From Aminobacter ciceronei (lineage in GTDB: Bacteria > Pseudomonadota > Alphaproteobacteria > Rhizobiales > Rhizobiaceae), in NCBI RefSeq assembly GCF_014138625.1, contig NZ_JACJHY010000032.1:1-64000 (forward strand): a DNA stretch of 64,000 bases, given 5' to 3'. Below are positions 1 through 64,000 of this stretch, piece after piece. The position numbers and the translations under genes are program-made. The number at the start of each line of letters is the position of its first letter. Position 1 is the first letter of the stretch. Under the pieces are notes generated by a model. It saw only the letters and a program-made list of their open reading frames with translations, ran no database searches and was not told the origin of the DNA.

Positions 1-12
1 AACTGAAACTGA

Positions 13-49
13 AAGGGCTGGCCCCTGTGCAATACAGGACCCAGCCCTT
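13..49 (-). terminator. hairpin downstream of the SCP2 gene
   Basis: Inverted repeat with 9-bp outer arms (AAGGGCTGG / CCAGCCCTT) and an inner CCTGT/ACAGG stem. On the minus strand it lies about 85 bp after the stop codon of the SCP2-type gene and is followed by TTTCAGTTTCAG, so a Rho-independent terminator is plausible. It could also act on the plus strand for a gene outside the window. Nothing else was recognised in bases 1-134. Confidence 0.5.
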
Positions 50-134
50 AAATCTACCAGCTCAATGAACCGTCCAACTTTACGGGGTCAGTTCATCACC
101 GCCGGGCTTTTCCAATTCCGATGGTCTTGTCGGC

Positions 135-416
135 TTAGAGCAGCTGGCTCAGGCCCATGGCCACCGACATGTCGCCCTCGACCTTGATCTTGCCGGTCAT
201 GAACGCCATCGTCGGGTTGAGCTCGCCTGCGATCAGCGACTCGAGATCGTCGAGCGACAGCTTGATGGTGCAGTCGGCCGGGCCATCGGTCGTCGACAGG
301 GTGGTGCCATCGATGACGATGACGCCGTCGCTGCCGGTGTCGAACTTGATCGAGCGGCCAAAGCCGGCGCTCTCCACCTTCGCCTTGATCTTGTCTGCGA
401 CTGCCTGAATGCTCAT
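135..416 (-). CDS. SCP2-type sterol/lipid carrier protein
   Basis: A 93-residue protein that is essentially one SCP2 (sterol carrier protein 2) domain. Visible family traits are an amphipathic N-terminal helix (MSIQAVADKIKAKVE), strands around IKFDTGSDGVIVID, and the ending DPxMAFMTGKIKVEGDMSVAM-like stretch. Such proteins bind acyl chains or sterol-like lipids in a hydrophobic tunnel; the ligand cannot be told here. The ATG at 416 is chosen because AGGAGAG lies just upstream; the frame stays open to 494 but that extension is low-complexity and lacks a ribosome binding site. It has its own hairpin downstream and is separated from the flagellar genes by a terminator, so it is probably an independent gene. 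Confidence 0.8.
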   Translation of the reverse strand: MSIQAVADKIKAKVESAGFGRSIKFDTGSDGVIVIDGTTLSTTDGPADCTIKLSLDDLESLIAGELNPTMAFMTGKIKVEGDMSVAMGLSQLL

Positions 417-577
417 GGCTCTCTCCTGGTCTTTCCTGAAAGGCGCTTTGCGCCCGGCCTCCCCGGACCAATCCGGACGAGCCGGCCATGTCACAGGACT
501 GCAATTCCTATAACTGGCATCTTACGTTTACGTCAACGTAGAATTGGCTGGCGATGGTCACGCGACGTGGCGCGAAA

Positions 578-596
578 GGCAGCCAATTTGGCTGCC
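578..596 (-). terminator. terminator of the flhA-fliR flagellar operon
   Basis: Perfect 9-bp inverted repeat GGCAGCCAA-t-TTGGCTGCC, nine bases after the stop codon of the last flagellar gene (605). On the minus strand it is followed by TTTCG. Position, stem quality and the change of gene content beyond it mark the left edge of the motility region. Confidence 0.6.
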
Positions 597-604
597 TGTC
601 GGGT

Positions 605-1144
605 TCAATGTGCTTTGGCCGGGCCTGCTTCGGCTGGCTTTGCCGCCTCGGCCTCTGCTGCGGCAGCAGCCGATTCACGCTGGCGCACGGCATTGTCGCG
701 GACATCGTCGGGGGTCAGGAAGTCGATCTGCTCGACCATTACCTCGTGGATCAGCTTCGAACCGACACGGGCGTTGATGGCGTCGCGGATGCCGTTGCGA
801 AAGCCGTCCAGATCGAGCTTCTCATATGCGGTGAAGTCGATCTGCGGATTGCCGTAGAGATAGGAATAGACCTGATCGACAAGCAGCGAGGCCATCGGCA
901 CCGATAGCTTTCCGACTTCCTTGGGTTCGACCGTGTACACGAGGCGCGTCAGGAAATAGCCGTGCACGCGCTCACCTTTGAGCAACGGCACCGAAATGAC
1001 GTCGGTCTTGACATAGTCGAGACCGCCGAGCAGCGGCATCTGCTCTTCGGTCGCCGGCAGGTTGGCGGCGGCCTGGAACGAATAGAAGACCGAGCCGAGG
1101 GTCACGGCGACAATCCACAGCGCCGCCGCGATGAACTTGATCAC
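605..1144 (-). CDS. FliL-like single-pass membrane protein, end of flhA operon
   Basis: About 179 residues: one N-terminal membrane segment (roughly residues 4-22), a periplasmic domain, and an Ala/Glu-rich tail. The periplasmic part ends in INARVGSKLIHEVMVEQIDFL, whose spacing resembles the C-terminal half of FliL, the stator-associated basal-body protein. A separate typical fliL lies at 27983-28492, so this would be a second, divergent member. The GTG at 1144 overlaps the flgN stop (GTGA), matching the coupling used throughout the cluster; another GTG at 1153 gives three more residues. The link to flagella rests on operon position plus topology; the FliL relation is tentative. Confidence 0.55.
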   Translation of the reverse strand: MIKFIAAALWIVAVTLGSVFYSFQAAANLPATEEQMPLLGGLDYVKTDVISVPLLKGERVHGYFLTRLVYTVEPKEVGKLSVPMASLLVDQVYSYLYGNPQIDFTAYEKLDLDGFRNGIRDAINARVGSKLIHEVMVEQIDFLTPDDVRDNAVRQRESAAAAAEAEAAKPAEAGPAKAH

Positions 1145-1551
1145 CGCGCCCACCCGAATTCGTTTGCCGAATAGGTGCCGTCCGCTTCGGAGCGCTGGAT
1201 GGCGTCGCGGAGCAGGGAGGCGACTTCACTGACGGCGCTGAGATGAGCGAGGATCGCACGTTCATTGGCGACGAGCTTGTCGCGCAGGCGTTCGACACCG
1301 ACCTTGAGCTCGCTCGGGTAGTCGCCCTCGACCAGGCCCTTGGTGGCGCGGGTCAGTTCGTAGAGATAGCGGCTCTTGCGGGCGTTCGATGCCTTGATGT
1401 CGAAATGGACGTCGGTGCGGATCGCAGCGGTCTCTTCTTCGACCGCATCCTCGATCCGGCTGATGATGGCCGCGACGTTGCCCGGGCGGGCAGCGTCGAT
1501 GAGATCGGCCGTCACCGGCAGGTTCGTCCTGTATTCGGAGAGATCCGACAT
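1141..1551 (-). CDS. flgN: FlgN-type flagellar export chaperone
   Basis: A 136-residue, largely helical protein without membrane segments. Size, predicted long helices (ERLRDKLVANERAILAHLSA) and position agree with FlgN, the cytoplasmic chaperone that delivers the hook-filament junction proteins FlgK and FlgL to the export gate. Rhizobial FlgN is very divergent from enterobacterial FlgN, so the call leans on context: it follows the rod-binding protein gene in the flhA operon. The start at 1551 is preceded by GAGGATAAG. The stop overlaps the next gene. Confidence 0.6.
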   Translation of the reverse strand: MSDLSEYRTNLPVTADLIDAARPGNVAAIISRIEDAVEEETAAIRTDVHFDIKASNARKSRYLYELTRATKGLVEGDYPSELKVGVERLRDKLVANERAILAHLSAVSEVASLLRDAIQRSEADGTYSANEFGWAR

Positions 1552-1561
1552 ATCTTATCCT

Positions 1562-2116
1562 CTACGATTTTGTGTCAGTGGCGGAGGCGGCATCGTCGCT
1601 TCCCAGCGAGCGCACCATCTTCCGCTGCAATTCCTGAATGAGCGCAGTGGCCTGGCTCATTTGTTCATCGAGTGCCGCCTTTTCAGGCCCGCCAGCGACG
1701 CCGCTGACCGGCACCACCTGCTCGTCCTTGATGTAGTGGTCGCGCATAACGGTCTTGGCGATACCGATGCCGCCGGCTTCGGCGGTCTGGTTGGCGAGAT
1801 GCTCGGCCATCATCGACTTCCACATGTCGCCGGCCATGCCCTTGCCGTACACGCTTTCGGTGTTCTTCGGCATCATGTTGCCGATGAAGGTTTGCAGGAC
1901 CATTGCCTCGAACTTCTTCATCGACGCATCGGCCGAGGTCTTGTCCGGCTGGCGCGTGACACCGCCGGTGACGGCGGCTTCGGTGAGCGAAAATGTTCCG
2001 GCCGGGGCCGCGCTGGCGGTCCGGTTGGCAAGCGCCGCGCGCGCAGCCTGGATGCCTGATGGCTCGACGGCCTTGGCTACATCCAGAATGATGTCGCTGG
2101 GTGGGGAGATGGCCAA
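1562..2116 (-). CDS. flgJ: rod-binding protein (FlgJ N-terminal domain type)
   Basis: 184 residues with the Rod-binding domain (PF10135 type) in the middle: KKFEAMVLQTFIGNMMP followed by GKGMAGDMWKSMMAEHLANQ and AEAGGIGIAKTVM, the core of the FlgJ rod-capping domain. It lacks the muramidase domain that enterobacterial FlgJ carries, as is usual in alphaproteobacteria; the lytic enzyme is probably the separate transglycosylase at 13770-14360. Role: scaffold for rod assembly in the periplasm. The start is a TTG at 2116 with GGAAAGGCGAG upstream; the next ATG in frame would delete a third of the protein. Confidence 0.8.
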   Translation of the reverse strand: MAISPPSDIILDVAKAVEPSGIQAARAALANRTASAAPAGTFSLTEAAVTGGVTRQPDKTSADASMKKFEAMVLQTFIGNMMPKNTESVYGKGMAGDMWKSMMAEHLANQTAEAGGIGIAKTVMRDHYIKDEQVVPVSGVAGGPEKAALDEQMSQATALIQELQRKMVRSLGSDDAASATDTKS

Positions 2117-2178
2117 AGCGGCTCGCCTTTCCGGGTTTACGTTACTGCTGATTGTGGAGGGTCAAGCTTGCGGCAACC

Positions 2179-2568
2179 TTACTTGTCTTCAGCCGACTTT
2201 CTTTCAATGATTTCGAGACGTTCGCGGTCGGCGCTGTCACGCTCATCCTGACGGCGGACCTCGCGGTAGGCGCGCTCGACCATGTTGGTGCGGGCGGTGG
2301 CAGTGGCGATCTTGCCGACCTCGACATTGGCGAGGCCGAGATTGAGCTGCTTCTTGTCGATCGCCTCCTTGATGCGGCGATGGTAGAGCTCAGGGAACAG
2401 CTGGGAGATGCCTTCGGTGCTGTCGAAGCTGTCCGACAGCGATTGCGCCTCGGCTTCGGCGGCAATCGCATTGGCGACAAAACCGGCGTGGCGCGTCTCG
2501 TGCAGCGCCTTGAGCTGCTCCTGCACGGCTACCAGCTTCTTCAGGCGATCCCTGCGCGACGCGGCCAT
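2179..2568 (-). CDS. FliJ-like coiled-coil flagellar export protein
   Basis: 129 residues, rich in charged and Ala residues, predicted to be two long helices (residues about 2-55 and 60-128) forming an antiparallel coiled coil. This is the fold of FliJ, which links the FliI ATPase to the FlhA export gate. Sequence similarity to classical FliJ is weak; size, coiled coil and place directly after fliR support the call. It starts 3 bp after the fliR stop, with GGAAGGTAAGGA upstream of ATG 2568, so it is translated from the flhA-fliR message. Confidence 0.55.
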   Translation of the reverse strand: MAASRRDRLKKLVAVQEQLKALHETRHAGFVANAIAAEAEAQSLSDSFDSTEGISQLFPELYHRRIKEAIDKKQLNLGLANVEVGKIATATARTNMVERAYREVRRQDERDSADRERLEIIERKSAEDK

Positions 2569-2571
2569 TCC

Positions 2572-3324
2572 TTACCTTCCCACGGTGATGTCGACGAAGC
2601 CGTCGGCAAACAGGCTGAGCATGGTGGCGATGCCGAAATACATCAGCACCAGGCCACCGGCGACGACGAAGGGCAGCGAGATGAAGTAGACCGGGATCTG
2701 CGGCGTCAGCTTGTTGACGAAGCCGATCGTCAGGTTGATCAGGATGGCATAGGCGACGAAGGGGCTGCCCAGCCTCAGCACCACCATGAAGCTTTCCGAC
2801 AGCGTGTCGGTGACGTCGACGAGGGCTGCCTGCGGATTGAAGAACATGTTGACCGGCGCGACCTGGTAGGAGGCGACCAGTGCGCGGATGATCTCGTGGT
2901 GGAAATTGAAGGCAAACAGCAGGATCAGCGCCGCGATCGAGATGATCGAGGCAAGCGCTGCCTGGGGCTCGTTTTCCTCGATCGCGTGGCCGCCGACACC
3001 GCCGAAGCCGATCAGCATGGCGATCGCCGAGCCCATGAACATCAGCGCCAGGATGTAGAGCCTGGCCATCAGCCCGATCAGGCCGCCGATCAGAAGCTCG
3101 GATGCGATCATCGGCATCAGCACGCCGGGACGAGCGTCGACGAACGGGAAGATCTGGTCCCAGAGGTGGATCAGCAACCCGCCGGTGGCGGCGACGGCGA
3201 CGAACAGCCTGACATGCATCGGCACGCGCACGCTGGAGATTCCGGGCATCAGCATGAAACAGGCGCCGATGCGACAGAAGGCCAGGAACGCCGCAAGGAC
3301 CATGCCTTGCGCGGCGGCATTCAT
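2572..3324 (-). CDS. fliR: flagellar export gate protein FliR
   Basis: 250 residues with about six hydrophobic segments, the usual size and topology of FliR, a core subunit of the type III export gate (FliP5FliQ4FliR1) in the inner membrane inside the MS ring. Recognisable stretches are [16 protein letters not shown] near the N-terminus and [11 protein letters not shown] in the middle. The ATG at 3324 overlaps the flhA stop (ATGA), so flhA and fliR are translationally coupled. The downstream neighbour is the FliJ-like gene. Confidence 0.95.
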
Positions 3325-5411
3325 GAGACGGTACCGAGCACGCGCAGTTCGACGCCCTTGGCGATCTCGACATGGCTGAGCACCGGCAGGGTCGGAAACA
3401 GCCTTTCGATGATCATGCGGACATAGGGACGTGCGTCGGGTGCGGTGACGATCACGAAACGCTCACCGGTTTCGAGATGCGTGCGGATCGCCTTGGAGGC
3501 TTCCTGGCCGAATTCCTCGAGCTGGCGCGGATCGATGTCGAACTCGCGCACTTCGCCCTTGGCGTCGCGCTTGAGGCTCTGGTGGAAAGCGAGATCCCAG
3601 CGGTTGCCGAGGCGCAGCACCTTGAGCACGCCGCCTTCGCTCAAGTCGCCGCAGATCTGCTGCGCCATGCGGATGCGGACGTGCTCGACGATCTGCTCGG
3701 TGCGGCGGACATGCGGCGAGATCTCGGCGATTGCCTCGATGATGAGGTGCAGGTTGCGGATCGAGACGCGCTCGGCGAGCAGAAGCTTGAGCACCGCCTG
3801 CAGGCCGGGATAGGTGATGTGCGAGGTGCAGATCTCGTCGGCGAGCTTGCGGTATTCGGGGTCCTGGCGCTCGAGCAGCGCCTTCATGTCCTTGTAGGAC
3901 AGGAGCTGCGGCAGGTTGTTGCGGATCACCTCGGAGAGATGGGTGAGCAGCACCGACATGTTGTCGGCGAAGGTGAACTGCTCGCGCTTCAGGTCCTCGG
4001 CGAAGGAATCGAGCACCGAGAAGGCGCGCATACCGAAAGCCGGTTCGCGCACTTCCTCGCCCGGAATGTCTGGCAGATCCCGCGAGCCGAGCAGCACCAT
4101 GATTTCGCCGACGCGCATCTGGTATTCGGCGACGACGGTGCCGTGCACCTTGATCTGGTAGCTCTTGGGCGGAATCGAGAAGTCGTCGGTCATGCGCACT
4201 TCCGGCACGACGAAGCCGTACTGGGTGGCGAACTTCTTGCGCATCTTCGACATGCGGAAGGCGAGTTCCTGATGGGTAGCGAGCAGGCGCGTCGACAGCT
4301 GCTTGCCGATCAGCAGCTCGATCTCGGCGGTGGCGAGCGATGCCTTGACCGAGTTCTTTTCCTCTTCGACCTTGTCGGCCTTGACCTGCTCCCTTTCAGC
4401 GTCGACCTCGGCCATGCGGCGCTTATGCTGCATCGGGATGAAGTAGCCGAGTGCTGCCATGGCAACGGCAAGCGAGAGGAACGGCAACATCGGCAGACCG
4501 GGCACGAGCGAGAGCAGAAACAGCAGGCCGGCGGCGACATAGAGCGCGCGTGGATAGGCGCCGAGCTGGCCGAACACCGCCTGGTCGGCCGATCCACGGG
4601 TGCCGCCCTTGGAGACGAGCAGGCCGGCGGCGAGCGAGACGATGAGCGCCGGGATCTGGGTGACGAGGCCGTCGCCGACCGACAGCTTGATGAACACGTC
4701 AGCGGCTTCGCCCATGCCCATGTCGTGGCGGAAATAGCCGATAGCGATACCGCCGACGATGTTGATGGCGGTGATCATCAGGCCGGCGATGGCGTCGCCT
4801 CGGACGAATTTCGAGGCACCGTCCATCGAGCCGAAGAAGGAGCTTTCTTCTTCCAGTTCGCGGCGGCGCAACTGCGCTGTCTTGTCGTCGATCATCCCGG
4901 CCGACAGGTCGGCGTCGATCGACATCTGCTTGCCGGGAATGGCGTCGAGGGTGAAACGGGCGCCGACTTCGGCGATACGCGTCGCACCCTTGGTGATGAC
5001 GATGAAGTTCACCACGATCAGGATCAGGAACACGATCAGGCCGATGACGAAGTCGCCGGACATGACGAGGTTCGAGAAGCCCGAGATGACGTAGCCGGCG
5101 GCATGCGTGCCTTCATTGCCATGCGACAGAATCATGCGCGTGGTGGCGATGTTGAGCGACAGGCGCAGCATCGTGGCGATCAGCAGGATGGTCGGGAACG
5201 ACGAGAAGTCGAGCGGGCGCTGGATCCACAGCGCGACCATCAGAATCAGCACCGAAATGGCGATCGAGAAGGCAAGGCCGACGTCGATCAGGAAGGCCGG
5301 GATCGGCAGGAACAGGACGGCGAGGATGATGACGATGCCGACGGCGAAGAAGACGTCGCGTCCGTTCCTGGCTGGAACGCCTGCGCCTGAAATGGTTTCG
5401 CTGATCGCCAT
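3321..5411 (-). CDS. flhA: flagellar export gate protein FlhA
   Basis: 696 residues. The N-terminal half has about eight membrane helices with the conserved FHIPEP-family stretch between them ([21 protein letters not shown], residues about 150-170); the C-terminal half is the soluble docking domain for substrates and chaperones. FlhA forms the nonameric ring of the export apparatus and takes part in proton-driven secretion. ATG 5411 has GGAAG upstream and gives the N-terminus expected from rhizobial FlhA. A GTG at 5450 is also in frame, but it would sit only 8 nt after the proposed promoter element. The operon is flhA-fliR-fliJ-like-flgJ-flgN-FliL-like. Confidence 0.95.
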
Positions 5412-5458
5412 TGATGCTTCCGATCGAATCCCGCCGCGCGCCAATGCCACGGCTTCCT

Positions 5459-5484
5459 GACCCTATTGCGCCAAGCTTGCGCGA
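5459..5484 (-). promoter_or_regulatory. class II flagellar promoter element, flhA copy
   Basis: On the minus strand TCGCGCAAG-N10-TAGGGTC, 47 nt upstream of the flhA ATG. It matches the fliF copy (20591-20616) at nearly every position, including GCAAGCTT and TAGGGTC. Its presence shows that flhA has its own promoter and does not depend on read-through from fliQ across the inserted MFS gene. The sequence is seen directly; its promoter function is inferred. Confidence 0.6.
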
Positions 5485-5630
5485 GGGTGGGAGGCAGGCG
5501 AAAAGATGCGGCAGCTGGCACGCAACGGAGCTTCGACGGGCGCTTTTTATGCCAATCTTCGGCGTCGAAGGACCGCGCGATGGAGCTGGCAAGGAGGGCA
5601 GGCTTCGCGACGGTCGCTGCGGCCTTACGC

Positions 5631-7274
5631 CTAATGCAGCTCGATATGCCCCTTGTGACTGCCGAGGGCTGCCGCCAGGCTGGTGGGGCGTTCGATCAGG
5701 CGGTGGACGCGGGGTGGCTGGGGGCCGCTGTGCAAGGCGCGCAGCTTGTCGCCGATGACGGCGTCGGCGTGGGTGGCGCGCTGGTTGTGGCGGATGTATT
5801 CGAGCCAGGTCGGGGTGTGGTAGGTTTCGACCCAGATCTCGGGGTTTTCAAGGTCGCGCGCCAGCACCCAGTTGCGGGCGCCGTCACGGCGGCGGACACG
5901 GCGGCGCTCGGTCATGGCGTCGAGGAAGGCCGGTACATCTTCTTCGCGGATGATGAATTCGATCGAGATGACGATGGGCCCCGAACGCGGCCGGACGTCG
6001 AGCGCCAGGTGTGGTTCGCGGAAGCGGTTGAGCGGGTCGAGGTTGAGCGCTGTGTGCTCGGGCAGCGGCAGCAGGAAGCCGATCGCCGCACCGACCAGCA
6101 TGACGATGCCGGCAACGATCAGGGCGGTGGCCGCGCCGTTGCTTTCGGCGACGAGACCCCAGATCCAACTGCCCAGCGCCATGCCGCCGAAGGTTGCCAT
6201 CTGGTAGATCGACAGCGCCCGGCCGACGACCCAGCGTGGGGTCGACATCTGCACGGTGATGTTGAAGTGCGAAAGCGCAAGCACCCAGCAGGCGCCGCCG
6301 ACGAGCAGGCCGGCCGAGGTGAGCCAGGCATTGGAGCTGAAGGCGGCGATCCAGCTGCAGAGGGCGAAGCCGAGAAAGGCCGAGCGCACGATGGTTTCGC
6401 TCGTCATGCTGCTGCGGATGCGGCCGCTGATCAGCGCGCCGCCGACCGCGCCGACACCGAAGGCGCCGAGCATGATGCCGTAGGTCAGCGGGCCGCCGGC
6501 GACGAGGTCGCGGGCAACCAGCGGCAGCAGTGCCTGGATGACGACGGCGGTGAAGCCGAAGGCGAAGCTGCGCAGCAGCACCTTGCCGATGTTGGGCGAC
6601 ATGGCGACGTAGCGCAGGCCTGCACCCATGGCCTGGCCGAGCGTTTCGCGTGGCAGCGGGTTTGCCGGATATTGCGGGCGCCAGCGAAACAGTACGAAGA
6701 TGATGGCGAAGTAGCTCAGCGTGTTGACGGCGAAGGCGGCCGCAGCACCTGCGGTGGCGACGATGATGCCGCCGATGGCCGGGCCGACGCTGCGCGTCAT
6801 GTTGAAGCCCATCGAGTTGAGCGCGACGGCCGCCGGCATCACCGTGCGGGGCACCATGTCGCCGACGGAGGCCTGCCAGGACGGGTTGTTAAGTGCGGTG
6901 CCGCAACCAATGAGGAAGGTGAAGGTGAGCAGCAGCCAGGGCGTGATCAGGCCGAGATAGGCAAACAGCGTCAGCGCCGCCGAGACGGCGAACATGAAGC
7001 ACTGCGCGGTCAGCATGACGCGGCGGCGGTCGTAGCTGTCGGCGAGTGCGCCCGACGCGAGCGAAAACAGCATGATCGGCAGGGAGATCGAGGCCTGGAC
7101 CAGCGCCACCATGTCGGAGGAGGTGGCGATCGAGGTCATCAACCAGGCGGCTCCGACAGACTGGATCAGACTGCCGAAATTCGAAGCCAGGCTGGCGAAC
7201 CAGACGGAACGGAAAATGCCGTGCTTGAAGGGCGCGAGCGCCGAACCTTGCTCGTACTGGTGGTCGTCGTCCAT
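5631..7274 (-). CDS. MFS transporter with C-terminal monooxygenase-like domain
   Basis: 547 residues. Residues about 15-410 form a 12-helix major facilitator of the MFS_3 / EntS-like group (motif ASGALADSYDRRRVMLTAQ between helices 2 and 3). Residues about 425-540 are soluble (VISIEFIIREEDVPAFLDAM ... NWVLARDLENPEIWVETYHTPTWLEYIRH), resembling a dimeric alpha-beta-barrel (antibiotic biosynthesis monooxygenase-like) domain. The family is annotated as exporters; the substrate is unknown. It sits between fliQ and flhA, genes usually adjacent in rhizobia, and has non-coding gaps of 269 bp and 219 bp on either side. It is probably an insertion unrelated to motility. Confidence 0.85.
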   Translation of the reverse strand: MDDDHQYEQGSALAPFKHGIFRSVWFASLASNFGSLIQSVGAAWLMTSIATSSDMVALVQASISLPIMLFSLASGALADSYDRRRVMLTAQCFMFAVSAALTLFAYLGLITPWLLLTFTFLIGCGTALNNPSWQASVGDMVPRTVMPAAVALNSMGFNMTRSVGPAIGGIIVATAGAAAAFAVNTLSYFAIIFVLFRWRPQYPANPLPRETLGQAMGAGLRYVAMSPNIGKVLLRSFAFGFTAVVIQALLPLVARDLVAGGPLTYGIMLGAFGVGAVGGALISGRIRSSMTSETIVRSAFLGFALCSWIAAFSSNAWLTSAGLLVGGACWVLALSHFNITVQMSTPRWVVGRALSIYQMATFGGMALGSWIWGLVAESNGAATALIVAGIVMLVGAAIGFLLPLPEHTALNLDPLNRFREPHLALDVRPRSGPIVISIEFIIREEDVPAFLDAMTERRRVRRRDGARNWVLARDLENPEIWVETYHTPTWLEYIRHNQRATHADAVIGDKLRALHSGPQPPRVHRLIERPTSLAAALGSHKGHIELH

Positions 7275-7328
7275 GCGCCAAGCCGGCTGAGCCGGGTGCC
7301 CTCGTGTGATTTGCCGCTACGGCGCCAA

Positions 7329-7344
7329 GCCTCCTTCGGGAGGC
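7329..7344 (-). terminator. possible terminator between fliQ and the MFS gene
   Basis: Short GC-rich hairpin GCCTCC-ttcg-GGAGGC, about 200 bp after the fliQ stop and 55 bp before the MFS start. No good T-run follows, so function is doubtful. Nothing else was recognised in the 7275-7543 gap. Confidence 0.25.
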
Positions 7345-7543
7345 GCAAAGGACGCCGTGGCCCTCCTGTGGATGCACGACCTGTTCGGGGAATCGATTTC
7401 GATCATGCAGGAATGACTAGACCATGATCGGCTGGCCGGGTGAACCCATTTGTACGATGCCGGCATGGTCCAGTGGCGGCGCGGCTAAGGTCCACAGGGA
7501 CGGTCTCAGGTCGCGGTGCGCGAACAGGCTTGCCACGCAGCCA

Positions 7544-7810
7544 TCAGAAGCCGTTTTCGATGCGCTCGAAGATGACGTTGGTGAAGCTGGAAATCTGGGC
7601 GCCGATAAACGGGCCGGTCAGCGCCACCACCAGGAAGATGGCGACGATCTTAGGCACGAAGGTGAGCGTGATTTCCTGGATCTGGGTCAGGGCCTGGATC
7701 AGGGCGATGCCGACGCCAACCAGCATGGCTGCCGCCACCGCGGGCGCGGAGGCAGTCAGCACCGTCCAGATGGCGAACTGGACAAGGTCGAGGGCATCGG
7801 CTTCGTTCAC
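7544..7810 (-). CDS. fliQ: flagellar export gate protein FliQ
   Basis: 88 residues forming two membrane hairpin helices (residues about 13-38 and 50-75), the standard size of FliQ. Conserved stretches: GVGIALIQALTQIQEITLTFVPK. FliQ packs around FliP/FliR in the export gate. The GTG start at 7810 overlaps the flgD stop (GTGA). It is the last gene of the flgE-flgK-flgL-flaF-flbT-flgD-fliQ unit; in relatives flhA usually follows directly, but here an MFS gene intervenes. Confidence 0.95.
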   Translation of the reverse strand: MNEADALDLVQFAIWTVLTASAPAVAAAMLVGVGIALIQALTQIQEITLTFVPKIVAIFLVVALTGPFIGAQISSFTNVIFERIENGF

Positions 7811-8220
7811 GCGGCAGCCTTGACCTTGACGCCCGCGACGACCGCGACGGTCTTGCCGTCGGACAGCACGGCGGTGACGCCGTCCTTGGCGAGACGGACC
7901 TCGGTGACCGTGCCCGACGTCTTGCCGTCGGCCGAAGTGATGTTGCGGCCGATCAGGGCGTCTGCCTGGGCGAGCGCCGAGGACTGCAGGATCTGGTCGA
8001 GGCGCGCATTCATCTGCACCGACTGCTCGACCTGCGAGAAGGTGGCGAGCTGCGCCACATATTCGGTCGATTCCATCGGCTTGGTCGGGTCCTGGTTCTT
8101 CATCTGCGCCATGAGCAGCTTGAGGAAGGACTGGTAGTCGACCTGCGTCTTGGAGCCGGTCGACTTGTTGGCGCCGGTGTTGGAGCCGACAGGCGGCGTC
8201 ACGGAGAAATCGATGGGCAT
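7807..8220 (-). CDS. flgD: hook-capping protein FlgD
   Basis: 137 residues, the short alphaproteobacterial form (E. coli FlgD has 231). The N-terminal FlgD core is clear: DYQSFLKLLMAQMKNQDPTKP and ESTEYVAQLATFSQVEQS at residues about 28-75, followed by a small beta-rich part (GTVTEVRLAKDGVTAVLSDGK). FlgD caps the growing hook and directs FlgE polymerisation. The ATG overlaps the flbT stop by one base (TGATG). Confidence 0.95.
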   Translation of the reverse strand: MPIDFSVTPPVGSNTGANKSTGSKTQVDYQSFLKLLMAQMKNQDPTKPMESTEYVAQLATFSQVEQSVQMNARLDQILQSSALAQADALIGRNITSADGKTSGTVTEVRLAKDGVTAVLSDGKTVAVVAGVKVKAAA

Positions 8221-8660
8221 CAGAATCTGCCTCCGGCTGCGCGGGCGGGTTGCACCGTTGCCGTCTCTTCGCCGGCGATGATGCGCTGTTCGAGTGGATA
8301 GAGGGAGCGGATGGTCTTCAGCGCCTCGTAGACATGATCCTCGGCAACGAGGCGGTCGACATGCTTCAGGCTGGAGAGGATTTCCGCATTGTCGAAGGTG
8401 GCGAGCAGCAGCGGCAGCGAGCGGCGGAACATGTCGCGCGCCTGGACCGCGCCGATCGGATCGACCAGCATGACCTGCAGGATGAAGTAGAGCTGGCGCA
8501 GCGGCGTCGAGGCCTGCTCGGGTTGCAGCACATGGCTTTCGAGCAGGAACTGCACGTCGTTGAGCAGTTCGAGCGAGACCTTGCGGTCGGCGCGCACCAC
8601 GGCACCGTTGATGTAGATCTTCTCGTTGGCCTTCAGCGAGATCTTGAGCGTGTTTTTCAT
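8220..8660 (-). CDS. flbT: flagellin synthesis regulator FlbT
   Basis: 146 residues starting MKNTLKISLKANEKIYINGAV, the hallmark N-terminus of FlbT. In Caulobacter FlbT binds the 5' untranslated region of flagellin mRNA and controls its stability; in Brucella a positive role is reported. The ATG at 8660 overlaps the flaF stop (ATGA). The frame is open upstream to 8756, but that part runs inside flaF and is not FlbT-like. The structured leaders of flagellin genes 2-5 in this window are candidate targets. Confidence 0.95.
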   Translation of the reverse strand: MKNTLKISLKANEKIYINGAVVRADRKVSLELLNDVQFLLESHVLQPEQASTPLRQLYFILQVMLVDPIGAVQARDMFRRSLPLLLATFDNAEILSSLKHVDRLVAEDHVYEALKTIRSLYPLEQRIIAGEETATVQPARAAGGRF

Positions 8661-9004
8661 TGTATGCCGTCGCGGATGATTTGCGAGACCTCGATCAGGC
8701 CCTCGAAGCTTTCGGAGCGGCCCTGGCGGATGTCTTCTGACTCGCGTAGCAGCCACAGGCCGATCGAAATGAGGTTGGCGCGGAGCTCCTTGGGGAGAGC
8801 ATTCTCGGGGTTGCCGAGATCGTCCATCAGGGAGGTCCAGACGCGGTTGGTGAAGTTCAGTGCGGCGATCGCCTCGTTGGAATTGGCTCCGGCTTCGCTG
8901 GCCCTTATCAGCATGTCGATTGAGCGGCTGAGAAGCTGACGTTCGCGATCCCGCGCATCGGCGACGGAGTCGGTCTGAATGTCGGCATAGGAGAATTGAT
9001 ACAT
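8657..9004 (-). CDS. flaF: flagellar biosynthesis regulator FlaF
   Basis: 115 residues, all helical, starting MYQFSYADI. The central part (LLSRSIDMLIRASEAGANS, ALNFTNRVWTSLMDDLGNPENALP, ELRANLISIGLWLL) is typical FlaF. FlaF works with FlbT in alphaproteobacteria to control flagellin synthesis or secretion, as shown in Caulobacter. It precedes flbT with a 4-nt overlap and follows flgL by 26 bp, so hook-filament junction proteins and the flagellin control pair share one message. Confidence 0.95.
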   Translation of the reverse strand: MYQFSYADIQTDSVADARDRERQLLSRSIDMLIRASEAGANSNEAIAALNFTNRVWTSLMDDLGNPENALPKELRANLISIGLWLLRESEDIRQGRSESFEGLIEVSQIIRDGIQ

Positions 9005-9030
9005 ATGCGTCCCGTTTGTTGCCGTTCAGG

Positions 9031-10074
9031 TCAGAGGTAATTCATCAGGCTGAGCTTCTGGATACGTGCCGTCAATGCGTAGGATCTCTCGATCATCGAA
9101 ATCAGGTCGCTGACGCGTGTCGCCGCCTTTTCGGGGTTGACGCCCTCGGTGTTGATGATGTGGCGCTCGAACAGGTCCATCTGCATCTTGATGCGATCGG
9201 TGGCGTTGGTGACGCGCTGCTCGATGATGCCGGTCTGCGATTCCAGCTGGCCTATGTCGCTGATGGCGCTGCCGATAATCGACACGGCGCGGGTGACCAG
9301 CGCGCCGCGGGCCGCAGCGCCGACATTGGAATCGAGCAGGTCGCTGACCATGGCGGCGGCCATGGCGACCTTACGGATGCCGGCATTGTTGGCGCTGACC
9401 GAGGACTCGGTGGTTTCGTTGAGCGTGATGCGGCTGGTGATGCCCTGGTCGGTGGCATTGGAGAAATTGGCCTGCCAGCCGGCGCCGAGGAACATCGGCT
9501 CGACGACCGAGGTCATGAAAGTGTCCATCTGGGTGGCCGAGATCGACTGCGCCGCCGGATCGTTCTGCGTGAAGCCGAAATGTGTCTGGAAGGCAGTGTC
9601 GAATGCCGCCTTGGCCGGCGAGCCGGCCTTGAATTCGTTGATCGGCTTGACGTCGGTGTTGGTGCCGGCAAACAGATATTCGCCGTTGAGGCTGGTGTTG
9701 AGCACCGAGGTCAACGTGTCGAGCGTGCCGCGCGCCGCCTTCTGGGTCAGCGCGTAGGCGGCATCACCGGAGGAACTGCTGGTCAGGCTGGCAAGGAAGG
9801 TCTGTGCGGCCTTGCCGACCTCGTTGAGCGACTTCTGCGTCGCTGACAGGCGCGACGACACCAGGCCGTTGCTGTCGACAATGCCATCGAGGCGCTCGAG
9901 GTCGCGATGGAGTGTGACCGACTGCGCGGTGCGGGCGCCAAGTGCCAAGCCGGTGTCGGCGACAAAGCCGGAGCTGGCCTCCTTCTGCGCCTTGATGAGC
10001 TCGGACTGCTGGCGCAGCATCGAGTAGCGCAGGGCGCTGGTGACCGCGGAGGAGGAGACGAACGTCGCTTTCAT
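9031..10074 (-). CDS. flgL: hook-filament junction protein FlgL
   Basis: 347 residues. The N-terminus (VSSSAVTSALRYSMLRQQSELIKAQKE) and C-terminus (RVSDLISMIERSYALTARIQ) form the helical D0/D1 regions shared with flagellin. FlgL (HAP3) joins hook to filament and is exported through the type III gate with help from FlgN. It lies 4 bp after flgK. Rhizobial copies are often annotated only as a flagellin-like protein; the order flgK-flgL makes the assignment firm. Confidence 0.92.
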   Translation of the reverse strand: MKATFVSSSAVTSALRYSMLRQQSELIKAQKEASSGFVADTGLALGARTAQSVTLHRDLERLDGIVDSNGLVSSRLSATQKSLNEVGKAAQTFLASLTSSSSGDAAYALTQKAARGTLDTLTSVLNTSLNGEYLFAGTNTDVKPINEFKAGSPAKAAFDTAFQTHFGFTQNDPAAQSISATQMDTFMTSVVEPMFLGAGWQANFSNATDQGITSRITLNETTESSVSANNAGIRKVAMAAAMVSDLLDSNVGAAARGALVTRAVSIIGSAISDIGQLESQTGIIEQRVTNATDRIKMQMDLFERHIINTEGVNPEKAATRVSDLISMIERSYALTARIQKLSLMNYL

Positions 10075-10078
10075 CGCG

Positions 10079-11533
10079 CTATCTCACCGCGCCCAGGAGG
10101 GCTGCCAGCATGTCGTCGACCGCCTTCAACAGCCGGGCTGTGGCCTGATAGGACTGCTCGAGTTCCAGCATCTTCGACATCTCGATGTCGACATTGACAG
10201 CGGTATCGTTTGACAGGGCCTCGGCGGTGCGGATAGCCAGCGCTTCCTTGGTCTGGGCGGCGGTGTCCGCCTGCTTGCGCATGCCCTCGAACCAACCGAT
10301 CGAATTGGTCGAGAAGGTGCTGAGGCTCGAGCTTGTGGCGATACCCGCGGCCGGATCGAAAGTCATCGTCTGGTCGATGCGGTTGCCATAAGAGATCAGC
10401 AGGTCGGCATAAGAAGCGTTGCTGGCGGGATTCTTGACATAGGCCGCGCCGTTGATGCCGCCATCGCGCAACAGCTTGGGATTGCCGCCGATCTGCGGGT
10501 CGACCGCCGGATTGATCTTGATCGAGCGCGCAAGGCCATTGACCAGTACGCCCGCCGGCGGGACCGCCGGGCCGCCGGACCAGGTGAACAGGCCGGCCTG
10601 GTCGGCAAGGGCTGGTGCCGTCTCCGAGAAGGCGGTGATCAGTCCGCGCGCCATCTCGTCGAGCTGCGCTTGCATCGTGGTGGTGACACTGTCGCGGAGC
10701 TGTATCATGCCGGCGAGCTTGCCGCCGGCGTTGGTGTTGGCGCCGACGCCTGGCTGAAGCGGCACGCCGTCGATGAGAATCTTGTTGCCGGTCACGCCGG
10801 CGGAGTAACCCGCCAGCGGCTGGAAGGTGACCGCCCGTGGGACGGTCTCGAACAGGGTGGTGCCATCACCTGTGGTGATGACCATGTCGTTGTCGCCGCG
10901 CTTGAAGGTCGAGATCGGCACGATCTCGGAAATCTTCTTCAGGATTGCGTCGCGCTGGTCGAGGGAGTCGTTGACGTCGCGGCCGGCGCGGGTGCCCTGG
11001 ATGATCGTCTTGTTGGCCTGCTCGAAATCGGCGAGAAGCCTGTTGAGATCATCGACGGTGGTCGCGATCTCGCTGTCGGTCTCGGTGCGGATGCGCTGAA
11101 TGGCATCGCTGCCGTCGTTGAGCGAGCGCACCACCTGGCGGGCGGCGTCGATCGCCGCCGTGCCGAGGTTCTGGTTGGAGGGGGCTGCCGCGTAAAGCTG
11201 CAGCGCTTGCTGGAACTTGCCGAGCTGGGTTGCGACCGAGCCCTTGTTTTCCGAGCCGTTGACGTCGAGTGAAAGTTTCTGCAGCCCCTCCAGGAGGGTG
11301 TTCTGGCCGGTGAAGTCGGCCAGGGCAGACAGGTTCTGGCGAAACAGCTGCTCGTTGGTCGCACGCTGGATTTCGACCACGCGCGCCCCGGGGCCGGTGC
11401 TGGCGAGCACGGCTGTGCGGCGCACGTAGTCAGGATTTGATGCATCCGCGACGTTGCGGGAAACAGTGCTTGTCTGGCGCGACGTGTTGCGAAGCGCAGA
11501 TTGGGCTATGCTAATGGCAGACGACAGCGACAT
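10079..11533 (-). CDS. flgK: hook-associated protein FlgK
   Basis: 484 residues. N-terminus SAISIAQSALRNTSRQTSTVSRNVADASNPDY is the FlgK/rod-hook consensus; the C-terminus DIEMSKMLELEQSYQATARLL carries the matching terminal helix. FlgK (HAP1) forms the first ring of the hook-filament junction. It lies between flgE (36-bp gap) and flgL (4-bp gap) in one unit. Length fits alphaproteobacterial FlgK (enterobacterial is about 550). Confidence 0.95.
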   Translation of the reverse strand: MSLSSAISIAQSALRNTSRQTSTVSRNVADASNPDYVRRTAVLASTGPGARVVEIQRATNEQLFRQNLSALADFTGQNTLLEGLQKLSLDVNGSENKGSVATQLGKFQQALQLYAAAPSNQNLGTAAIDAARQVVRSLNDGSDAIQRIRTETDSEIATTVDDLNRLLADFEQANKTIIQGTRAGRDVNDSLDQRDAILKKISEIVPISTFKRGDNDMVITTGDGTTLFETVPRAVTFQPLAGYSAGVTGNKILIDGVPLQPGVGANTNAGGKLAGMIQLRDSVTTTMQAQLDEMARGLITAFSETAPALADQAGLFTWSGGPAVPPAGVLVNGLARSIKINPAVDPQIGGNPKLLRDGGINGAAYVKNPASNASYADLLISYGNRIDQTMTFDPAAGIATSSSLSTFSTNSIGWFEGMRKQADTAAQTKEALAIRTAEALSNDTAVNVDIEMSKMLELEQSYQATARLLKAVDDMLAALLGAVR

Positions 11534-11569
11534 GCTATGTTTTTCCAGCGGGCGATAAGCCCGTCAGTC

Positions 11570-12823
11570 CTATCTCTTCAGGTTGACGAGGATATCCATC
11601 AGGTCCGCTCCGGTTTGGAAGACCTTGGAATTGGCAGTGTAGTTACGCTGGGACTCGATCATCGCGGTGAGTTCCTCGGCGATGTCGACGTTGGAGTTTT
11701 CGAGCGCGCCCGAGATCATCTTACCGAGGCCGCCCGAGTCGGCGAAGCCGATCTGGACCGGGCCGGAGTCGGCGCTCTCGCGGAACACGTTACCCGAAAG
11801 GCTGTTGAGACGGTCGGGGCTTGCCACGTCGGCCAGAGGAATCTTGAACAGAGGCTTCATCGAACCGTCCGCGTACTGGGCGTACATGGTGCCGTCGGTG
11901 TCGATCTCGACACGTTCGATGGTGCTCGGTCCGTTGCCGTCGGCAACGGCCTTGGTCACGGTGTAGGGCGATGCCAGCTGCGTCATCTTGGAGATGTCGA
12001 GGGTCACCGGCGCACCGTTCGGGACGGTGAAGCTGAGGCTGCCGGCACTGGTCAGCTTGCCGGTGGTGCCGTCGAAGGTCATGGTGCTGTTGGTCAGCAG
12101 ACCGCCTGCGGCATAGGGGAATGAGGTTCCGGCCGCCGCCTTGGACTGGTCGTACACGGCGACGTCCCAGGTATTGGCGCCGGTCTTGGTGTAGTAGATG
12201 TCGACGATCTTCTTGGCGCCCAGATTGTCGTACATGACCATCGACGATTTCGACGTATAGGTCGCGCCGGCGGCATTCGTGCTCGGGAGCGGGCCGGCGG
12301 AGACGGCAGCGTCGCTCTGCAGGTTGGCCGTGAAGGTGGCGTTCTTGGTCGGCAGCGCGGTGAGCTCGGAGCTCGAGATCTGGACGGGCACCAGGCCATC
12401 GAAGCCGTTGGCGGTGGCGGCCGGAATGCCATTTGCGTAGCTGTAGCCCATCAGCTGGTAACCGGCGGCATTGATGAGGCGACCCTGGCCGTCGGGCACG
12501 AACGAACCGGCGCGGGTGAGGTAGGGCGAACCAGACGCGTCTTGGACGACGAAGAAGCCGTTGCCCTGGACCGCGAGGTCGGTGCCCGACGTCGTGTACT
12601 GGAGCGTGCCGTCCTTGGCGACTGCGTTTAGAACCTTGGTGGTGACGCCGCCGGAATTGTAGGCGCCGGGCGTGCTGGGCAGCACCAGCGACGAGAATTC
12701 GGTATAGGCGCGCTTGTAGCCGGTCGTGCTCGAGTTAGCGATGTTGTCGGCGACCGTCGACAGCCGGTTCGCCTGGGCATTCATGCCCGAAACGCCGGTT
12801 CGCATCATTCCGTAAAGGCTCAT
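11570..12823 (-). CDS. flgE: flagellar hook protein FlgE
   Basis: 417 residues starting MSLYGMMRTGVSGMNAQANRLSTVADNIANSS-like, with the rod/hook N-terminal motif, and ending in the basal-body rod C-terminal motif (VDIAEELTAMIESQRNYTANSKV). The middle carries the FlaE-type surface domain. FlgE polymerises into the hook. ATG 12823 has GAGGAG eight bases upstream; five extra in-frame residues at 12838 lack a ribosome binding site. It opens the flgE-to-fliQ unit, whose proposed promoter lies between it and rem. Confidence 0.96.
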   Translation of the reverse strand: MSLYGMMRTGVSGMNAQANRLSTVADNIANSSTTGYKRAYTEFSSLVLPSTPGAYNSGGVTTKVLNAVAKDGTLQYTTSGTDLAVQGNGFFVVQDASGSPYLTRAGSFVPDGQGRLINAAGYQLMGYSYANGIPAATANGFDGLVPVQISSSELTALPTKNATFTANLQSDAAVSAGPLPSTNAAGATYTSKSSMVMYDNLGAKKIVDIYYTKTGANTWDVAVYDQSKAAAGTSFPYAAGGLLTNSTMTFDGTTGKLTSAGSLSFTVPNGAPVTLDISKMTQLASPYTVTKAVADGNGPSTIERVEIDTDGTMYAQYADGSMKPLFKIPLADVASPDRLNSLSGNVFRESADSGPVQIGFADSGGLGKMISGALENSNVDIAEELTAMIESQRNYTANSKVFQTGADLMDILVNLKR

Positions 12824-12842
12824 CGGTGGTCTCCTCAAATCT

Positions 12843-12872
12843 CATGCCACGCTGGTGAAGTTACGTGGCATG
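12843..12872. repeat. 9-bp inverted repeat between rem and flgE
   Basis: CATGCCACG and CGTGGCATG separated by 12 bases, in the 65-bp gap between rem and flgE. It overlaps the N10 spacer and TA portion of the proposed flgE promoter element. It may be a weak rem terminator or an operator; no T-run follows on either strand. Confidence 0.5.
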
Positions 12873-12882
12873 TCTTGCGCGA
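12857..12882 (-). promoter_or_regulatory. class II flagellar promoter element, flgE copy
   Basis: Minus strand TCGCGCAAG-N10-TAACTTC, 33 nt upstream of the flgE start and immediately after the rem stop codon. It has the same CAAG-N10-TA geometry as the copies before flhA, fliF, flgB, the DUF1217 gene and motA. Promoter function is inferred from recurrence and position. Confidence 0.6.
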
Positions 12883-12888
12883 GGCTGG

Positions 12889-13557
12889 TCAGACGATCAG
12901 CCGGTAGCCGAGGAAACGCTTCGAATCGATCGGGTCGTGGCCAAGACGCTCACGCAATTTCTTGCGCAGCTTCGAGATGTGGCTTTCGACGACATTTTCT
13001 TCGACTTCTTCGTCGAAGACACCGTAGATCGCGTTGAAGACCTGGGTCTTGGTGACGCGACGGCCGCTGTTGCTTGCCAAATACTCGAGGATGCGACGCT
13101 CACGGCGCGGCAGCGGCATCGGCTCGCCGTCGATCTCGGGGTCGCGGCCGTCCATGAAGATGCGCATTGCGCCGATCTGGGTGAAGCCGGTGTCTTCCTG
13201 GGCGCGACGGCGGATGGCCGAGATGCGGGCAAGGATCTCACGAATGTGGACGGGTTTGCGGATGACGTCGTCGACACCCGACTCGAAAAGCTTGAGCGTG
13301 TTTTCGAGATTGTTCTGTTCGCTGAGGGCGATGACCGGGGCTTTGGTACGGTCTCGCAGCTGACGCGGCGAGATCGAACCCTCGTTGCAGTCGCCGATGA
13401 GGAAGGCGCGAACGGAACGCAGATCCTCGTCGGGAGCGCTGGAAACCCATTCGCCGAATTCGGTCGAACGGAAGCCTGCGCACGCCACACCTTCCCGGTC
13501 GAAGAGTGAATTATATCCGTTGGTGACGAGCTCTCGCTCGTCCACGATTACGATCAT
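12889..13557 (-). CDS. rem: OmpR-type motility activator Rem (FtcR-like)
   Basis: 222 residues: receiver-like domain (residues 1-115) and winged-helix DNA-binding domain (about 130-220; [20 protein letters not shown] ... [13 protein letters not shown]). The receiver begins [11 protein letters not shown] and has only one acidic residue where two or three are usual; a candidate phospho-Asp is D56 in FLIGDC, and the Lys of VIRKPV is kept. In Sinorhizobium Rem, and in Brucella FtcR, activate structural flagellar operons, with Rem itself under VisN/VisR. No sensor kinase gene is adjacent. It lies between fliK-transglycosylase and flgE, as in Sinorhizobium. Confidence 0.9.
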
Positions 13558-13687
13558 GATTCCGCCCCCGAATCAGTAAAAATGCCCTGTTAACCAATCG
13601 GTAATGGGTCGGGACCAAGGCGACCAATCGTGAATTCTTGCCGCTATTTTTTAGGGAGTCTGGAATCGCATGGGTTGAACAGGTTGC

Positions 13688-13712
13688 ACGATATGCGTGC
13701 ATCCTTGCGCAA
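13688..13712 (-). promoter_or_regulatory. weaker class II-type element upstream of rem
   Basis: On the minus strand TTGCGCAAG-N10-TATCG, the same CAAG-N10-TA spacing as the six other copies. It lies about 130 bp upstream of the rem start, much further than the 22-47 nt of the others, and TGCGCA is self-complementary, so it may be fortuitous. If used, rem would have a long leader. The rest of 13558-13769 shows only an AT-rich stretch just before rem. Confidence 0.3.
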
Positions 13713-13769
13713 GCCTGTAATGAGGGGCGGGGTAACGGCCCGTGTCTGGTTCGGTTCGGCTGGAAACGC

Positions 13770-14360
13770 CTATGGGTTGCAGAAGGTCCGGGCGTTTTCC
13801 GTCCAGCGGCCGAAGCCGGTGGCGACCATGTTGGCGATGACGCGACAGACGTAGCGTTTTTGTGCAGGGTCGTTGTTGGGGCCGGCATGATAACGCGCGA
13901 CCGCCATCGACCAGGACTCATGACGCGAGTGCAGGCTGACGAGAAAGCGCGCGGCATAGTCGACATTGAGGCGCGGATTGAGCATGTCGCGCACCGAGCG
14001 GAATTCGGTTGCGTGGTATCGGTGGTTGATCTGCATGCAGCCGAGATCGATCAGTGTCTTGCCTTCGCGACGCGCAGTCTCGAAGGCCGCAACGGCTTCG
14101 GCCTCATTCCTGGGAAAGACGGCTTTTCCCTCTATGTTCAAGGCGTTAGGCTGCAAGCTGCCCTTCTTTCCGGTTTCGGTCAGACCAACGGCATAGAGAA
14201 TGCCCACCGGCACGCCGTAGCGGTCGGCGGCGCGCAGGATCTCAGGCTCGCACGGATTGGCCGCAGCTGCAGCGATCGTGGTGGCGGCGCTAGATGTAGC
14301 GGCTGCTGCCAGGGCGATCAGCGCCAGACGACGAGATGTTGCGCGAATTGCTTTCGTCAT
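13770..14360 (-). CDS. lytic transglycosylase of the flagellar cluster
   Basis: 196 residues with an Ala-rich N-terminal signal segment (residues about 8-34) and an SLT-type domain: catalytic Glu in GLTETG, then IDLGCMQINHRYH and MAVARYHAG, the three family-1 transglycosylase motifs. It probably opens the peptidoglycan for the rod, supplying the lytic activity missing from FlgJ here. Sinorhizobium has an equivalent gene (orf38) between motD and rem. ATG 14360 lies inside the fliK end, giving a 71-nt overlap. The frame continues open far upstream, but that stretch is an out-of-frame shadow of fliK. Confidence 0.85.
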   Translation of the reverse strand: MTKAIRATSRRLALIALAAAATSSAATTIAAAAANPCEPEILRAADRYGVPVGILYAVGLTETGKKGSLQPNALNIEGKAVFPRNEAEAVAAFETARREGKTLIDLGCMQINHRYHATEFRSVRDMLNPRLNVDYAARFLVSLHSRHESWSMAVARYHAGPNNDPAQKRYVCRVIANMVATGFGRWTENARTFCNP

Positions 14361-15585
14361 TTGCAGCGTTCCCACTCTGACGCCCATTGCTGGAATTGCC
14401 ACCTTCACCACCTGTCCCGCCCGACTGGGCGGATGCCTGGTCACGGCCTGCGAAGCCGTTGGCAGCGCCGCCGTCAGCGCGGGCATTCGTCGACTGCGGC
14501 TGCAGGATGGTGACGCGGTCAACGTCGAAACCGAGGCCGCGAAGGGCGCTGTTGATCGCCTCGCGGTCGGACGAAAGCCTGTTGTAGGCCTCGGTGTTCT
14601 CAACCTCGATTTCAACCGACAGTTGCTCGCCGGCGAGGTGAAGATTGGCTGTGACCATGCCCAGTTCGACGGGGCGCAGTTGGATCTTGAGAGCCTGCGC
14701 GCCGGGTGTGCTGGATGCGCTGTTTTGGAGCTGCTGGACCGATGATACGGCAGCGACATGGCGCGTAGCCGCGGAGGCGATGTCGAGCGCCAGCGCACCC
14801 GCGGTGCTGCCCGCGCCAGTGCTCGCCGGTGCGGGGATCGACTGCTCCGACATGACGGTGACGGTGTTGCCGACGGAGGGTTGTTCGGCTTGCCTGACAG
14901 GTGTCGGTCGTGCCGGTTTGTCGGCCCTGGCTGCGACGTCGCTGGCGGTTTCCGGCGTGCCGGATTGTGCTGCCTGCTGCGTCTCGGGCGTGGAGCCTGT
15001 CGCGGGTGCCGAAACAGGTGCCGCGGACTGCGGCGCGGCTCCGGTGGTAGCTTGGCGCGCGGTCTTGCCGCTCGTGACGAGGGCTGCGAGTTCCGGCTCA
15101 GACGCATCGCCTGCAGCCTCTGGCTGTGCGCTGGCCTTGCTCTCCTCGACTTCGGTCGCGTCGGCGGAACCAGCCTTTGCCGGCTGGGCGCCCGCCTTGC
15201 GTAATTCGCTCAGTGCAAGCACCAGCGGCAATGCAGGCTCTTCGGTCTTTTCTGCTTTGACGTCCTTCGTCGTGGCATCCGGCTGTGGCTCGGCTATTTC
15301 GGGTGTCGCGTCCTCGGCAGCTTCGCCGATCCTGGGTGTTTTGCCCTCGGCTTCGGCGAGCGCGTCACGTGCGGCAAGCCGCTCTGCGAGCTTGTTCAGG
15401 CCCTTTTGGCGCGGGGCATCGTGATCGGCGGCATGACCTTTCGATTTCGGCTCGCCCTTGTTCGGTGAGCCCAGCGCCTGGCCGAAATCAGGCTGGTCGT
15501 CATTGCTGGCGAGGGCATTGCGCTCATGGCCGGATGAATGGCGCGCGAGCGGGCTCACCAGGGCCGCGCTGATGGCGTCGGTCAT
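14290..15585 (-). CDS. fliK: hook-length control protein FliK (MotD)
   Basis: 431 residues. About 300 residues of low-complexity Ala/Glu/Ser/Thr-rich sequence lead into a C-terminal Flg_hook domain (ALKIQLRPVELGMVTANLHL ... AINSALRGLGFDVDRVTI, residues about 295-375). In Sinorhizobium this gene was first named motD and later shown to be FliK, the secreted ruler that switches export from hook to filament. Its ATG overlaps the motC stop (ATGA). The tail beyond the Flg_hook domain is Gly/Asn/Ser-rich. Confidence 0.9.
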   Translation of the reverse strand: MTDAISAALVSPLARHSSGHERNALASNDDQPDFGQALGSPNKGEPKSKGHAADHDAPRQKGLNKLAERLAARDALAEAEGKTPRIGEAAEDATPEIAEPQPDATTKDVKAEKTEEPALPLVLALSELRKAGAQPAKAGSADATEVEESKASAQPEAAGDASEPELAALVTSGKTARQATTGAAPQSAAPVSAPATGSTPETQQAAQSGTPETASDVAARADKPARPTPVRQAEQPSVGNTVTVMSEQSIPAPASTGAGSTAGALALDIASAATRHVAAVSSVQQLQNSASSTPGAQALKIQLRPVELGMVTANLHLAGEQLSVEIEVENTEAYNRLSSDREAINSALRGLGFDVDRVTILQPQSTNARADGGAANGFAGRDQASAQSGGTGGEGGNSSNGRQSGNAANDESNSRNISSSGADRPGSSRYI

Positions 15586-16964
15586 TTGGGGGAGCCTCCT
15601 AGCAGTTCGTCAATGGATTCAAGCGTGCGGCGCGCTTCAGTGATCTTGGGATCTTCCGGTTCCGCTGGTTCCGGTTGCTGTTCCGCTGTCAGTGGCACGA
15701 CCCTGGGCGCCGCGACCGTTGCCGGCTGCTCAGCCGGAGGCGACGCGGGTGCTGCTGCCGGGACCTCGGGGGCCGCCGACTGGGCGGGCGCAGCCTCTGC
15801 AGATGCCTCGACGGCGTCGGGGATCATCGGATCCGCCGGTGGCGGCGTGATCTCGATCGCCGCCGGCGGCAGATCGCCGATATCCAGCGGTTTCGATGCG
15901 CTTGCGGGTGCCGCCGGAACAGCCGACGTCAGCTCCGAGGCAACGGCCTCGACGGCGTCGAGCAAGGCGCGGTCGCCCTTGGACAGCTTGTCGCGATCGA
16001 TGCCGCCGAGCTTGCCAAGTATGTCTGCGGCGGTGCCGGAAGTGACCGACGACAGGCCGGAATAAAGCTGGGCGCGCGGGTCAGCACCGCCGGGTGCGCC
16101 GTCACGACTCTTCACGGCCCTGGCAGCGGCAAAGGTGGACAGTTCGGTCAGGCCGTCGATGGCGGCACGGCGGGCGATACGGAGATAGACGACCCGTTCC
16201 TGCTCGGCGTCCATCATCGCGGTGATTTCGGCGAGCGTGTCGAGATTGATCGACTTGTGCAGGGCAACGACGCCGCCAACGAAGGCATCGGCAAACTGGC
16301 TGGCATAAGGCGAGCGCAGGTAGCTGCGAACATATTGCGTCGAGTTGCGCAGGAAGCGGCCGCCATCTTCAAGCCGGGTAGCGAGCGCAACCGAGCGGCG
16401 CAGGGCGGCTTCCTCGACCAGCGTGCCGGGGCTGAGCAGTCTGGCCTGGTCGAACAGCTTCATCGCCTGCTCGGGCTGTTCGGCGATGCTGACCGAACCC
16501 TTGACCAGCGCCAGAAAGGCACCGAGTTCAGAAATCTGCGTCAGCGGGTCGACCGCGGCCAGCGCCTCCACCGTGCCCTTGGGCTTGCCTCGGAGATAAT
16601 CGATGACGCCTTGCGCCAGCTTCTGGTCGGCCTCTTCAAGCTCCAGACGCGAAACCACCTGCTCGATGGTCAGCGGGTTGCCGCCGCTCATCGCATAGAT
16701 CAGCAGGGCGCGAAAATTCTTGGGATCTTTGAATGCGTCGACATCGGCGGTTCGCATGCGCTCGTCGGTCATTTCGAGCAGCCGGCGCTGCAACGGCAGC
16801 GAAGCCTGATCGCCGGAGGCGATGCGGTCCTGCAACAGCTGCAGGCAGCGCACCAGCTGGTAAGGCTCGAGCGCCGGCGCCTCGCTGGCCACGGCACGGC
16901 CGGGTACGCCCGCGACTAGCAGGGCGATCAGCGCGGCACCGGACAGGGTTGCCGCCAGCCTCAT
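15582..16964 (-). CDS. motC: periplasmic motor protein MotC
   Basis: 460 residues with a signal peptide ([26 protein letters not shown]) and a long helical body, ending in a Pro/Ala-rich region (about residues 330-430). MotC is specific to rhizobia and relatives: a periplasmic protein needed for rotation, thought to act on MotB, with MotE as its chaperone. The order motB-motC-fliK with ATGA overlaps is the Sinorhizobium arrangement. Sequence beyond the signal peptide carries no widely shared domain, so the call combines context and size. Confidence 0.9.
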
Positions 16965-18283
16965 TCGGCGCGCTCCAGCAGGATTTCGATACGCCGATTG
17001 GTGGCCGAGAACGGTTCGGCCTTATCCTTCAGCTTGCGGTCGGCGAAACCGGCGACCTCGACGATACGCTTTTCGTCAAGCCCGGCGCGGGCGAGCATGT
17101 AGTAGGCTGAGTGGGCGCGCGAGGTGGACAGGCGCCAGTTGTCATAGCCGCCGCCACGGAACGGACGCGCGTCGGTGTGTCCGTTGATCGAGATGTTGCC
17201 CTCGTGGGTGGCAAGCGTCTTGGCGATCTTTTCCATGGCGAGCACAAGCTGCTTGCGCGGCACGGCGGAGCCGATTTCGAACATGCCGAAATCGAACTGC
17301 TCGGTGACCGAGATGACGACGCCCTTGTCTGTGGCGACGACCGAGAGACCGTCGGGCAGGGCGCCGCCCGACTTGATCGCCTCGGCGAGTTCGCGGCGGA
17401 TGGCGTCGGCATCGTTGACGGTTTCGCGTGTCGGTGCCTCGTCCCTGGGCTTTGGCGCCTCGGCCAATTCTCCAGCTTCGTTGGTGTCGCGCTCGGGAGC
17501 ATCGCCCGGCTTGGCGGCGGTTTCGCGCGCTGCGGGAGCCGGTGCTGCCTGGACTGGTGGCGCCTGCTCGGCGGGCTTGGCTTGTTGTTCTTCGGCCTTC
17601 ACCGGATCGGTCTTGGCCGAACGCTCGGTCTTGTCGCCGGGCTTTGCCGGTTCGCCTTCGATCGCGGCGCGCTCGGCACTTGCTTCGGCGGCAGGCGTTG
17701 CCACCTGCTCGGTCCAGAAATCGGGTGCGAACGGATCGCGATAGGCTTCTCCGCCAGAGGCGCCGCTGGCCGGACCGGCATTCTGGGCACCGCCTTCGTT
17801 GCGTTCCGAGATGTTGGCCTTGGCGCCGGTGTCCTGGGCGATTTCGGCGAGCACAGCGTAGGGGTCGGCAAACAGGTGCTCGTCGGAGCGGTTGGCGGCA
17901 GGGCTGGCGTCAGCGGAGTTTTTCTCCGTCGACGGGCCGGCATTGCCGCGGCCATCGGAGCCTGCCTTGGCGCTGGCTTCCTGCGGGTTCTCGGCAGTCA
18001 GGCCGACCGAATTGGGACCGTCACCGAGTTCTTCGAGGCCCTTGCGGCTGGCATTGCGGTCGACCAGCTTGACGGGGTTGAAGTAGCTGGCGACAGCCGC
18101 CTTGGTCTGCTCGTTGGCGGCACTGATCAGCCACATGACGAGGAAGAAGCACATCATCGCCGTCATGAAGTCGGCGAAGGCGATCTTCCAGGCGCCGCCA
18201 TGGTGGCCGTCGTCATGGTCGGAATGGGCTCGCCTGACGATGACGATCTCGTGGCGTGGCTCGGCGCCGTCAGGACCGTTCAT
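16961..18283 (-). CDS. motB: flagellar stator protein MotB
   Basis: 440 residues, longer than enterobacterial MotB (about 308). One membrane helix (residues about 35-58; [17 protein letters not shown]) carries the proton-binding Asp at D38. A Pro/Ala/Glu-rich linker of about 220 residues follows, then an OmpA-like peptidoglycan-binding domain ([12 protein letters not shown] ... NRRIEILLE). With MotA it forms the proton-driven stator. ATG 18283 overlaps the upstream stop (ATGA); in-frame codons to 18313 are less likely. The long linker may be the MotC contact region seen in rhizobia; that is inference. Confidence 0.93.
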
Positions 18284-18909
18284 GGCAAGGTCTCGGAAAG
18301 CGCCGAAGACCATTCGCCGAGGCGGGTCTCGAACAGGTTGTCGTCGATCGCGACGCTGAGATCGAAGCCGACTGCTTCGATGAAGTCGACATTGTCGATG
18401 CGATGGCCGATGGCTGCAGCGAGCGCGTCGAACAAGAACTGTGGGCCGCTGACCTTGATGCGCACCGCTTCGCGGTCGGCACAGGCGGCAATGATGGCGC
18501 TGGACAGGGCATCGATCGAGCGCTGGCGGATGTCGTCACTGACCAGCGTCGCGACAACGCGGGCGGCGGCGTCGGTGGTGAGGTGGACGATACGCGTCTC
18601 CATCTCGGCGATGCGCTTGGCGATGACCTCGCCGGCCTCGCTGCCGAAGCGGGCGCCAAGCGAGGCGACCTCCTCGGCGTGGCGCTGGCGCTCGGCCTCG
18701 AGCACCATCTCGTACTCCTCGCTCAGGCGTGTGGTCAAATCGGCCTCGGCCTGGGCGACGGCTTCGGCGATGATTGCCGGGATATCCAGATCCGGAACCG
18801 CCTTGGGATATTCCGTGGCCGAGGTTTCGGGCTGGCCGGCATGCGGATGCGGATTTGGCGCGAGCGGTGCGAAATCGGTCAGCCGTTCAAAAAGCGCTGC
18901 GATCGACAT
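18280..18909 (-). CDS. FliH-like export ATPase regulator (divergent)
   Basis: 209 residues, soluble. A charged helical middle (residues about 45-110, [22 protein letters not shown]) leads into a mixed alpha/beta C-terminus ending [19 protein letters not shown], like the FliH/YscL C-terminal domain that binds FliI. No other fliH candidate is present although fliI is. It lies between fliF and motB, coupled to both (TAATG and ATGA). In annotations of related genomes this slot is often a hypothetical protein, so this is a structural inference. Confidence 0.55.
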
Positions 18910-20558
18910 TACGCGGCAACCTCGTTACCGGCCCATTTGCGCAGGATCAGTGCGGTGCGCTCTTCATTGATGTCGACCATGCGGGCGAGGCGGTCCTGCG
19001 GGGCAGGGCGCAGCTTGTTGCGCAGGTCGTCCATGGCGTGCGGCCGCTGGTCGGACAATGCGGCGGGCTCTTCCTCGAACGAGGCCATGCCCTCTGCATT
19101 CGGCAAGGCGCGCTGCATCTCCTCGAAGCTCGGCCCGGCGAAGGTGGGCAGGGCAGGAGCTGCGGACGAACCGGACAGTGCGGCTGCCATCGGCCTCAGA
19201 CCGAAGAAGGCGACGAGGAAAACGACGACGATGAAGGCTGCGGCGTTGATCATCGTTCCTGCGTGCTGGCCGATCGAGGCCATGATGCCGGGGCTCTCGA
19301 TGACCTCGCCGTCGAGGCCGTCGATGAACTCGACCGCCGAGACGTTGATCAGGTCGCCGCGCTTTTCGTCGAAGCCGGTGGCCGAGGTCACCATCTTCTG
19401 GATGTCGGCGACGCGGGCGGCGATGGCCTCGGGCGTCGCGTCCTTGCCGAGGATGGCTGCCAGGCGCTGCTGGTTGACAACCACGGCGATCGACATCTTG
19501 GTTACCGAATAGCCATTCGACACCGTGGCGATGCGCTTGGAGTTCATCTCGTAATTGGTGATCTCTTCCTTGCGGTCGCTGGCCGAGGTCGACTGCGGGC
19601 CGCCGGTGGCAGCGGCCTCGGCATCGGGCAAGTTTTGCTCGACGGTGGCAGGTGTCGACGACTGCTTCTGGTTGGAATTCTCGTTGGCGCGGACCACCTG
19701 GACGGAGCGCTCGACGCGTGATTCCGGATCGAAGATCGTCTCTTCGGTCTGGCGCGAGTCGGTGTTGACGTCAGCCTTGACGCTGGCGCGGAAATTGTCC
19801 GGCCCGAGATAGGCTGCCAGCGCACGGCGGATGTTGTCCTCGATCTGGGTTTCGACGGTGCGCTCGACGCCGATGGAGCGGGCGGCGCTCGAATTGTTGG
19901 GGTCGTCGCCGGCGGCGAGCAAATTGCCGCTCGAATCGAGAACCGTCACACGCTCGGCATCGAGGCCGGGGACGGCTGCGGCAACGAGATGGCGGATCGA
20001 CATGGCGCTCTTGTCGGCATCCATGCTGGCGGCGCGGATGACGACCGAGGCCGACGGCTTCTGCTCGTCGCGGCGGAAATTGGCGCGCTCGGACATGACG
20101 ATGTGAACACGGGCGGCCTTTATGCCTGATATCGACTGGATGGTGCGGGCGATCTCGCCTTCCAATGCGCGGACACGGGTGACCTGCTGCATGAAGGAGG
20201 TGAGGCCGAGCGAGCCGACATTGTCGAACAGCTCGTAGCCGGCATTGGCGCTGGTGGGCAGGCCTTTTTCGGCGAGCAGCATGCGGGCTTGCGCGGTGCT
20301 GCCGGCAGGGACCAGCACGGTGGTGCCGTCGGAGGCGACGTCGAAGCCGATGCCCGCTTCGCCCAGCACCATGCCGATCTGGTTCACGTCGGAGCGTTCG
20401 AGGCCGACATAGAGCGTCTCGTAGGCAGGACGGTTGAGATAGACGGATGCCACGCCGACGATGGCGATCACCAGTGCTGCGATACCACCCAGCATGGCGA
20501 GACGGCGTGGGCCGAAACTCCTGAGATTGGCGACGATGCTCTGTAGCTGTTCGGGCAC
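18909..20558 (-). CDS. fliF: MS-ring protein FliF
   Basis: 549 residues, two membrane helices (about residues 20-42 and 430-452) flanking a periplasmic ring-building region. Typical stretches: YETLYVGLERSDVNQIGMVL, GIKAARVHIVMSERANFRR, and SVVIRA. The C-terminal cytoplasmic tail, which binds FliG, ends in LILRKWAGNEVAA. FliF is the first basal-body structure formed. The start is GTG 20558; no better start is available. It opens the fliF-fliH-like-motB-motC-fliK-transglycosylase unit, headed by a class II element. Confidence 0.95.
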   Translation of the reverse strand: MPEQLQSIVANLRSFGPRRLAMLGGIAALVIAIVGVASVYLNRPAYETLYVGLERSDVNQIGMVLGEAGIGFDVASDGTTVLVPAGSTAQARMLLAEKGLPTSANAGYELFDNVGSLGLTSFMQQVTRVRALEGEIARTIQSISGIKAARVHIVMSERANFRRDEQKPSASVVIRAASMDADKSAMSIRHLVAAAVPGLDAERVTVLDSSGNLLAAGDDPNNSSAARSIGVERTVETQIEDNIRRALAAYLGPDNFRASVKADVNTDSRQTEETIFDPESRVERSVQVVRANENSNQKQSSTPATVEQNLPDAEAAATGGPQSTSASDRKEEITNYEMNSKRIATVSNGYSVTKMSIAVVVNQQRLAAILGKDATPEAIAARVADIQKMVTSATGFDEKRGDLINVSAVEFIDGLDGEVIESPGIMASIGQHAGTMINAAAFIVVVFLVAFFGLRPMAAALSGSSAAPALPTFAGPSFEEMQRALPNAEGMASFEEEPAALSDQRPHAMDDLRNKLRPAPQDRLARMVDINEERTALILRKWAGNEVAA

Positions 20559-20590
20559 GTGCGTAAGTTCCCCGCAATACTTTCCGGAGA

Positions 20591-20616
20591 GACCCTAGCC
20601 CGCGAAGCTTGTGCGA
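20591..20616 (-). promoter_or_regulatory. class II flagellar promoter element, fliF copy
   Basis: Minus strand TCGCACAAG-N10-TAGGGTC, 32 nt upstream of the fliF GTG and downstream of the fla1 terminator, so fliF is not read from fla1. It is nearly identical to the flhA copy. Function is inferred. Confidence 0.6.
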
Positions 20617-20623
20617 AAATGTT

Positions 20624-20650
20624 ATGGGCCGCGCAAGTTGCGCGGCCCAT
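20624..20650 (-). terminator. terminator of flagellin gene 1
   Basis: Perfect 13-bp inverted repeat around one central base (ATGGGCCGCGCAA ... ), followed on the minus strand by AACATTTTCG. It lies 86 bp after the fla1 stop and before the fliF promoter element. The core GGGCCGC is shared with the terminators of the other flagellins. Confidence 0.8.
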
Positions 20651-20736
20651 GGCATTTCGTCGGGATTGTTGTTGCCGAAGTGCAACCTGGATTCAGGCGT
20701 TTCCGAACGCCGAAACCGGCTTTCGGGGCCGAGGCG

Positions 20737-21738
20737 TCAGCTCTTGAACAGCGACAGGATGTTCTGCGAGTTCGAATTGGCGATCGACAACGCCTGGATG
20801 CCGAGCTGCTGCTGGACCTGAAGGGCCTGCAGGCGGGTCGATTCCTTGTTCATGTCTGCGTCGACGAGCTGACCGACGCCGCGGTCGATGGAGTCCATCA
20901 GGCTGGTGGTGAAGGTCTTCTGAAGGTCGATCTGGCTCTTGGCCGCGCCGAGCGTGGTGGCGGCGTCGGTCATCTCGGCGAGGGTCGTTTCGGTGACCTT
21001 CACCATCTGCAGGATCTGGTCGAAGCTGAAGCCCTTCACCGAAAGGGTCGCAACGGCGTAGCCGTCTGTGGCGGCAACCGCTGCACCCGGGGTCGTCGGG
21101 TTGACGGCGGTGTTGTCGCGCACGCCCGTGGTGCCGAGGCGAAGGCCTTCGAGGATGCCTTTGTTGACGTTGTTGGTGGCTGCGGCGTCGTAGAGCTTCA
21201 CGCTCTGGACCTTGATGTCGATCGTTGCCAGCGTGACTGTGCCCGAGTTGTCGCGGATGAAGCCCGAAACGATCTTGGCGTCATTGTGGACGCCGGCCGC
21301 CGAATGGCCGGCAGCTGTCGTCGAATTGACCGAAAGCCAGTTGGCTCCGGAGAAGCTGGCGCTGTCGGCATAGCTCTTGAGCTGTGCCTGCAGCGCCTTG
21401 ATCTCGACGTCGATCTTGTTCTTGTCGGCGTCCGAGCCATTGGCGGCGGCGACAAGCTTGACCTTGATGTCGTTGAGAGTGTCGATCGACTTGTGCATCG
21501 CGGTATATGCGGTGTCGACCTTCGAGGCGCCGAGGCCGAGCGCGTCCTGGACCGTCGAGAGTGCCCTGTTGTCGGAGCGCATGGTGGTGGCGATCGACCA
21601 GTAGGCGGCGTTGTCGGAGGCTTCCGCGACGCGGAAGCCGGTCGAGATGCGGGCCTGGGTGGTGTTCAAAGCCTTGTTCGTGGTGTTGAGGCTCTGAAGC
21701 GCCGTCAACGCCGAAGCATTGGTCATAATACTGGACAT
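20737..21738 (-). CDS. flagellin 1 (most divergent of five)
   Basis: 333 residues. The N-terminal D0/D1 (MTNASALTALQSLNTTNKAL, TGFRVAEASDNAAYWSIATT) and C-terminal helices (RLQALQVQQQLGIQALSIAN) are conserved flagellin; the middle is variable. It differs from the four others in the start (SSIMTNASA rather than SSINTNASA), in ending LFKS, and in lacking their 5' leader. Rhizobial complex filaments are built from several flagellins with one major subunit. It has its own terminator and an upstream 11-bp dyad, so its regulation probably differs. Confidence 0.95.
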   Translation of the reverse strand: MSSIMTNASALTALQSLNTTNKALNTTQARISTGFRVAEASDNAAYWSIATTMRSDNRALSTVQDALGLGASKVDTAYTAMHKSIDTLNDIKVKLVAAANGSDADKNKIDVEIKALQAQLKSYADSASFSGANWLSVNSTTAAGHSAAGVHNDAKIVSGFIRDNSGTVTLATIDIKVQSVKLYDAAATNNVNKGILEGLRLGTTGVRDNTAVNPTTPGAAVAATDGYAVATLSVKGFSFDQILQMVKVTETTLAEMTDAATTLGAAKSQIDLQKTFTTSLMDSIDRGVGQLVDADMNKESTRLQALQVQQQLGIQALSIANSNSQNILSLFKS

Positions 21739-21838
21739 CGAAATAAACCCCTCTGTCAGAGCCGCGCGATCTGCCGCCGCGAACCGGTTGCGGATGCCGT
21801 ACGTTCTGCCCGTGGCAGCCGAACCGTCATAGCAATTG

Positions 21839-21868
21839 GTTAACCATAACTACGAACTTATGGTTAAC
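21839..21868. promoter_or_regulatory. 11-bp dyad upstream of flagellin 1
   Basis: GTTAACCATAA and TTATGGTTAAC separated by 8 bases, AT-rich within a GC-rich genome, about 100 bp upstream of fla1. Likely an operator or activator site. The 325-bp gap 21739-22064 otherwise holds the fla2 terminator and no gene. Single TTAACC half-sites occur upstream of fla2, fla3, fla5 and rem. Confidence 0.5.
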
Positions 21869-21997
21869 GGCAGATTAAAGACCACACGACGACAGGCCTT
21901 CGCATTTACCGTTACGTGGCGGAATCTATGCTCGCCGTAACTTGCGCGAAGCTATCCGGCGCCGCCAGGCGAGGAGAAGGCGGCGGACAGGGCAAAA

Positions 21998-22036
21998 TGA
22001 AATCGGGCCGCACCCATGGGGTACGGCCCGATTTCA
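21998..22036 (-). terminator. terminator of flagellin gene 2
   Basis: Long inverted repeat with 12-13-bp arms (GAAATCGGGCCG / CGGCCCGATTTC) and inner CCATGG, 28 bp after the fla2 stop, followed on the minus strand by TTTTGCCC. Confidence 0.8.
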
Positions 22037-22064
22037 CGACTGGAGATGTTTTGGCGCCGGGGCA

Positions 22065-23042
22065 TCAGCCCTTGAACAGCGACATGATCGACTGCGAGTT
22101 GCCGTTGGCGATCGACAGCGCCTGAATACCGAGCTGCTGCTGGACCTGGAGGGCCTGCAGACGGGTCGATTCCTTGTTCATGTCGGCATCGACGAGCTGG
22201 CCCACACCGCGGTCGATGGAGTCCATCAGGCTGGAGGTGAAGGCCTTCTGCAGTTCGATGCGGCTCTTGGCAGCGCCGAGGTTGGTAGCGGCCGTCGTCA
22301 TTTCCTTGAGTGCTGCTTCGACAACGCCAAGCTGCTTGGTGAGCTGCGCATCGGAGTAGCCTTTGACCGAAACTGTCATGACCGAGTAGGTGTCGGTTGC
22401 GGCATCGGTGCCGGGGGTCGGGGCGGACAGGGCGGCACGGACGCCGGTGGTGCCGAGACGCTGGCCATCCAGGATGCCGGTCTTGATGGCGGCAGCACCG
22501 CCGGTCTCGAACAGCTTGATGTCATCGACCTTGACGTCGATGGTCGACACAGAAGCGGAGCCGGCGCCGTCGCGGTTGAAGGCGGAGACGATCTTGACGT
22601 CGTCGGCTGCGGTTGCAGCAGCACCGCTCTTGACCGAGAGCATGTTGGTACCGGAGAAGGTGGCGCCGTCGGAATAGGCCTGGAGTTGCTTCTGGAGGGC
22701 CTTGATCTCGGTGTCGATCTTTTCCTTGTCGGCAGCCGATGCGCCGTTGGCGGCGACCAGCTTGACCTTGATGTCGTTGAGCGTGTCGATGGCCTTGTTC
22801 ATGCCGGTATAGGCGGTGTCGACCTTCGAAGCGCCGAGGCCAAGCGAATCCTGCACGGTCGAGAGCGCCTTGTTGTCCGAACGCATGGTGGTTGCGATCG
22901 ACCAGTAGGCCGCGTTGTCGGAAGCTTCAGCAACGCGCAGACCTGTGGCGATGCGGCCCTGGGTGGTGCTCAGCGACTTGTTGGTGGCGGAAAGCGTCTG
23001 CAGCGCCGTCATTGCCGACGCGTTGGTGTTGATGCTGGACAT
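22065..23042 (-). CDS. flagellin 2
   Basis: 325 residues with the conserved ends SSINTNASAMTALQTLSATN and QQLGIQALSIANGNSQSIMS. Variable middle at residues about 135-230. The ATG at 23042 is the position common to all paralogs; the frame extends nine codons upstream into the leader. Its promoter block and structured leader are of the same design as those of flagellins 3-5, though the central hairpin has one mismatch and the TATC box is degenerate. Confidence 0.95.
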   Translation of the reverse strand: MSSINTNASAMTALQTLSATNKSLSTTQGRIATGLRVAEASDNAAYWSIATTMRSDNKALSTVQDSLGLGASKVDTAYTGMNKAIDTLNDIKVKLVAANGASAADKEKIDTEIKALQKQLQAYSDGATFSGTNMLSVKSGAAATAADDVKIVSAFNRDGAGSASVSTIDVKVDDIKLFETGGAAAIKTGILDGQRLGTTGVRAALSAPTPGTDAATDTYSVMTVSVKGYSDAQLTKQLGVVEAALKEMTTAATNLGAAKSRIELQKAFTSSLMDSIDRGVGQLVDADMNKESTRLQALQVQQQLGIQALSIANGNSQSIMSLFKG

Positions 23043-23077
23043 GGGAATTACGCCCCTAGGAAAAAGCAATACTGGAA

Positions 23078-23146
23078 CATACCGGATCGACCGGTATGGC
23101 GGCGTGGCATCATGCCTATGATCGCCAAGAAGGGGTCACCCGCCAT
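23078..23146 (-). promoter_or_regulatory. structured 5' leader of flagellin 2
   Basis: Contains the three paired segments shared by the leaders of flagellins 2-5: CATACCGG/CCGGTATG (23078-23098), outer ATGGCGG (23096-23102) with CCGCCAT (23140-23146), and an inner ATCATG-cc-TATGAT stem with one mismatch. It begins 35 nt before the start codon. Candidate FlbT target. Confidence 0.6.
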
Positions 23147-23162
23147 GCCAAGGACTATCGCA

Positions 23163-23185
23163 TCTTAACCTTACCGAACTGCTAA
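23163..23185 (-). promoter_or_regulatory. putative promoter of flagellin 2 (degenerate)
   Basis: Minus strand TTAG-N3-TTCGGTA... ending AAGA where the other copies have TATC or TATA, at the same spacing from the leader (17 nt). It is the weakest of the four flagellin blocks. Confidence 0.4.
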
Positions 23186-23276
23186 CAACCGTATGAGGTT
23201 CGTTTGTTAGAACATTGAAATATTTGGAGTTTCCTCGATCTTTCAGCGCGACAACACGGGTGCGGACCCAAACGCA

Positions 23277-23304
23277 AGCGGGCCGCACTGAGGTGCGGCC
23301 CGCT
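23277..23304 (-). terminator. terminator of flagellin gene 3
   Basis: Perfect 12-bp stem AGCGGGCCGCAC / GTGCGGCCCGCT with a 4-base loop, 28 bp after the fla3 stop, followed on the minus strand by TTGCGTTTG. Confidence 0.8.
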
Positions 23305-23332
23305 CTGATGCAAAATGCCAGAGACGATTCGA

Positions 23333-24316
23333 TCAGCCGCGGAACAGCGACATGATCGACTGCGAGTTGCCGTTGGCGATCGACAGCGCCTGGATGCCGA
23401 GCTGCTGCTGGACCTGGAGGGCCTGCAGACGAGTCGATTCCTTGTTCATGTCGGCATCGACGAGCTGGCCGACGCCGCGATCGATGGAGTCCATCAAGCT
23501 CGAGGTGAACGACTTCTGCAGCTCGATGCGGCTCTTGGCGGCGCCGAGGTCGGTGGCGGCCGTGTTCATGTCCTTGAGCGCGCTTTCGACAACGCCGAGC
23601 ATCTGGGTCAGCTGCTGGTCGTTGGCGAACAGCGTGCCGTCCGTCAGCTTCATCGTGGCGACCTGGAAGGTGTCGGCGGCATCGTAAGTGCCGAGGGTGA
23701 CGGCATTGGCCGTGCCTTCGACGCCAGCAGAGGTACGCTCGGAGTCGAGAATGCCCTTGCCGGTGGTGGCGACGCCAGTGCCGGCTTCATAAAGCTTGAT
23801 GCTCTCGACCTTGATGTCGATGGTCGAGATCGAGGCCGTGCCCGATGCATCGCGGTTGAAGGCCGAAACGACCTTGACGTCGGGAGAAGCGGCGGCGCCG
23901 CTGTTGACCGACAGCATGTTGGTGCCGGAGAAGGTCGCGCCGTCAGCATAGGACTTGAGCTGGTCCTGCAGGGCCTTCACTTCGGTCTGGATCTTGGCCT
24001 TGTCGGCGTTCGACGCGCCATTGGCGGCGACGAGCTTGACCTTGATCTCGTTGAGCGTGTCGATGGCCTTGTTCATGCCGGTGTAGGCGGTGTCGACCTT
24101 CGACGCGCCGAGGCCGAGCGAATCCTGGACCGTCGACAGGGCCTTGTTGTCCGAACGCATGGTGGTGGCGATCGACCAGTAAGCGGCGTTGTCGGAAGCT
24201 TCCGCGACGCGGAGACCCGTTGCGATACGGCCCTGGGTGGTGTTGAGAGCTTTGTTGGTGGCAGACAGGGTCTGCAGCGCGGTCATTGCCGACGCGTTGG
24301 TATTGATGCTGGACAT
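23333..24316 (-). CDS. flagellin 3
   Basis: 327 residues with the family ends and a variable centre (residues about 135-235). It ends LFRG like flagellins 4 and 5. ATG 24316 is the shared start; the frame is open for 32 codons into the leader, but those codons translate the hairpin sequence and are not protein-like. It has its own upstream block, leader and terminator, so it forms a single-gene unit. Confidence 0.95.
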   Translation of the reverse strand: MSSINTNASAMTALQTLSATNKALNTTQGRIATGLRVAEASDNAAYWSIATTMRSDNKALSTVQDSLGLGASKVDTAYTGMNKAIDTLNEIKVKLVAANGASNADKAKIQTEVKALQDQLKSYADGATFSGTNMLSVNSGAAASPDVKVVSAFNRDASGTASISTIDIKVESIKLYEAGTGVATTGKGILDSERTSAGVEGTANAVTLGTYDAADTFQVATMKLTDGTLFANDQQLTQMLGVVESALKDMNTAATDLGAAKSRIELQKSFTSSLMDSIDRGVGQLVDADMNKESTRLQALQVQQQLGIQALSIANGNSQSIMSLFRG

Positions 24317-24354
24317 GGGAAAATACGCCCCGAAAAAACAACAAAAAACAGGGA

Positions 24355-24419
24355 CATACCGGACCGACCGGTATGGCGGAGCGGCATCATGCCCATGATC
24401 GTTGTCGATCACCCGCCAT
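24355..24419 (-). promoter_or_regulatory. structured 5' leader of flagellin 3
   Basis: CATACCGG/CCGGTATG hairpin (24355-24375), outer ATGGCGG (24373-24379) with CCGCCAT (24413-24419) and inner perfect ATCATG-cc-CATGAT (24386-24399). The outer stem shares three bases with the first hairpin, so both cannot form fully together. It begins 38 nt before the start codon. Confidence 0.65.
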
Positions 24420-24434
24420 GAAGCATCAATGTCG

Positions 24435-24457
24435 TATAGACATTTCTAAAACTCTAA
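24435..24457 (-). promoter_or_regulatory. putative promoter of flagellin 3
   Basis: Minus strand TTAG-N3-TTTAGAAA-N4-TATA, the same 23-nt layout as before flagellins 4 and 5, ending 16 nt before the leader structure. Confidence 0.5.
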
Positions 24458-24554
24458 CTTTCGAGAAAATGGCCGATTAACCAACGCCGATTTGTAGAAT
24501 ATTTGGCTGACCGGGCTGCCCGGTGGCGTGTCGAGCGGAAGAAGATCCGAAATA

Positions 24555-24586
24555 AAAATGGGCCGCACCGAAGTGCAGCCCATTTT
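24555..24586 (-). terminator. terminator of flagellin gene 4
   Basis: 14-bp stem with one mismatch (AAAATGGGC-CGCAC / GTGCA-GCCCATTTT), loop CGAA, followed on the minus strand by TTATTTCG: a textbook Rho-independent terminator 27 bp after the stop. Confidence 0.85.
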
Positions 24587-24612
24587 CCCAAGATGTGCCT
24601 GAGACGGTTCGA

Positions 24613-25710
24613 TCAGCCGCGGAACAGCGACATGATCGACTGCGAGTTGCCATTGGCGATCGACAGCGCCTGGATACCGAGCTGCTGCTGGACCTGGAGG
24701 GCCTGCAGACGGGTCGATTCCTTGTTCATGTCGGCATCGACGAGCTGGCCGACGCCGCGATCGATGGAGTCCATCAGGCTCGAGGTGAAGGCCTTCTGCA
24801 GCTCGATGCGGCTCTTGGCAGCGCCGAGGTTGGTTGCAGCGGTCGTCATCGACTTGAGCGCGCCTTCGACCTTGCTCAGCATCGAGCCGATGAAGGCGTC
24901 GGTGACGCCGGCAGCGGTGATGTCGAGGTTGGCGACGGAGACGCCAGCGATGGACGTAGCCGTGCCGTCAGCTGCTGCGGCCGCGGTTGCGGCAGCCGTC
25001 GCCGATGCGGTGTCGGTGCCGCCACCTGCCACCGAGGCAGCATAGGCGCTGTCGTAGGCAGTCTGGGCAGCCTTTGAGCTCCAGATTGCGGTCTGGCGGT
25101 CGAGGATACCGGCGTTCTTGACGTTGGCCGGGGTGCCGGCACCCGAATCATAGAGCTTGATGCCTTCGACGTTGACGTCGATGGTCGAGATCGACGCGGT
25201 GCCCGACGCGTCGCGGTTGAAGGCCGAAACGATCTTGGCATCCTGCTGGACACCGGTGTCGGCGGCTGCTGCGGCGCCCGCGGCGTTCTTGTCGGAGGCA
25301 ACCGAGAGGTAGTTGGCACCCGAGAAGGTCGCGCCGTCGGCATAGGCCTTCAGCTGGCCCTGCAGCGCCTTGATTTCGGTCTGGATCTTGGCCTTGTCGG
25401 CGGCAGACGCGCCGTTGGCGGCGACCAGCTTGACCTTGATGTCATTGAGCGTGTCGATGGCCTTGTTCATGCCGGTGTAGGCGGTGTCGACCTTCGACGC
25501 GCCGAGACCGAGCGAATCCTGAACGGTGGAAAGCGCCTTGTTGTCCGAACGCATGGTGGTGGCGATCGACCAGTAGGCGGCGTTGTCGGAGGCTTCTGCA
25601 ACGCGGAGACCCGTGGCGATACGGCCCTGGGTGACGTTGAGCGACTTGTTGGTGGCTGCAAGCGTCTGCAGCGCCGTCATTGCTGACGCGTTGGTATTGA
25701 TGCTGGACAT
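24613..25710 (-). CDS. flagellin 4, with Ala-rich central insertion
   Basis: 365 residues, 30-40 longer than its paralogs. Conserved ends are as in flagellins 2, 3 and 5. The extra length lies in the surface region, residues about 208-255, which is Ala/Ser/Thr-rich (GGGTDTASATAAATAAAAAD). In the filament this part would be exposed. The start ATG 25710 follows the same leader as its neighbours. The insertion could alter filament surface properties; this is inference. Confidence 0.95.
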   Translation of the reverse strand: MSSINTNASAMTALQTLAATNKSLNVTQGRIATGLRVAEASDNAAYWSIATTMRSDNKALSTVQDSLGLGASKVDTAYTGMNKAIDTLNDIKVKLVAANGASAADKAKIQTEIKALQGQLKAYADGATFSGANYLSVASDKNAAGAAAAADTGVQQDAKIVSAFNRDASGTASISTIDVNVEGIKLYDSGAGTPANVKNAGILDRQTAIWSSKAAQTAYDSAYAASVAGGGTDTASATAAATAAAAADGTATSIAGVSVANLDITAAGVTDAFIGSMLSKVEGALKSMTTAATNLGAAKSRIELQKAFTSSLMDSIDRGVGQLVDADMNKESTRLQALQVQQQLGIQALSIANGNSQSIMSLFRG

Positions 25711-25747
25711 GGGAATTACGCCCCTAGGAAATGCAAAGGTACAGGGA

Positions 25748-25813
25748 CATACCGGATCGACCGGTATGGCGGAGCGGCATCATGCCCATGATCCCCGAGG
25801 GATCACCCGCCAT
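25748..25813 (-). promoter_or_regulatory. structured 5' leader of flagellin 4
   Basis: CATACCGG/CCGGTATG (25748-25768), ATGGCGG (25766-25772) with CCGCCAT (25807-25813), and perfect inner ATCATG-cc-CATGAT (25779-25792). It begins 37 nt before the start codon, and CCTAGGGGCGTAATTCCC directly before the ATG is shared with flagellins 2 and 5. Confidence 0.65.
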
Positions 25814-25829
25814 GCCGGGTAATCTCTCC

Positions 25830-25852
25830 GATACTCCCTACCAAATCGCTAA
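25830..25852 (-). promoter_or_regulatory. putative promoter of flagellin 4
   Basis: Minus strand CTTAG-N3-TTTGGTAG-N4-TATCG. It aligns without gaps to the flagellin 5 copy and lies 17 nt before the leader structure. Confidence 0.55.
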
Positions 25853-25912
25853 GCGTTAGAAACATTGCGGATAATCTTGGGATTTATTTTGAATGCTCCG
25901 GGCAGACGCAAA

Positions 25913-25939
25913 ACGGGCCGCACCTGAGGTGCGGCCCGT
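25913..25939 (-). terminator. terminator of flagellin gene 5
   Basis: Perfect 13-bp inverted repeat about one base (ACGGGCCGCACCT ... ), followed on the minus strand by TTTTGCG, 30 bp after the fla5 stop. Confidence 0.82.
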
Positions 25940-25968
25940 CCTGATACGGAATGCCTGAGACGGTTCGG

Positions 25969-26961
25969 TCAGCCGCGGAACAGCGACATGATCGACTGCG
26001 AGTTGCCATTCGCAATCGACAGCGCCTGGATGCCGAGCTGCTGCTGGACCTGGAGGGCCTGCAGGCGGGTCGATTCCTTGTTCATGTCGGCATCGACGAG
26101 CTGGCCGACGCCGCGGTCGATCGAGTCCATCAGGCTGGACGTAAAGGCCTTCTGCAGCTCGATGCGGCTCTTGGCGGCGCCGAGGTTGGTGGCGGCAGTC
26201 GTCATTTCCTTCAGCGCGCCTTCGACAACGCCGAGCATGGCGCCGATCTGGGTATCGCTGAAGCCCTTAACCGAAAGCGTCGCCACGGTGTAGGTGTCGG
26301 TGCCGACAGCGGCAGCGCCGGCCGTCGGGTTCGAGGCGGCAGCGACGCGCGCGCCGGTGCCGAGGCGGTGTGCATCGAGGATACCATCGGTCAGGCCGGT
26401 GGAGGCAGCCGAGGCGTCATAGAGCTTGATGTCCTGAACCTTGACGTCGATGGTCGAGATCGAGGCCGTGCCCGATGCATCGCGGTTGAAGGCCGAAACG
26501 ATCTTGACGTCGTCGGCGGTGCCGGCGACGGCATGGCCGGTCGTCGTGTCGACCGAAAGCATGTTCGAGCCCGAGAAGGTGGCGCCGTCGGCATAGGCCT
26601 TCAGCTGGCTCTGCAGCGCCTTGATTTCGGTGTCGATCTTTTCCTTGTCGGCAGCCGAAGCGCCGTTGGCGGCGACCAGCTTGACCTTGATGTCGTTGAG
26701 CGTGTCGATGGCCTTGTTCATGCCGGTGTAGGCGGTGTCGACCTTCGAAGCGCCAAGGCCGAGCGAATCCTGGACCGTCGAGAGGGCCTTGTTGTCCGAA
26801 CGCATCGTGGTGGCGATCGACCAGTAGGCGGCGTTGTCGGAAGCTTCTGCGACGCGGAGACCCGTGGCGATGCGGCCCTGGGTGACGTTGAGCGACTTGT
26901 TGGTGGCTGCGAGGGTCTGCAGCGCGGTCATTGCTGACGCGTTGGTATTGATGCTGGACAT
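25969..26961 (-). CDS. flagellin 5
   Basis: 330 residues. N-terminal 135 residues are nearly identical to flagellin 4 (same SSINTNASAMTALQTLAATN start), and the C-terminal 100 are nearly identical to flagellins 2-4; only the centre differs. This pattern fits recent tandem duplication or gene conversion. It is the first of the array after fliP and has its own upstream block, leader and terminator. Confidence 0.95.
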   Translation of the reverse strand: MSSINTNASAMTALQTLAATNKSLNVTQGRIATGLRVAEASDNAAYWSIATTMRSDNKALSTVQDSLGLGASKVDTAYTGMNKAIDTLNDIKVKLVAANGASAADKEKIDTEIKALQSQLKAYADGATFSGSNMLSVDTTTGHAVAGTADDVKIVSAFNRDASGTASISTIDVKVQDIKLYDASAASTGLTDGILDAHRLGTGARVAAASNPTAGAAAVGTDTYTVATLSVKGFSDTQIGAMLGVVEGALKEMTTAATNLGAAKSRIELQKAFTSSLMDSIDRGVGQLVDADMNKESTRLQALQVQQQLGIQALSIANGNSQSIMSLFRG

Positions 26962-26998
26962 GGGAATTACGCCCCTAGGATATGCTGAAGTACAGGGA

Positions 26999-27067
26999 CA
27001 TACCGGACCGACCGGTATGGCGGAGCGGCATCATGCCCATGATCTCTCCGTGAGGATCACCCGCCAT
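26999..27067 (-). promoter_or_regulatory. structured 5' leader of flagellin 5
   Basis: CATACCGG/CCGGTATG (26999-27019), outer ATGGCGG (27017-27023) with CCGCCAT (27061-27067), and perfect inner ATCATG-cc-CATGAT (27030-27043). It begins 37 nt before the start codon. The three segments are preserved against flagellin 3 and 4 leaders, while the bases between ATGAT and the outer arm vary. Confidence 0.65.
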
Positions 27068-27083
27068 GCCCGGCAATCTCCAC

Positions 27084-27106
27084 GATAGAAGCTACCAAAG
27101 GTCTAA
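27084..27106 (-). promoter_or_regulatory. putative promoter of flagellin 5
   Basis: Minus strand CTTAG-N3-TTTGGTAG-N4-TATCG, 17 nt before the leader. The TATC box is a possible -10; transcription would then start just upstream of the leader hairpins. Confidence 0.55.
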
Positions 27107-27173
27107 GCGGTATGGTTAACGCGCATTAACTTGCTGATTTTCCCGGGATTTGTGCGCGCCCCAAAAACACGTT

Positions 27174-27204
27174 GGCCGCAGTTCGCGCAAAGCGGACTGC
27201 GGCC
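27174..27204 (-). terminator. terminator of the flgB-fliP operon
   Basis: 9-bp stem GGCCGCAGT / ACTGCGGCC with an inner CGC/GCG pair, followed on the minus strand by AACGTGTTTTTGG. It lies 51 bp after the fliP stop and separates the basal-body operon from the flagellin array. Confidence 0.8.
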
Positions 27205-27254
27205 GTCATCCCGGATTCCGGTGATGGCGCGCCCGCAAGCGGACGCGCGGTGAT

Positions 27255-27986
27255 CTAGGTGAAAGATCGAACGAGGCTGCCGACGAGCAGGTTCCAGCCG
27301 TCGATGAGCACGAAGAACAATATCTTGAATGGCAACGACACCACTGTCGGCGGCAGCATCATCATGCCCATCGCCATGGTGATGGTGGCGACGATCAGGT
27401 CGATGACGAGGAAGGGCAGCACGATCAGGAAGCCGATCTCGAAGCCGCGGCGGATTTCGGAGATCATGAAGGCCGGGACCAGGATGCGCAGGTCGACCTT
27501 GTCTTCCGACACCGTCTGGCCGCGTTCGCGGGCGAGGTCGGCGAACAGGCTGAAGTCCTTGTCGCGGACATTGCGCATCATGAAGGTGCGGAACGGGTCG
27601 GAAATGCGGTCGACAGCTTCAACCTGGGTGATCTGGTTGTCCATCAGCGGCTTGACGCCGTTCTGCCAGGCCTGATCGAAGGTCGGCGCCATGACGTAGA
27701 AGGTCATGAACAAAGACAGCGAGATCAGGATCAGGTTGGCCGGCGTCGACTGCAAGCCGATGCCGGTGCGCAGGATCGAGAAGGCGATGACGAAGCGGGT
27801 GAAGCTGGTCACCATGATCAGCAGGCCCGGTGCCACCGAAAGCACGGTGAGCAGGCCGAACATCTGGATGATGTAACCGATGGTGGCGCCATCGGTGTTG
27901 CCGAGCTGGCTCAGGTCGAGCTGCTGCGCGCTCGCCGGCGCAATTGCGCCAGCGAGGATGGCTGCGGTGGCCAGGAACTTTTTCAT
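27255..27986 (-). CDS. fliP: flagellar export gate protein FliP
   Basis: 243 residues: cleavable signal (MKKFLATAAILAGAIAPASA) then four membrane segments, with typical FliP stretches TSFTRFVIAFSILRTGIG, LISLSLFMTFYVMAP, VPAFMISEIRRGFEIGF and the end PFKILFFVLIDGWNLLVGSL. FliP forms the core pentamer of the export gate. ATG 27986 overlaps the fliL stop (ATGA). The same frame stays open to 29027 through fliL and flgH, but that part is an antiframe shadow and not a fusion. It is the last gene of the flgB operon. Confidence 0.96.
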   Translation of the reverse strand: MKKFLATAAILAGAIAPASAQQLDLSQLGNTDGATIGYIIQMFGLLTVLSVAPGLLIMVTSFTRFVIAFSILRTGIGLQSTPANLILISLSLFMTFYVMAPTFDQAWQNGVKPLMDNQITQVEAVDRISDPFRTFMMRNVRDKDFSLFADLARERGQTVSEDKVDLRILVPAFMISEIRRGFEIGFLIVLPFLVIDLIVATITMAMGMMMLPPTVVSLPFKILFFVLIDGWNLLVGSLVRSFT

Positions 27987-28492
27987 TCGAAGAGCAACGT
28001 TCTGATCAGCACTTCCTTGACGTGGCCATCGCTGCGGATCGCGGCGCGTTCGTCGAGGTCGGTCTTGAGGTGGCGGAAAGCGCTGGCGCCCTGGACCTGG
28101 TGGATCCGGAGCGTGCGCACGTAGGCGAGCAGGTCCTGGTGGACGCGCTCGGCGAGGTCTGCGGATTGCGGCGCGTCGAGCACCAGCGAGACCTCGAGGC
28201 GAATCCACATCGTGTCGGGTGCCGCGAGATTGGCGGTGATGGCCGGCAATTGCACCAGAGTGCCTGCAGCTTCGCTGGCCGGACCATGCTCGGCCGGCGC
28301 TTCTTCCTTGGCGGCGTGGGCCTTGGGCGCTTCGGGAGCAGCTTGCTCGACAGGTGTGCTCTCGCCCTTGAGGTAGCCACCCGACAGCCAGCCCATGCCG
28401 ATGGCTCCGACGGTCAGCACCGCCAGGATGCCGAGCTGGACGACCAGCGAGGGGCCGGGCTTCTGGGGGAGGAACTGATCTATGTCTGACAT
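27983..28492 (-). CDS. fliL: basal-body-associated protein FliL
   Basis: 169 residues: short cytoplasmic start, one membrane helix (about residues 15-36), an Ala/Pro/Glu-rich linker, and a periplasmic FliL domain (VQLPAITANLAAPDTMWIRL ... KTDLDERAAIRSDGHVKEVLIRTLLFE). FliL surrounds the stator and supports torque at high load. It lies 9 bp after flgH and overlaps fliP. It is the better of two FliL candidates in the window (see 605-1144). Confidence 0.92.
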   Translation of the reverse strand: MSDIDQFLPQKPGPSLVVQLGILAVLTVGAIGMGWLSGGYLKGESTPVEQAAPEAPKAHAAKEEAPAEHGPASEAAGTLVQLPAITANLAAPDTMWIRLEVSLVLDAPQSADLAERVHQDLLAYVRTLRIHQVQGASAFRHLKTDLDERAAIRSDGHVKEVLIRTLLFE

Positions 28493-28501
28493 GTCCCGGA
28501 C

Positions 28502-29206
28502 CTAGAAGGGGAGGACCTGATCGAGGAACTGCTGGCCGTATGGCGGCTGCTGGACCTCGGTGATGCGGCCGCGGCCACCATAAGAGATGCGGGCTTCGGC
28601 GATACGCTCGTAGGGAATAGTGTTTTCCGGACCGATGTCGGACGGACGGACGATGCCGGCGATGGTCAAGACGCGCAGCTCGGCGTTGACGCGCACCTCC
28701 TGCGAGCCCCGGATCATCATATTGCCGTTGGGCAGCACGTCGGTGACGACGGCGGCGAGGAGCAGGTTGAGCTTCTCGGACCGCGTGGTGGCGCCGTCGC
28801 CGGAATAAATCGACTTGGAGCCGGCGCTGCCATCGCCCTTGCCACCGGTCTTGGCACCGTCCCATTCGACATTGAGGCCAGCGGCAATGGTCCGGTTGGT
28901 GACGCGGTTGCGCTCGGACTCGTTCTGGAAACGGGCCCTGTCGTCGATCTCGATCTTGACGGTCAGGATGTCGCCCGGCTGCAGCGCGCGCGGGTCGGTG
29001 AACATGCGACTCTGCTTGTCCTGCCACAGCGAAAAGCGCTTCGGCGGTGCGGCAGGCGATTCAGGATAGCGGTACATCGACGAGCTGCCATCCTCGATGC
29101 CGGAGCCGACGGCCGACATCGTCGGCTCCTTGCCGATTTCCTTGAGGTTGGAGCCACAGCCGGCAAGGCTGGCCATGGCTGCGGCGAGGAGGGCTTTTCT
29201 GATCAT
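28502..29206 (-). CDS. flgH: L-ring lipoprotein FlgH
   Basis: 234 residues. Lipobox LAGC at residues 14-17 marks a signal-peptidase II site, placing it in the outer membrane. Conserved FlgH parts: SLWQDKQSRMFTDPRALQPGDILTVKIEIDDRA, MMIRGSQEVRVNAELRVLTIAGIVRPSDI and the tail YGGRGRITEVQQPPYGQQFLDQVLPF. It forms the L ring bushing. The ATG overlaps the motE stop (ATGA). Confidence 0.96.
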   Translation of the reverse strand: MIRKALLAAAMASLAGCGSNLKEIGKEPTMSAVGSGIEDGSSSMYRYPESPAAPPKRFSLWQDKQSRMFTDPRALQPGDILTVKIEIDDRARFQNESERNRVTNRTIAAGLNVEWDGAKTGGKGDGSAGSKSIYSGDGATTRSEKLNLLLAAVVTDVLPNGNMMIRGSQEVRVNAELRVLTIAGIVRPSDIGPENTIPYERIAEARISYGGRGRITEVQQPPYGQQFLDQVLPF

Positions 29207-29793
29207 GTGGGGTCTTCCCGGCGTGCGGCGCTCGCGATGATGCGGGTCAGTTCCGCCGCGACCTTGCTTTCCATTTCATTCAGGATGACGCTCGCCTTGC
29301 GCGCGTCGAGCTTCATCATGATGGCGGCGGCGAGGTCGGTGTTCATCACCGCCAGGCGCTCGGCGGCGGCATCGGGCTTCATGCGTGAATAGATCTGGAC
29401 GACACCTTCCTCGGCGCGGGCGAGGAAGACCTCGCGGCGCTTCAGCCAGGTTTCGTATTCGGTCTTGCGCTCCTCGAGCAGGGCGATGCGCTTGTCGACC
29501 TCGGCCTGCAGCTTCTTCAACTCCTCGGCCTGCAACTGGTAACGGCGGTCGCGGGCAGCGTCGGCAATGTTGGAACAGAAGCGCTCGACCTCGCTCTGTT
29601 CGACCGGCGGCACGGCAGCCTCGACGGGTTCCTTCGGGGCCTCGCGCTCGATGACCCGCGTCGGCGTGCCCTGGACCACGGGCGCCTTCGGCGCGGCCTG
29701 TTCGGCGGATGCGGCACCGGCAAAGACGACGCCGAGTGCTGCCGCGGCAAGTGCGTGGCGACGGATGTGCGAGAGGGCGTTGGTCATGGCCAT
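29203..29793 (-). CDS. motE: MotE, chaperone for MotC
   Basis: 196 residues with a signal peptide (residues about 10-30), a long coiled coil (about 75-120; AEELKKLQAEVDKRIALLEERKTEYE) and a MgtE-N-like C-terminus (AAERLAVMNTDLAAAIMMKLDARKASVILNEM). In Sinorhizobium MotE is a periplasmic chaperone stabilising MotC; the gene lies between flgI and flgH there as here. Two close ATGs (29793, 29787) are possible starts. Confidence 0.88.
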   Translation of the reverse strand: MAMTNALSHIRRHALAAAALGVVFAGAASAEQAAPKAPVVQGTPTRVIEREAPKEPVEAAVPPVEQSEVERFCSNIADAARDRRYQLQAEELKKLQAEVDKRIALLEERKTEYETWLKRREVFLARAEEGVVQIYSRMKPDAAAERLAVMNTDLAAAIMMKLDARKASVILNEMESKVAAELTRIIASAARREDPT

Positions 29794-29796
29794 GGC

Positions 29797-31074
29797 TTAC
29801 TGGACCACCAGGTCGGCCTGCAGCGCGCCTGCCGACTTGATGCCCTGGAGGATTGCGATGATGCCATCCGGCTTGACGCCGAGGCGATTGAGGCCGGCGA
29901 CCAGCGTCTGCAGATCCGGGCCGTCGAGCAAGGCGAGCTTGGAATCGGCACGCTCTGTCTCGATGACTGTAGCATCTTCGACCGCAGTTTCGCCGCGCGA
30001 GAACGGCTCGGGCTGGACGACGCGCGGCTGCTCGGTGATGCGAACCGTGAGCGTGCCGTGGCTGATCGCGACGCGCGAGATCTTGACCTCGTTGCCGATG
30101 ACGATGGTGCCGGTACGCTCGTCGACGACGACCCGCGCGGGGACGTCCGACATGATCATCAGGTTCTCAAGCTCGGCATAGAAGCGTGCGGTCGAAACGC
30201 CTTCGGGCTTGCGGATGACGACGACACGCGAATCCTGCTCGCCAGCGACACGCTTGCCGAAGCGGTGGCGGGCATAGTCGTTGATGGCGTCGGCAATGCG
30301 CACCGAGGTCGAGAAGTCAGGATTGAACAGCTGCAGCGTGAGCACGTTCTCGTCGGCGAAGCGGGCCTTGACCTCGCGTTCGACGATGGCACCGTTGGGA
30401 ACGCGGCCGGAGGTCGGAACGCCTTGCGTGACCTGCTCGGCCTTGCCCTGCGCGTTGAAGCCGGAGACCAGCACCGACCCTTGGGCGACGGCGTAGATCT
30501 CGCCATCGGGCGCCTTGAGCGGGGTCATCACAAGTGTGCCACCGGCCAGCGATGAGGCGTCGCCGAGCGAGGAAACGTTGATGTCGATGCGTGCGCCGGC
30601 CTGGACGAAGGCCGGCAGGTTGGCGGTGACGATGACGGCGGCAACGTTGCGAACGCGCGCCCGGCCATCCTCGGAGGCGATGCCGAGATTTTCGAGCATG
30701 GCGCGGATCGACTGCTCGGTGAAGGGCGAATTGCGCAGGCTGTCGCCCGAGCCGTTCAGGCCGATGACGAGACCGTAACCGACAACCTGGTTGTCGCGGG
30801 CTTCCTGGAGCGAGGCGACGTCCTTGATGCGGACATTGACGAGATTGGCGGCGGTGCCCGAATTGAGCGTGGTCTGACGGCCGCCATCGCCCGAGGTGGC
30901 GATGAAGTCGCCGTCGCCGCCATTGCCGCCGCCGAATTCGGTTGTGGCGTAACCGCCGGCAGCCGCCTTGCCGCCGGCCTTCAGCTGACCGGCCGGAACG
31001 CCATCGGGGCCGTCGGCATAAGCGGTTTGCAGGCCGAACACGGCGATTGCGGCGAGCAACAGTCTACGGATCAT
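29797..31074 (-). CDS. flgI: P-ring protein FlgI, with Gly-rich N-terminal extension
   Basis: 425 residues against about 370 usually. Signal peptide (residues 1-20), then a Gly/Ala-rich segment of about 59 residues (21-79; for example GGKAAAGG, FGGGNGGDGD), and only then the usual start of the mature protein, VRIKDVASLQEARDNQVVGYGLVIGLNGSGDSL. The rest, ending GIIAILQGIKSAGALQADLVVQ, is normal FlgI. It forms the periplasmic P ring with FlgA as chaperone. The ATG overlaps the flgA stop (ATGA). Confidence 0.95.
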   Translation of the reverse strand: MIRRLLLAAIAVFGLQTAYADGPDGVPAGQLKAGGKAAAGGYATTEFGGGNGGDGDFIATSGDGGRQTTLNSGTAANLVNVRIKDVASLQEARDNQVVGYGLVIGLNGSGDSLRNSPFTEQSIRAMLENLGIASEDGRARVRNVAAVIVTANLPAFVQAGARIDINVSSLGDASSLAGGTLVMTPLKAPDGEIYAVAQGSVLVSGFNAQGKAEQVTQGVPTSGRVPNGAIVEREVKARFADENVLTLQLFNPDFSTSVRIADAINDYARHRFGKRVAGEQDSRVVVIRKPEGVSTARFYAELENLMIMSDVPARVVVDERTGTIVIGNEVKISRVAISHGTLTVRITEQPRVVQPEPFSRGETAVEDATVIETERADSKLALLDGPDLQTLVAGLNRLGVKPDGIIAILQGIKSAGALQADLVVQ

Positions 31075-31553
31075 ATGGCACCCACGCGGATCGAGCCGTC
31101 GGCCATGACCGTGCCCGTGAAGACCTTGCCGCTGTCGAGGTTGCGGACCTTGACGACGTCGCCGGCTGCACCTGGCTCGAGCGTCACGGCCGCGGCCGAG
31201 ATCATCAGCGGGCCGGAGGCGAAGACGACCTGAACGGAAGCGCCGCGGTCGACCAGCCAGGCCTCGCGCAGCGCGGTGATCGGAACATAGCGGCCGGGCA
31301 AAAGCGTACGCTTGGCGATGCGGCCGTCGAGCTCGTCGGCCATGGTGGCGACTGCGTCGGGGCGCACCTTGCCCGGCTTGAGGGTGACTTCCTTGAGCGA
31401 GGACAAGGCGATCGTCTCGCCGGGATAGATGACGCGGTTGGGAACGAGCACGACCTCCTGGTCGGCAGCCTGCGCTGCGCCGCCAAGCATGGCGAAAGCA
31501 AGGACTGCCGAGCGGATGTAGAGGAGGGCGTGCCGTCGCCGCATAATCTTCAC
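31071..31553 (-). CDS. flgA: P-ring assembly chaperone FlgA
   Basis: 160 residues with a signal peptide and an SAF-type domain ([21 protein letters not shown] ... [31 protein letters not shown]), the FlgA signature. It helps FlgI assemble in the periplasm. The start is probably GTG 31553, which overlaps the flgG stop (GTGA); ATG 31544 is three codons further in. Confidence 0.92.
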
Positions 31554-32338
31554 CGGATGTTCTTGGAGACGACGGCGGCCATTTCGTCGGCCGCCTGGAT
31601 GACCTTGGAGTTCATCTCGTAGGCGCGCTGTGCCGAAATCAGCTCGGTGATTTCCTTGACCGGATCGACGTTGGAGCTTTCGAGGTAGCCCTGGCGGATG
31701 GTGGCGTAGCCGGGGTCGCCGGGAATGCCGACATTGGCCGCGCCCGACGCTTCGGTTTCGGCGAAGAGATTGTCGCCGAGCGGCGCGAGGCCGGCCTCGT
31801 TGGCGAAGTTGGCAAGCGTCAGCTGCCCGAGCGGCTGGAGCGCCGTCTGGTTGTCGAGCCGGGCGAAGACCTGGCCGGAATTGTTGACGATGACCTCGAC
31901 GGCGTCCTGCGGCACGTTGATCGCTGGGATGACGTTGAAGCCGTCGACGGTGACGAGCTGGCCGGTGGCGTTCTTGTTGAAGGAGCCGGCGCGGGTGTAG
32001 AGCGTCTGACCGTCGGCGCCTTCGATCTGGAACCAGCCCTTGCCGGTCAGCGCGAGATCGTACTCGTTGCCGGTGTTGGTCGGCACGCCCTGGATGTGGA
32101 CGTTGCGCACCGCAGATGTCTTGACGCCGAGGCCGATCGAGACGCCTTCCGGCACGATCGCCGAATTGGCCCGGTTGGGCACGCCCTGGGTGCGGTCGAC
32201 CTGGTAGAGCAGGTCGGAGAACTCGGCGCGGGCGCGCTTGTAGCCGGTCGTGTTGATGTTCGCGATGTTGTTCGCGATCACCTCGAGATTTGTCTGTTGG
32301 GCATTCATGCCCGTGGCGGCAATTGCAAGCGCTTTCAT
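31550..32338 (-). CDS. flgG: distal rod protein FlgG
   Basis: 262 residues, the standard FlgG length. It starts [21 protein letters not shown] and contains [23 protein letters not shown] and the C-terminal rod motif [30 protein letters not shown]. It forms the distal rod. It begins 11 bp after the fliE end in the flgB operon. Confidence 0.97.
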
Positions 32339-32349
32339 CGGGTTGTTCC

Positions 32350-32664
32350 TCAGATGCCCATGCGGCTGACTTCGAGATAGGCCGTGACGATCTTGTCGCG
32401 GATGGCGACGGCGGCCTGCAGGGCCTGCTCGGCGCTCATCACGGCATCGACAACCTCACGCGTGTCGGCCTTGCCCTGAAGGCCGGAGAGCGACAGCTGC
32501 TCGGCCTGGCGCAAGGTGTTGTGCGCTTCGGTCGCTGCGTCGGCGAGGGCGGCGGCGAAGGACGAGGCGACACCGCCGCCTGCCGCAGCCGCGCCGGCCT
32601 CGGGCACAACGCTGGTCGGCTTGGACAGTAGCTGGGTGCCGACTGGGCTGATGGAGCCGATCAT
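32350..32664 (-). CDS. fliE: MS-ring-rod junction protein FliE
   Basis: 104 residues, a typical FliE. The C-terminal half ([31 protein letters not shown]) holds the conserved helix that resembles rod proteins. FliE joins the MS ring to the proximal rod and is needed for export of rod subunits. Its ATG overlaps the flgC stop (TAATG). Confidence 0.95.
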
Positions 32665-33080
32665 TACTGATTCCTCATAAGATCAATCGTCATGGAAATG
32701 AGTTCGCGCGCCTGCTTGACGACCTGCAGGTTGGCTTCATAGGAGCGGTTGGCCTCGGTCATGTCGGCCATTTCGATGATGACATTGACGTTGGGCATCT
32801 TGACGAAACCGGCGGCGTCGGCGGCCTCGTTGCCGGGCTGGAACTCCAGCGGAAAAGCCGTCTGGTCGTGGCCGATCGAGGCGATCTCGACGGTCGAGGC
32901 TCCGGTGGCGCGGTCGAGTTCGGCGGCGAAGCTGACGGTCTTGCGACGATAGGGATCGGCGCCCGGCGTGTTGCCGGTCGACTGGGCATTGGCGAGGTTT
33001 TCCGAAACGATGCGCAGGCGTTCCGACTGGGCTCCGAGACCGGAACCGGCGACCTTGAGGGCGGCGACGAGCGGATCCAT
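32664..33080 (-). CDS. flgC: proximal rod protein FlgC
   Basis: 138 residues. N-terminal rod motif ([31 protein letters not shown]) and C-terminal rod motif ([31 protein letters not shown]) are clear. It starts 5 bp after the flgB end and is second gene of the operon. Confidence 0.96.
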
Positions 33081-33085
33081 CCCGG

Positions 33086-33466
33086 TCAGGCCTTCGTGCT
33101 CAGCATGATCATGCGGTGGAAGGCCTTGACGATGGCCGTGTTGAGTTCGAACGAGCGGCGGACTTCGCCGGCTTTCATGAGCTCTTCCTCGACGGCAACT
33201 GTATTGTCCGAAGGCAGAACGGCGTGCTTGGGATCCTCCGGCCTGATGGCGTAACCGGCTTCGGTGGCGCCGCCGGTGAGGTGGCCCGTCTGGGTCGACG
33301 CCATGGCGACGCGCGAACGGTCGAGCACTTTCTCGAAGGGCTCGATGTCGTTGGTCCGATAGCCGGGCGTGTTGGCGTTGGCGACGTTACCGGCGATGGC
33401 GTTCTGGCGCACTGAGAGCCAGCGAGCCTGCTGGGCAGCCAGATCGAACAGGTTGACGGGGTCCAT
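33086..33466 (-). CDS. flgB: proximal rod protein FlgB
   Basis: 126 residues. It contains [28 protein letters not shown], the FlgB form of the rod motif, and a C-terminal helix ([21 protein letters not shown]). ATG 33466 has GGAG seven bases upstream; in-frame codons up to 33490 would start inside the promoter element. It is the first gene of the ten-gene basal-body operon down to fliP. Confidence 0.95.
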
Positions 33467-33488
33467 GGAAATCTCCGAGCAGATTTCC

Positions 33489-33514
33489 AAACACTATGGC
33501 CTCAGTCTTGCGCG
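33489..33514 (-). promoter_or_regulatory. class II flagellar promoter element, flgB copy
   Basis: Minus strand CGCGCAAG-N10-TAGTGTTT, 22 nt upstream of flgB, in the 70-bp gap after the preceding operon. A second GCGCAAGG occurs just upstream (33516-33523 region). Function is inferred. Confidence 0.55.
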
Positions 33515-33536
33515 GGCCTTGCGCGGGGCCCGGCCG

Positions 33537-34166
33537 CTACTGCGCGACCTGGAAGACCTCTTCGCGCGAGGTGACAAGCACCCATTTACCGTCGCGCTGT
33601 TCGATCGATGCAACGCGGCTCGAATCGGGCAGCACGGAGCCGCGTTGCACCACCCAGACACCGGCGTCGTCCTCGACCATGGCGCGGCCATTGGCGATGT
33701 GCACGAGCTTGAATTCGATCTTCGGTCCGGGAAAGGGCTGTTCGGCTATGCCGGCAAGACCAGCTTCATCCTTGTTGGGGCGCAGCGAGCCGGTGGCAAA
33801 CAGGTCGAGCTTCATCGGCGGAATGTCTTCGGCCGTCATCGGCGCGCCGACACGTTCGACCTGCTCGCCCATGACAAGCGGGACCGCCTGGTCGTTCTGA
33901 CCGCCGCCGGAGAATTTCATCGCCCGGATGCCGAACTTGTCCTGATTGAAGAAGATGTACCAGGGAAACAGCGCGCAGGTGAGCCCGAGTGCGATGCCGA
34001 GGGCGGCGATGATGAAATCGCTGCGGTGATCACGCTTTTTCTCGTGCTTCGGCGTGATGGTCAGCGGCCCGCGCTTCAGGCCGAGCCGCTGCATCAGCGT
34101 GCGCGGCTCATCCTTGGAGCCGATCATCTCCAGGAATTCGCTTGCCGGGTCATTCCGCCTGAACAT
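33537..34166 (-). CDS. single-pass membrane protein of flagellar cluster, unknown function
   Basis: 209 residues. Charged cytoplasmic start (residues 1-48), one membrane helix (about 50-73, FIIAALGIALGLTCALFPWYIFF), and a periplasmic part of about 135 residues ending in WVLVTSREEVFQVAQ. I do not recognise a family beyond a conserved gene in rhizobial flagellar clusters. It overlaps the fliI end by 17 nt and closes the DUF1217-flgF-fliI unit, so a role near the basal body or export apparatus is likely but unproven. Confidence 0.7.
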   Translation of the reverse strand: MFRRNDPASEFLEMIGSKDEPRTLMQRLGLKRGPLTITPKHEKKRDHRSDFIIAALGIALGLTCALFPWYIFFNQDKFGIRAMKFSGGGQNDQAVPLVMGEQVERVGAPMTAEDIPPMKLDLFATGSLRPNKDEAGLAGIAEQPFPGPKIEFKLVHIANGRAMVEDDAGVWVVQRGSVLPDSSRVASIEQRDGKWVLVTSREEVFQVAQ

Positions 34167-35550
34167 GTGTTCTATCCCTGGATTTCAGATGGCGTGCGAG
34201 GTCGGAGAACGGATCGAGCGAGGGCCCGTCGGCAGGCGACTGGCCGAGCGCTTCGTAGATTACCGGCACCTGCTTCACGGCGAGGTCGAGGTCGGGATCG
34301 GCGCCCGGCTGGTAGGCGCCGAGCAGACGGATGTCGCGCGTGTCCTCGAAGCGCGAGATCAGTGCCTTGAGTTTGCTGACGAGCTGGCGCTGCTCCGGCG
34401 TCCAGGCCTTGGAGGCGAGACGGGAGATCGAAGCCAGTGGATTGACCGGCGGATAGCGACCTTGCTCGGCGATGGAACGGTCGAGCACCACGTGGCCATC
34501 GAGAATGCCGCGCACGGAATCGGCGACGGGATCGTTGTGGTCGTCGCCGTCGACAAGCACGGAGATGATGGCGGTGATCGATCCCGTGCCCTCCATGCCG
34601 GGGCCGGCGCGTTCGAGCAGCTTGGGCAGTTCGGTGAAGACGGAGGCGGGATAGCCGCGCGCCACCGGCGGCTCGCCGGCGCCGATGGCGACCTCGCGCA
34701 GGGCATGGGCAAAACGGGTGATGGAATCGAGCACCAGCAGGACGCGGTGGCCCTTGTCGCGGAAATGCTCGGCGACACGCATCGCGGTGTCGGGCGCGCG
34801 GCGGCGCATCATCGCGCTCTCGTCCGAGGTGGCGACGACCGCGACCGTCTTGGCCATGGCAGCGACGCCGATGGTGTCTTCGAGGAATTCGCGCACCTCG
34901 CGGCCGCGTTCGCCAATCAGGGCGACGACGACGGTGTCGAAGGCATCCGCACCGGCGAGCATGGCAAGCAGCGTCGACTTGCCGACGCCGGAGCCGGCGA
35001 AGATGCCCATGCGCTGGCCGAAACACAGCGGGGTGAAGATGTCGATGACGCGGACGCCGGTCAGGAAGCCTGTTTCGACGCGTTGGCGGGCGAGCGCCGC
35101 AGGCGGGATCGCTTCGGTGGCATCGTTCCTGGCACTGCGGACCAACGGTGCGCCGCCGTCTATGGGGCGGCCGAGCGCGTCGATGGCACGGCCGCGCCAG
35201 CTCGGATGCGGCGTGATGGCGATCGGCCCACGCGTGAAGACGGCATCGCCGACGCCGACCTCGCCGCTGCTTTCATAAGGCGCCACCAGCACCTCGTCGC
35301 GGCCGATCTGCACGATCTCGCCGCGCCGGTTGCGGCCATGGCCACGGTGTTCGACGATGTCGCCGAGGCGCGCGCTGAGCGACAGGCCGCCGACCTTGTA
35401 GTGGGTAGATGCGATCTCGGTCACTTGCCCGCCGCGTCTGACCAGCAGGCGGTCGTCGGCGAAGCGGTGCTGGATCCGCTCGAGCGCTTCGAGCCGGTTG
35501 TCGTGGACCGCCTGGGGCTCGTCGCGGATGTTGGCCAGCGCGTTGCTCAC
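34150..35550 (-). CDS. fliI: flagellar export ATPase FliI
   Basis: 466 residues, F1-beta-like ATPase. Walker A GSGVGKST at residues 186-193, Walker B VLLVLDSITRFAHALRE, and GEPPVARGYPASVFTELPKLLERAG, diagnostic of FliI/YscN. It energises chaperone release and loading at the export gate with FliH and FliJ. The start is GTG 35550, directly abutting the flgF stop. The N-terminal 30 residues, which bind FliH in other species, are present. Confidence 0.97.
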   Translation of the reverse strand: MSNALANIRDEPQAVHDNRLEALERIQHRFADDRLLVRRGGQVTEIASTHYKVGGLSLSARLGDIVEHRGHGRNRRGEIVQIGRDEVLVAPYESSGEVGVGDAVFTRGPIAITPHPSWRGRAIDALGRPIDGGAPLVRSARNDATEAIPPAALARQRVETGFLTGVRVIDIFTPLCFGQRMGIFAGSGVGKSTLLAMLAGADAFDTVVVALIGERGREVREFLEDTIGVAAMAKTVAVVATSDESAMMRRRAPDTAMRVAEHFRDKGHRVLLVLDSITRFAHALREVAIGAGEPPVARGYPASVFTELPKLLERAGPGMEGTGSITAIISVLVDGDDHNDPVADSVRGILDGHVVLDRSIAEQGRYPPVNPLASISRLASKAWTPEQRQLVSKLKALISRFEDTRDIRLLGAYQPGADPDLDLAVKQVPVIYEALGQSPADGPSLDPFSDLARHLKSRDRTHVQAE

Positions 35551-36273
35551 TTACTTCGAGCCGAGCGTCTTGATGGCGTCGGAGAACGACGCTTCGGTTT
35601 GGCGCATCAGAGCGGCGGTGTTCTCGAAGGCGCGCTGCACCATGATGAGCTTGCTCATCTCCTTGATCGGATTGACGTTGGACTCCTCGACGAAGCCCTG
35701 GACGATGCCGGCGTCCATGCGGTCGACCACCGGCTCGGGCGCCGTCGGCGGAATGACGCCGGAGTTGCCGTAACGGACGAAATTGGTACCAGGGTTGAAC
35801 TCATAGAGGCCGATGGCGCCGACGAGGCGTCCGTCCTGGCGCAGCGAGCCGTCGGAACCCGCGGTGGGCGGTCCGGCACGTGGGTCAAGCTGCATCGGCG
35901 CGCCGCCGGCGTCGAGCACCGGATGGCCCTCGACGGTGACGAGCTGGCCTTCCGCCGTCATCGAGAAGCGGCCGTCGCGCGTCATCACGACGCCAGCAGG
36001 CGTTTCGATGCCGAACCATGCGTCGCCGCGAATGGCGAAGTCGAACGGGTTGCCGGTTTCACGCATCGCGCCATGCTGGGTCGACAGGTAGGTATCACCC
36101 GGCGAGGTGAAGGAGACGGATTTCGGGCCGAGGCCGGAAACGACGTCCTCGAACTTCACACCGGTGGCACGGAAGCCGACAGTCGAGGCGTTGGCGACGT
36201 TGTCGGCAATGGTGTTGAGACGCTTTTCCAGAGCCACCTGGGCGGAAAGGGCGACGTAAAGACCGTTCTGCAT
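35551..36273 (-). CDS. flgF: proximal rod protein FlgF
   Basis: 240 residues. N-terminal YVALSAQVALEKRLNTIADNVANASTVGFRAT and C-terminal VQGFVEESNVNPIKEMSKLIMVQRAFENTA are rod motifs; the length and the FDFAIRGDAWFGIETPAG stretch fit FlgF rather than FlgG. It lies 7 bp after the DUF1217 gene and abuts fliI. Confidence 0.94.
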   Translation of the reverse strand: MQNGLYVALSAQVALEKRLNTIADNVANASTVGFRATGVKFEDVVSGLGPKSVSFTSPGDTYLSTQHGAMRETGNPFDFAIRGDAWFGIETPAGVVMTRDGRFSMTAEGQLVTVEGHPVLDAGGAPMQLDPRAGPPTAGSDGSLRQDGRLVGAIGLYEFNPGTNFVRYGNSGVIPPTAPEPVVDRMDAGIVQGFVEESNVNPIKEMSKLIMVQRAFENTAALMRQTEASFSDAIKTLGSK

Positions 36274-36280
36274 GATGTTC

Positions 36281-37405
36281 TCAGAACCTCAGTTTCTGCA
36301 TGGCAAACAGCACGTCAGTCGAAACGCCGTAGGCCGGCGACGACGAGCCGAACAGGGTGCCGACGGAGGCCTGCACCGGGGAGGACGGATTGTTGATTTC
36401 CCAGAGGCTGGTGAAGCGCTTGAGGAATTCGCCGAGCTTCTTGGGATTGGCAAAGGTCTCGATCTTCAGCTTGTCCTCGAACAGCTTGACCTGACGGTCG
36501 ATGTTGGCCGAGGCGAATGATTCAGGCAGGCCGAGCGCGGTGCGCACGACCTTGGCCAGCGCTGGGTCGGCGAGCACTTCGTAGAAGCTGGTGATCGAGG
36601 GGGCCTTGCGCTCGAAATAGAGCGCGAGGCGCACGCCCTCATTGTCCTTGCCGGCGTCCTCTTCCAGGGTCTGGCGGACATACTTGTCGACCGCCGGACG
36701 CTGCGCGGCATTGTAGGTCGTCGCATCCTTGCCGAGTGCTTCGAAGTTATAGGTGCTGGCAAACGCGGCGTAGCGCTTGTCCGTCATCTGGTTGGCGTAG
36801 CTCTTCGGGTCGCGAACGCCGCCGGCCAGTACCTTTTCCATCATCTCCTTGTTGGGGATCGACCCTTCGATGCCGAAGGATTTCATGGCGAAGGTGTAGA
36901 GCCTGGTGTCGGACATAAGGTCCTTGGCCGATGTCACCTTGACGATGTTGTCGAGGTAATACTTGACCTCCTTCTTGACCGCTTCGGAGTTGGGGTCGAC
37001 ACCATCGAGCTTGACCCGGATCAGGTATTTGTCGACCGCGCCCTGCTGCGCCTTGGTGTAGACGGTGGCCTTGTCACCGAGCTCGGCAAAGTTGAAGCTC
37101 TTGACGAATTCGGCGTAGCGCTTGTCGGTCAGCTTGTTGGCGAAGCTGTCTTCCTTGGCCACGCCTTCCTTCAGGGCCTTGACCATGAAGGCCTTGGCGT
37201 AGGCCATGTCCTGCAGGCCGTGCGCCTTCATGGCGTATTTGAACAGACGGTCGTTCTTGACGAACTCGTCGATGCTTTTCACCTTGGTGATGTTCTTGAG
37301 ATAGTACTCGGTGTCGCGCTCGACAGTGGGCTGGTTCTCCACGCGATCCAAGGCCTTGCCGAGATCCCGCGCGATCAGGTGGTAGCTTGTATAGGTATTG
37401 AGCAC
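36281..37405 (-). CDS. DUF1217 flagellar-cluster protein with internal repeats
   Basis: 374 residues from GTG 37405 (GGAAGG nine bases upstream; VLNTYTSYHLIARDLGKAL matches the usual family start). Two clear tandem repeats, each beginning YYLxNIxKVxS and running through LTDKRYAEFVKSFNFAELG (first) and MTDKRYAAFASTYNFEALG (second), plus a degenerate third near the C-terminus. No signal or membrane segment. DUF1217 is found in alphaproteobacterial flagellar loci; function is unknown. It heads the flgF-fliI unit and is divergent to motA, so it is probably expressed early. Confidence 0.85.
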   Translation of the reverse strand: MLNTYTSYHLIARDLGKALDRVENQPTVERDTEYYLKNITKVKSIDEFVKNDRLFKYAMKAHGLQDMAYAKAFMVKALKEGVAKEDSFANKLTDKRYAEFVKSFNFAELGDKATVYTKAQQGAVDKYLIRVKLDGVDPNSEAVKKEVKYYLDNIVKVTSAKDLMSDTRLYTFAMKSFGIEGSIPNKEMMEKVLAGGVRDPKSYANQMTDKRYAAFASTYNFEALGKDATTYNAAQRPAVDKYVRQTLEEDAGKDNEGVRLALYFERKAPSITSFYEVLADPALAKVVRTALGLPESFASANIDRQVKLFEDKLKIETFANPKKLGEFLKRFTSLWEINNPSSPVQASVGTLFGSSSPAYGVSTDVLFAMQKLRF

Positions 37406-37438
37406 GACAACAGCCCTTCCGCCGCAGCATAGACGGTG

Positions 37439-37464
37439 AAGGCTACGCCCCATTGCTTGCGCGA
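37439..37464 (-). promoter_or_regulatory. class II flagellar promoter element, DUF1217/flgF operon
   Basis: Minus strand TCGCGCAAG-N10-TAGCCTT, 33 nt before the GTG start at 37405. It also supports that start, since an upstream start at 37477 would precede the element. Confidence 0.6.
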
Positions 37465-37496
37465 GGCTGAATGGCATTGCGATGATCCTTCAAGCC

Positions 37497-37521
37497 TCAC
37501 ACAAGGCACGGCCGCTATCTG
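37497..37521 (+). promoter_or_regulatory. class II flagellar promoter element, motA operon
   Basis: Plus strand TCACACAAG-N10-TATCTG, 38 nt before the GTG start of motA. It is the most divergent of the six good copies in the first half, but the spacing is exact. The two divergent copies lie 32 bp apart. Confidence 0.5.
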
Positions 37522-37559
37522 TGCCTGTATGTTGCTTTGAAAGTGCGGAAGGACCTGCT

Positions 37560-38435
37560 GTGGGCATTCTGATCGGACTCGTCGTGACGCTGGGCTGTGT
37601 GCTCGGCGGCTTCATGGCGATGGGTGGACACCTGGACGTCCTGATGCAGCCTTGGGAACTCGTCATCATTGGCGGTGCGGCCCTCGGTACGTTCCTGGTT
37701 GCCAACCCGATGGCCACCGTCAAGGATACCGGCAAGGCGATCGTCGAAGCGCTCAAGCAGGCAGTGCCGAAAGAGCAGGACTATCTCGAGACGCTGGGCG
37801 TGCTGCATTCGCTGATGCGCGAGTTGCGCACCAAGACCCGGTCCGAGGTCGAGGCGCATATCGACAACCCCGACGACTCGCCGATCTTCCAGGCCTATCC
37901 GCTGGTGCTCAAGAACTACGACCTGACGCATTTCATCTGCGACTATTGCCGCATCATCATCATCGGCAATGCCCGTTCGCACGAGATCGAGGCGCTGATG
38001 GACGAGGAAATCCAGACCATCCGCGCCGACAAGCTCAAGTCCTATCACGCGCTGATCGCCGTTGGTGACGGCCTGCCGGCGCTGGGCATCGTTGCTGCGG
38101 TGCTTGGCGTGGTCAAGGCGATGGGCGCGCTCGACCAGTCTCCCGAAATCCTCGGCGGCCTGATCGGTGCGGCACTGGTCGGCACCTTCCTCGGCATCTT
38201 CCTGTCCTATGCCGTGGTCGCGCCGATCGCCACCAAGATCAAGACGGTGCGCGAGAAGAAGAACCGCCTCTACATCGTCGTGAAGCAGACGCTGCTTGCC
38301 TACATGAACGGCTCGCTGCCGCAGGTTGCAATCGAGTTCGGCCGCAAGACGATCTCGTCTTATGATCGTCCGTCGATCGATTCGGTGGAGCAGAGCACGC
38401 TGAACACGGCGATCGTCGAGAAGAAGGCCGCCTGA
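37560..38435 (+). CDS. motA: flagellar stator protein MotA
   Basis: 291 residues from GTG 37560 (GGAAGGACC upstream). Four membrane segments, with conserved [32 protein letters not shown] at the start and [22 protein letters not shown] before helix 3. It pairs with MotB as the proton channel and pushes on FliG. It opens motA-fliM-fliN-fliG-flhB. An in-frame ATG at 37482 would start before the promoter element and is not favoured. Confidence 0.95.
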
Positions 38436-38471
38436 GCCAATGCGGGACGCTGACAAAGGGCATCGCCAGTC

Positions 38472-39404
38472 ATGAATACCACCGCAAGCCCGGCGGAACC
38501 GCGGGATGTCGTCATCGAGCGCCTGCTGGGCGATACCGGCGAGCCGGAGAAAGTGCTTGCCGCTGCGCGCCGCCTTGCCGAACGCGCGGCAACCGCTATT
38601 GCCGAGGCCATCAACCACGCACTGCCAACGTCTGTCTTCGTCGAGGTTGGCGAGATCAAGCTTGGCCGCATGACGGATGCCAAGGCAGGCAAGAGCAACC
38701 AGGCGATGACCGTCGCCCCGACCAAGCTTTCGCCCGATGGCCTGGTGATGACGTTTGATCCGCAGGCGATCGCCATCCTGGTCAACCTGATGTTCGGCGG
38801 TGATGCCGGCCGCGACATTGCCCCGATCGACCGCGATCTGTCGTCGATCGAGCTTGGCGTTGTCTCGCTGCTGATCCAGGATGTGGCGCGCGCGATGAAC
38901 GCGCAGGGGCCGGACGGTGGCCTTGGCGTCAAGCTGCCGGCGCCCGACGCGATCACCGGCGCGATGATGAAGAAGCATGTGTTTCGCGACGGGCCGTCGG
39001 CGCGCATCGTGCTGACCGTGTCGACGATGGCTTCGCGCGGTACGCTGACGCTGACGCTGCCGCAGCGCGTGCTGGTTTCGGATCGCCGCCCGGCAGAGGT
39101 CGAGACGAGTGCTGCTCCGACCACCGAATGGCGCTCGCGCTTCTCCGACGAGCTGATGCGCTCGACCGTGAGGCTGGAGGCCTCGATGCCGATCGGGCGC
39201 ATGACGCTTGGCGAACTGACTGGTCTCCAGGTCGGGCAGGTCATCGAGCTCGCCGAGAACACCCAGTCCAACGCTGTCATCGCCGCTCGCGGCAAGACAC
39301 TGTTTGCCTGCGAGTTCGGCAAGCTCGGCCAGAATTACACAGTACGCATCCGGCGTCCGTTCGACTCTACAGAAGAAACAATTGAAGGGATCGTCGCGGG
39401 TTGA
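38472..39404 (+). CDS. fliM: flagellar motor switch protein FliM
   Basis: 310 residues: middle domain (residues about 45-220, [12 protein letters not shown] ... [15 protein letters not shown]) and a C-terminal SpoA domain ([24 protein letters not shown] ... [20 protein letters not shown]). The short N-terminus lacks an obvious classical CheY-binding motif. FliM forms the C ring with FliG and FliN. It starts 36 bp after motA. Confidence 0.92.
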
Positions 39405-39456
39405 GCTGCTGCCCAGCAGCACCAGCCGCCGCGAACGACAGAACTGGAGAACACCG

Positions 39457-39861
39457 ATGAGCAAGGCACAGTCCAAGCCCGAGGTCGAAAAGCCCGAAAT
39501 CGAAGAAGTCGAGGACGATCAGCTCAATCGTGCCATCGAAGAATTGCGCGGCGTGCTGAGCGAAGAGGAAAAGCGGCCAAGCGCCGGCGGTGCAGCGGCG
39601 GCAGCCGGCAACAGCAGCGTGATCTTCGGCATTCCGGTCGAAGTGCAGATCGTGCTCGGCAGCACCGAAATGCCGGTGTCGGAGCTGATGGCGCTGCAGA
39701 AGGGCTCGACGGTTGCGCTCGACCGCCGCATCGGCGAACCTGTCGACGTCGTGGTCAACGGAAGGCGTATCGCACGTGGCGAAATCACGGTACTTGAGAG
39801 CGATCCGTCGCGTTTCGGCATCCGCCTGACCGAAATCGTAGCGGCGACGAAGAGCGCCTGA
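39457..39861 (+). CDS. fliN: flagellar motor switch protein FliN
   Basis: 134 residues: acidic, Ala-rich N-terminal extension (residues 1-50) then a SpoA domain ([56 protein letters not shown]...). Bottom of the C ring. ATG 39457 has GGAGA upstream; the frame extends back into fliM without a ribosome binding site. Confidence 0.95.
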
Positions 39862-39910
39862 GGACTGGACTTTTGACTGTGCTTACCCCTGCTTCCAGAG
39901 AGACCTCCGC

Positions 39911-40924
39911 ATGACCACGTCGCTGGCGTCGCTGACGCGGCCACAGAAGGCTGCGGCTATTTTGGTGGCCATGGGCAAGCCCTCGGCCAGCCGTCTGCTG
40001 AAGTTCTTCAAGCAGGAGGAGCTCAAGGCGCTCATCGAAGGCGCGCGGCTGCTGCGTACGATTCCCCAGGCCGATCTCGAACGGATCGTCGCCGAGTTCG
40101 AGGCCGAGTTCACCGAAGGTGCCGGCCTGCTCGATTCCGCCGACAAGATGGACACCATCCTCAACGAGTCGCTGTCGCCGGAAGAAATGAACGCCCTGAT
40201 GGGCAATGGCGAACCCTTGATGATCAAGGATAACCTGCCGCCGGTGTGGCCGCAGGTCGAAAGGCTCGAAGCAACGCAGATCGGCACTTTCCTTGCGAAT
40301 GAGCATCCGCAGACCGCGGCGATGATCCTGTCCAACCTGGCGCCGACCTATGCGGCACGCGTGGTGTTGTCGATGGAAAAGCCGGTGCGCAGCGAGATCA
40401 TCAAGCGCATGATGGAATTGGCCAACGTGCCCGAGGCGGCGACCAAGCTGGTCGAGCAGCAGCTGCGCAACCACGTGCTGACCGAGAGCGCCCAGAAGGA
40501 TACATCGGTCGGACAAACGCGCGTCGCCAGCGTCCTCAACGAACTGGACAAGTCGCAGCTCGAAGAGGTGATGAGCGACCTGCGGGAAGTCGGCATGGCC
40601 GATCTCGATGCCATCCGCGCCCGCCTGTTCTCCTTCGAAGACATCACGTCGATGTCGCAGAAGGCGCGCGTGGCTCTGTTCGATGGACTCTCGACCGAAC
40701 TCATCACCATGGCCCTGCGTGGAACGCCGCTGCCGCTCGCCGAGGCCGTGCTGTCGTCGATCAGCGCGCGCTCGCGCCGCATGATCGAGTCCGAACTGAG
40801 CCAGGGATCGGAAGGCATTCAACCGGCCGACATCCTGCGTGCCCGCAAGACCATCGCTTCTACTGCCTTGCGCATGTCAAACGAGGGCCTCCTCGAATTG
40901 CCATCCGCGCAAGACGCCGCCTGA
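39911..40924 (+). CDS. fliG: flagellar motor switch protein FliG
   Basis: 337 residues. N-terminal RPQKAAAILVAMGKPSASRLLKFF, middle EHPQTAAMILSNLAP with an EHPQ motif, and a C-terminal charged torque helix (LREVGMADLDAIRARLFSFEDI). FliG binds FliF, FliM and MotA. The N-domain is somewhat divergent, as usual in rhizobia. It lies between fliN and flhB. Confidence 0.95.
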   Translation: MTTSLASLTRPQKAAAILVAMGKPSASRLLKFFKQEELKALIEGARLLRTIPQADLERIVAEFEAEFTEGAGLLDSADKMDTILNESLSPEEMNALMGNGEPLMIKDNLPPVWPQVERLEATQIGTFLANEHPQTAAMILSNLAPTYAARVVLSMEKPVRSEIIKRMMELANVPEAATKLVEQQLRNHVLTESAQKDTSVGQTRVASVLNELDKSQLEEVMSDLREVGMADLDAIRARLFSFEDITSMSQKARVALFDGLSTELITMALRGTPLPLAEAVLSSISARSRRMIESELSQGSEGIQPADILRARKTIASTALRMSNEGLLELPSAQDAA

Positions 40925-40950
40925 CCTTATCCGACGCGGTCTGCTGAGCA

Positions 40951-42027
40951 ATGTCGGACGAGGACAAAGACTCCAAAACAGAAGAGCCGACAGAGAAGAA
41001 AATCCGCGACACGATGGAGAAGGGCAAGCTGCCCGTCTCCAAGGAAGTCGCGATCTTCACCTCGTTCCTGGCGATCATGGTCTATGCCGTGTTCTTTGCC
41101 AGCTCGTCGGTCGCCGAACTCGGCGTCTTCCTGTCCAATTTCCTCGAAAAGCCCGAGGCCTGGCCGCTCGGCACCGAGCGCGACGTCATCGAACTCTACC
41201 AGGCGGTGGCGGTCGAGATCGCACGCGCGGTCGCCAGCCTGTTCGTGATGCTGATCGTGGCGGGCGTCGGTGCGTCGCTGATCCAGAACGTGCCGCAGTT
41301 CGTCGGCGAGCGCATCCGCCCGCAAGCCGAACGCATTTCCCTGACCAAGGGCTGGAAGCGCATGTTCGGCGCCCAGGGCCTTGTCGAATTCCTGAAGTCG
41401 CTGGGCAAGCTCGGCTTCGTGATGATCGTGCTTTACTTCGTGCTGTCGGACGATCATCGCCGGCTGCTGGCCGGTATGATCACCAATCCGGTGGCCTTTG
41501 GCGACGTCATCCGCGGCATCACCGTCGACATCCTGGTGGCGATCGTCTTCGTCATGGGGGTGATCGGCGTCGCCGACATCGTGTGGTCACGCTTCCACTG
41601 GTTCCAGGAACAGCGCATGACCAAGCAGGAGGTCAAGGACGAGATGAAGCAGTCGGAAGGCGATCCGATCGTCAAGGCCCGGCTGCGCTCGATCGCCCGC
41701 GACCGCGCTCGCCAGCGCATGATGACCGCGGTGCCCAAGGCGACGCTGGTGATCGCCAATCCGACTCACTTCGCCATCGCGTTGCGCTACGTCCGCAACG
41801 AGGATGCAGCACCTGTCGTGCTCGCCAAGGGGCAGGACCTGGTCGCTTTGAAGATCCGCGAAATAGCCGAACTGAACGGCATTCCAGTGTTCGAAGACGT
41901 GGCGCTCGCCCGCTCCATGTACAAGCAAGTTTCAGTGGATAGTGTCATTCCATCGCAGTTCTACCAGGCCGTCGCCGAACTGGTGCGGATCGTTTACGGA
42001 AACAAGGCTCAGCGCAATCCGTCATGA
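40951..42027 (+). CDS. flhB: flagellar export switch protein FlhB
   Basis: 358 residues: four membrane helices (residues about 30-210), then a cytoplasmic domain with the autocleavage motif NPTH at residues 270-273. The N-terminus DKTEEPTEKKIRDTMEKGKLPVSKEV-like is typical. FlhB works with FliK to switch export specificity from hook to filament. It overlaps the next gene by ATGA. Confidence 0.96.
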   Translation: MSDEDKDSKTEEPTEKKIRDTMEKGKLPVSKEVAIFTSFLAIMVYAVFFASSSVAELGVFLSNFLEKPEAWPLGTERDVIELYQAVAVEIARAVASLFVMLIVAGVGASLIQNVPQFVGERIRPQAERISLTKGWKRMFGAQGLVEFLKSLGKLGFVMIVLYFVLSDDHRRLLAGMITNPVAFGDVIRGITVDILVAIVFVMGVIGVADIVWSRFHWFQEQRMTKQEVKDEMKQSEGDPIVKARLRSIARDRARQRMMTAVPKATLVIANPTHFAIALRYVRNEDAAPVVLAKGQDLVALKIREIAELNGIPVFEDVALARSMYKQVSVDSVIPSQFYQAVAELVRIVYGNKAQRNPS

Positions 42028-42461
42028 AAAATCAGCAGTACGCTTCGACCCGTGAAGTACTTGTTGCAACGGCGATCCAGCCGGTGGTGCGCGAATTGCG
42101 CCTCGTCGACCTTGCCGACTACATCGCCTTCATCAGGCTCGAGCATTTTGCCAACGTGGCCGACCTGGTCGATTCTGCGGCGGAGCTCTATTTCATGCCG
42201 GGCGCGCTGCGCCTCGGACTGGGCGGTGAGGCGCATGTCAGCTGGACGGGTAGCCCGCGCATCGTTCTTGACCTCGAGCTCAGGCCGGAAGGGGCGGTGG
42301 TCTATTTCCAGCTGTCGATGACGGCGACCAACGCGTCAGTGGAAGTCCACTATGTGTCGTTCGAGAAACCGGATCCGGAGCCGGAAAAGAACACGGAATA
42401 TCTCGCCGCCGCCATCCAGCATGCGATGATCAGGCGGACTCCGCAGGCTGAAGCTGCCTAG
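42024..42461 (+). CDS. conserved small protein following flhB, unknown function
   Basis: 145 residues, soluble, mixed alpha/beta. N-terminal helices (VVRELRLVDLADYIAFIRLEHFANVADLVDSAAELYF), then strands (LGLGGEAHVSWTGSPRIVLDLELRPEGAVVYFQLSMT) and a helical end. I recognise no domain. ATGA overlap with flhB shows tight co-translation, so a motility link is likely. The gene faces visR convergently; the 127-bp gap between them shows no clear terminator. Confidence 0.7.
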   Translation: MKNQQYASTREVLVATAIQPVVRELRLVDLADYIAFIRLEHFANVADLVDSAAELYFMPGALRLGLGGEAHVSWTGSPRIVLDLELRPEGAVVYFQLSMTATNASVEVHYVSFEKPDPEPEKNTEYLAAAIQHAMIRRTPQAEAA

Positions 42462-42588
42462 ATTCGAGTGATGCCGGCCTGCGAATGCCTGCTCCCTTCG
42501 CTTCCGGTGCTCACGTAGGTTGAATGTACGCTCCGGTTCTCGGTACCGGCCATTTTTGGCTCGGCCTGACCCGAAACCCCGACCAGCG

Positions 42589-43344
42589 CTAGTCGATCAG
42601 GCCCAGCCGCAGCGCCTTGGCGACCGCATGCATGCGGTTGACGGCGTTGAGCTTCTGCGTCGTCTGGGTGAGATACTGGTTGGCGGTGTGCACCGAAAGC
42701 TTGAGCAGCTTGGCGATCTCTTCGCTGGTGTAGCCGCGAGAGGTCAGCTTCAGGCACTCGATCTCGCGGCGCGACATCGACGGGAGGTCGCGTGACTGGG
42801 GCGAGATGATGCGCGACACCGCATCGAACAGCGCAAAGCAGCGGCCGTGCAGGTCGTGCAGCGTCTGCGGGTTGGGTGAAAGCTCCGGGCCGCCGAAGAT
42901 GAAGAGGCCGACCTGGCCGCGATCGGTGTAAACAGGAAATGCGATGCCGCGGCCACTCTGGGCGAGTGGTTCGATGCGGCTGGTCCAGGTGAGTGCTGAA
43001 AAGACCTCAGGGGCATCAGCGTCATCCGTCCACCAGCATGGCGCGGTCGACTGGCGCGCATGGCGCATCAGGTGTTCGCCGATGCCGCCGCCGAGCAGGC
43101 GGGCAGCCGACATGGAGCCGGGATAGTCGGAATCAAAGCATGCCGTCAGCCGGCCGCTTTCTGCGGGTGGACCTGCCAGGCACAGCGCGAAATCGCGCGC
43201 GCCGAGATCGACCGAGATCCAGCGGCAGCGCTTGGCGGCGTCCGCGAGCGTTACGGCTTGCAAGCCGATCGGGTGAGGGGCGGACGGAACATCCTGTTCA
43301 TAATCGCGTGCGCGGCTCAGCTGCTTTGCCTGGGCGTAGCTCAA
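42589..43344 (-). CDS. visR: LuxR-type motility master regulator VisR
   Basis: 251 residues: N-terminal sensor-like domain and C-terminal LuxR helix-turn-helix (residues about 185-245; LPSMSRREIECLKLTSRGYTSEEIAKLL, SVHTANQYLTQTTQKLNAVNRMHAVAKALRLGLID). VisN and VisR form a heterodimer at the top of the rhizobial motility cascade and activate rem. The start is TTG 43344, overlapping the visN stop (TTGA), with AGGAG upstream. The frame stays open to 43587 but that is shadow sequence inside visN. Confidence 0.88.
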   Translation of the reverse strand: MSYAQAKQLSRARDYEQDVPSAPHPIGLQAVTLADAAKRCRWISVDLGARDFALCLAGPPAESGRLTACFDSDYPGSMSAARLLGGGIGEHLMRHARQSTAPCWWTDDADAPEVFSALTWTSRIEPLAQSGRGIAFPVYTDRGQVGLFIFGGPELSPNPQTLHDLHGRCFALFDAVSRIISPQSRDLPSMSRREIECLKLTSRGYTSEEIAKLLKLSVHTANQYLTQTTQKLNAVNRMHAVAKALRLGLID

Positions 43345-44042
43345 ATGATGCCGCTCCTGATTGCGGTCGCAATCGCCATGGCGCGATTGGAGGCCGACAG
43401 TTTCTGGATCGCGTGGGTGATGTAGCTGTTGACGGTGTTGGACGACACGCCGAGGATCAGCGCCACCTCGTCGGTGGTCTTGCCCTCGGAGACCCAGAAC
43501 AGGCACTCCCGCTCGCGGTCCGACAAGGGGTCCTGCATTGTCGCTGCGGCCAGCACGCTGGGCGCCTGCGACAGGGCATAGCAACATTCGAGCTGGGTGC
43601 GCGGCATGACGTTCGGATCGATGCGACCGGCCTCGGCAGCCGAGAACAATACGAACAGGCGTTGGCGGCCGACATGCAGGCGAAGTGCGAAGATTTCGGC
43701 ATGGCCGAGCACGTCGAGCAGGCGGGCTTCCTCGCCGCCGAGAATGGCGGGCGCCTGGGAGGCCAGCACGCTCTGCGGGCGTGCGCCCGGCGCACTGGCG
43801 AACGGGCCCTGAGCCAGACCGGCGATCAGTGCATGGCCGGCGAGCTGGATGGCGTCGTAGATCCAGTTCGAGGCGATGATCTGGAGATTGTCGCGCTCCT
43901 GATCCTGGGCGATGGCGACCAGCATGTAGCCGTCTGCACCGATCTCGTCGGTCAGGTTCATGAAAAAAGCGGTGAGATCGCTTCTGGATGCGAGCCTTGC
44001 TGCGACGGTGGTCTGTTCGTTGCGAGCGGCGAGGGCGGTCAT
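43341..44042 (-). CDS. visN: LuxR-type motility master regulator VisN
   Basis: 233 residues: N-terminal autoinducer-binding-like domain (SDLTAFFMNLTDEIGADGYMLVAIA) and C-terminal HTH (DPLSDRERECLFWVSEGKTTDEVALILGVSSNTVNSYITHAIQKLSASNRAMAIATAI). Paired with VisR by translational coupling. In Sinorhizobium visNR lies inside the flagellar cluster between fliF and fliG; here it flanks flhB at the edge. The ligand, if any, is unknown. Confidence 0.88.
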   Translation of the reverse strand: MTALAARNEQTTVAARLASRSDLTAFFMNLTDEIGADGYMLVAIAQDQERDNLQIIASNWIYDAIQLAGHALIAGLAQGPFASAPGARPQSVLASQAPAILGGEEARLLDVLGHAEIFALRLHVGRQRLFVLFSAAEAGRIDPNVMPRTQLECCYALSQAPSVLAAATMQDPLSDRERECLFWVSEGKTTDEVALILGVSSNTVNSYITHAIQKLSASNRAMAIATAIRSGII

Positions 44043-44454
44043 TTCAGAAACTTCTGCCGGAATCCATAAGGGTACCTGGTCTGGGCGGCGCCCGAACCGG
44101 TCGAAATACTCGTGACTATGACGCTAGAAACGCGACGCGGACGCCTTATGCATCCATCGGCCGAATCCGTGCGGGTCGCGCGAAGCCTGACGCGCTCTCA
44201 ACCGAGAAAAATCCCGGTATTTCAGAGAGTTGGTGGTTCGCCGCGCCCCCCGTGGACCGGCTGATTCGGGTTCAATTTAACCCCTCGCGAATCGCTCCGC
44301 AAACAGAATTGACAAAAAGTTAATTCAGAGTCCTTCGACAGACTCAAGGCAGCCGGAAACGCTGCGGAAACCTTCGGGAAAGCTTCGCGAGAATGGCCAT
44401 TGATCGCCTGGCCCGTTCGGCTTAACGCTGCGTCGCGTGGGGCAGGGATAGCAG
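44043..44454. other. 412-bp intergenic region between visN and the TMEM43 gene
   Basis: Divergent promoter region, no gene seen. Bases 44268-44330 are AT-rich compared with the surroundings and hold TTGACA (44309-44314) on the plus strand, but no convincing -10 at the right distance. No inverted repeat longer than 8 bp was noticed. The visNR promoter should lie here. Confidence 0.5.
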
Positions 44455-45642
44455 ATGAGCGATCAGTTTCGTGAAGTGACCAGCGTGTCGTGGTTCGGGC
44501 GCATCAGGCGCTCGGTCGGAGGCGTGCTGGTCGGGTTTGTCCTCGTCCTTGCCATGGTCGTGGTGCTGTTCTGGAACGAGGGCCGGGCGGTGACCACGGC
44601 GCGCTCGCTGGCGGAGGGCGCCGGTGCGGTTGTGTCGGTGCCCGTCGACAAGATCGACGCCGCCAATGAGGGCGAGCTGGTGCACACCACGGGGCCCGTG
44701 ATGACCTCTGACGCAGTCAGCGATCCGGACTTTGCCATCGAGGCCAAGGGCGTGCGGCTGGTGCGCACCGTCGAGATGTTCCAGTGGGTGGAGAATTCCA
44801 AATCGGAGACCAACACCAAGCTGGGCGGTGGCGAGGAAACCGTCACCACTTACAGCTACGCCAAGGAATGGCAGGACCGGCCGATCGACTCGGCCGAGTT
44901 CAAGCAGCCGGCCAATCATCAGAACCCCGCCATGGCGCTCGGCTCGCGCACGTTTCAGATCCGTGAAGGCAAGCTTGGCGCCTTTACGCTTGACGAGCCG
45001 GTGTTCGACCGCATCGGCGACAGCAATCCGCTGACCATCACGCCGAGCCAGTTGCCGGACATTGCCGCCGCCTATCCCGGCACCGAGCGCGTCAACGTCT
45101 TGGACGGGCGCATCTATCTCGGCGCAAATCCGGCTTCTCCAGCCATCGGTGACTACCGCATCGAGTACCGGCTGGTACCGCTCGGCGACATCAGTGTCAT
45201 CGGCCGCCAGACGGGCGAGCGGTTTGCGCCCTACCAGACGGTGGCCGGCGACGAGCTGCTGCTTGTCGACAGCGGCAGGGTGCCGGCGGAAAAGATGTTC
45301 GCCGACGCAGTCAGTGCCAACACCATCATCACCTGGCTGGTGCGCGTCGGCTGCCTGCTGTTGCTGGCAATCGGCTTCGGGCTGCTGCTGGCGCCACTCG
45401 GCGTGATTGCCGATGTGATCCCCTTCATAGGCTCGATGGTGCGCATGGGCACCGGGCTTGTCGCCTTCGTACTGGCCTTGCTGGTGGGCACTGCAACGAT
45501 CGCGGTCGCATGGTTCTGGTACCGGCCGCTGCTGGCGATAGGCATCGCGCTTGGCGGGCTTGCGGTTGCCTGGCTGCTGACGCGGCTTGGACGGAAGAAG
45601 GCAGCGGCACTGGCGGCTGCGGGAACTGTTTCGGCGCAGTGA
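44455..45642 (+). CDS. TMEM43 family membrane protein
   Basis: 395 residues: one N-terminal membrane helix (about residues 22-41), a large extracytoplasmic domain (about 45-300), and three C-terminal helices (about 303-385). The FWNEGRAVTTARSLAEGAG motif after helix 1 and the domain layout match the TMEM43/LUMA family (PF07787), known from eukaryotic nuclear envelope and scattered bacteria. Function in bacteria is unknown. It is a monocistronic gene on the plus strand, convergent with the amidohydrolase gene. Confidence 0.8.
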   Translation: MSDQFREVTSVSWFGRIRRSVGGVLVGFVLVLAMVVVLFWNEGRAVTTARSLAEGAGAVVSVPVDKIDAANEGELVHTTGPVMTSDAVSDPDFAIEAKGVRLVRTVEMFQWVENSKSETNTKLGGGEETVTTYSYAKEWQDRPIDSAEFKQPANHQNPAMALGSRTFQIREGKLGAFTLDEPVFDRIGDSNPLTITPSQLPDIAAAYPGTERVNVLDGRIYLGANPASPAIGDYRIEYRLVPLGDISVIGRQTGERFAPYQTVAGDELLLVDSGRVPAEKMFADAVSANTIITWLVRVGCLLLLAIGFGLLLAPLGVIADVIPFIGSMVRMGTGLVAFVLALLVGTATIAVAWFWYRPLLAIGIALGGLAVAWLLTRLGRKKAAALAAAGTVSAQ

Positions 45643-45659
45643 CCTGAGAACGGCTGGGC

Positions 45660-45722
45660 AGCCCGGTGCTGCCTCTGATCCGCTCCTTCTGGGCACCTTC
45701 TCCCCGCAAGCGGGGAGAAGGG
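45660..45722 (-). repeat. dispersed palindromic intergenic repeat, copy A
   Basis: Read on the minus strand it begins CTTCTCCCCGC-tt-GCGGGGAGAAG (45697-45720), then GGTGCCC, a short spacer with GCGGAT, and GGCAGCACC. The same string of blocks occurs in direct plus orientation at 54511-54573, so this is a repeat family resembling rhizobial intergenic mosaic elements (RIME-like). The first hairpin could also end both convergent transcripts here. Confidence 0.65.
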
Positions 45723-45734
45723 AGAGCTTGAGGA

Positions 45735-46766
45735 TTACCGTCCCTCGAAGCCGGTCAGCACGCCGACGGCATTGACGCCGATCTCGTCGACGGCGTAACC
45801 GCCTTCCATGACGAACAAGGTCGGCAGGCCGAGCTTGGCGATGCGGGCACCGATCTTCGGATAGTCGGCGCTGGTCAGCTTGAAGTGGCTGATCGGGTCC
45901 TTCTCGAAGGTGTCGACGCCGAGCGAGACCACGACCACGTCAGGCGCATAGGCAGCGAGCTTCCGGCAGGCGTCTTCCAGTGCCTCGTTCCATTTGTCGA
46001 AGGTGGTGCCGAAGGGCATCGGGTAGTTGATGTTGAAGCCTTCGCCTTCGCCCGAACCGCGTTCGTCGGCATGGCCGAGGAAGAACGGATACTCGGTCAT
46101 CGGGTCGCCATGCAGGTTGATGACCTGGATGTCGGCGCGTGAGTAGAAAATCTCCTGAGTGCCGTTGCCGTGGTGATAGTCGACGTCGAGCACGGCGACG
46201 CGCTTTGCGCCCTGGTCGCGGAACCACTGGGCGGCGACGGCGGCGTTGTTGATGAAACAGTAGCCGCCCATGAAGGCGGCACCGGCGTGGTGGCCCGGCG
46301 GACGGCAGAGCGCGAAGGCGGCACGTTCGCCGGCCTTGACGAGTTGAGCTGCTGTCAGCGCCACGTCATAGGATGACTTGATGGCATCCCAGGTCCCCTT
46401 CACGAAGCTCGCGCCGCCGTCGAAGGAATAGTAGCCGAGCAATGCCTCGATGGTCTGCGGGCGCACGTCGCCGCGCAGGCCGCGTGTCGGCCAGGCGAAG
46501 GGGATGGCCGAGCCGGTTTTCTCTGCTGCTTCCCATTCCGGCCAGACGGTCGGCAGGAAATCGATATAGTCGGCCGCGTGCACGCGCTTGGCGGCGGCGA
46601 GGTCATGTATCTCGGGCGCCAGGATATCGCCGAGCTTCTGGTCTTCGACCCGCGCCTTGATGATCTCGGCCCGCGAGGGTTTTTCGAAGCCGGGCACGAT
46701 GGCGCCGGCGACAAGCTCCATCTGGCCGCTGTGGCCGGCGTGAAGCGGCGAAAAGACTGTCTTCAT
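45735..46766 (-). CDS. acetylpolyamine amidohydrolase (histone-deacetylase family)
   Basis: 343 residues, single HDAC-like domain. Catalytic residues: tandem His H159-H160 in CRPPGHHAG, zinc ligands D196 and H198 in LDVDYHHGNGT, and D285 in VSLGVDTF, each shifted by one from the Mycoplana acetylpolyamine amidohydrolase. The length also matches. It would remove acetyl groups from acetylputrescine, acetylcadaverine or acetylspermidine. ATG 46766 has AGGAAGGA upstream. It follows the tetR gene by 17 bp and lies near a polyamine importer, which supports the substrate. Confidence 0.85.
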   Translation of the reverse strand: MKTVFSPLHAGHSGQMELVAGAIVPGFEKPSRAEIIKARVEDQKLGDILAPEIHDLAAAKRVHAADYIDFLPTVWPEWEAAEKTGSAIPFAWPTRGLRGDVRPQTIEALLGYYSFDGGASFVKGTWDAIKSSYDVALTAAQLVKAGERAAFALCRPPGHHAGAAFMGGYCFINNAAVAAQWFRDQGAKRVAVLDVDYHHGNGTQEIFYSRADIQVINLHGDPMTEYPFFLGHADERGSGEGEGFNINYPMPFGTTFDKWNEALEDACRKLAAYAPDVVVVSLGVDTFEKDPISHFKLTSADYPKIGARIAKLGLPTLFVMEGGYAVDEIGVNAVGVLTGFEGR

Positions 46767-46783
46767 GAAAATCCTTCCTGGTT

Positions 46784-47473
46784 CTAGTTGAGGTCGAGAT
46801 AGGGGTCGACGAGGGCAAGCCACATGGTCTTGACGTCGTCCTGGATGAGATCGAAGGCCTTGCGGTCGCGCTTGAGCCCGACGAGACGGCAGACGTGGCC
46901 GACTTCCATCATCACCACGCCGAGCCGGCTGGCGATGCCGTCGTCGAGCGCCGGGTTCACATGCTGCAGCCAGGCTGCATAGAGCGCGATGATCTGGTCG
47001 TCATACTCGTTCTGGATCGGACGGAGGTCGGGATTGCCGGTGATCGCCTCGATGACCGGCATCAGCGTGGCGTTGTCGAGATAGAGCCGGGAGGTGTCGA
47101 CGAAGAGCTTGTCCACCTCCTGCTGGAATTCGTCGCGATTGGTCGGGCGGGGAGCCGCAATGCGCTTGGCGATCACTTCCGGGAAGGCACCGAGCCAGCG
47201 CCGGGCAAGGTCGAGCAGGATGGCTTCCTTGTTGGGGAAGTACTGGTAGATCGAGCCGACCGACAGGCCGGCGCGCTGGGCGATGGCCAGCGTCGTCGGC
47301 GTCTTGGTTCCCTGTTCCCTGGTCAGGATCAGGGCGGCGTCGAGGATCCTGTCGACGACCTTGCTCGACCGTTCCTGTCGCGGCTGTTTGCGCGGGCTAA
47401 GCGCCGTCGTGGCCTTCTTTGTGAGACTGCTCTTCACGGACTGGACTTCTCGCTCCCTGCTCGTCGCCAGCAT
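46784..47473 (-). CDS. TetR-family regulator
   Basis: About 229 residues from ATG 47473; GTG 47437 (217 residues) is equally possible. HTH: RILDAALILTREQGTKTPTTLAIAQRAGLSVGSIYQYFPNKEAILLDLARRW. The C-terminal domain (PF14246-like or similar) is less conserved. It is in one unit with the acetylpolyamine amidohydrolase and divergent from the amidohydrolase at 47692; a 16-bp dyad lies between them. It probably represses one or both in response to a polyamine-related ligand; the ligand is inference. Confidence 0.85.
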   Translation of the reverse strand: MLATSREREVQSVKSSLTKKATTALSPRKQPRQERSSKVVDRILDAALILTREQGTKTPTTLAIAQRAGLSVGSIYQYFPNKEAILLDLARRWLGAFPEVIAKRIAAPRPTNRDEFQQEVDKLFVDTSRLYLDNATLMPVIEAITGNPDLRPIQNEYDDQIIALYAAWLQHVNPALDDGIASRLGVVMMEVGHVCRLVGLKRDRKAFDLIQDDVKTMWLALVDPYLDLN

Positions 47474-47527
47474 ACACCAGGGGCGTCCTCCACAACGCAT
47501 CCCCGGAAAACCCGCATATTGACAAAC

Positions 47528-47543
47528 GCGAATAATTAGTCGC
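47528..47543. promoter_or_regulatory. candidate TetR operator
   Basis: Near-perfect 16-bp palindrome GCGAATAATTAGTCGC with mismatches only at positions 5 and 12, in the divergent region between tetR and the amidohydrolase. A TTGACA (47519-47524) lies just upstream on the plus strand, so binding would block that promoter. Operator size fits a TetR dimer. Confidence 0.5.
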
Positions 47544-47691
47544 ATTTTTTCTCGATGCTGTCTTTAGGGAAAGAGGAATTCCTTGGGACAGCGAACCGGC
47601 CTCAGCCTGCTGTCTGGTTGCGCCACTCCTTGGGACGGGGCAGCCGGTGCGGGCGTGAACGGTATCAGTCAGTCAAGTGCGCGGAGTCGCG

Positions 47692-49368
47692 ATGTCTGTC
47701 CAACCGGTTCGCAATGCCGATCTGATCGTCATCAACGGCCGCGTGCTGACCATGGACTCGACCCGGCCCACGGCCGAAGCGGTGGCAGTCGTAGATGGAC
47801 TGATCGCGGCCGTTGGCGACAACGCCACCGTTGAAGCGCTGCGCGGCCCCGACACAAAGATTATCGACGCGCGCGGCGGATCGGTGGTTCCTGGCTTCAT
47901 CGAAGCGCACATGCATCTCTTCTCGGGTGCGGCCGAACTGGCGCATCTTCAGCTTGCCGGCGTGAGTGGCCTTGATGCTCTGCGCGAAGCGGTGCTGGCC
48001 TATGCGGCTGCTCGCCCGAACCAGCGCATGCTTGTCGGCCAAGGCGCCGACTACACCATTCTCGGCAGCGAGCGCGTGACGCGCCATCACCTCGACGCCA
48101 TCTTGCCCGACCGGGCCTTCATCATGGCGGCCCCCGACCATCACACCTATTGGGCGAACACCAAGGCGCTCGAAATGGCCGATGTGTTGCACGGGCGGGA
48201 ACTTACGCCCGGCAACGAGATCGTCATGGGCGACGATGGCCTGGCCGAGGGCGAGCTGCGCGAGAACGAGGCGTTCAACCCGGTGCTCAAGCTTGCCGGC
48301 GAGGAGCGTGTGCGGCTCGGCCTGTCGACCGGCGGCGAGCCCGATCCTGTGCCCGAAGGCGACGAGCGCGCTGGCGACCGCGCCATCATGCGCCGCGGCC
48401 TCGATTGGTGCGCGCGCCACGGCATCACCTCGATCCAGAACATGGACGGCAATTTCTACCAGTTGGAGCTGCTGTCGGAAGTCCAGGCAGAGGGCGATCT
48501 GATCTGCCGGGTGCAGATCCCGTTCCACTACAAGAACTTCATGACGCCAGACGCGCTGGACAAGGCGTCCGTCATGGCCGAGCGCTACGACGGCGACTGG
48601 CTGTCGTCGGGTCTCGTCAAGATGTTCTATGACGGCGTGCTGGACTCCTGGACGGCCGTGATGATCGAGCCCTATGCGGATCGTCCCGACTGGGTCGGCG
48701 AGCCGCTGTTTTCGCCCGAGGAGTTCAAACGTATCGCCACCGAGATCGACCGGCGCGGCCTGCAGATCGCCGTGCATTCGATCGGTGATGGCGCGACACG
48801 CGCCGTACTAGACGGCTACGAGGCGGCCGCGAAGGTCAATGGCAAGCGCGACAGCCGCCACCGTGTCGAGCATGTCGAGCTGACCACGGCCAGCGACATC
48901 CAGCGTTTCGTCGACCTCGGCGTGATCGCTTCGATGCAGCCTCCGCACCCGCCGGGTGCGATGAGCTTTCCTCTTGAGCCGACGGTATCGCGCATCGGTC
49001 GCCAGCGCTGGCCCTATGCCTATCCGACCCGGACCTTGATCGAGGCAGGCGCGCATGTGGTGTTTGCCTCCGACTGGCCAGTGGCGCCGATCGATCCGAT
49101 CGAGGGCATGCAGGCAGCGATGCTGCGAAAGCCATGGGCTGAAGACATGCCCGACCAGAGCGTTTCGCTGCACCAGGCGCTGGCCGGCTACACCGTCGAG
49201 GGCGCCTACGCCGAGTTCAAGGAAGACCGCAAGGGCCAGCTGAAACCAGGCTATTTCGGCGACCTGGTGGTGCTCTCGGCCGACATCGAGGCAACCGATC
49301 CGGCGGTGTTGCACCAGGTGCGGCCTGTGACGACCATCTGCGGAGGGCGGGTGAGCTACCAGGCATGA
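47692..49368 (+). CDS. amidohydrolase family 3 protein (YtcJ/NfdA-like)
   Basis: 558 residues. Metal-dependent hydrolase of the amidohydrolase superfamily: HxH in VPGFIEAHMHLFSG, further His in VHSIGDGATRAVLDGYE and HRVEHVE, and metal Asp in VFASDWPVAPIDP. The family includes N-substituted formamide deformylase and many enzymes of unknown substrate. ATG 47692 with GGAG five bases upstream is preferred over the in-frame GTG at 47677. Divergent from tetR and followed by the polyamine transporter genes, it may act on an N-acyl amine; this is inference. Confidence 0.85.
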   Translation: MSVQPVRNADLIVINGRVLTMDSTRPTAEAVAVVDGLIAAVGDNATVEALRGPDTKIIDARGGSVVPGFIEAHMHLFSGAAELAHLQLAGVSGLDALREAVLAYAAARPNQRMLVGQGADYTILGSERVTRHHLDAILPDRAFIMAAPDHHTYWANTKALEMADVLHGRELTPGNEIVMGDDGLAEGELRENEAFNPVLKLAGEERVRLGLSTGGEPDPVPEGDERAGDRAIMRRGLDWCARHGITSIQNMDGNFYQLELLSEVQAEGDLICRVQIPFHYKNFMTPDALDKASVMAERYDGDWLSSGLVKMFYDGVLDSWTAVMIEPYADRPDWVGEPLFSPEEFKRIATEIDRRGLQIAVHSIGDGATRAVLDGYEAAAKVNGKRDSRHRVEHVELTTASDIQRFVDLGVIASMQPPHPPGAMSFPLEPTVSRIGRQRWPYAYPTRTLIEAGAHVVFASDWPVAPIDPIEGMQAAMLRKPWAEDMPDQSVSLHQALAGYTVEGAYAEFKEDRKGQLKPGYFGDLVVLSADIEATDPAVLHQVRPVTTICGGRVSYQA

Positions 49369-49494
49369 GCCGCAGGGCGGATGCCTGGCGACATGACGAC
49401 GAGCCGTTGTTGCCAAGCCTGACGGGGTGTGGTGACAATTGAACGGGGAAAAAAGTTTCACTGCAAAAGTGGACGAAACAAATGGGGCGTTTGC

Positions 49495-50589
49495 GTGCCG
49501 GACACACCGGGTAAGAATGCGATCGAAGTTCGTGGGGTTCGTAAAGTATTCGGGACGGGAGAGGCGCAGGTCGCAGCGCTGGATACCGTTTCGGTTTCGA
49601 TCAGGGAAAACGAGTTCTTCACGCTGCTTGGACCTTCCGGCTGCGGCAAGACCACGCTGCTTCGCCTGATCGCCGGCTTCGATTTTCCTTCGGAAGGCGA
49701 GATCCTGCTCTATGGCAGCGATATCGCGCCGCTGCCGCCATTCAAGCGGCCGGTCAACACGGTGTTCCAGTCCTACGCACTATTTCCGCATATGACGGTG
49801 GCCGAGAACATCGGCTTCGGCCTTGAGATGCTGGGCAAGCCACGCGCCGAGATCGACGCCCGCGTCGCCGAGATGTTGAAGCTGGTGCGCATGGAAAAGC
49901 TCGCCAAGCGCCGCACCAGCCAGATCTCCGGCGGTCAGCAACAGCGCGTGGCGCTGGCCCGCGCGCTCGCGCCGCAGCCCAAGGTGCTGTTGCTCGACGA
50001 GCCGCTGTCGGCGCTCGATTACAAGCTGCGCAAGGAAATGCAGATCGAACTCAAGCGTCTGCAGCACGAGACCGGCATCACCTTCATCTTCGTCACCCAT
50101 GACCAGGAAGAAGCGCTGACCATGTCCGATCGCATCGCTGTGATGTCGTCGGGCAAGATCCTGCAGGTCGGGTCGGCGCGCGAGATCTACGACCGGCCGG
50201 CGGTTCGCTTCGTCGCCGACTTCATCGGCGAAACCAATTTCCTCGACGCCAGCATCGACAGCATCGACGGCGGCAAGGCCAAGGTGACGCTGAAGTCTGG
50301 CGCGACGATCTCGGCGACGGTCGCCGATGGCTTCAAGCCCGACGGCGATGCCACCGTCGTCATCCGGCCCGAGCACGCCAAGGCGGTGAAGGGCAAGGGC
50401 GACATTTCGGGCCTGGTCGAAAACGTCGTCTATTTCGGCACCGACACGCATGTGCATGTCAGGCTGGATGACGGCGAGGCTTTCACCGTGCGCCAGCAGA
50501 ACACGCGCGGCGCGATGGTGGAATTCGAGCGCGGCGAGCGCGTCGGCATCGTCCTGGGCGACGATGCGGCCCAGATCCTGAAGGACTGA
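49495..50589 (+). CDS. potA: polyamine ABC transporter ATPase (PotA-type)
   Basis: 364 residues from GTG 49495; an open frame continues to GTG 49429 but the family start fits the later one. Walker A GPSGCGKT at 46-53, signature [14 protein letters not shown], Walker [13 protein letters not shown], and a TOBE domain at the C-terminus ([19 protein letters not shown]). It couples ATP hydrolysis to import through the two permeases that follow. Order potA-potB-potC-binding protein-binding protein, gaps 3, -8, 14 and 108 bp. Confidence 0.92.
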
Positions 50590-50592
50590 GCC

Positions 50593-51513
50593 ATGGCGAC
50601 CGCAGCCGAAATCGAAAAGCAGGCAGAGGCGCGGGAGATCAGGACCCGCTGGTATCTCTCGGCGCCGGCGCTGATCATCATCCTTCTGGCCGCATCCGGC
50701 CCGCTCTTGATCGTGCTTCTCTATTCGTTCCTGACGCCCGGACCCTACGGCGACGTCCAGTGGAAGTTCTCGACCGAGGGCTGGGTCTCGGTTTTCCTCG
50801 AACGCGACATCTTCGACGACACGCTGTCCTTTGCCAGCGCCCATCTCACCATCTTCTGGCGCTCGCTGAAACTCGCTCTCATGGCGACGGTGGCGACGCT
50901 GGTCTTCGGTTTTCCGACGGCCTATTTCATCGCAACACGGTCGGAGCGGACGCGCGACATCTGGTTGTTCCTGATCACCATTCCGTTCTGGACCAACCTG
51001 CTGATCCGCACCTTTGCCGTGCTGCAGGTGATCCGCAACGAAGGCCTGATCAACACGGCGCTGATCAATCTCGGCATCATCGACCAGCCGATCCAGATGC
51101 TCTACACCGACTTCGCCATCATGGTGGGCATGGTCTATGTCTACCTGCCGCTGATGGTGCTGCCGCTCTATGCCAGCATGGAAAAGCTCGACTTCCGCCT
51201 CGTCGAGGCCGGCTACGATCTTTATGCCACGCGCTGGCAGGTGCTGAAGCGGATCATCTTCCCGCTGGTCAGGCCCGGTGTCGTCGCTGGCTCGATCCTG
51301 GTGTTCATCCCGGCCATCGGCGCCTATGTGACACCGAGCGTTCTGGGTGGCGGCAAGAACATGATGTTTGCCAACCTGATCGAGCTGCAGTTCGGGCAAG
51401 GGCGCAACTGGCCACTGGGGGCAGCACTTTCGATCACCGTCATGGCGATCGTGATGATGGCGCTTCTCGTCTACGTCCGCAACACCGCAGGCTCGGAGGT
51501 GCGTCATGGCTAA
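50593..51513 (+). CDS. potB: polyamine ABC transporter permease (PotB-type)
   Basis: 306 residues, six membrane helices. The EAA loop contacting the ATPase is EAGYDLYATRWQVLKRIIFPLVRPG (residues about 205-229). The conserved VPAIGAYVTP-like stretch (IPAIGAYVTPSVLGGGKNMM) is typical of PotB/PotH. It starts 3 bp after the ATPase and overlaps the next permease by 8 nt. Confidence 0.92.
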   Translation: MATAAEIEKQAEAREIRTRWYLSAPALIIILLAASGPLLIVLLYSFLTPGPYGDVQWKFSTEGWVSVFLERDIFDDTLSFASAHLTIFWRSLKLALMATVATLVFGFPTAYFIATRSERTRDIWLFLITIPFWTNLLIRTFAVLQVIRNEGLINTALINLGIIDQPIQMLYTDFAIMVGMVYVYLPLMVLPLYASMEKLDFRLVEAGYDLYATRWQVLKRIIFPLVRPGVVAGSILVFIPAIGAYVTPSVLGGGKNMMFANLIELQFGQGRNWPLGAALSITVMAIVMMALLVYVRNTAGSEVRHG

Positions 51514-52306
51514 GCGCTTCTCGATCAGGCAGCAGACCGGTTTTACGACGATCGCCTGCGCATGCTTCTTCCTGCTTTACCTGCCGATTGCCGTGCTGGT
51601 GATCTTCGCCTTCAACGAGTCGAGCTCGGTGTCCGACTGGGGCGGCTTCTCGCTGCGCTGGTTCGTCGCCGCCTGGTCCAACCAGCAGGTCGTCGACGCC
51701 TCCTGGCGGTCGCTGAAGATCGCCTCCTCGGCGGCGATCATCGCCACCATCGCGGCAACGATGGCGGCACTGGCGACGACGCGGACGCGCACCTATCGCG
51801 GCCTGACGTTCAAATACGCCTTCATCAACCAGCCGCTGATGGTGCCGGAGATCGTCACCGGCGTGGCGCTGCTGATCTTCTTTGCGCAGATCAAGATCGC
51901 CAGCGGCTACAACGGCCTCGGCTACCTGATCGCGGCGCACACGGCGTTCTGCATTCCCTTTGCCTATCTGCCGATCCGGGCGCGCCTCGAGAACATGGAC
52001 CTGACGCTTGAACGGGCTGCGGCCGATCTCTACGCCACGCCATGGAAAGCGTTCCGCCGCGTGACGCTGCCACTGCTCTGGCCGGGAATCATAGCCGGCC
52101 TGATGCTCGCCTTCGTCATCTCGCTCGACGACGTGGTCATTACCGAATTCGTCAAGTCGGGCGGGCAGGACACCTTGCCAACCTACATGCTGGGGCAGAT
52201 CCGCCGCGGCATCACGCCGGAGGTCAATGCGATATCGACCGTCTTCCTGCTCTTGTCGGTCGTCATCGTCACGCTGTTCTTCTTCTTGAGCAGGAAACGG
52301 GATTAA
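51506..52306 (+). CDS. potC: polyamine ABC transporter permease (PotC-type)
   Basis: 266 residues, six membrane helices. EAA loop ERAAADLYATPWKAFRRVTLP and then SLDDVVITEFVKSGGQDTLP, the PotC/PotI signature. It pairs with the PotB-type permease. The binding-protein gene follows 14 bp later. Confidence 0.92.
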   Translation: MAKRFSIRQQTGFTTIACACFFLLYLPIAVLVIFAFNESSSVSDWGGFSLRWFVAAWSNQQVVDASWRSLKIASSAAIIATIAATMAALATTRTRTYRGLTFKYAFINQPLMVPEIVTGVALLIFFAQIKIASGYNGLGYLIAAHTAFCIPFAYLPIRARLENMDLTLERAAADLYATPWKAFRRVTLPLLWPGIIAGLMLAFVISLDDVVITEFVKSGGQDTLPTYMLGQIRRGITPEVNAISTVFLLLSVVIVTLFFFLSRKRD

Positions 52307-52320
52307 TCAACGGGAGTGGA

Positions 52321-53358
52321 ATGATGAATCTGAAATCCATGTCGATGGCCGCCGGCCTTGCGCTGCTTGCCTCGACCAGCCTCGCCTCCGCAGCCGGCGA
52401 GCTGAACATCTACAACTGGGGCAACTACATCAGCCCCGACATGATCAAGAAGTTCGAGAAGCAGTTCGACGTCAAGGTAACAGTGACCGACTACGACTCG
52501 AACGACACCGCACTTGCCAAGGTGCGCCAGGGCGGCACCGGCTTCGACGTCGCCATGCCGTCGCAGACCTACGTGCCGATCTGGATCCAGGAAGGGCTCA
52601 TCCTCGAGACCAATCCCGGTGGCATGGAGAACTTCAAGAACGTCGCGCCCCAATGGGCCAACCCGGCCTTCGATCCGGGCCGCAAGTACACCGTGCCGTG
52701 GGCTTGGGGCACCGTCGGCGTGGTCGTCAACACCGACGTCTACCAGGGCGACATCAACACCTGGAAGATCGTCTTCGACACGCCGGACGAGTTGAAGGGC
52801 AAGGTCAACGTCGTTCCCGAGATGAACGACGTCTTGCATGCCGCGATCAAGTATGTCGGCGGCGAGCAGTGCACCGGCGACAAGGAAGTGCTGAAGAAGG
52901 TGCGCGACGTTCTCGTTGCCGCCAAGCCGAACTGGATCGCCATGGAATACAACACCATCGAAAAGATGGGCGCCGGCGACTTCAAGGCAACCAGCGACTG
53001 GAACGGCTCGGCCCTGCGCCAGCGGCTGAAGAACCCGGCCATCCACTACGGCTATCCGACCGAAGGTTTCCAGTACTGGTCCGACAACGTGGTGGTGCTG
53101 AAGGAAGCCAAGAACGTCGAGAACGCCAAGCTGTTCCAGAACTTCATGATGGATCCGGAAAACGCGGCGATGAACTCGGCTTTCCATCGCTATGCCAACG
53201 GCATCGCCGGTTCGGAGAAGTTCATGCCAGCCGACATGACGTCCGCGCCGGAAGTAGTGGTGCCAGAGGAGTTCAAGAAGAACGGCGAAATCCTCCAGAC
53301 CTGCGCGCCCGAGGTGACCGCCCTGTACACCAAGATCTGGACCGAACTGCAGAAGTAA
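52321..53358 (+). CDS. potF: polyamine-binding periplasmic protein, paralog 1
   Basis: 345 residues with signal peptide (cleavage near ASA-AGE, residue about 24) and a PotD/PotF fold: LNIYNWGNYISPDMIKKFEKQF, TDYDSNDTALAKVRQGG, FDVAMPSQTYVPIW and a C-terminal SEKFMPADM. It collects a polyamine such as spermidine or putrescine for PotABC. Two adjacent ATGs (52321, 52324), with GGGAGTGG upstream. About two thirds identical to the next gene by eye. Confidence 0.9.
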   Translation: MMNLKSMSMAAGLALLASTSLASAAGELNIYNWGNYISPDMIKKFEKQFDVKVTVTDYDSNDTALAKVRQGGTGFDVAMPSQTYVPIWIQEGLILETNPGGMENFKNVAPQWANPAFDPGRKYTVPWAWGTVGVVVNTDVYQGDINTWKIVFDTPDELKGKVNVVPEMNDVLHAAIKYVGGEQCTGDKEVLKKVRDVLVAAKPNWIAMEYNTIEKMGAGDFKATSDWNGSALRQRLKNPAIHYGYPTEGFQYWSDNVVVLKEAKNVENAKLFQNFMMDPENAAMNSAFHRYANGIAGSEKFMPADMTSAPEVVVPEEFKKNGEILQTCAPEVTALYTKIWTELQK

Positions 53359-53378
53359 GTTCTGCCCGATCAGAAACA

Positions 53379-53407
53379 ATCACGGCCGGACCCGGTCCGG
53401 CCGTGAT
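53379..53407 (+). terminator. hairpin between the two binding-protein genes
   Basis: Perfect 13-bp stem ATCACGGCCGGAC / GTCCGGCCGTGAT with a 3-base loop, 21 bp after the first binding-protein stop. The tail GTTGATG is poor in T, so it may be an mRNA-stabilising or partial terminator element that sets higher expression of the upstream genes. Confidence 0.6.
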
Positions 53408-53466
53408 GTTGATGTAGCCTGCCACTGGCAGGGTGCTCACAGTCTGAAATGAAGAGGAGACCTGCT

Positions 53467-54501
53467 GTGAAACCAATGATGTCCACTGCCGTCGCGGCGA
53501 TCGCGCTGTTTGCGGCGACCGGCTTTGCCCGCGCCGAAGGCCAGCTCAACATCTACAACTGGGGCAACTACACCAACCCCGAGGTGATCAAGAAGTTCGA
53601 GGAAAAGTACAAGGTCAAGGTGACGATCACCGACTACGACTCGAACGACACCGCACTCGCCAAGGTGCGCCAGGGCGGCAGCGGTTTCGACATCGCGGTT
53701 CCCTCCCAGACGCATCTGCCGATCTGGATCAAGGAAGGTCTGCTGCTCGAGACCAATCCGGGCGGCATGGAGAACTTCAAGAACGTGTCGCCCGACTGGG
53801 CCAACCCCGAATTCGACCCCGGCCGCAAATATTCGGTGCCCTGGGCTTGGGGCACGGTCGGCACGGTTGTCAACACCAGCACCTACAAGGGCGACATCAA
53901 CACCTGGAAGATCATCTTCGAGACGCCCGACGAGCTGAAGGGCAAGGTCAATGTCGTCCCCGAGATGAAGGACGTGGTGACGGCGGCGATCCGCTATGTC
54001 GGCGGCCAGCAATGCACCGACGACAAGGAGGTGCTGAAGAAGGCGCGCGACCTGCTGGTGGCGGCGAAACCGAACTGGGTCGCTATGGAGTATGGCGCGA
54101 TCGACAAGATGAAGGCCGGCGACTTCCAGGCCTCGACAACCTGGAACGGGGCCGCGCTGCGCATCCGGCTGGCGCGTCCTGAGGTGAATTTCGGCTATCC
54201 GAAGGAAGGCTTCACCTACTGGAGCGACAACGTGGTGGTGTTGAAGGACGCCAAGAACGTCGAGAACGCCAAGCTGTTCCAGAACTTCATCATGGATCCC
54301 GAAATCGCGGCGGGGCTTTCCGCCTATCACCGCTATGCCAACGGCATTGCAGGCTCGGAAAAGTTCATGCCCGCCGAGATGAAGGACGCGCCTGAAATCG
54401 TTATTCCGGAAGCGAGCAAGGCGCATGGCACGATGGCCTTGATGTGCCCGCCGGAGGTCGATGCGATCTACACCAAGATCTGGACCGACCTGCAGAAGTA
54501 G
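53467..54501 (+). CDS. potF: polyamine-binding periplasmic protein, paralog 2
   Basis: 344 residues from GTG 53467; AGGAGA (53454-53459) lies seven bases before it and inside the coding part of the alternative ATG at 53449, which decides the start. Signal peptide ending FARA, then LNIYNWGNYTNPEVIKKFEEKY and the same landmarks as paralog 1. Differences cluster near the C-terminus (EASKAHGTMALMCPPEVDA), possibly altering ligand choice. A tandem duplication. Confidence 0.9.
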   Translation: MKPMMSTAVAAIALFAATGFARAEGQLNIYNWGNYTNPEVIKKFEEKYKVKVTITDYDSNDTALAKVRQGGSGFDIAVPSQTHLPIWIKEGLLLETNPGGMENFKNVSPDWANPEFDPGRKYSVPWAWGTVGTVVNTSTYKGDINTWKIIFETPDELKGKVNVVPEMKDVVTAAIRYVGGQQCTDDKEVLKKARDLLVAAKPNWVAMEYGAIDKMKAGDFQASTTWNGAALRIRLARPEVNFGYPKEGFTYWSDNVVVLKDAKNVENAKLFQNFIMDPEIAAGLSAYHRYANGIAGSEKFMPAEMKDAPEIVIPEASKAHGTMALMCPPEVDAIYTKIWTDLQK

Positions 54502-54510
54502 GGGCTGTCC

Positions 54511-54573
54511 CTGCTCCCCGTTTGCGGGAGGAGGTGCCCCGAAGGGCGGATGAGGGGCAGCACCAGGCCTTGA
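54511..54573 (+). repeat. dispersed palindromic intergenic repeat, copy B
   Basis: CTCCCCGtttgCGGGAG-type hairpin followed by GGTGCCCC, GGGCGGAT and GGGGCAGCACC. It is the same order of blocks as copy A (45660-45722, minus strand). It lies 10 bp after the second binding-protein stop and may also serve as a terminator. RIME-like; the exact ends are uncertain. Confidence 0.65.
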
Positions 54574-54664
54574 AGCGTTTGTGCCGTCCCGCATCTGGTT
54601 TTGAGTTTTTCGAAGGGCCGACATCGTCTCCACCATGGGTGGCGAAGAGACAAGGTTGAGAGAC

Positions 54665-55861
54665 ATGAGCTCCTACAGAAACAGCGATGCGCCGCCACCC
54701 ATCATGCAGGGCTCGCCACCGGCGATGAAGGTACCGAAGGCGCGATGGGACATGCCGCCGTGGAACCGCTGGGCGTTTCAGCACGTGCGCGAGATCGTGA
54801 CGACGGCGGAGGTATGGCGCGGCGAAGGTCCGGTTCGTGAATTGCTGCGCGCCGAGACAGATCTCGACGGCCTGGCGGTCGTGGACAGCGGGGGCAAACC
54901 GACGACGCTTTCGGGGCTGCTCGACGAGACCTACACCGATGGCTTCCTCGTGCTTAAGGACGGCAAGATCGCCTATGAGCGCTACTTCAACGGCATGACG
55001 CCACGCACGCTGCATCTGTCGCAATCGGTGGCGAAATCGGTGACGGGCACGGTATGCGGCATTCTTGCGGGGCGAGGTATCGTCGACCCGAAGAAGCTGG
55101 TGACCGACTATCTGCCGGAGCTGGCAACGACCGGCTGGAAGGGGGCGACCGTTCAGCAGGTGCTCGACATGACCACGGGTGTCCGTTTCAGCGAGGCTTA
55201 TACCGACCCCTATTCCGACATCGGCCAGGTCGACGTCGCCGGCGGCTGGAAGCCGGTCCCCGCGGATGCCGACCCCAGCTTCCACTGGCCACGGCATATG
55301 TTCGAGTTGATCCAGCGCCTGACCGAAACGACCAGGCCGCATGGCGCTGCCTTCGAGTACCGCTCGATCGAGACTGATGTGCTCGCCTTCATCATGGAGC
55401 GGGCGACCGGCAGGCGGCTGCCGCAACTGGTGTCCGAAGAGCTGTGGCAGAAGATCGGCGCCGAGGAGAGCGCCTGTTTCACCGTCGACAGCGCCGGTTA
55501 CGCCATTGCCGACGGCGGCTTCAACGCGACGCTGCGCGACTATGCCCGCTTCGGCCAGACGATCCTGGAGGACGGCGCCGACATCGTGCCTGCCGGCTGG
55601 ATCGCCGAGACCCGGCGGGGAATGCATGGCCCCAACTTCAGCACCTCGATGCCCGAGGCCAGCTATCGCAACCAGTTCTGGATCGAGGACCCGCGCTCGC
55701 GGACGCTGATGTGCCGCGGCGTGTTCGGGCAACTGATCCATATCAATTTCGACGCCGGCATGGTCACGGTGAAGCTGTCGACCTGGCCCGACTTCACTTC
55801 GGTTCCCTATTCGGTGGCGACCCTGAAGGCTGTGCACACCATCGCAGCCGCACTCGCCTGA
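54665..55861 (+). CDS. serine hydrolase, beta-lactamase fold (NylB/EstB-like), copy 1
   Basis: 398 residues, PF00144-type domain. Catalytic S121-x-x-K124 in LSQSVAKSVTG; second motif region FEYRSIETDVLAFIMERATGR aligns with the NylB YCSxDTD segment. Relatives hydrolyse 6-aminohexanoate dimers, esters or amides; a true beta-lactamase is unlikely because the KTG-like motif is not evident. No signal peptide, so cytoplasmic. It shares a WNRWAFQHV motif near the N-terminus with the next gene. ATG 54665 chosen over ATG 54635 on better N-terminal agreement. Confidence 0.8.
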   Translation: MSSYRNSDAPPPIMQGSPPAMKVPKARWDMPPWNRWAFQHVREIVTTAEVWRGEGPVRELLRAETDLDGLAVVDSGGKPTTLSGLLDETYTDGFLVLKDGKIAYERYFNGMTPRTLHLSQSVAKSVTGTVCGILAGRGIVDPKKLVTDYLPELATTGWKGATVQQVLDMTTGVRFSEAYTDPYSDIGQVDVAGGWKPVPADADPSFHWPRHMFELIQRLTETTRPHGAAFEYRSIETDVLAFIMERATGRRLPQLVSEELWQKIGAEESACFTVDSAGYAIADGGFNATLRDYARFGQTILEDGADIVPAGWIAETRRGMHGPNFSTSMPEASYRNQFWIEDPRSRTLMCRGVFGQLIHINFDAGMVTVKLSTWPDFTSVPYSVATLKAVHTIAAALA

Positions 55862-55887
55862 CCGGAACATAGCAGCAAGGACATATC

Positions 55888-57066
55888 ATGACGTCATCAA
55901 ACGCCTTCGAGCAGGCATTCGGTTTTGCGCGCCAGGACGTGACGCTCGGCAACTGGCGCGAGAAGCCGTTCAACCGCTGGGCTTTCCAGAATGTCGGCGA
56001 GATGGTGCGCAGCACGCGAATCCCGGCCCTGGAGGGCAAGGTCGAGAGCGCGCCCGTCGATCTCGCCGGGCTTCTGACGGAAATCGTTGATATCAACGGC
56101 CGAAACGAGAGCGTGGCCGGTTTCCTCGAGCGCTCGTCGACGGATGCGCTTGCGGTGATGAAGAAGGGGCGCTTCGTCGGCGATTGGTTCGCGCCCGAGA
56201 TGCGGCCCGAGGCACGGCACATCATCTTTTCGATCTCGAAGTCGCTGACGGCGGTCCTTGCCGGCAGCCTCGAAGGCGAGGGCAAGCTCGACCCGAATGC
56301 GCCGGTGACCGACTACGTGCCCGAAGCGACCGGCTCGGTCTACGCCAAAGCCACTGTGCGTCACGTGCTCGACATGACCGTCAGCCTCGATTTCGAGGAG
56401 GCTTATCTCGACCCCGAAAGCGCCTTTGCCCGTTATCGCCGCGCCACGATGTGGAACCCGGGCGGCGGATCGGAAACTTTGCGCGAGTTCCTCGTCTCAC
56501 TGCAGCCGCTGGACGAGCCGCACGGCCAGACCTTCCGCTACCGCTCGCCCAATTCAGACCTGCTCGGCATCATCGTCGAGCGCGCCTCTGGCCAGCGTTA
56601 TGCCGAGCTGATGGCGGACAAGCTGTGGCAGCCGCTGGGCGCGGTGCGCGATGCCTTCGTCAGCGTCGATGCGGAAGGCTCGGCGCGCGCGGCGGGCGGC
56701 GTATCGGTGGCGGTGCGCGACCTCGCGCGTGTCGGCGAGATGATGCGGCAGGGCGGTGTTGCCGAAGGCGGCCGGATCGTGCCGCAGGCCTGGGTCGAAG
56801 ACACCATCCATGGCGGCGATGCAGTGGCCTGGCAGCGCGGTACGATGACCAACCTGTTCGCCCACGGGCGCTATCGCAACAAGTGGTACCAGAGCGCCAA
56901 TGCTGCCCAAGCCTATTGCGGCATCGGCATCCACGGCCAGTGGCTCTACATTGACCCCAAGGCCGAGGTGGTGATCTCCAAGATGTCGTCGCAGGCGCTG
57001 CCGGTCGACGATCCGCTCGACCTCGACAATGTCGCGTTCTTCGAGGCGATCTGCGCCAGGGTGTGA
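55888..57066 (+). CDS. serine hydrolase, beta-lactamase fold (NylB/EstB-like), copy 2
   Basis: 392 residues, the length of NylB. Catalytic S115-x-x-K118 in FSISKSLTAVL, with the equivalent FRYRSPNSDLLGIIVERASGQ segment. N-terminal FNRWAFQNVGEMV aligns with copy 1, and both share domain order but differ in most other positions, so the duplication is old. It starts 26 bp after copy 1, in the same transcription unit. Likely cytoplasmic amide or ester hydrolase; substrate unknown. Confidence 0.8.
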   Translation: MTSSNAFEQAFGFARQDVTLGNWREKPFNRWAFQNVGEMVRSTRIPALEGKVESAPVDLAGLLTEIVDINGRNESVAGFLERSSTDALAVMKKGRFVGDWFAPEMRPEARHIIFSISKSLTAVLAGSLEGEGKLDPNAPVTDYVPEATGSVYAKATVRHVLDMTVSLDFEEAYLDPESAFARYRRATMWNPGGGSETLREFLVSLQPLDEPHGQTFRYRSPNSDLLGIIVERASGQRYAELMADKLWQPLGAVRDAFVSVDAEGSARAAGGVSVAVRDLARVGEMMRQGGVAEGGRIVPQAWVEDTIHGGDAVAWQRGTMTNLFAHGRYRNKWYQSANAAQAYCGIGIHGQWLYIDPKAEVVISKMSSQALPVDDPLDLDNVAFFEAICARV

Positions 57067-57159
57067 GGGCCGAACTCTCGAGTGTCCATCCGTCACGGTT
57101 TCGCGGGGCTAACTCTCCTCACTTCCTGGGGGCAAGGCACTCCGGTCCCGTGAGGTCGC

Positions 57160-58146
57160 CTATGCGATCTCACGCAGGATGTGGTCGTGCAGCAACTGGG
57201 CTGTCGGTGACAGTATGCGGCCGCGCACGGTGATCAGGCTGTAGGGCTGGACGTTGATGTCGAAGGCGATCGGCAGGATCTCGATCGTGCCGTCGAGACC
57301 GCTCTTGGCGTTGACGAAATTGGCGACGTCAGTCGCGATTGGCGCGATGGCGTCCGACTGCGCCACCATCACCAGCGTCAAGAGCAATGAGCTGGTGTTG
57401 AGGATGCGGTCGGGCATGCGGACGTTTCGGCTCATGAAGATGCCCTGTACCGTCTGACGTAGCAGCGAACCGCCGGGCTGGAAAACCCAGTCGAATTCGG
57501 CAAGGCGTTCCAGCGGAACAGTGCCGGAGCCGGCCAGGGGATGGCCGCGGCGAACGATGAGGCAGGCCTTCTCAATGCCTATGATGCGGCTTTCGAACAA
57601 ACGCGGATCGAGATCGTCGGGGACGCGGGCGACGATGAAATCGTGGCGCGAGGCGAGGAGTTCGCGTGCCAGGACGGCACTTGTCTCGATCTGCACGCTG
57701 ATCTCGATGCGCGGATAGCGCTCGCGGATCTTGCGGATGGCAGGTACCGCCAGCTCGATCGCGGGTGCGGTCACCGCGCCCATGGCGACCGAGCCGCCCT
57801 TGCCGGACTTGAGGTCGGAGATCTCACGGTCGACCTGCTGCATCTCGAGCAGGATGGCGCGGCCACGGCGGGCAAGGGCTGCGCCATAGGGCGTCAGCCG
57901 GACGCCTCGTGGCAGCCGCTCGCAGACCTCGACGCCGAGGATGTCCTCGATCTCGGAGATCATGCGCGAGGCAGCGGGCTGGGAGATGTTCATGACCTGG
58001 GCGGCGGCGCTGATCTGGCCGTGATCCTCCAGCGCCACCACCATGCGCATATGGCGCAGCTTGAGGCCGCTGCGCAGCAAGGTTTCGTTGTCGTTGATGC
58101 GCAGGCTGGTGCCGCTTGCCCTGGCGTCCTCCCGGATGTCGACCAT
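57160..58146 (-). CDS. gbpR: LysR-type regulator GbpR
   Basis: 328 residues. The HTH is at about residues 28-85 (LKLRHMRMVVALEDHGQISAAAQVMNISQPAASRMISEIEDILGV), followed by a LysR substrate-binding domain. The 25-residue N-terminal extension before the HTH and the location divergent from chvE match GbpR of Agrobacterium, which controls chvE in response to sugars. Strong AGGAGG upstream of ATG 58146. The 93-bp gap to the hydrolase gene (57067-57159) shows nothing specific. Confidence 0.82.
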   Translation of the reverse strand: MVDIREDARASGTSLRINDNETLLRSGLKLRHMRMVVALEDHGQISAAAQVMNISQPAASRMISEIEDILGVEVCERLPRGVRLTPYGAALARRGRAILLEMQQVDREISDLKSGKGGSVAMGAVTAPAIELAVPAIRKIRERYPRIEISVQIETSAVLARELLASRHDFIVARVPDDLDPRLFESRIIGIEKACLIVRRGHPLAGSGTVPLERLAEFDWVFQPGGSLLRQTVQGIFMSRNVRMPDRILNTSSLLLTLVMVAQSDAIAPIATDVANFVNAKSGLDGTIEILPIAFDINVQPYSLITVRGRILSPTAQLLHDHILREIA

Positions 58147-58186
58147 CGCGTCCTTCCCTCCTGCGCAGCCTTGAACTGGCTTTGAA

Positions 58187-58206
58187 GCATACCAGAAATG
58201 ATATGC
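58187..58206. promoter_or_regulatory. candidate GbpR-binding dyad
   Basis: GCATA-N10-TATGC imperfect palindrome (LysR-type ATA-N-TAT geometry) 41 bp upstream of gbpR and about 230 bp upstream of chvE. The 287-bp divergent region otherwise shows no clear hairpin. Position suits autoregulation. Confidence 0.4.
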
Positions 58207-58433
58207 CGTGCAGCCGATTTTGCATTTGACTGTTATGCCACATTCCCCGACGTTGAGACCGTCGCGAGTTCGATGTCAGCCAGCCGGGCGCTGGAGCATC
58301 GAGCGGAGGAAACGCAGGGCTCGCGGCCTTTTGGAGGAATACGCATCATACCTGGCTTTGCCGCGCCGTTCATGGCGGGGCCACGCGCGAGCGCTTGCGT
58401 CCGCGCGCCGGCACTTCACAAGGGAGAGAGAAG

Positions 58434-59501
58434 GTGAAGATCATCAAGACGTTCGTAGCCGCCCTCGCGGTTGGCCTCGCCGCCATGTCCTATCAGGCCC
58501 ATGCCCAGGACAAGGGGACGATCGGCATCGCCATGCCGACCAAGTCGTCGCTGCGCTGGATCAATGATGGCGACGCGCTCAAGGCGGCCCTCGAAGCCAA
58601 GGGCTACACCATCGACATGCAGTATGCCGAAGACGATATCCCGAACCAGCTCGCCCAGATCGAGAACATGGTGACCAAGGACGCCAAGGCCCTGATCATC
58701 GCTTCGATCGACGGAACCACGCTGTCGGCGGTGCTGCAGCAGGCGGCCGACAAGGGCGTCAAGGTCATCGCCTATGACCGCCTGATCCGCGACAGCGGCA
58801 ATGTCGACTATTACACCACCTTCGACAACTTCAAGGTCGGCGTGCTCCAGGCAGACTCTCTGCTCAAGGGCCTCGGCTATCCTGACAAGCCAGGTCCGTT
58901 CAACATCGAACTGTTCGGCGGTTCGCCCGACGACAACAACGCCTTCTTCTTCTACGACGGCGCCATGTCGGTGCTGCAGCCGCTGATCGACAAGGGCACG
59001 CTGGTCGTCAAGTCGGGCCAGATGGGCATGGAAAAGGTCGGCACGCTGCGCTGGGATGCGGCGGTGGCGCAGGCCCGCATGGACAACATCCTGTCGGCCA
59101 ACTACTCCGACGGCAGCCGTGTCGATGCGGTGCTCGCGCCCTATGACGGCCTGTCGCGCGGTATCATCTCGTCGCTGCGCGGCGTCGGCTACGGCACGGC
59201 CGAACAGCCATGGCCTGTTATCTCCGGTCAGGATGCCGAGGTGCCTTCGGTCAAGGCGATGATCGCCGGCGAGCAGTACTCGACGGTGTTCAAGGACACC
59301 CGCGAACTGGCCAAGGTAACCGCGAACCTAGTCGATGCGGCGTTGTCCGGCGGCAAGCCCGAGATCAACGACGAGAAGACCTACAACAACGGCGTCAAGG
59401 TGGTTCCGTCCTACCTGCTGGTGCCCGTGTCGGTGGTCAAGGACGACATCCAGAAGGTCCTGGTAGACTCCGGCTACATCAAGGCCGAGGAGATAAAGTA
59501 A
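58434..59501 (+). CDS. chvE: sugar-binding periplasmic protein ChvE
   Basis: 355 residues from GTG 58434 (AGGGAGAGAGAAG upstream), one more than Agrobacterium ChvE. Signal peptide ends near AHA-Q (residue 24). Mature protein begins [21 protein letters not shown], with [29 protein letters not shown] typical of family 1 sugar-binding proteins. ChvE binds arabinose, galactose, glucose and related sugars; in Agrobacterium it also signals to VirA and feeds GguAB. No virulence genes are seen here. Confidence 0.9.
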
Positions 59502-59514
59502 GCCTTCCGCCTTG

Positions 59515-59542
59515 CCGCTCCCCGTGCAATTGCGGGGAGCGG
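59515..59542 (+). terminator. hairpin after chvE
   Basis: 10-bp stem CCGCTCCCCG / CGGGGAGCGG with an 8-base loop, 13 bp after the chvE stop. Followed by TTCAAGG, so only a weak terminator. It may lower expression of gguA relative to chvE, which is common for binding-protein genes. The 228-bp gap 59502-59729 holds no gene. Confidence 0.55.
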
Positions 59543-59729
59543 TTCAAGGGACCGGACACCCGCTTGGCGGGCTCCCCGCATCAACGCCGAAGGCAGCCAA
59601 TGCCGGGCGCGGGCGCGTGTCGAGACCCGCGCAAGGTGGGGGTGGAGCTCCGTTCCAAAGAGAGTACGCTACCTCCGTTTCCGGGTGCATTTTCCTGGAC
59701 AGGCGGGGCGCCACTTCGAGCGAGGGACC

Positions 59730-61268
59730 ATGAGTGACGACATCATTCTGGAAATGCGCGACATCACCAAGACCTTCCCGGGCGTCAAGGCGCTCGAGAA
59801 CGTCAATCTCAAGGTGAGGCGCGGCGACATCCACGCCATTTGCGGCGAGAACGGCGCCGGCAAGTCGACGCTGATGAAGGTCCTCTCCGGCGTCTATCCC
59901 TTCGGCAGCTATTCCGGCGACATCCGCTATGAAGGCCAGCAATGCCATTTCAACGGCATCCATGATTCCGAAAAACGCGGCATCGTCATCATCCATCAGG
60001 AGCTTGCGCTCGTGCCGATGCTGTCGATCGCCGAGAACATGTTCCTGGGCAACGAGCAGGCAACAAACGGCATCATCAACTGGGACAAGGTGCGCCGCCG
60101 TGCCGCCGAGCTGTTGAAGAAGGTCGGCCTGCGCGAGGATCCCGACACGCTGATCACCAACATCGGTACCGGCAAGCAGCAACTGGTGGAAATCGCCAAG
60201 GCGCTGGCCAAGGACGTCCGGCTTCTGATCCTCGACGAGCCGACGGCCTCGCTGTCGGAGAAGGACAGCCAGTCGCTGCTCGACCTGCTCGTCGAGTTCA
60301 AGGCGCAAGGCATGACCTCGATCATGATTTCGCACAAGCTGAACGAGATCAAGCGCATCGCCGACCAGATCACCATCATCCGCGACGGCCAGTCGATCGA
60401 GACGATGGACAAGGCCGATATCACCGAGGACCGCATCGTCACCTCGATGGTCGGGCGCAGCCTTGAGAACCGCTATCCACACCGCGAGCCGAACATCGGC
60501 GAGACCATCTTCGAAGTGAAAAACTGGTCGGTGCACCACCCGCTGCATCCGGAGCGGCAGATCATCAAGAGCGTCAACCTGTCGGTGCGCAAGGGCGAGG
60601 TCGTCGGTATTGCGGGCCTGATGGGGGCCGGGCGCACCGAGTTCGCGATGAGCGTGTTCGGCAGGTCCTACGGCACCAACATCACCGGCGATGTGCTGCT
60701 GCACGGCAAGAAAGCCGACACCTCGACGGTCGGCAAGGCGGTCAAGGCAGGCCTCGCCTATGCCACCGAGGACCGCAAGGTCTACGGCCTCAACCTGATC
60801 GACCACATCAAGCACAATGTGACGGTCGCCAACCTGCCAAGCGTCTCGTCGAAGCTGGGCGTGATCGACGACAATGCCGAACTGAGGGCCGCCAACGAGT
60901 ATCGCAAGAAGACCAACATCCGCTCGTCCAGCGTCTACCAGATCACCGGCAACCTTTCCGGCGGCAACCAGCAGAAAGTGGTGCTGTCGAAGTGGCTGTT
61001 TGCCAACCCAGACGTGCTGATCCTCGACGAGCCGACGCGCGGCATCGATGTCGGCGCCAAGTATGAAATCTACACGATCATCAACAAGCTCGCCGACGAG
61101 GGTAAGGGCATCTTGGTGATATCGTCGGAAATGCCGGAACTTCTCGGCATCTGCGATCGCATCTATGTGCTCAACGAGGGACGCATAGTCGCTGAGATGA
61201 AGGCCAGCGAAGCCAGCCAGGAAAAGATCATGCGGGCGATCGTCCGCGGCGAGGAGAAAGCCGCATGA
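59730..61268 (+). CDS. gguA: sugar ABC transporter ATPase GguA
   Basis: 512 residues with two fused ABC domains. First: Walker A GENGAGKS (39-46), degenerate signature [14 protein letters not shown], Walker [13 protein letters not shown]. Second: signature [13 protein letters not shown] and [18 protein letters not shown], with the degenerate Walker A (GLMGAGRTE) usual for this family. Length equals Agrobacterium GguA. Energises sugar import with GguB. ATG 59730 has GAGGGA upstream; the stop overlaps gguB (ATGA). Confidence 0.93.
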
Positions 61269-62479
61269 GCACGGAAACAGCTGCCCCGACGGTCAATTCC
61301 GCCAAGGCGACGGCGCAAGATGCCATCAAGGCGAACCTGCGCGAATACGGGCTGGTGCTTGCCCTGATCGCTATCATGATCTTCTTCCAGTTCACCACCA
61401 GCGGTGTGCTGTTCAAACCGGTCAACCTGACCAACCTGATCCTGCAGAATTCCTACATCATCGTCATGGCGCTCGGCATGCTGCTGGTCATCGTCGCCGG
61501 GCATATCGACCTGTCGGTCGGCTCGGTCGCGGGCTTCATCGGCGCGGTCGCGGCGGTGCTGATGGTCGATTTCGGCTTCAACCCGTTTCTTGCCGGACTG
61601 ATATGCATATGCGTCGGCGCCGTCATCGGTGGCGTCCAGGGCTACTTCATCGCCTATATGAAAATCCCGTCCTTCATCGTCACACTTGCCGGCATGCTGG
61701 TGTTCAAGGGGCTGGCACTGTGGTTGCTCGGCGGACGCTCGGTCGGGCCTTTCCAGCCGGAATTCCAGATGCTGTCGGCGGGCTTCATCCCCGACCCGAT
61801 CGGACCGTGGACGATCGGCGGGGTCAAGCTGCACGCTACCACCATCGTCATTGCCTTGCTGATCGTCGCCGGAATGCTCTTTGCGGCGCTGAAAAGCCGG
61901 CGCAACCGCGAGAGCCACGGTTATGATGCCGAGCCCTTCGGCTTCTTCGTGCTGAAGAATGCCGTCATGGCCGGTATCGTGCTGTTCCTGCTCTATATGC
62001 TGGCGTCCTATCGCGGCCTGCCCAACGTGCTTGTCGTGATGGGCGTGCTCATCGCCGCATTCGTTTTCGTGACCAAGCGTATGACCTTTGGCCGGCGCAT
62101 CTATGCGATGGGTGGCAACGTCAAGGCGGCTGCTCTCTCGGGCATCCACACCGAGCGGCTGACATTCTACATCTTCGCCATCATGGGGGCGTTGGCAGCA
62201 CTTGCCGGACTGATCTTTGCCGCCCGTCTGAACATGGCGACGCCCAAGGCAGGTGCCGGCATGGAGCTCGACGTGATTGCTGCGGTGTTCATCGGTGGTG
62301 CTTCGGCGTTGGGCGGTGTCGGTCAGGTGGCGGGCGCGGTCATCGGCGCCTTCATCATGGGCGTAATGAACAACGGCATGTCGATCATGGGCATCAACAT
62401 CGACTGGCAGCAGGTGATCAAGGGCCTGGTTCTGCTCGGTGCTGTCGCCTTCGACCTCTACAACAAGAAGAAGGCCTAG
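61265..62479 (+). CDS. gguB: sugar ABC transporter permease GguB
   Basis: 404 residues with about ten membrane helices, family-2 sugar permease (RbsC/XylH type). Conserved stretches: [66 protein letters not shown] and [31 protein letters not shown] overlap with gguA. Confidence 0.93.
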
Positions 62480-62635
62480 GCCGCAGGGAGCGACCGGCCG
62501 CGGCGCCCGGGGGAGCGGGCCCGCAATCTCGAAGACAACAGGCAAGGCGTGCTGCGCATGTGCGTGGCGCGACGGGAAAGTCTTGCCGGGCGCCGGAAAC
62601 GAGGCCGGCCGGGGCGAGACGGAAGGAGTGCAGGA

Positions 62636-63631
62636 ATGTTGATGTCCCAGATAATCCTGGCCGACGGCAAGAGCCGTGTGGCGGTGCGGGAAGGCGGGAC
62701 CGCGCGGCTGGTCAACGACGCCAAGTCGATCTACGCGCTGGCGCTGGAGGCGGTGCGCGCCGGAACCACGCTTGCGGCCATCGTCGCCGACCGCGGCCTT
62801 GGCGAGGCCGTCGACATCGAGGCCGCCGGCCGCGCCGGCCAGGTGCTGTCGCCGGTCAGGCATCCCGATCCGGCGCATCTGCATCTGACCGGCACCGGGC
62901 TCACCCATCTGGGCTCGGCGGCGACGCGGGACAGCATGCACAAGAAGCTGGACGCCAGTGGCGAGGAGATGCTGACCGATTCCATGAAGATGTTCCGCAT
63001 GGGGCTGGAGGGCGGCAGGCCGGCGCGAGGCCAGGTCGGTGTGCAGCCGGAATGGTTCTACAAGGGCAACGGCAACATGGTCGTCGATCCCGGCAAGCCG
63101 CTGGTGTCGCCGCACTTCGCGCTCGATGCCGGAGAGGAGCCGGAGATTGCAGGCGTCTATCTCGTCGGCGACGACGGCACGCCCTATCGCATCGGCTTCA
63201 CGCTCGCCAACGAGTTCTCCGACCACGTCACCGAGCGTATCAACTATCTCTATCTCGCCCATTCAAAACTGCGGAATGCCTCGTTTGGCCCGGAAATCCT
63301 CGTCGGCGAACTGCCTGCCGACATCAAGGGTGCCTCGCGTATCATTCGCGCCGGCAAGCCGATCTGGGAAAAGCCGTTCCTGTCCGGCGAGGCCAACATG
63401 TCCCACACCATCGCCAATCTCGAACATCATCACTTCAAATATGGTGTCTTCCGCCAACCGGGCGACGTGCACGTGCACATGTTCGGAACGGCGACGCTGT
63501 CATTCGCTGACGGGGTGAAGACGGAGCCCGGTGACGTGTTCGAGATCGAGGCGGCGGAATTCGGACTGCCGCTGCGCAATCCGCTGAAACAGGCGCGGGC
63601 AGCGGCCCCCATCGCGGTCAGGACATTGTAA
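62636..63631 (+). CDS. gguC: GguC/AraD1 family enzyme (2-keto-3-deoxy-arabonate dehydratase-like)
   Basis: 331 residues of the FAA-hydrolase-related GguC family. Features: QPEWFYKGNGNMVVDPGKPL and ERINYLYLAHSKLRNASFGPEIL, with acidic/His metal-site candidates, and HVHMFGTATLSFADGVKTEPGD near the end. In Azospirillum and relatives AraD1 converts L-2-keto-3-deoxyarabonate in the non-phosphorylative arabinose pathway, while in Agrobacterium gguC follows gguAB. ATG 62636 has GGAAGGAG upstream; 62642 is an alternative. The 156-bp gap after gguB has no gene. Confidence 0.85.
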   Translation: MLMSQIILADGKSRVAVREGGTARLVNDAKSIYALALEAVRAGTTLAAIVADRGLGEAVDIEAAGRAGQVLSPVRHPDPAHLHLTGTGLTHLGSAATRDSMHKKLDASGEEMLTDSMKMFRMGLEGGRPARGQVGVQPEWFYKGNGNMVVDPGKPLVSPHFALDAGEEPEIAGVYLVGDDGTPYRIGFTLANEFSDHVTERINYLYLAHSKLRNASFGPEILVGELPADIKGASRIIRAGKPIWEKPFLSGEANMSHTIANLEHHHFKYGVFRQPGDVHVHMFGTATLSFADGVKTEPGDVFEIEAAEFGLPLRNPLKQARAAAPIAVRTL

Positions 63632-63641
63632 GGAGATGGCG

Positions 63642-64000
63642 ATGAGCGACGACATGATGGCTAGATATCCGAGCCTGGCCGGGCGGCCGGTGCTCGTCTC
63701 CGGCGGAGCGACAGGGATTGGCGAGGCGATGGTGCGGGCCTTTGCCGCTCAGGGAGCGAAAGTCGGATTTGTCGACCTTGCCGAAGCCGAGGGCATGGCG
63801 CTTGCCGAGGAGTTGGCGGGCATGGGCGCTTCCGTCGCCTTCCATGCCTGCGACATCACCGATATCGCGGCCTACCGCGAGGCGATAGCCGCGATCGAGG
63901 CCTTGCAGGGTCCGACCATGGCGCTGGTCAACAACGCCGCGAGCGACACCCGCCACGACTGGCGCGCGGTGACGCCGGAGTATTTCGATGCGCGTGTTGC
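63642..64000 (+). CDS. short-chain dehydrogenase, partial (cut by window end)
   Basis: 119 residues visible and open at the window edge. Rossmann motif GGATGIG (residues 21-27), VDLAEAEGMA after strand 2 (acidic D pointing to NAD use), D in ACDIT, and NNAA. Read by eye: VLVSGGATGIGEAMVRAFAA near the start. It follows gguC by 10 bp with AGGAG before two possible ATGs (63636, 63642). In this place it is likely a galactose or arabinose 1-dehydrogenase providing the lactone; that is inference from context. Confidence 0.85.
   Translation, partial: MSDDMMARYPSLAGRPVLVSGGATGIGEAMVRAFAAQGAKVGFVDLAEAEGMALAEELAGMGASVAFHACDITDIAAYREAIAAIEALQGPTMALVNNAASDTRHDWRAVTPEYFDARV

Follow-up and report, generated by a model that had tools for sequence, protein, structure and literature searches.

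Every structural flagellar unit in the analysed window of Aminobacter ciceronei (the whole 64,000-nt stretch of DNA) is very probably headed by a Rem-dependent σ70 promoter, for which we infer Rem binding, activation and start sites. The word repeated in this element is probably the landing site of Rem beside an ordinary promoter box, in A. ciceronei as in many relatives. The original prediction had proposed a candidate Rem-dependent promoter, and no other reading has as much support: the element has a tandem repeat of 11 bp, tracks Rem and the Rem-type flagellum across the order with exceptions, and stays below 16 bits at 20 polar-type flhA loci. It also occurs in families for which the search gave no full-length VisN/R-like relative, and its TA box behaves like a σ70-type -10 at fixed spacing.

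Predicted promoter copies in the window

The short pattern CGC(G/A)CAAG-N10-TA(G/A/T) has five exact matches in 64 kb, where 0.11 are expected, and 0 of 100 shuffles reach five. Its place ahead of the structural flagellar operons, as originally claimed, is confirmed. It is exact at five of the six operon heads, the motA copy has one mismatch, and none of the seven window copies, motA and rem included, departs from the 10-base spacer. The words CAAGCTTnGCG and TAGGGTC are indeed common to the flhA and fliF copies. Enrichment in the window disappears once two mismatches are allowed (61 matches, 81 expected). The gene names have Pfam support at flhA, flgE, fliF, DUF1217 and motA; for flgB Pfam gives a rod protein, and for rem a response regulator that carries an OmpR-type domain.

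The earlier reading of the element caught its downstream CGCRCAAG half and the TA box, and overlooked the upstream half. The longer element is a direct repeat with an 11-bp period, C(A/C)AGCYT-CGCR-CAAGnYT, followed after 7 bp by a σ70-like -10, YATANT. The predicted promoters are as follows.

5460..5490, minus strand: predicted Rem-type promoter of flhA, with half-site 1 CCACCCT (5484-5490), CGCG and half-site 2 CAAGCTT (5473-5479); exact pattern match at 5463-5483
5460-5465, minus strand: -10 of the flhA promoter, TAGGGT, 48 nt to the ATG
12858..12888, minus strand: predicted Rem-type promoter of flgE, CCAGCCT-CGCG-CAAGACA, -10 TAACTT, 34 nt to the ATG; exact pattern match at 12861-12881
20592..20622, minus strand: predicted Rem-type promoter of fliF, ACATTTT-CGCA-CAAGCTT, -10 TAGGGT, 33 nt to the GTG; exact pattern match at 20595-20615
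33491..33521, minus strand: predicted Rem-type promoter of flgB, CAAGGCC-CGCG-CAAGACT, -10 TAGTGT, 24 nt to the ATG; exact pattern match at 33494-33514
37440..37470, minus strand: predicted Rem-type promoter of the DUF1217-flgF-fliI unit, TCAGCCT-CGCG-CAAGCAA, -10 TAGCCT, 34 nt to the GTG; exact pattern match at 37443-37463
37491..37521, plus strand: predicted Rem-type promoter of the motA unit, CAAGCCT-CACA-CAAGGCA, -10 TATCTG; one-mismatch copy CACACAAG at 37498-37518

The -10 hexamer lies 24-48 nt from the start codon in the six structural units (the motA figure of 35 nt is counted to the codon that precedes the apparent GTG start) and 130 nt from that of rem. The first half-site of the fliF promoter is weak, with 3 of 7 consensus positions, and in the flgB promoter the repeat is visible as CGCGCAAGGCC CGCGCAAGACT. 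The DUF1217-flgF-fliI unit, whose genes are assigned by Pfam, has its promoter divergent from that of motA, and this back-to-back pair recurs in loci L129, L185, L189, L191 and L223 (MotA of L223 recognized by eye). Near loci carry the flhA promoter exactly in 17 of 23 cases (the remaining 6 with one mismatch), the flgE promoter in 67 of 79 (one mismatch in 11, two in 1) and the fliF promoter in 68 of 74 (6 with one mismatch). A match inside flhB, at its 3' end (41910-41947), scores 19.7 bits under the first matrix and recurs in L052; it is absent from the eight matches that model R1 gives in the window up to E 5 and is not counted.

Two more copies stand before other genes.

21923..21960, minus strand: degenerate copy before the first flagellin gene (20737-21738), ATAGCTT-CGCG-CAAGTTA
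13686..13723, minus strand: weak and doubtful copy 130 nt upstream of rem, genome-wide E 1.49; one-mismatch pattern copy TGCGCAAG at 13691-13711

The element had been described as absent before flagellins, which is wrong for the first flagellin gene. Its degenerate copy has CATAGA at the usual place of the -10, or TAGATT two bases further, leaves a leader of about 185 nt, and ranks seventh in its own genome under the held-out model described below. Flagellin-linked copies of at least 11 bits occur in 38 of 80 near loci (one, L084, doubtful). The weaker copy noted before rem is present, with one mismatch; it is unsupported as a true site, not being conserved and having the E value given above. 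The best pattern match upstream of rem in the 80 near loci has one mismatch in 1 locus, two in 8, three in 68 and four in 3, and is exact in none, so autoregulation of rem through the element is unsupported across relatives.

Distribution of the element and its probable regulator

Among Hyphomicrobiales genomes, at least two model matches occur in 56 of 83 with Rem versus 3 of 214 without it, and at least one in 70 of 83 versus 29 of 214, counts that overstate independence since the genomes are related. The E 0.02 cut-off alone predicts about 4 of the 214 Rem-less genomes to have a match, and 13 of the 83 with Rem have none at this cut-off. Outside the training set, 35 of 55 genomes with Rem have at least two matches. 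Rem-type flagellar clusters of other families have 58 matches of at least 16 bits in 70 loci (1.7 expected), and the 20 polar-type flhA loci have none; two matches in polar-type loci fall between 14 and 16 bits, with 1.0 expected. With these exceptions the element tracks Rem and, at 16 bits or more in the loci compared, is restricted to the Rem-type flagellar system, as for a Rem/LafR/FtcR regulon. It moves with the genes: other families have it before flagellin and flgJ-type genes as well, and further genera of the window's family have it before FliK genes. Some strong matches in Rem-type loci precede non-flagellar genes, among them a globin (24.7 bits) and a phage-type lysozyme (22.3 bits).

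Three regulatory genes of the window are relevant here.

12889..13557, minus strand: rem, response regulator with an OmpR/PhoB-type winged-helix DNA-binding domain (Pfam Trans_reg_C, E=1.9e-16), the presumed binder
43341..44042, minus strand: LuxR-type regulator (Pfam GerE), a presumed upstream regulator and not a general binder
8220..8756, minus strand: flbT, post-transcriptional flagellin regulator (Pfam FlbT, E=2.7e-40)

Across 36 Rem sequences the presumed recognition helix is conserved best (0.87), against 0.78 for the whole domain and 0.64 for the receiver. The LuxR-type protein we take, by its position, to be VisN/VisR-like. Full-length relatives of it are present in 6 of 62 genomes (61 of the 83 with Rem, plus G112), all in one family; the query was 43341-44042, one of two LuxR-type proteins, the other being its neighbour 42589-43587. 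A VisN/R-like protein is therefore not found wherever the element is, and for this reason it is unlikely to be the binder. Passages of PMC9812332 and PMC8429497 describe Rem as an OmpR-like orphan regulator under VisNR. In the literature, rem of Sinorhizobium and relatives is activated by VisNR. Direct activation of class II genes by Rem is stated in a passage of PMC9812332, and control of the lateral but not the polar flagella by LafR in one of PMC8429497.

It is improbable that the element is bound by some other regulator that co-occurs with this type of flagellum, be it VisNR or an unlinked protein of the OmpR type, and that Rem acts elsewhere. Such a regulator would fit the FtcR ChIP-seq motif, which in the text available from its source differs from the element, and the genome G112, which lacks Rem at the cut-off and has five matches, with one or two in 28 further Rem-less genomes. 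These points are opposed by the confinement, in the 62 genomes searched, of full-length relatives of the VisN/R-like protein to one family, whereas the element spans 12 others, by the presence of Rem in 75 of 75 genomes of this FlhA type (FlhA identity of at least 57%), and by a Rem domain type that suits an 11-bp tandem repeat.

Repeat architecture and probable promoter type

Of 140 distinct regions lying upstream of Rem-type genes in 12 other families, 76 contain the 11-bp repeat; of 31 polar-type regions, none does. Fifty shuffles give a mean of 2.7 and a maximum of 8, and other lags from 5 to 24 give 2-11. Genes with an unplaceable start or fewer than 200 bases upstream were skipped, and in 2 of 32 genomes the strict repeat was not found. 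A tandem direct repeat of 10-11-bp period, here with lag 11 standing out, and a cognate regulator with a winged-helix domain, here Rem (Trans_reg_C), are the features of an OmpR/PhoB-type promoter; because Rem is a protein of this type, an 11-bp tandem repeat is expected.

In 87 sites picked only by the repeat, a -10 emerges unselected, with A in 83% at +15 and T in 74% at +19; exact TA is present in 35 of the 87 and TAnnnT in 20. This YATANT lies at +14 to +19 from CAAG, a fixed distance from the repeat, which takes the place of a -35. Order-wide the -10 is YATANT, with TAnnnT in 6 of 8 window copies. The half-site and -10 columns are conserved and the spacer is mostly variable. By its sequence, the TA box behaves as a σ70-type -10 at fixed spacing. 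The consensus of σ54 sites is GG-N10-GC and that of σ28 sites TAAA-N15-GCCGATAA; as predicted, the element is unlike both, neither consensus being seen in the 87-site column table when read by eye.

That the element serves an alternative sigma factor, with CGCRCAAG as a -35-like box on a short spacer, is very unlikely. The spacing from CGCRCAAG to TA is fixed and no -35 TTGAC is seen in the copies, but the upstream half-site repeats the downstream one at 11 bp, which a sigma -35 box would not need, and the σ70-like -10 and the column table also argue against it.

As a genome-wide specific marker the bare pattern is ruled out: it has 19 exact matches (14 outside the window) versus 26 for the reversed control, and a 23-base version with one mismatch allowed has 82 versus 103. 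The held-out model R2, built from 44 sites outside the family of the window, ranks the six window sites first among the matches it reports for the genome of 6.77 Mb; of 2944 first-look candidates, 150 were scored. Alignment A1 has 68 rows (68 references minus six, plus the six window sites); L142:3834 and L118:13133 were left out as doubtful, and L187:2350, L129:16615, L185:4292 and L189:3869 without further test. A2 consists of 44 A1 rows, after removal of the 6 from the window, another 15 from its family and 3 near-duplicates. That the copies are chance, or inherited upstream DNA without function, is scarcely credible: flanking sequence is largely common to near relatives, but a model from other families ranking the six sites first contradicts this, as do the conserved half-site and -10 columns beside a mostly variable spacer and the background level of lags other than 11.

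In the favoured Rem-dependent σ70 promoter, a head-to-tail pair of Rem protomers would occupy the 11-bp direct repeat from about -37 to -20 (counting the first -10 base as -12), the place of a -35 box. Rem would hold RNA polymerase with a housekeeping σ70-type factor on the -10, 7 bp after the second half-site, and transcription would start about 7 bases past the -10, with short leaders for the structural units and long ones for flagellins. Since rem itself is activated by VisNR in Sinorhizobium and relatives, one regulator would switch on the basal body, hook, export and motor together.

Known systems and meaning of the proposed Rem box

The Rem regulon of Sinorhizobium meliloti, reportedly class II flagellar genes as described by Rotter et al. 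in 2006, has the same regulator family and target operons; the site here differs in being sequence-defined, in occurring in 12 other families and in being present where no full-length VisN/R-like relative was found. In the Pho box, 7-bp direct repeats 4 bp apart (11-bp period) lie beside a -10 with no -35. PhoB promoters have the same repeat geometry beside the -10 as the element, with a half-site CTGTCAT versus CAAGnYT here. Unlike PhoB, Rem is described in passages of PMC9812332 and PMC8429497 as an orphan regulator without a sensor kinase.

LafR of Bradyrhizobium diazoefficiens, a homologue of Rem, controls the lateral flagella, one of the two flagellar systems there, and the available text of PMC8429497 was found to give no LafR binding site. 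In Brucella melitensis the Rem homologue FtcR is reported to act on fliF, in a passage of PMC9456535 whose single Brucella ChIP-seq data set gives the motif TGTGGGCA, unlike the element here. This motif occurs once in the window, with 1.87 expected, and this lack of enrichment does not mark the genes as a regulon bound through it. It is the one Rem/LafR/FtcR motif that our search, among sources available in part and outside the primary Rem papers, found to be published, and it is a misfit; the primary papers may hold an earlier description of the Rem box. In the transcription-start maps, the available main text for S. meliloti (PMC3616915) does not contain the words flagell- or fli-, and flagellar promoter sites were not found in the available text for agrobacteria (PMC10469942).

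The name flagellar master regulator is given to Rem, LafR and FtcR. The chances are about even that one Rem box, common to the order, serves as the DNA code for one of the two Hyphomicrobiales flagellar systems, kept through operon reshuffling, and that in at least 6 of the 12 other families sampled it also stands before flagellin genes, whose long leaders would leave room for FlbT-type control. If so, the accepted class II/class III split in those families would be no cascade of transcription, one aspartate-less regulator would control flagellin and the structural genes alike, and the FtcR ChIP motif would not be the flagellar site of FtcR. A box defined by half-sites, spacing and -10 allows candidate Rem targets to be listed in any genome and, in species with two flagella, sets the Rem-run system apart from the polar one. 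It also gives a handle on how an aspartate-less regulator activates transcription.

The promoter-like element in the window and its genome

The original prediction placed CGC(G/A)CAAG-N10-TA(G/A/T) ahead of the flagellar operons, and exact copies do precede flhA, flgE, fliF, flgB and the DUF1217-flgF unit in the window (five matches against 0.11 expected). The motA copy is present with one mismatch to this pattern, as is the weaker copy claimed before rem; conservation of the rem copy was looked for in the near loci (below) and was not found, which counts against a Rem-dependent promoter. The bare pattern is not specific across the genome (6.77 Mb in 96 contigs), with 19 exact matches against 26 for a reversed control. 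A 23-base version allowing one mismatch gives 82 matches, including all seven flagellar copies, against 103 for the control.

GTDB yielded at least 565 loci around rem; the near-locus set is formed by the best 80, from Aminobacter, Mesorhizobium and kin. The genome is Aminobacter-like: the window's Rem shares 99% identity with the A. carboxidus protein and 95-97% with those of four further Aminobacter loci and of a MAG labelled Mesorhizobium. Among near loci with a placeable gene start, 17 of 23 have the exact pattern ahead of flhA, 67 of 79 ahead of flgE and 68 of 74 ahead of fliF; the remaining 24 copies have one mismatch (23) or two (1). CGCRCAAG and TA are almost invariant, and the spacer is mostly variable except for its opening bases CTT at flhA and fliF.

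A first matrix, trained on the near-locus flhA, flgE and fliF sites and three window sites, was applied to flagellar clusters of other families, and its aligned matches reveal a second CAAG half-site 11 bp upstream. A matrix-free test covered regions upstream of flhA, flgE, fliF, flgB, motA, DUF1217 and flagellin genes in Rem-type clusters, counting half-sites with at least 5/7 of CAAGCYT exactly 11 bp before CAAG. The repeat is found in 76 of 140 distinct regions, while other lags from 5 to 24 occur in 2-11 of them each and 50 shuffles give a mean of 2.7 and a maximum of 8. None of 31 polar-type upstream regions contains the 11-bp repeat. At least one is present in 30/32 genomes and 12/12 families. 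Downstream of 87 sites picked on the repeat alone, window's family included, a -10-like box Y-A-T-A-N-T emerges, with A at the second place in 83% and T at the last in 74%; exact TA occurs in 35 and TAnnnT in 20. In full, the element reads C(A/C)AGCYT-CGCR-CAAGnYT-N7-YATANT. TAnnnT is found in 6/8 window copies; of the other two, the motA copy has TATCTG, and the copy at the first flagellin gene has CATAGA, where a shift of two bases downstream gives TAGATT.

The 44 training sites of model R2 all come from outside the window's family, and 150 of 2944 first-look candidates from the whole genome were scored with this model. Its top six matches are the sites ahead of the five units named above and motA (20.3 to 17.8 bits), followed by one ahead of the first flagellin gene (15.2 bits); the best remaining match has 14.5 bits. 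Model R1, which includes the window sites, upholds this ranking, with the next match at 14.1 bits.

Genes behind the element

The element follows flagellar genes across families and genera. One arrangement recurs:

Window 37438-37523, both directions: divergent back-to-back copies between DUF1217 and motA

This pair is kept in loci L129, L185, L189, L191 and L223, from several other families. The element had been described as absent before flagellins, which is wrong for the first flagellin gene, since a degenerate copy stands there, and right for the window's other four, where no copy was found (best 0.4 bits within 320 nt). In other families it precedes flagellin genes in six families by comparison with the window flagellins and in a seventh by eye, with 125-171 nt from TA to start (nine distinct sites of the 87-site set), and it also precedes flgJ-type (Rod-binding) genes. 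Within the window's family, other genera have it ahead of FliK genes. Mesorhizobium has a variant, CAAGGCT-CGCG-CAACCCT with TTAA, ahead of the flagellin adjoining fliF. A flagellin-linked copy of at least 11 bits is found in 39/81 sequences, window counted, some of which do not extend to that gene.

The first matrix also has a 19.7-bit match inside the 3' end of flhB (41910-41947, forward strand), ahead of an ORF at 42024-42461; it recurs in locus L052, and the order-wide model does not find it.

Some strong matches lie elsewhere, which also tells against a Rem-dependent promoter. Twenty-one of at least 16 bits have no window-like gene downstream, and some precede genes without a flagellar link, including globin and phage-type lysozyme. 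Several of the best matches in other genomes stand ahead of proteins without a Pfam family. Two loci of one genus, L227 (genome G139) and L236 (G190), share an R2 match 163 nt ahead of a common 251-aa protein without a Pfam family; further R2 matches are scattered in both genomes.

Co-occurrence with Rem

Rem is encoded in 83/297 Hyphomicrobiales genomes, with two homologues each in G045, G085, G196 and G218. FlhA matches form two groups by identity to the window FlhA, 57-100% and, among the matches listed, 44-48%, one 59% fragment aside. Rem is present in all 75 genomes with a listed FlhA match of at least 57% across most of the protein; in 8 further genomes it occurs without one.

Rem-type clusters of other families (70 loci, 1.37 Mb) have 58 matches of at least 16 bits, against 1.7 in shuffles. 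Polar-type flhA loci (20 loci, 0.39 Mb) have none at that threshold, and 2 of at least 14 bits against 1.0 expected. Four of these 20 belong to genomes also having the Rem type; in three of them the Rem-type loci have matches of at least 16 bits, and in the fourth, G254, the best Rem-type match has 14.4 bits with the first matrix.

Genome-wide R2 counts, made under stricter filters, give at least two matches in 56/83 genomes with Rem (35/55 with the 28 training genomes left out) against 3/214 without. At least one match occurs in 70/83 against 29/214; the cut-off by itself would give about 4 of the latter, and this excess slightly lowers our confidence in a Rem-dependent promoter. Genome G112 lacks Rem at the cut-off, yet has five R2 matches, a further point against. 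One of these (locus L224, 1754-2365) stands ahead of a protein of 172 aa that matches no Pfam family.

Presumed binder and mechanism

Of 62 genomes covered (61 with Rem, plus G112), 6 have a full-length relative of the LuxR-type VisN/R-like protein, and these 6 belong to a single family; VisNR is therefore unlikely to be the general binder. The ChIP-seq motif of FtcR, the Brucella homologue of Rem, is TGTGGGCA (PMC9456535); it differs from the window's element and counts against a Rem-dependent promoter. Rem carries an OmpR/PhoB-type domain; its closest solved structure by sequence is RegX3, with PhoB lower in the list. Mean conservation in 36 Rem sequences is 0.87 in the presumed recognition helix, 0.78 in the whole domain and 0.64 in the receiver. 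The receiver of the window's Rem (12889-13557, reverse strand) has by eye a glycine where the acceptor aspartate is expected, conserved at 90% or more in the 36 aligned sequences, which agrees with the label "aspartate-less" in PMC9812332.

The element is very probably a Rem-dependent promoter read by the housekeeping polymerase. PhoB promoters use class II activation, and a mode common to both is the simplest reading: Rem would bind the element as a tandem dimer at about -37 to -20 and substitute for the -35 contact of the polymerase. Promoters of this kind are already known, and this particular Rem-type site is probably new among them.
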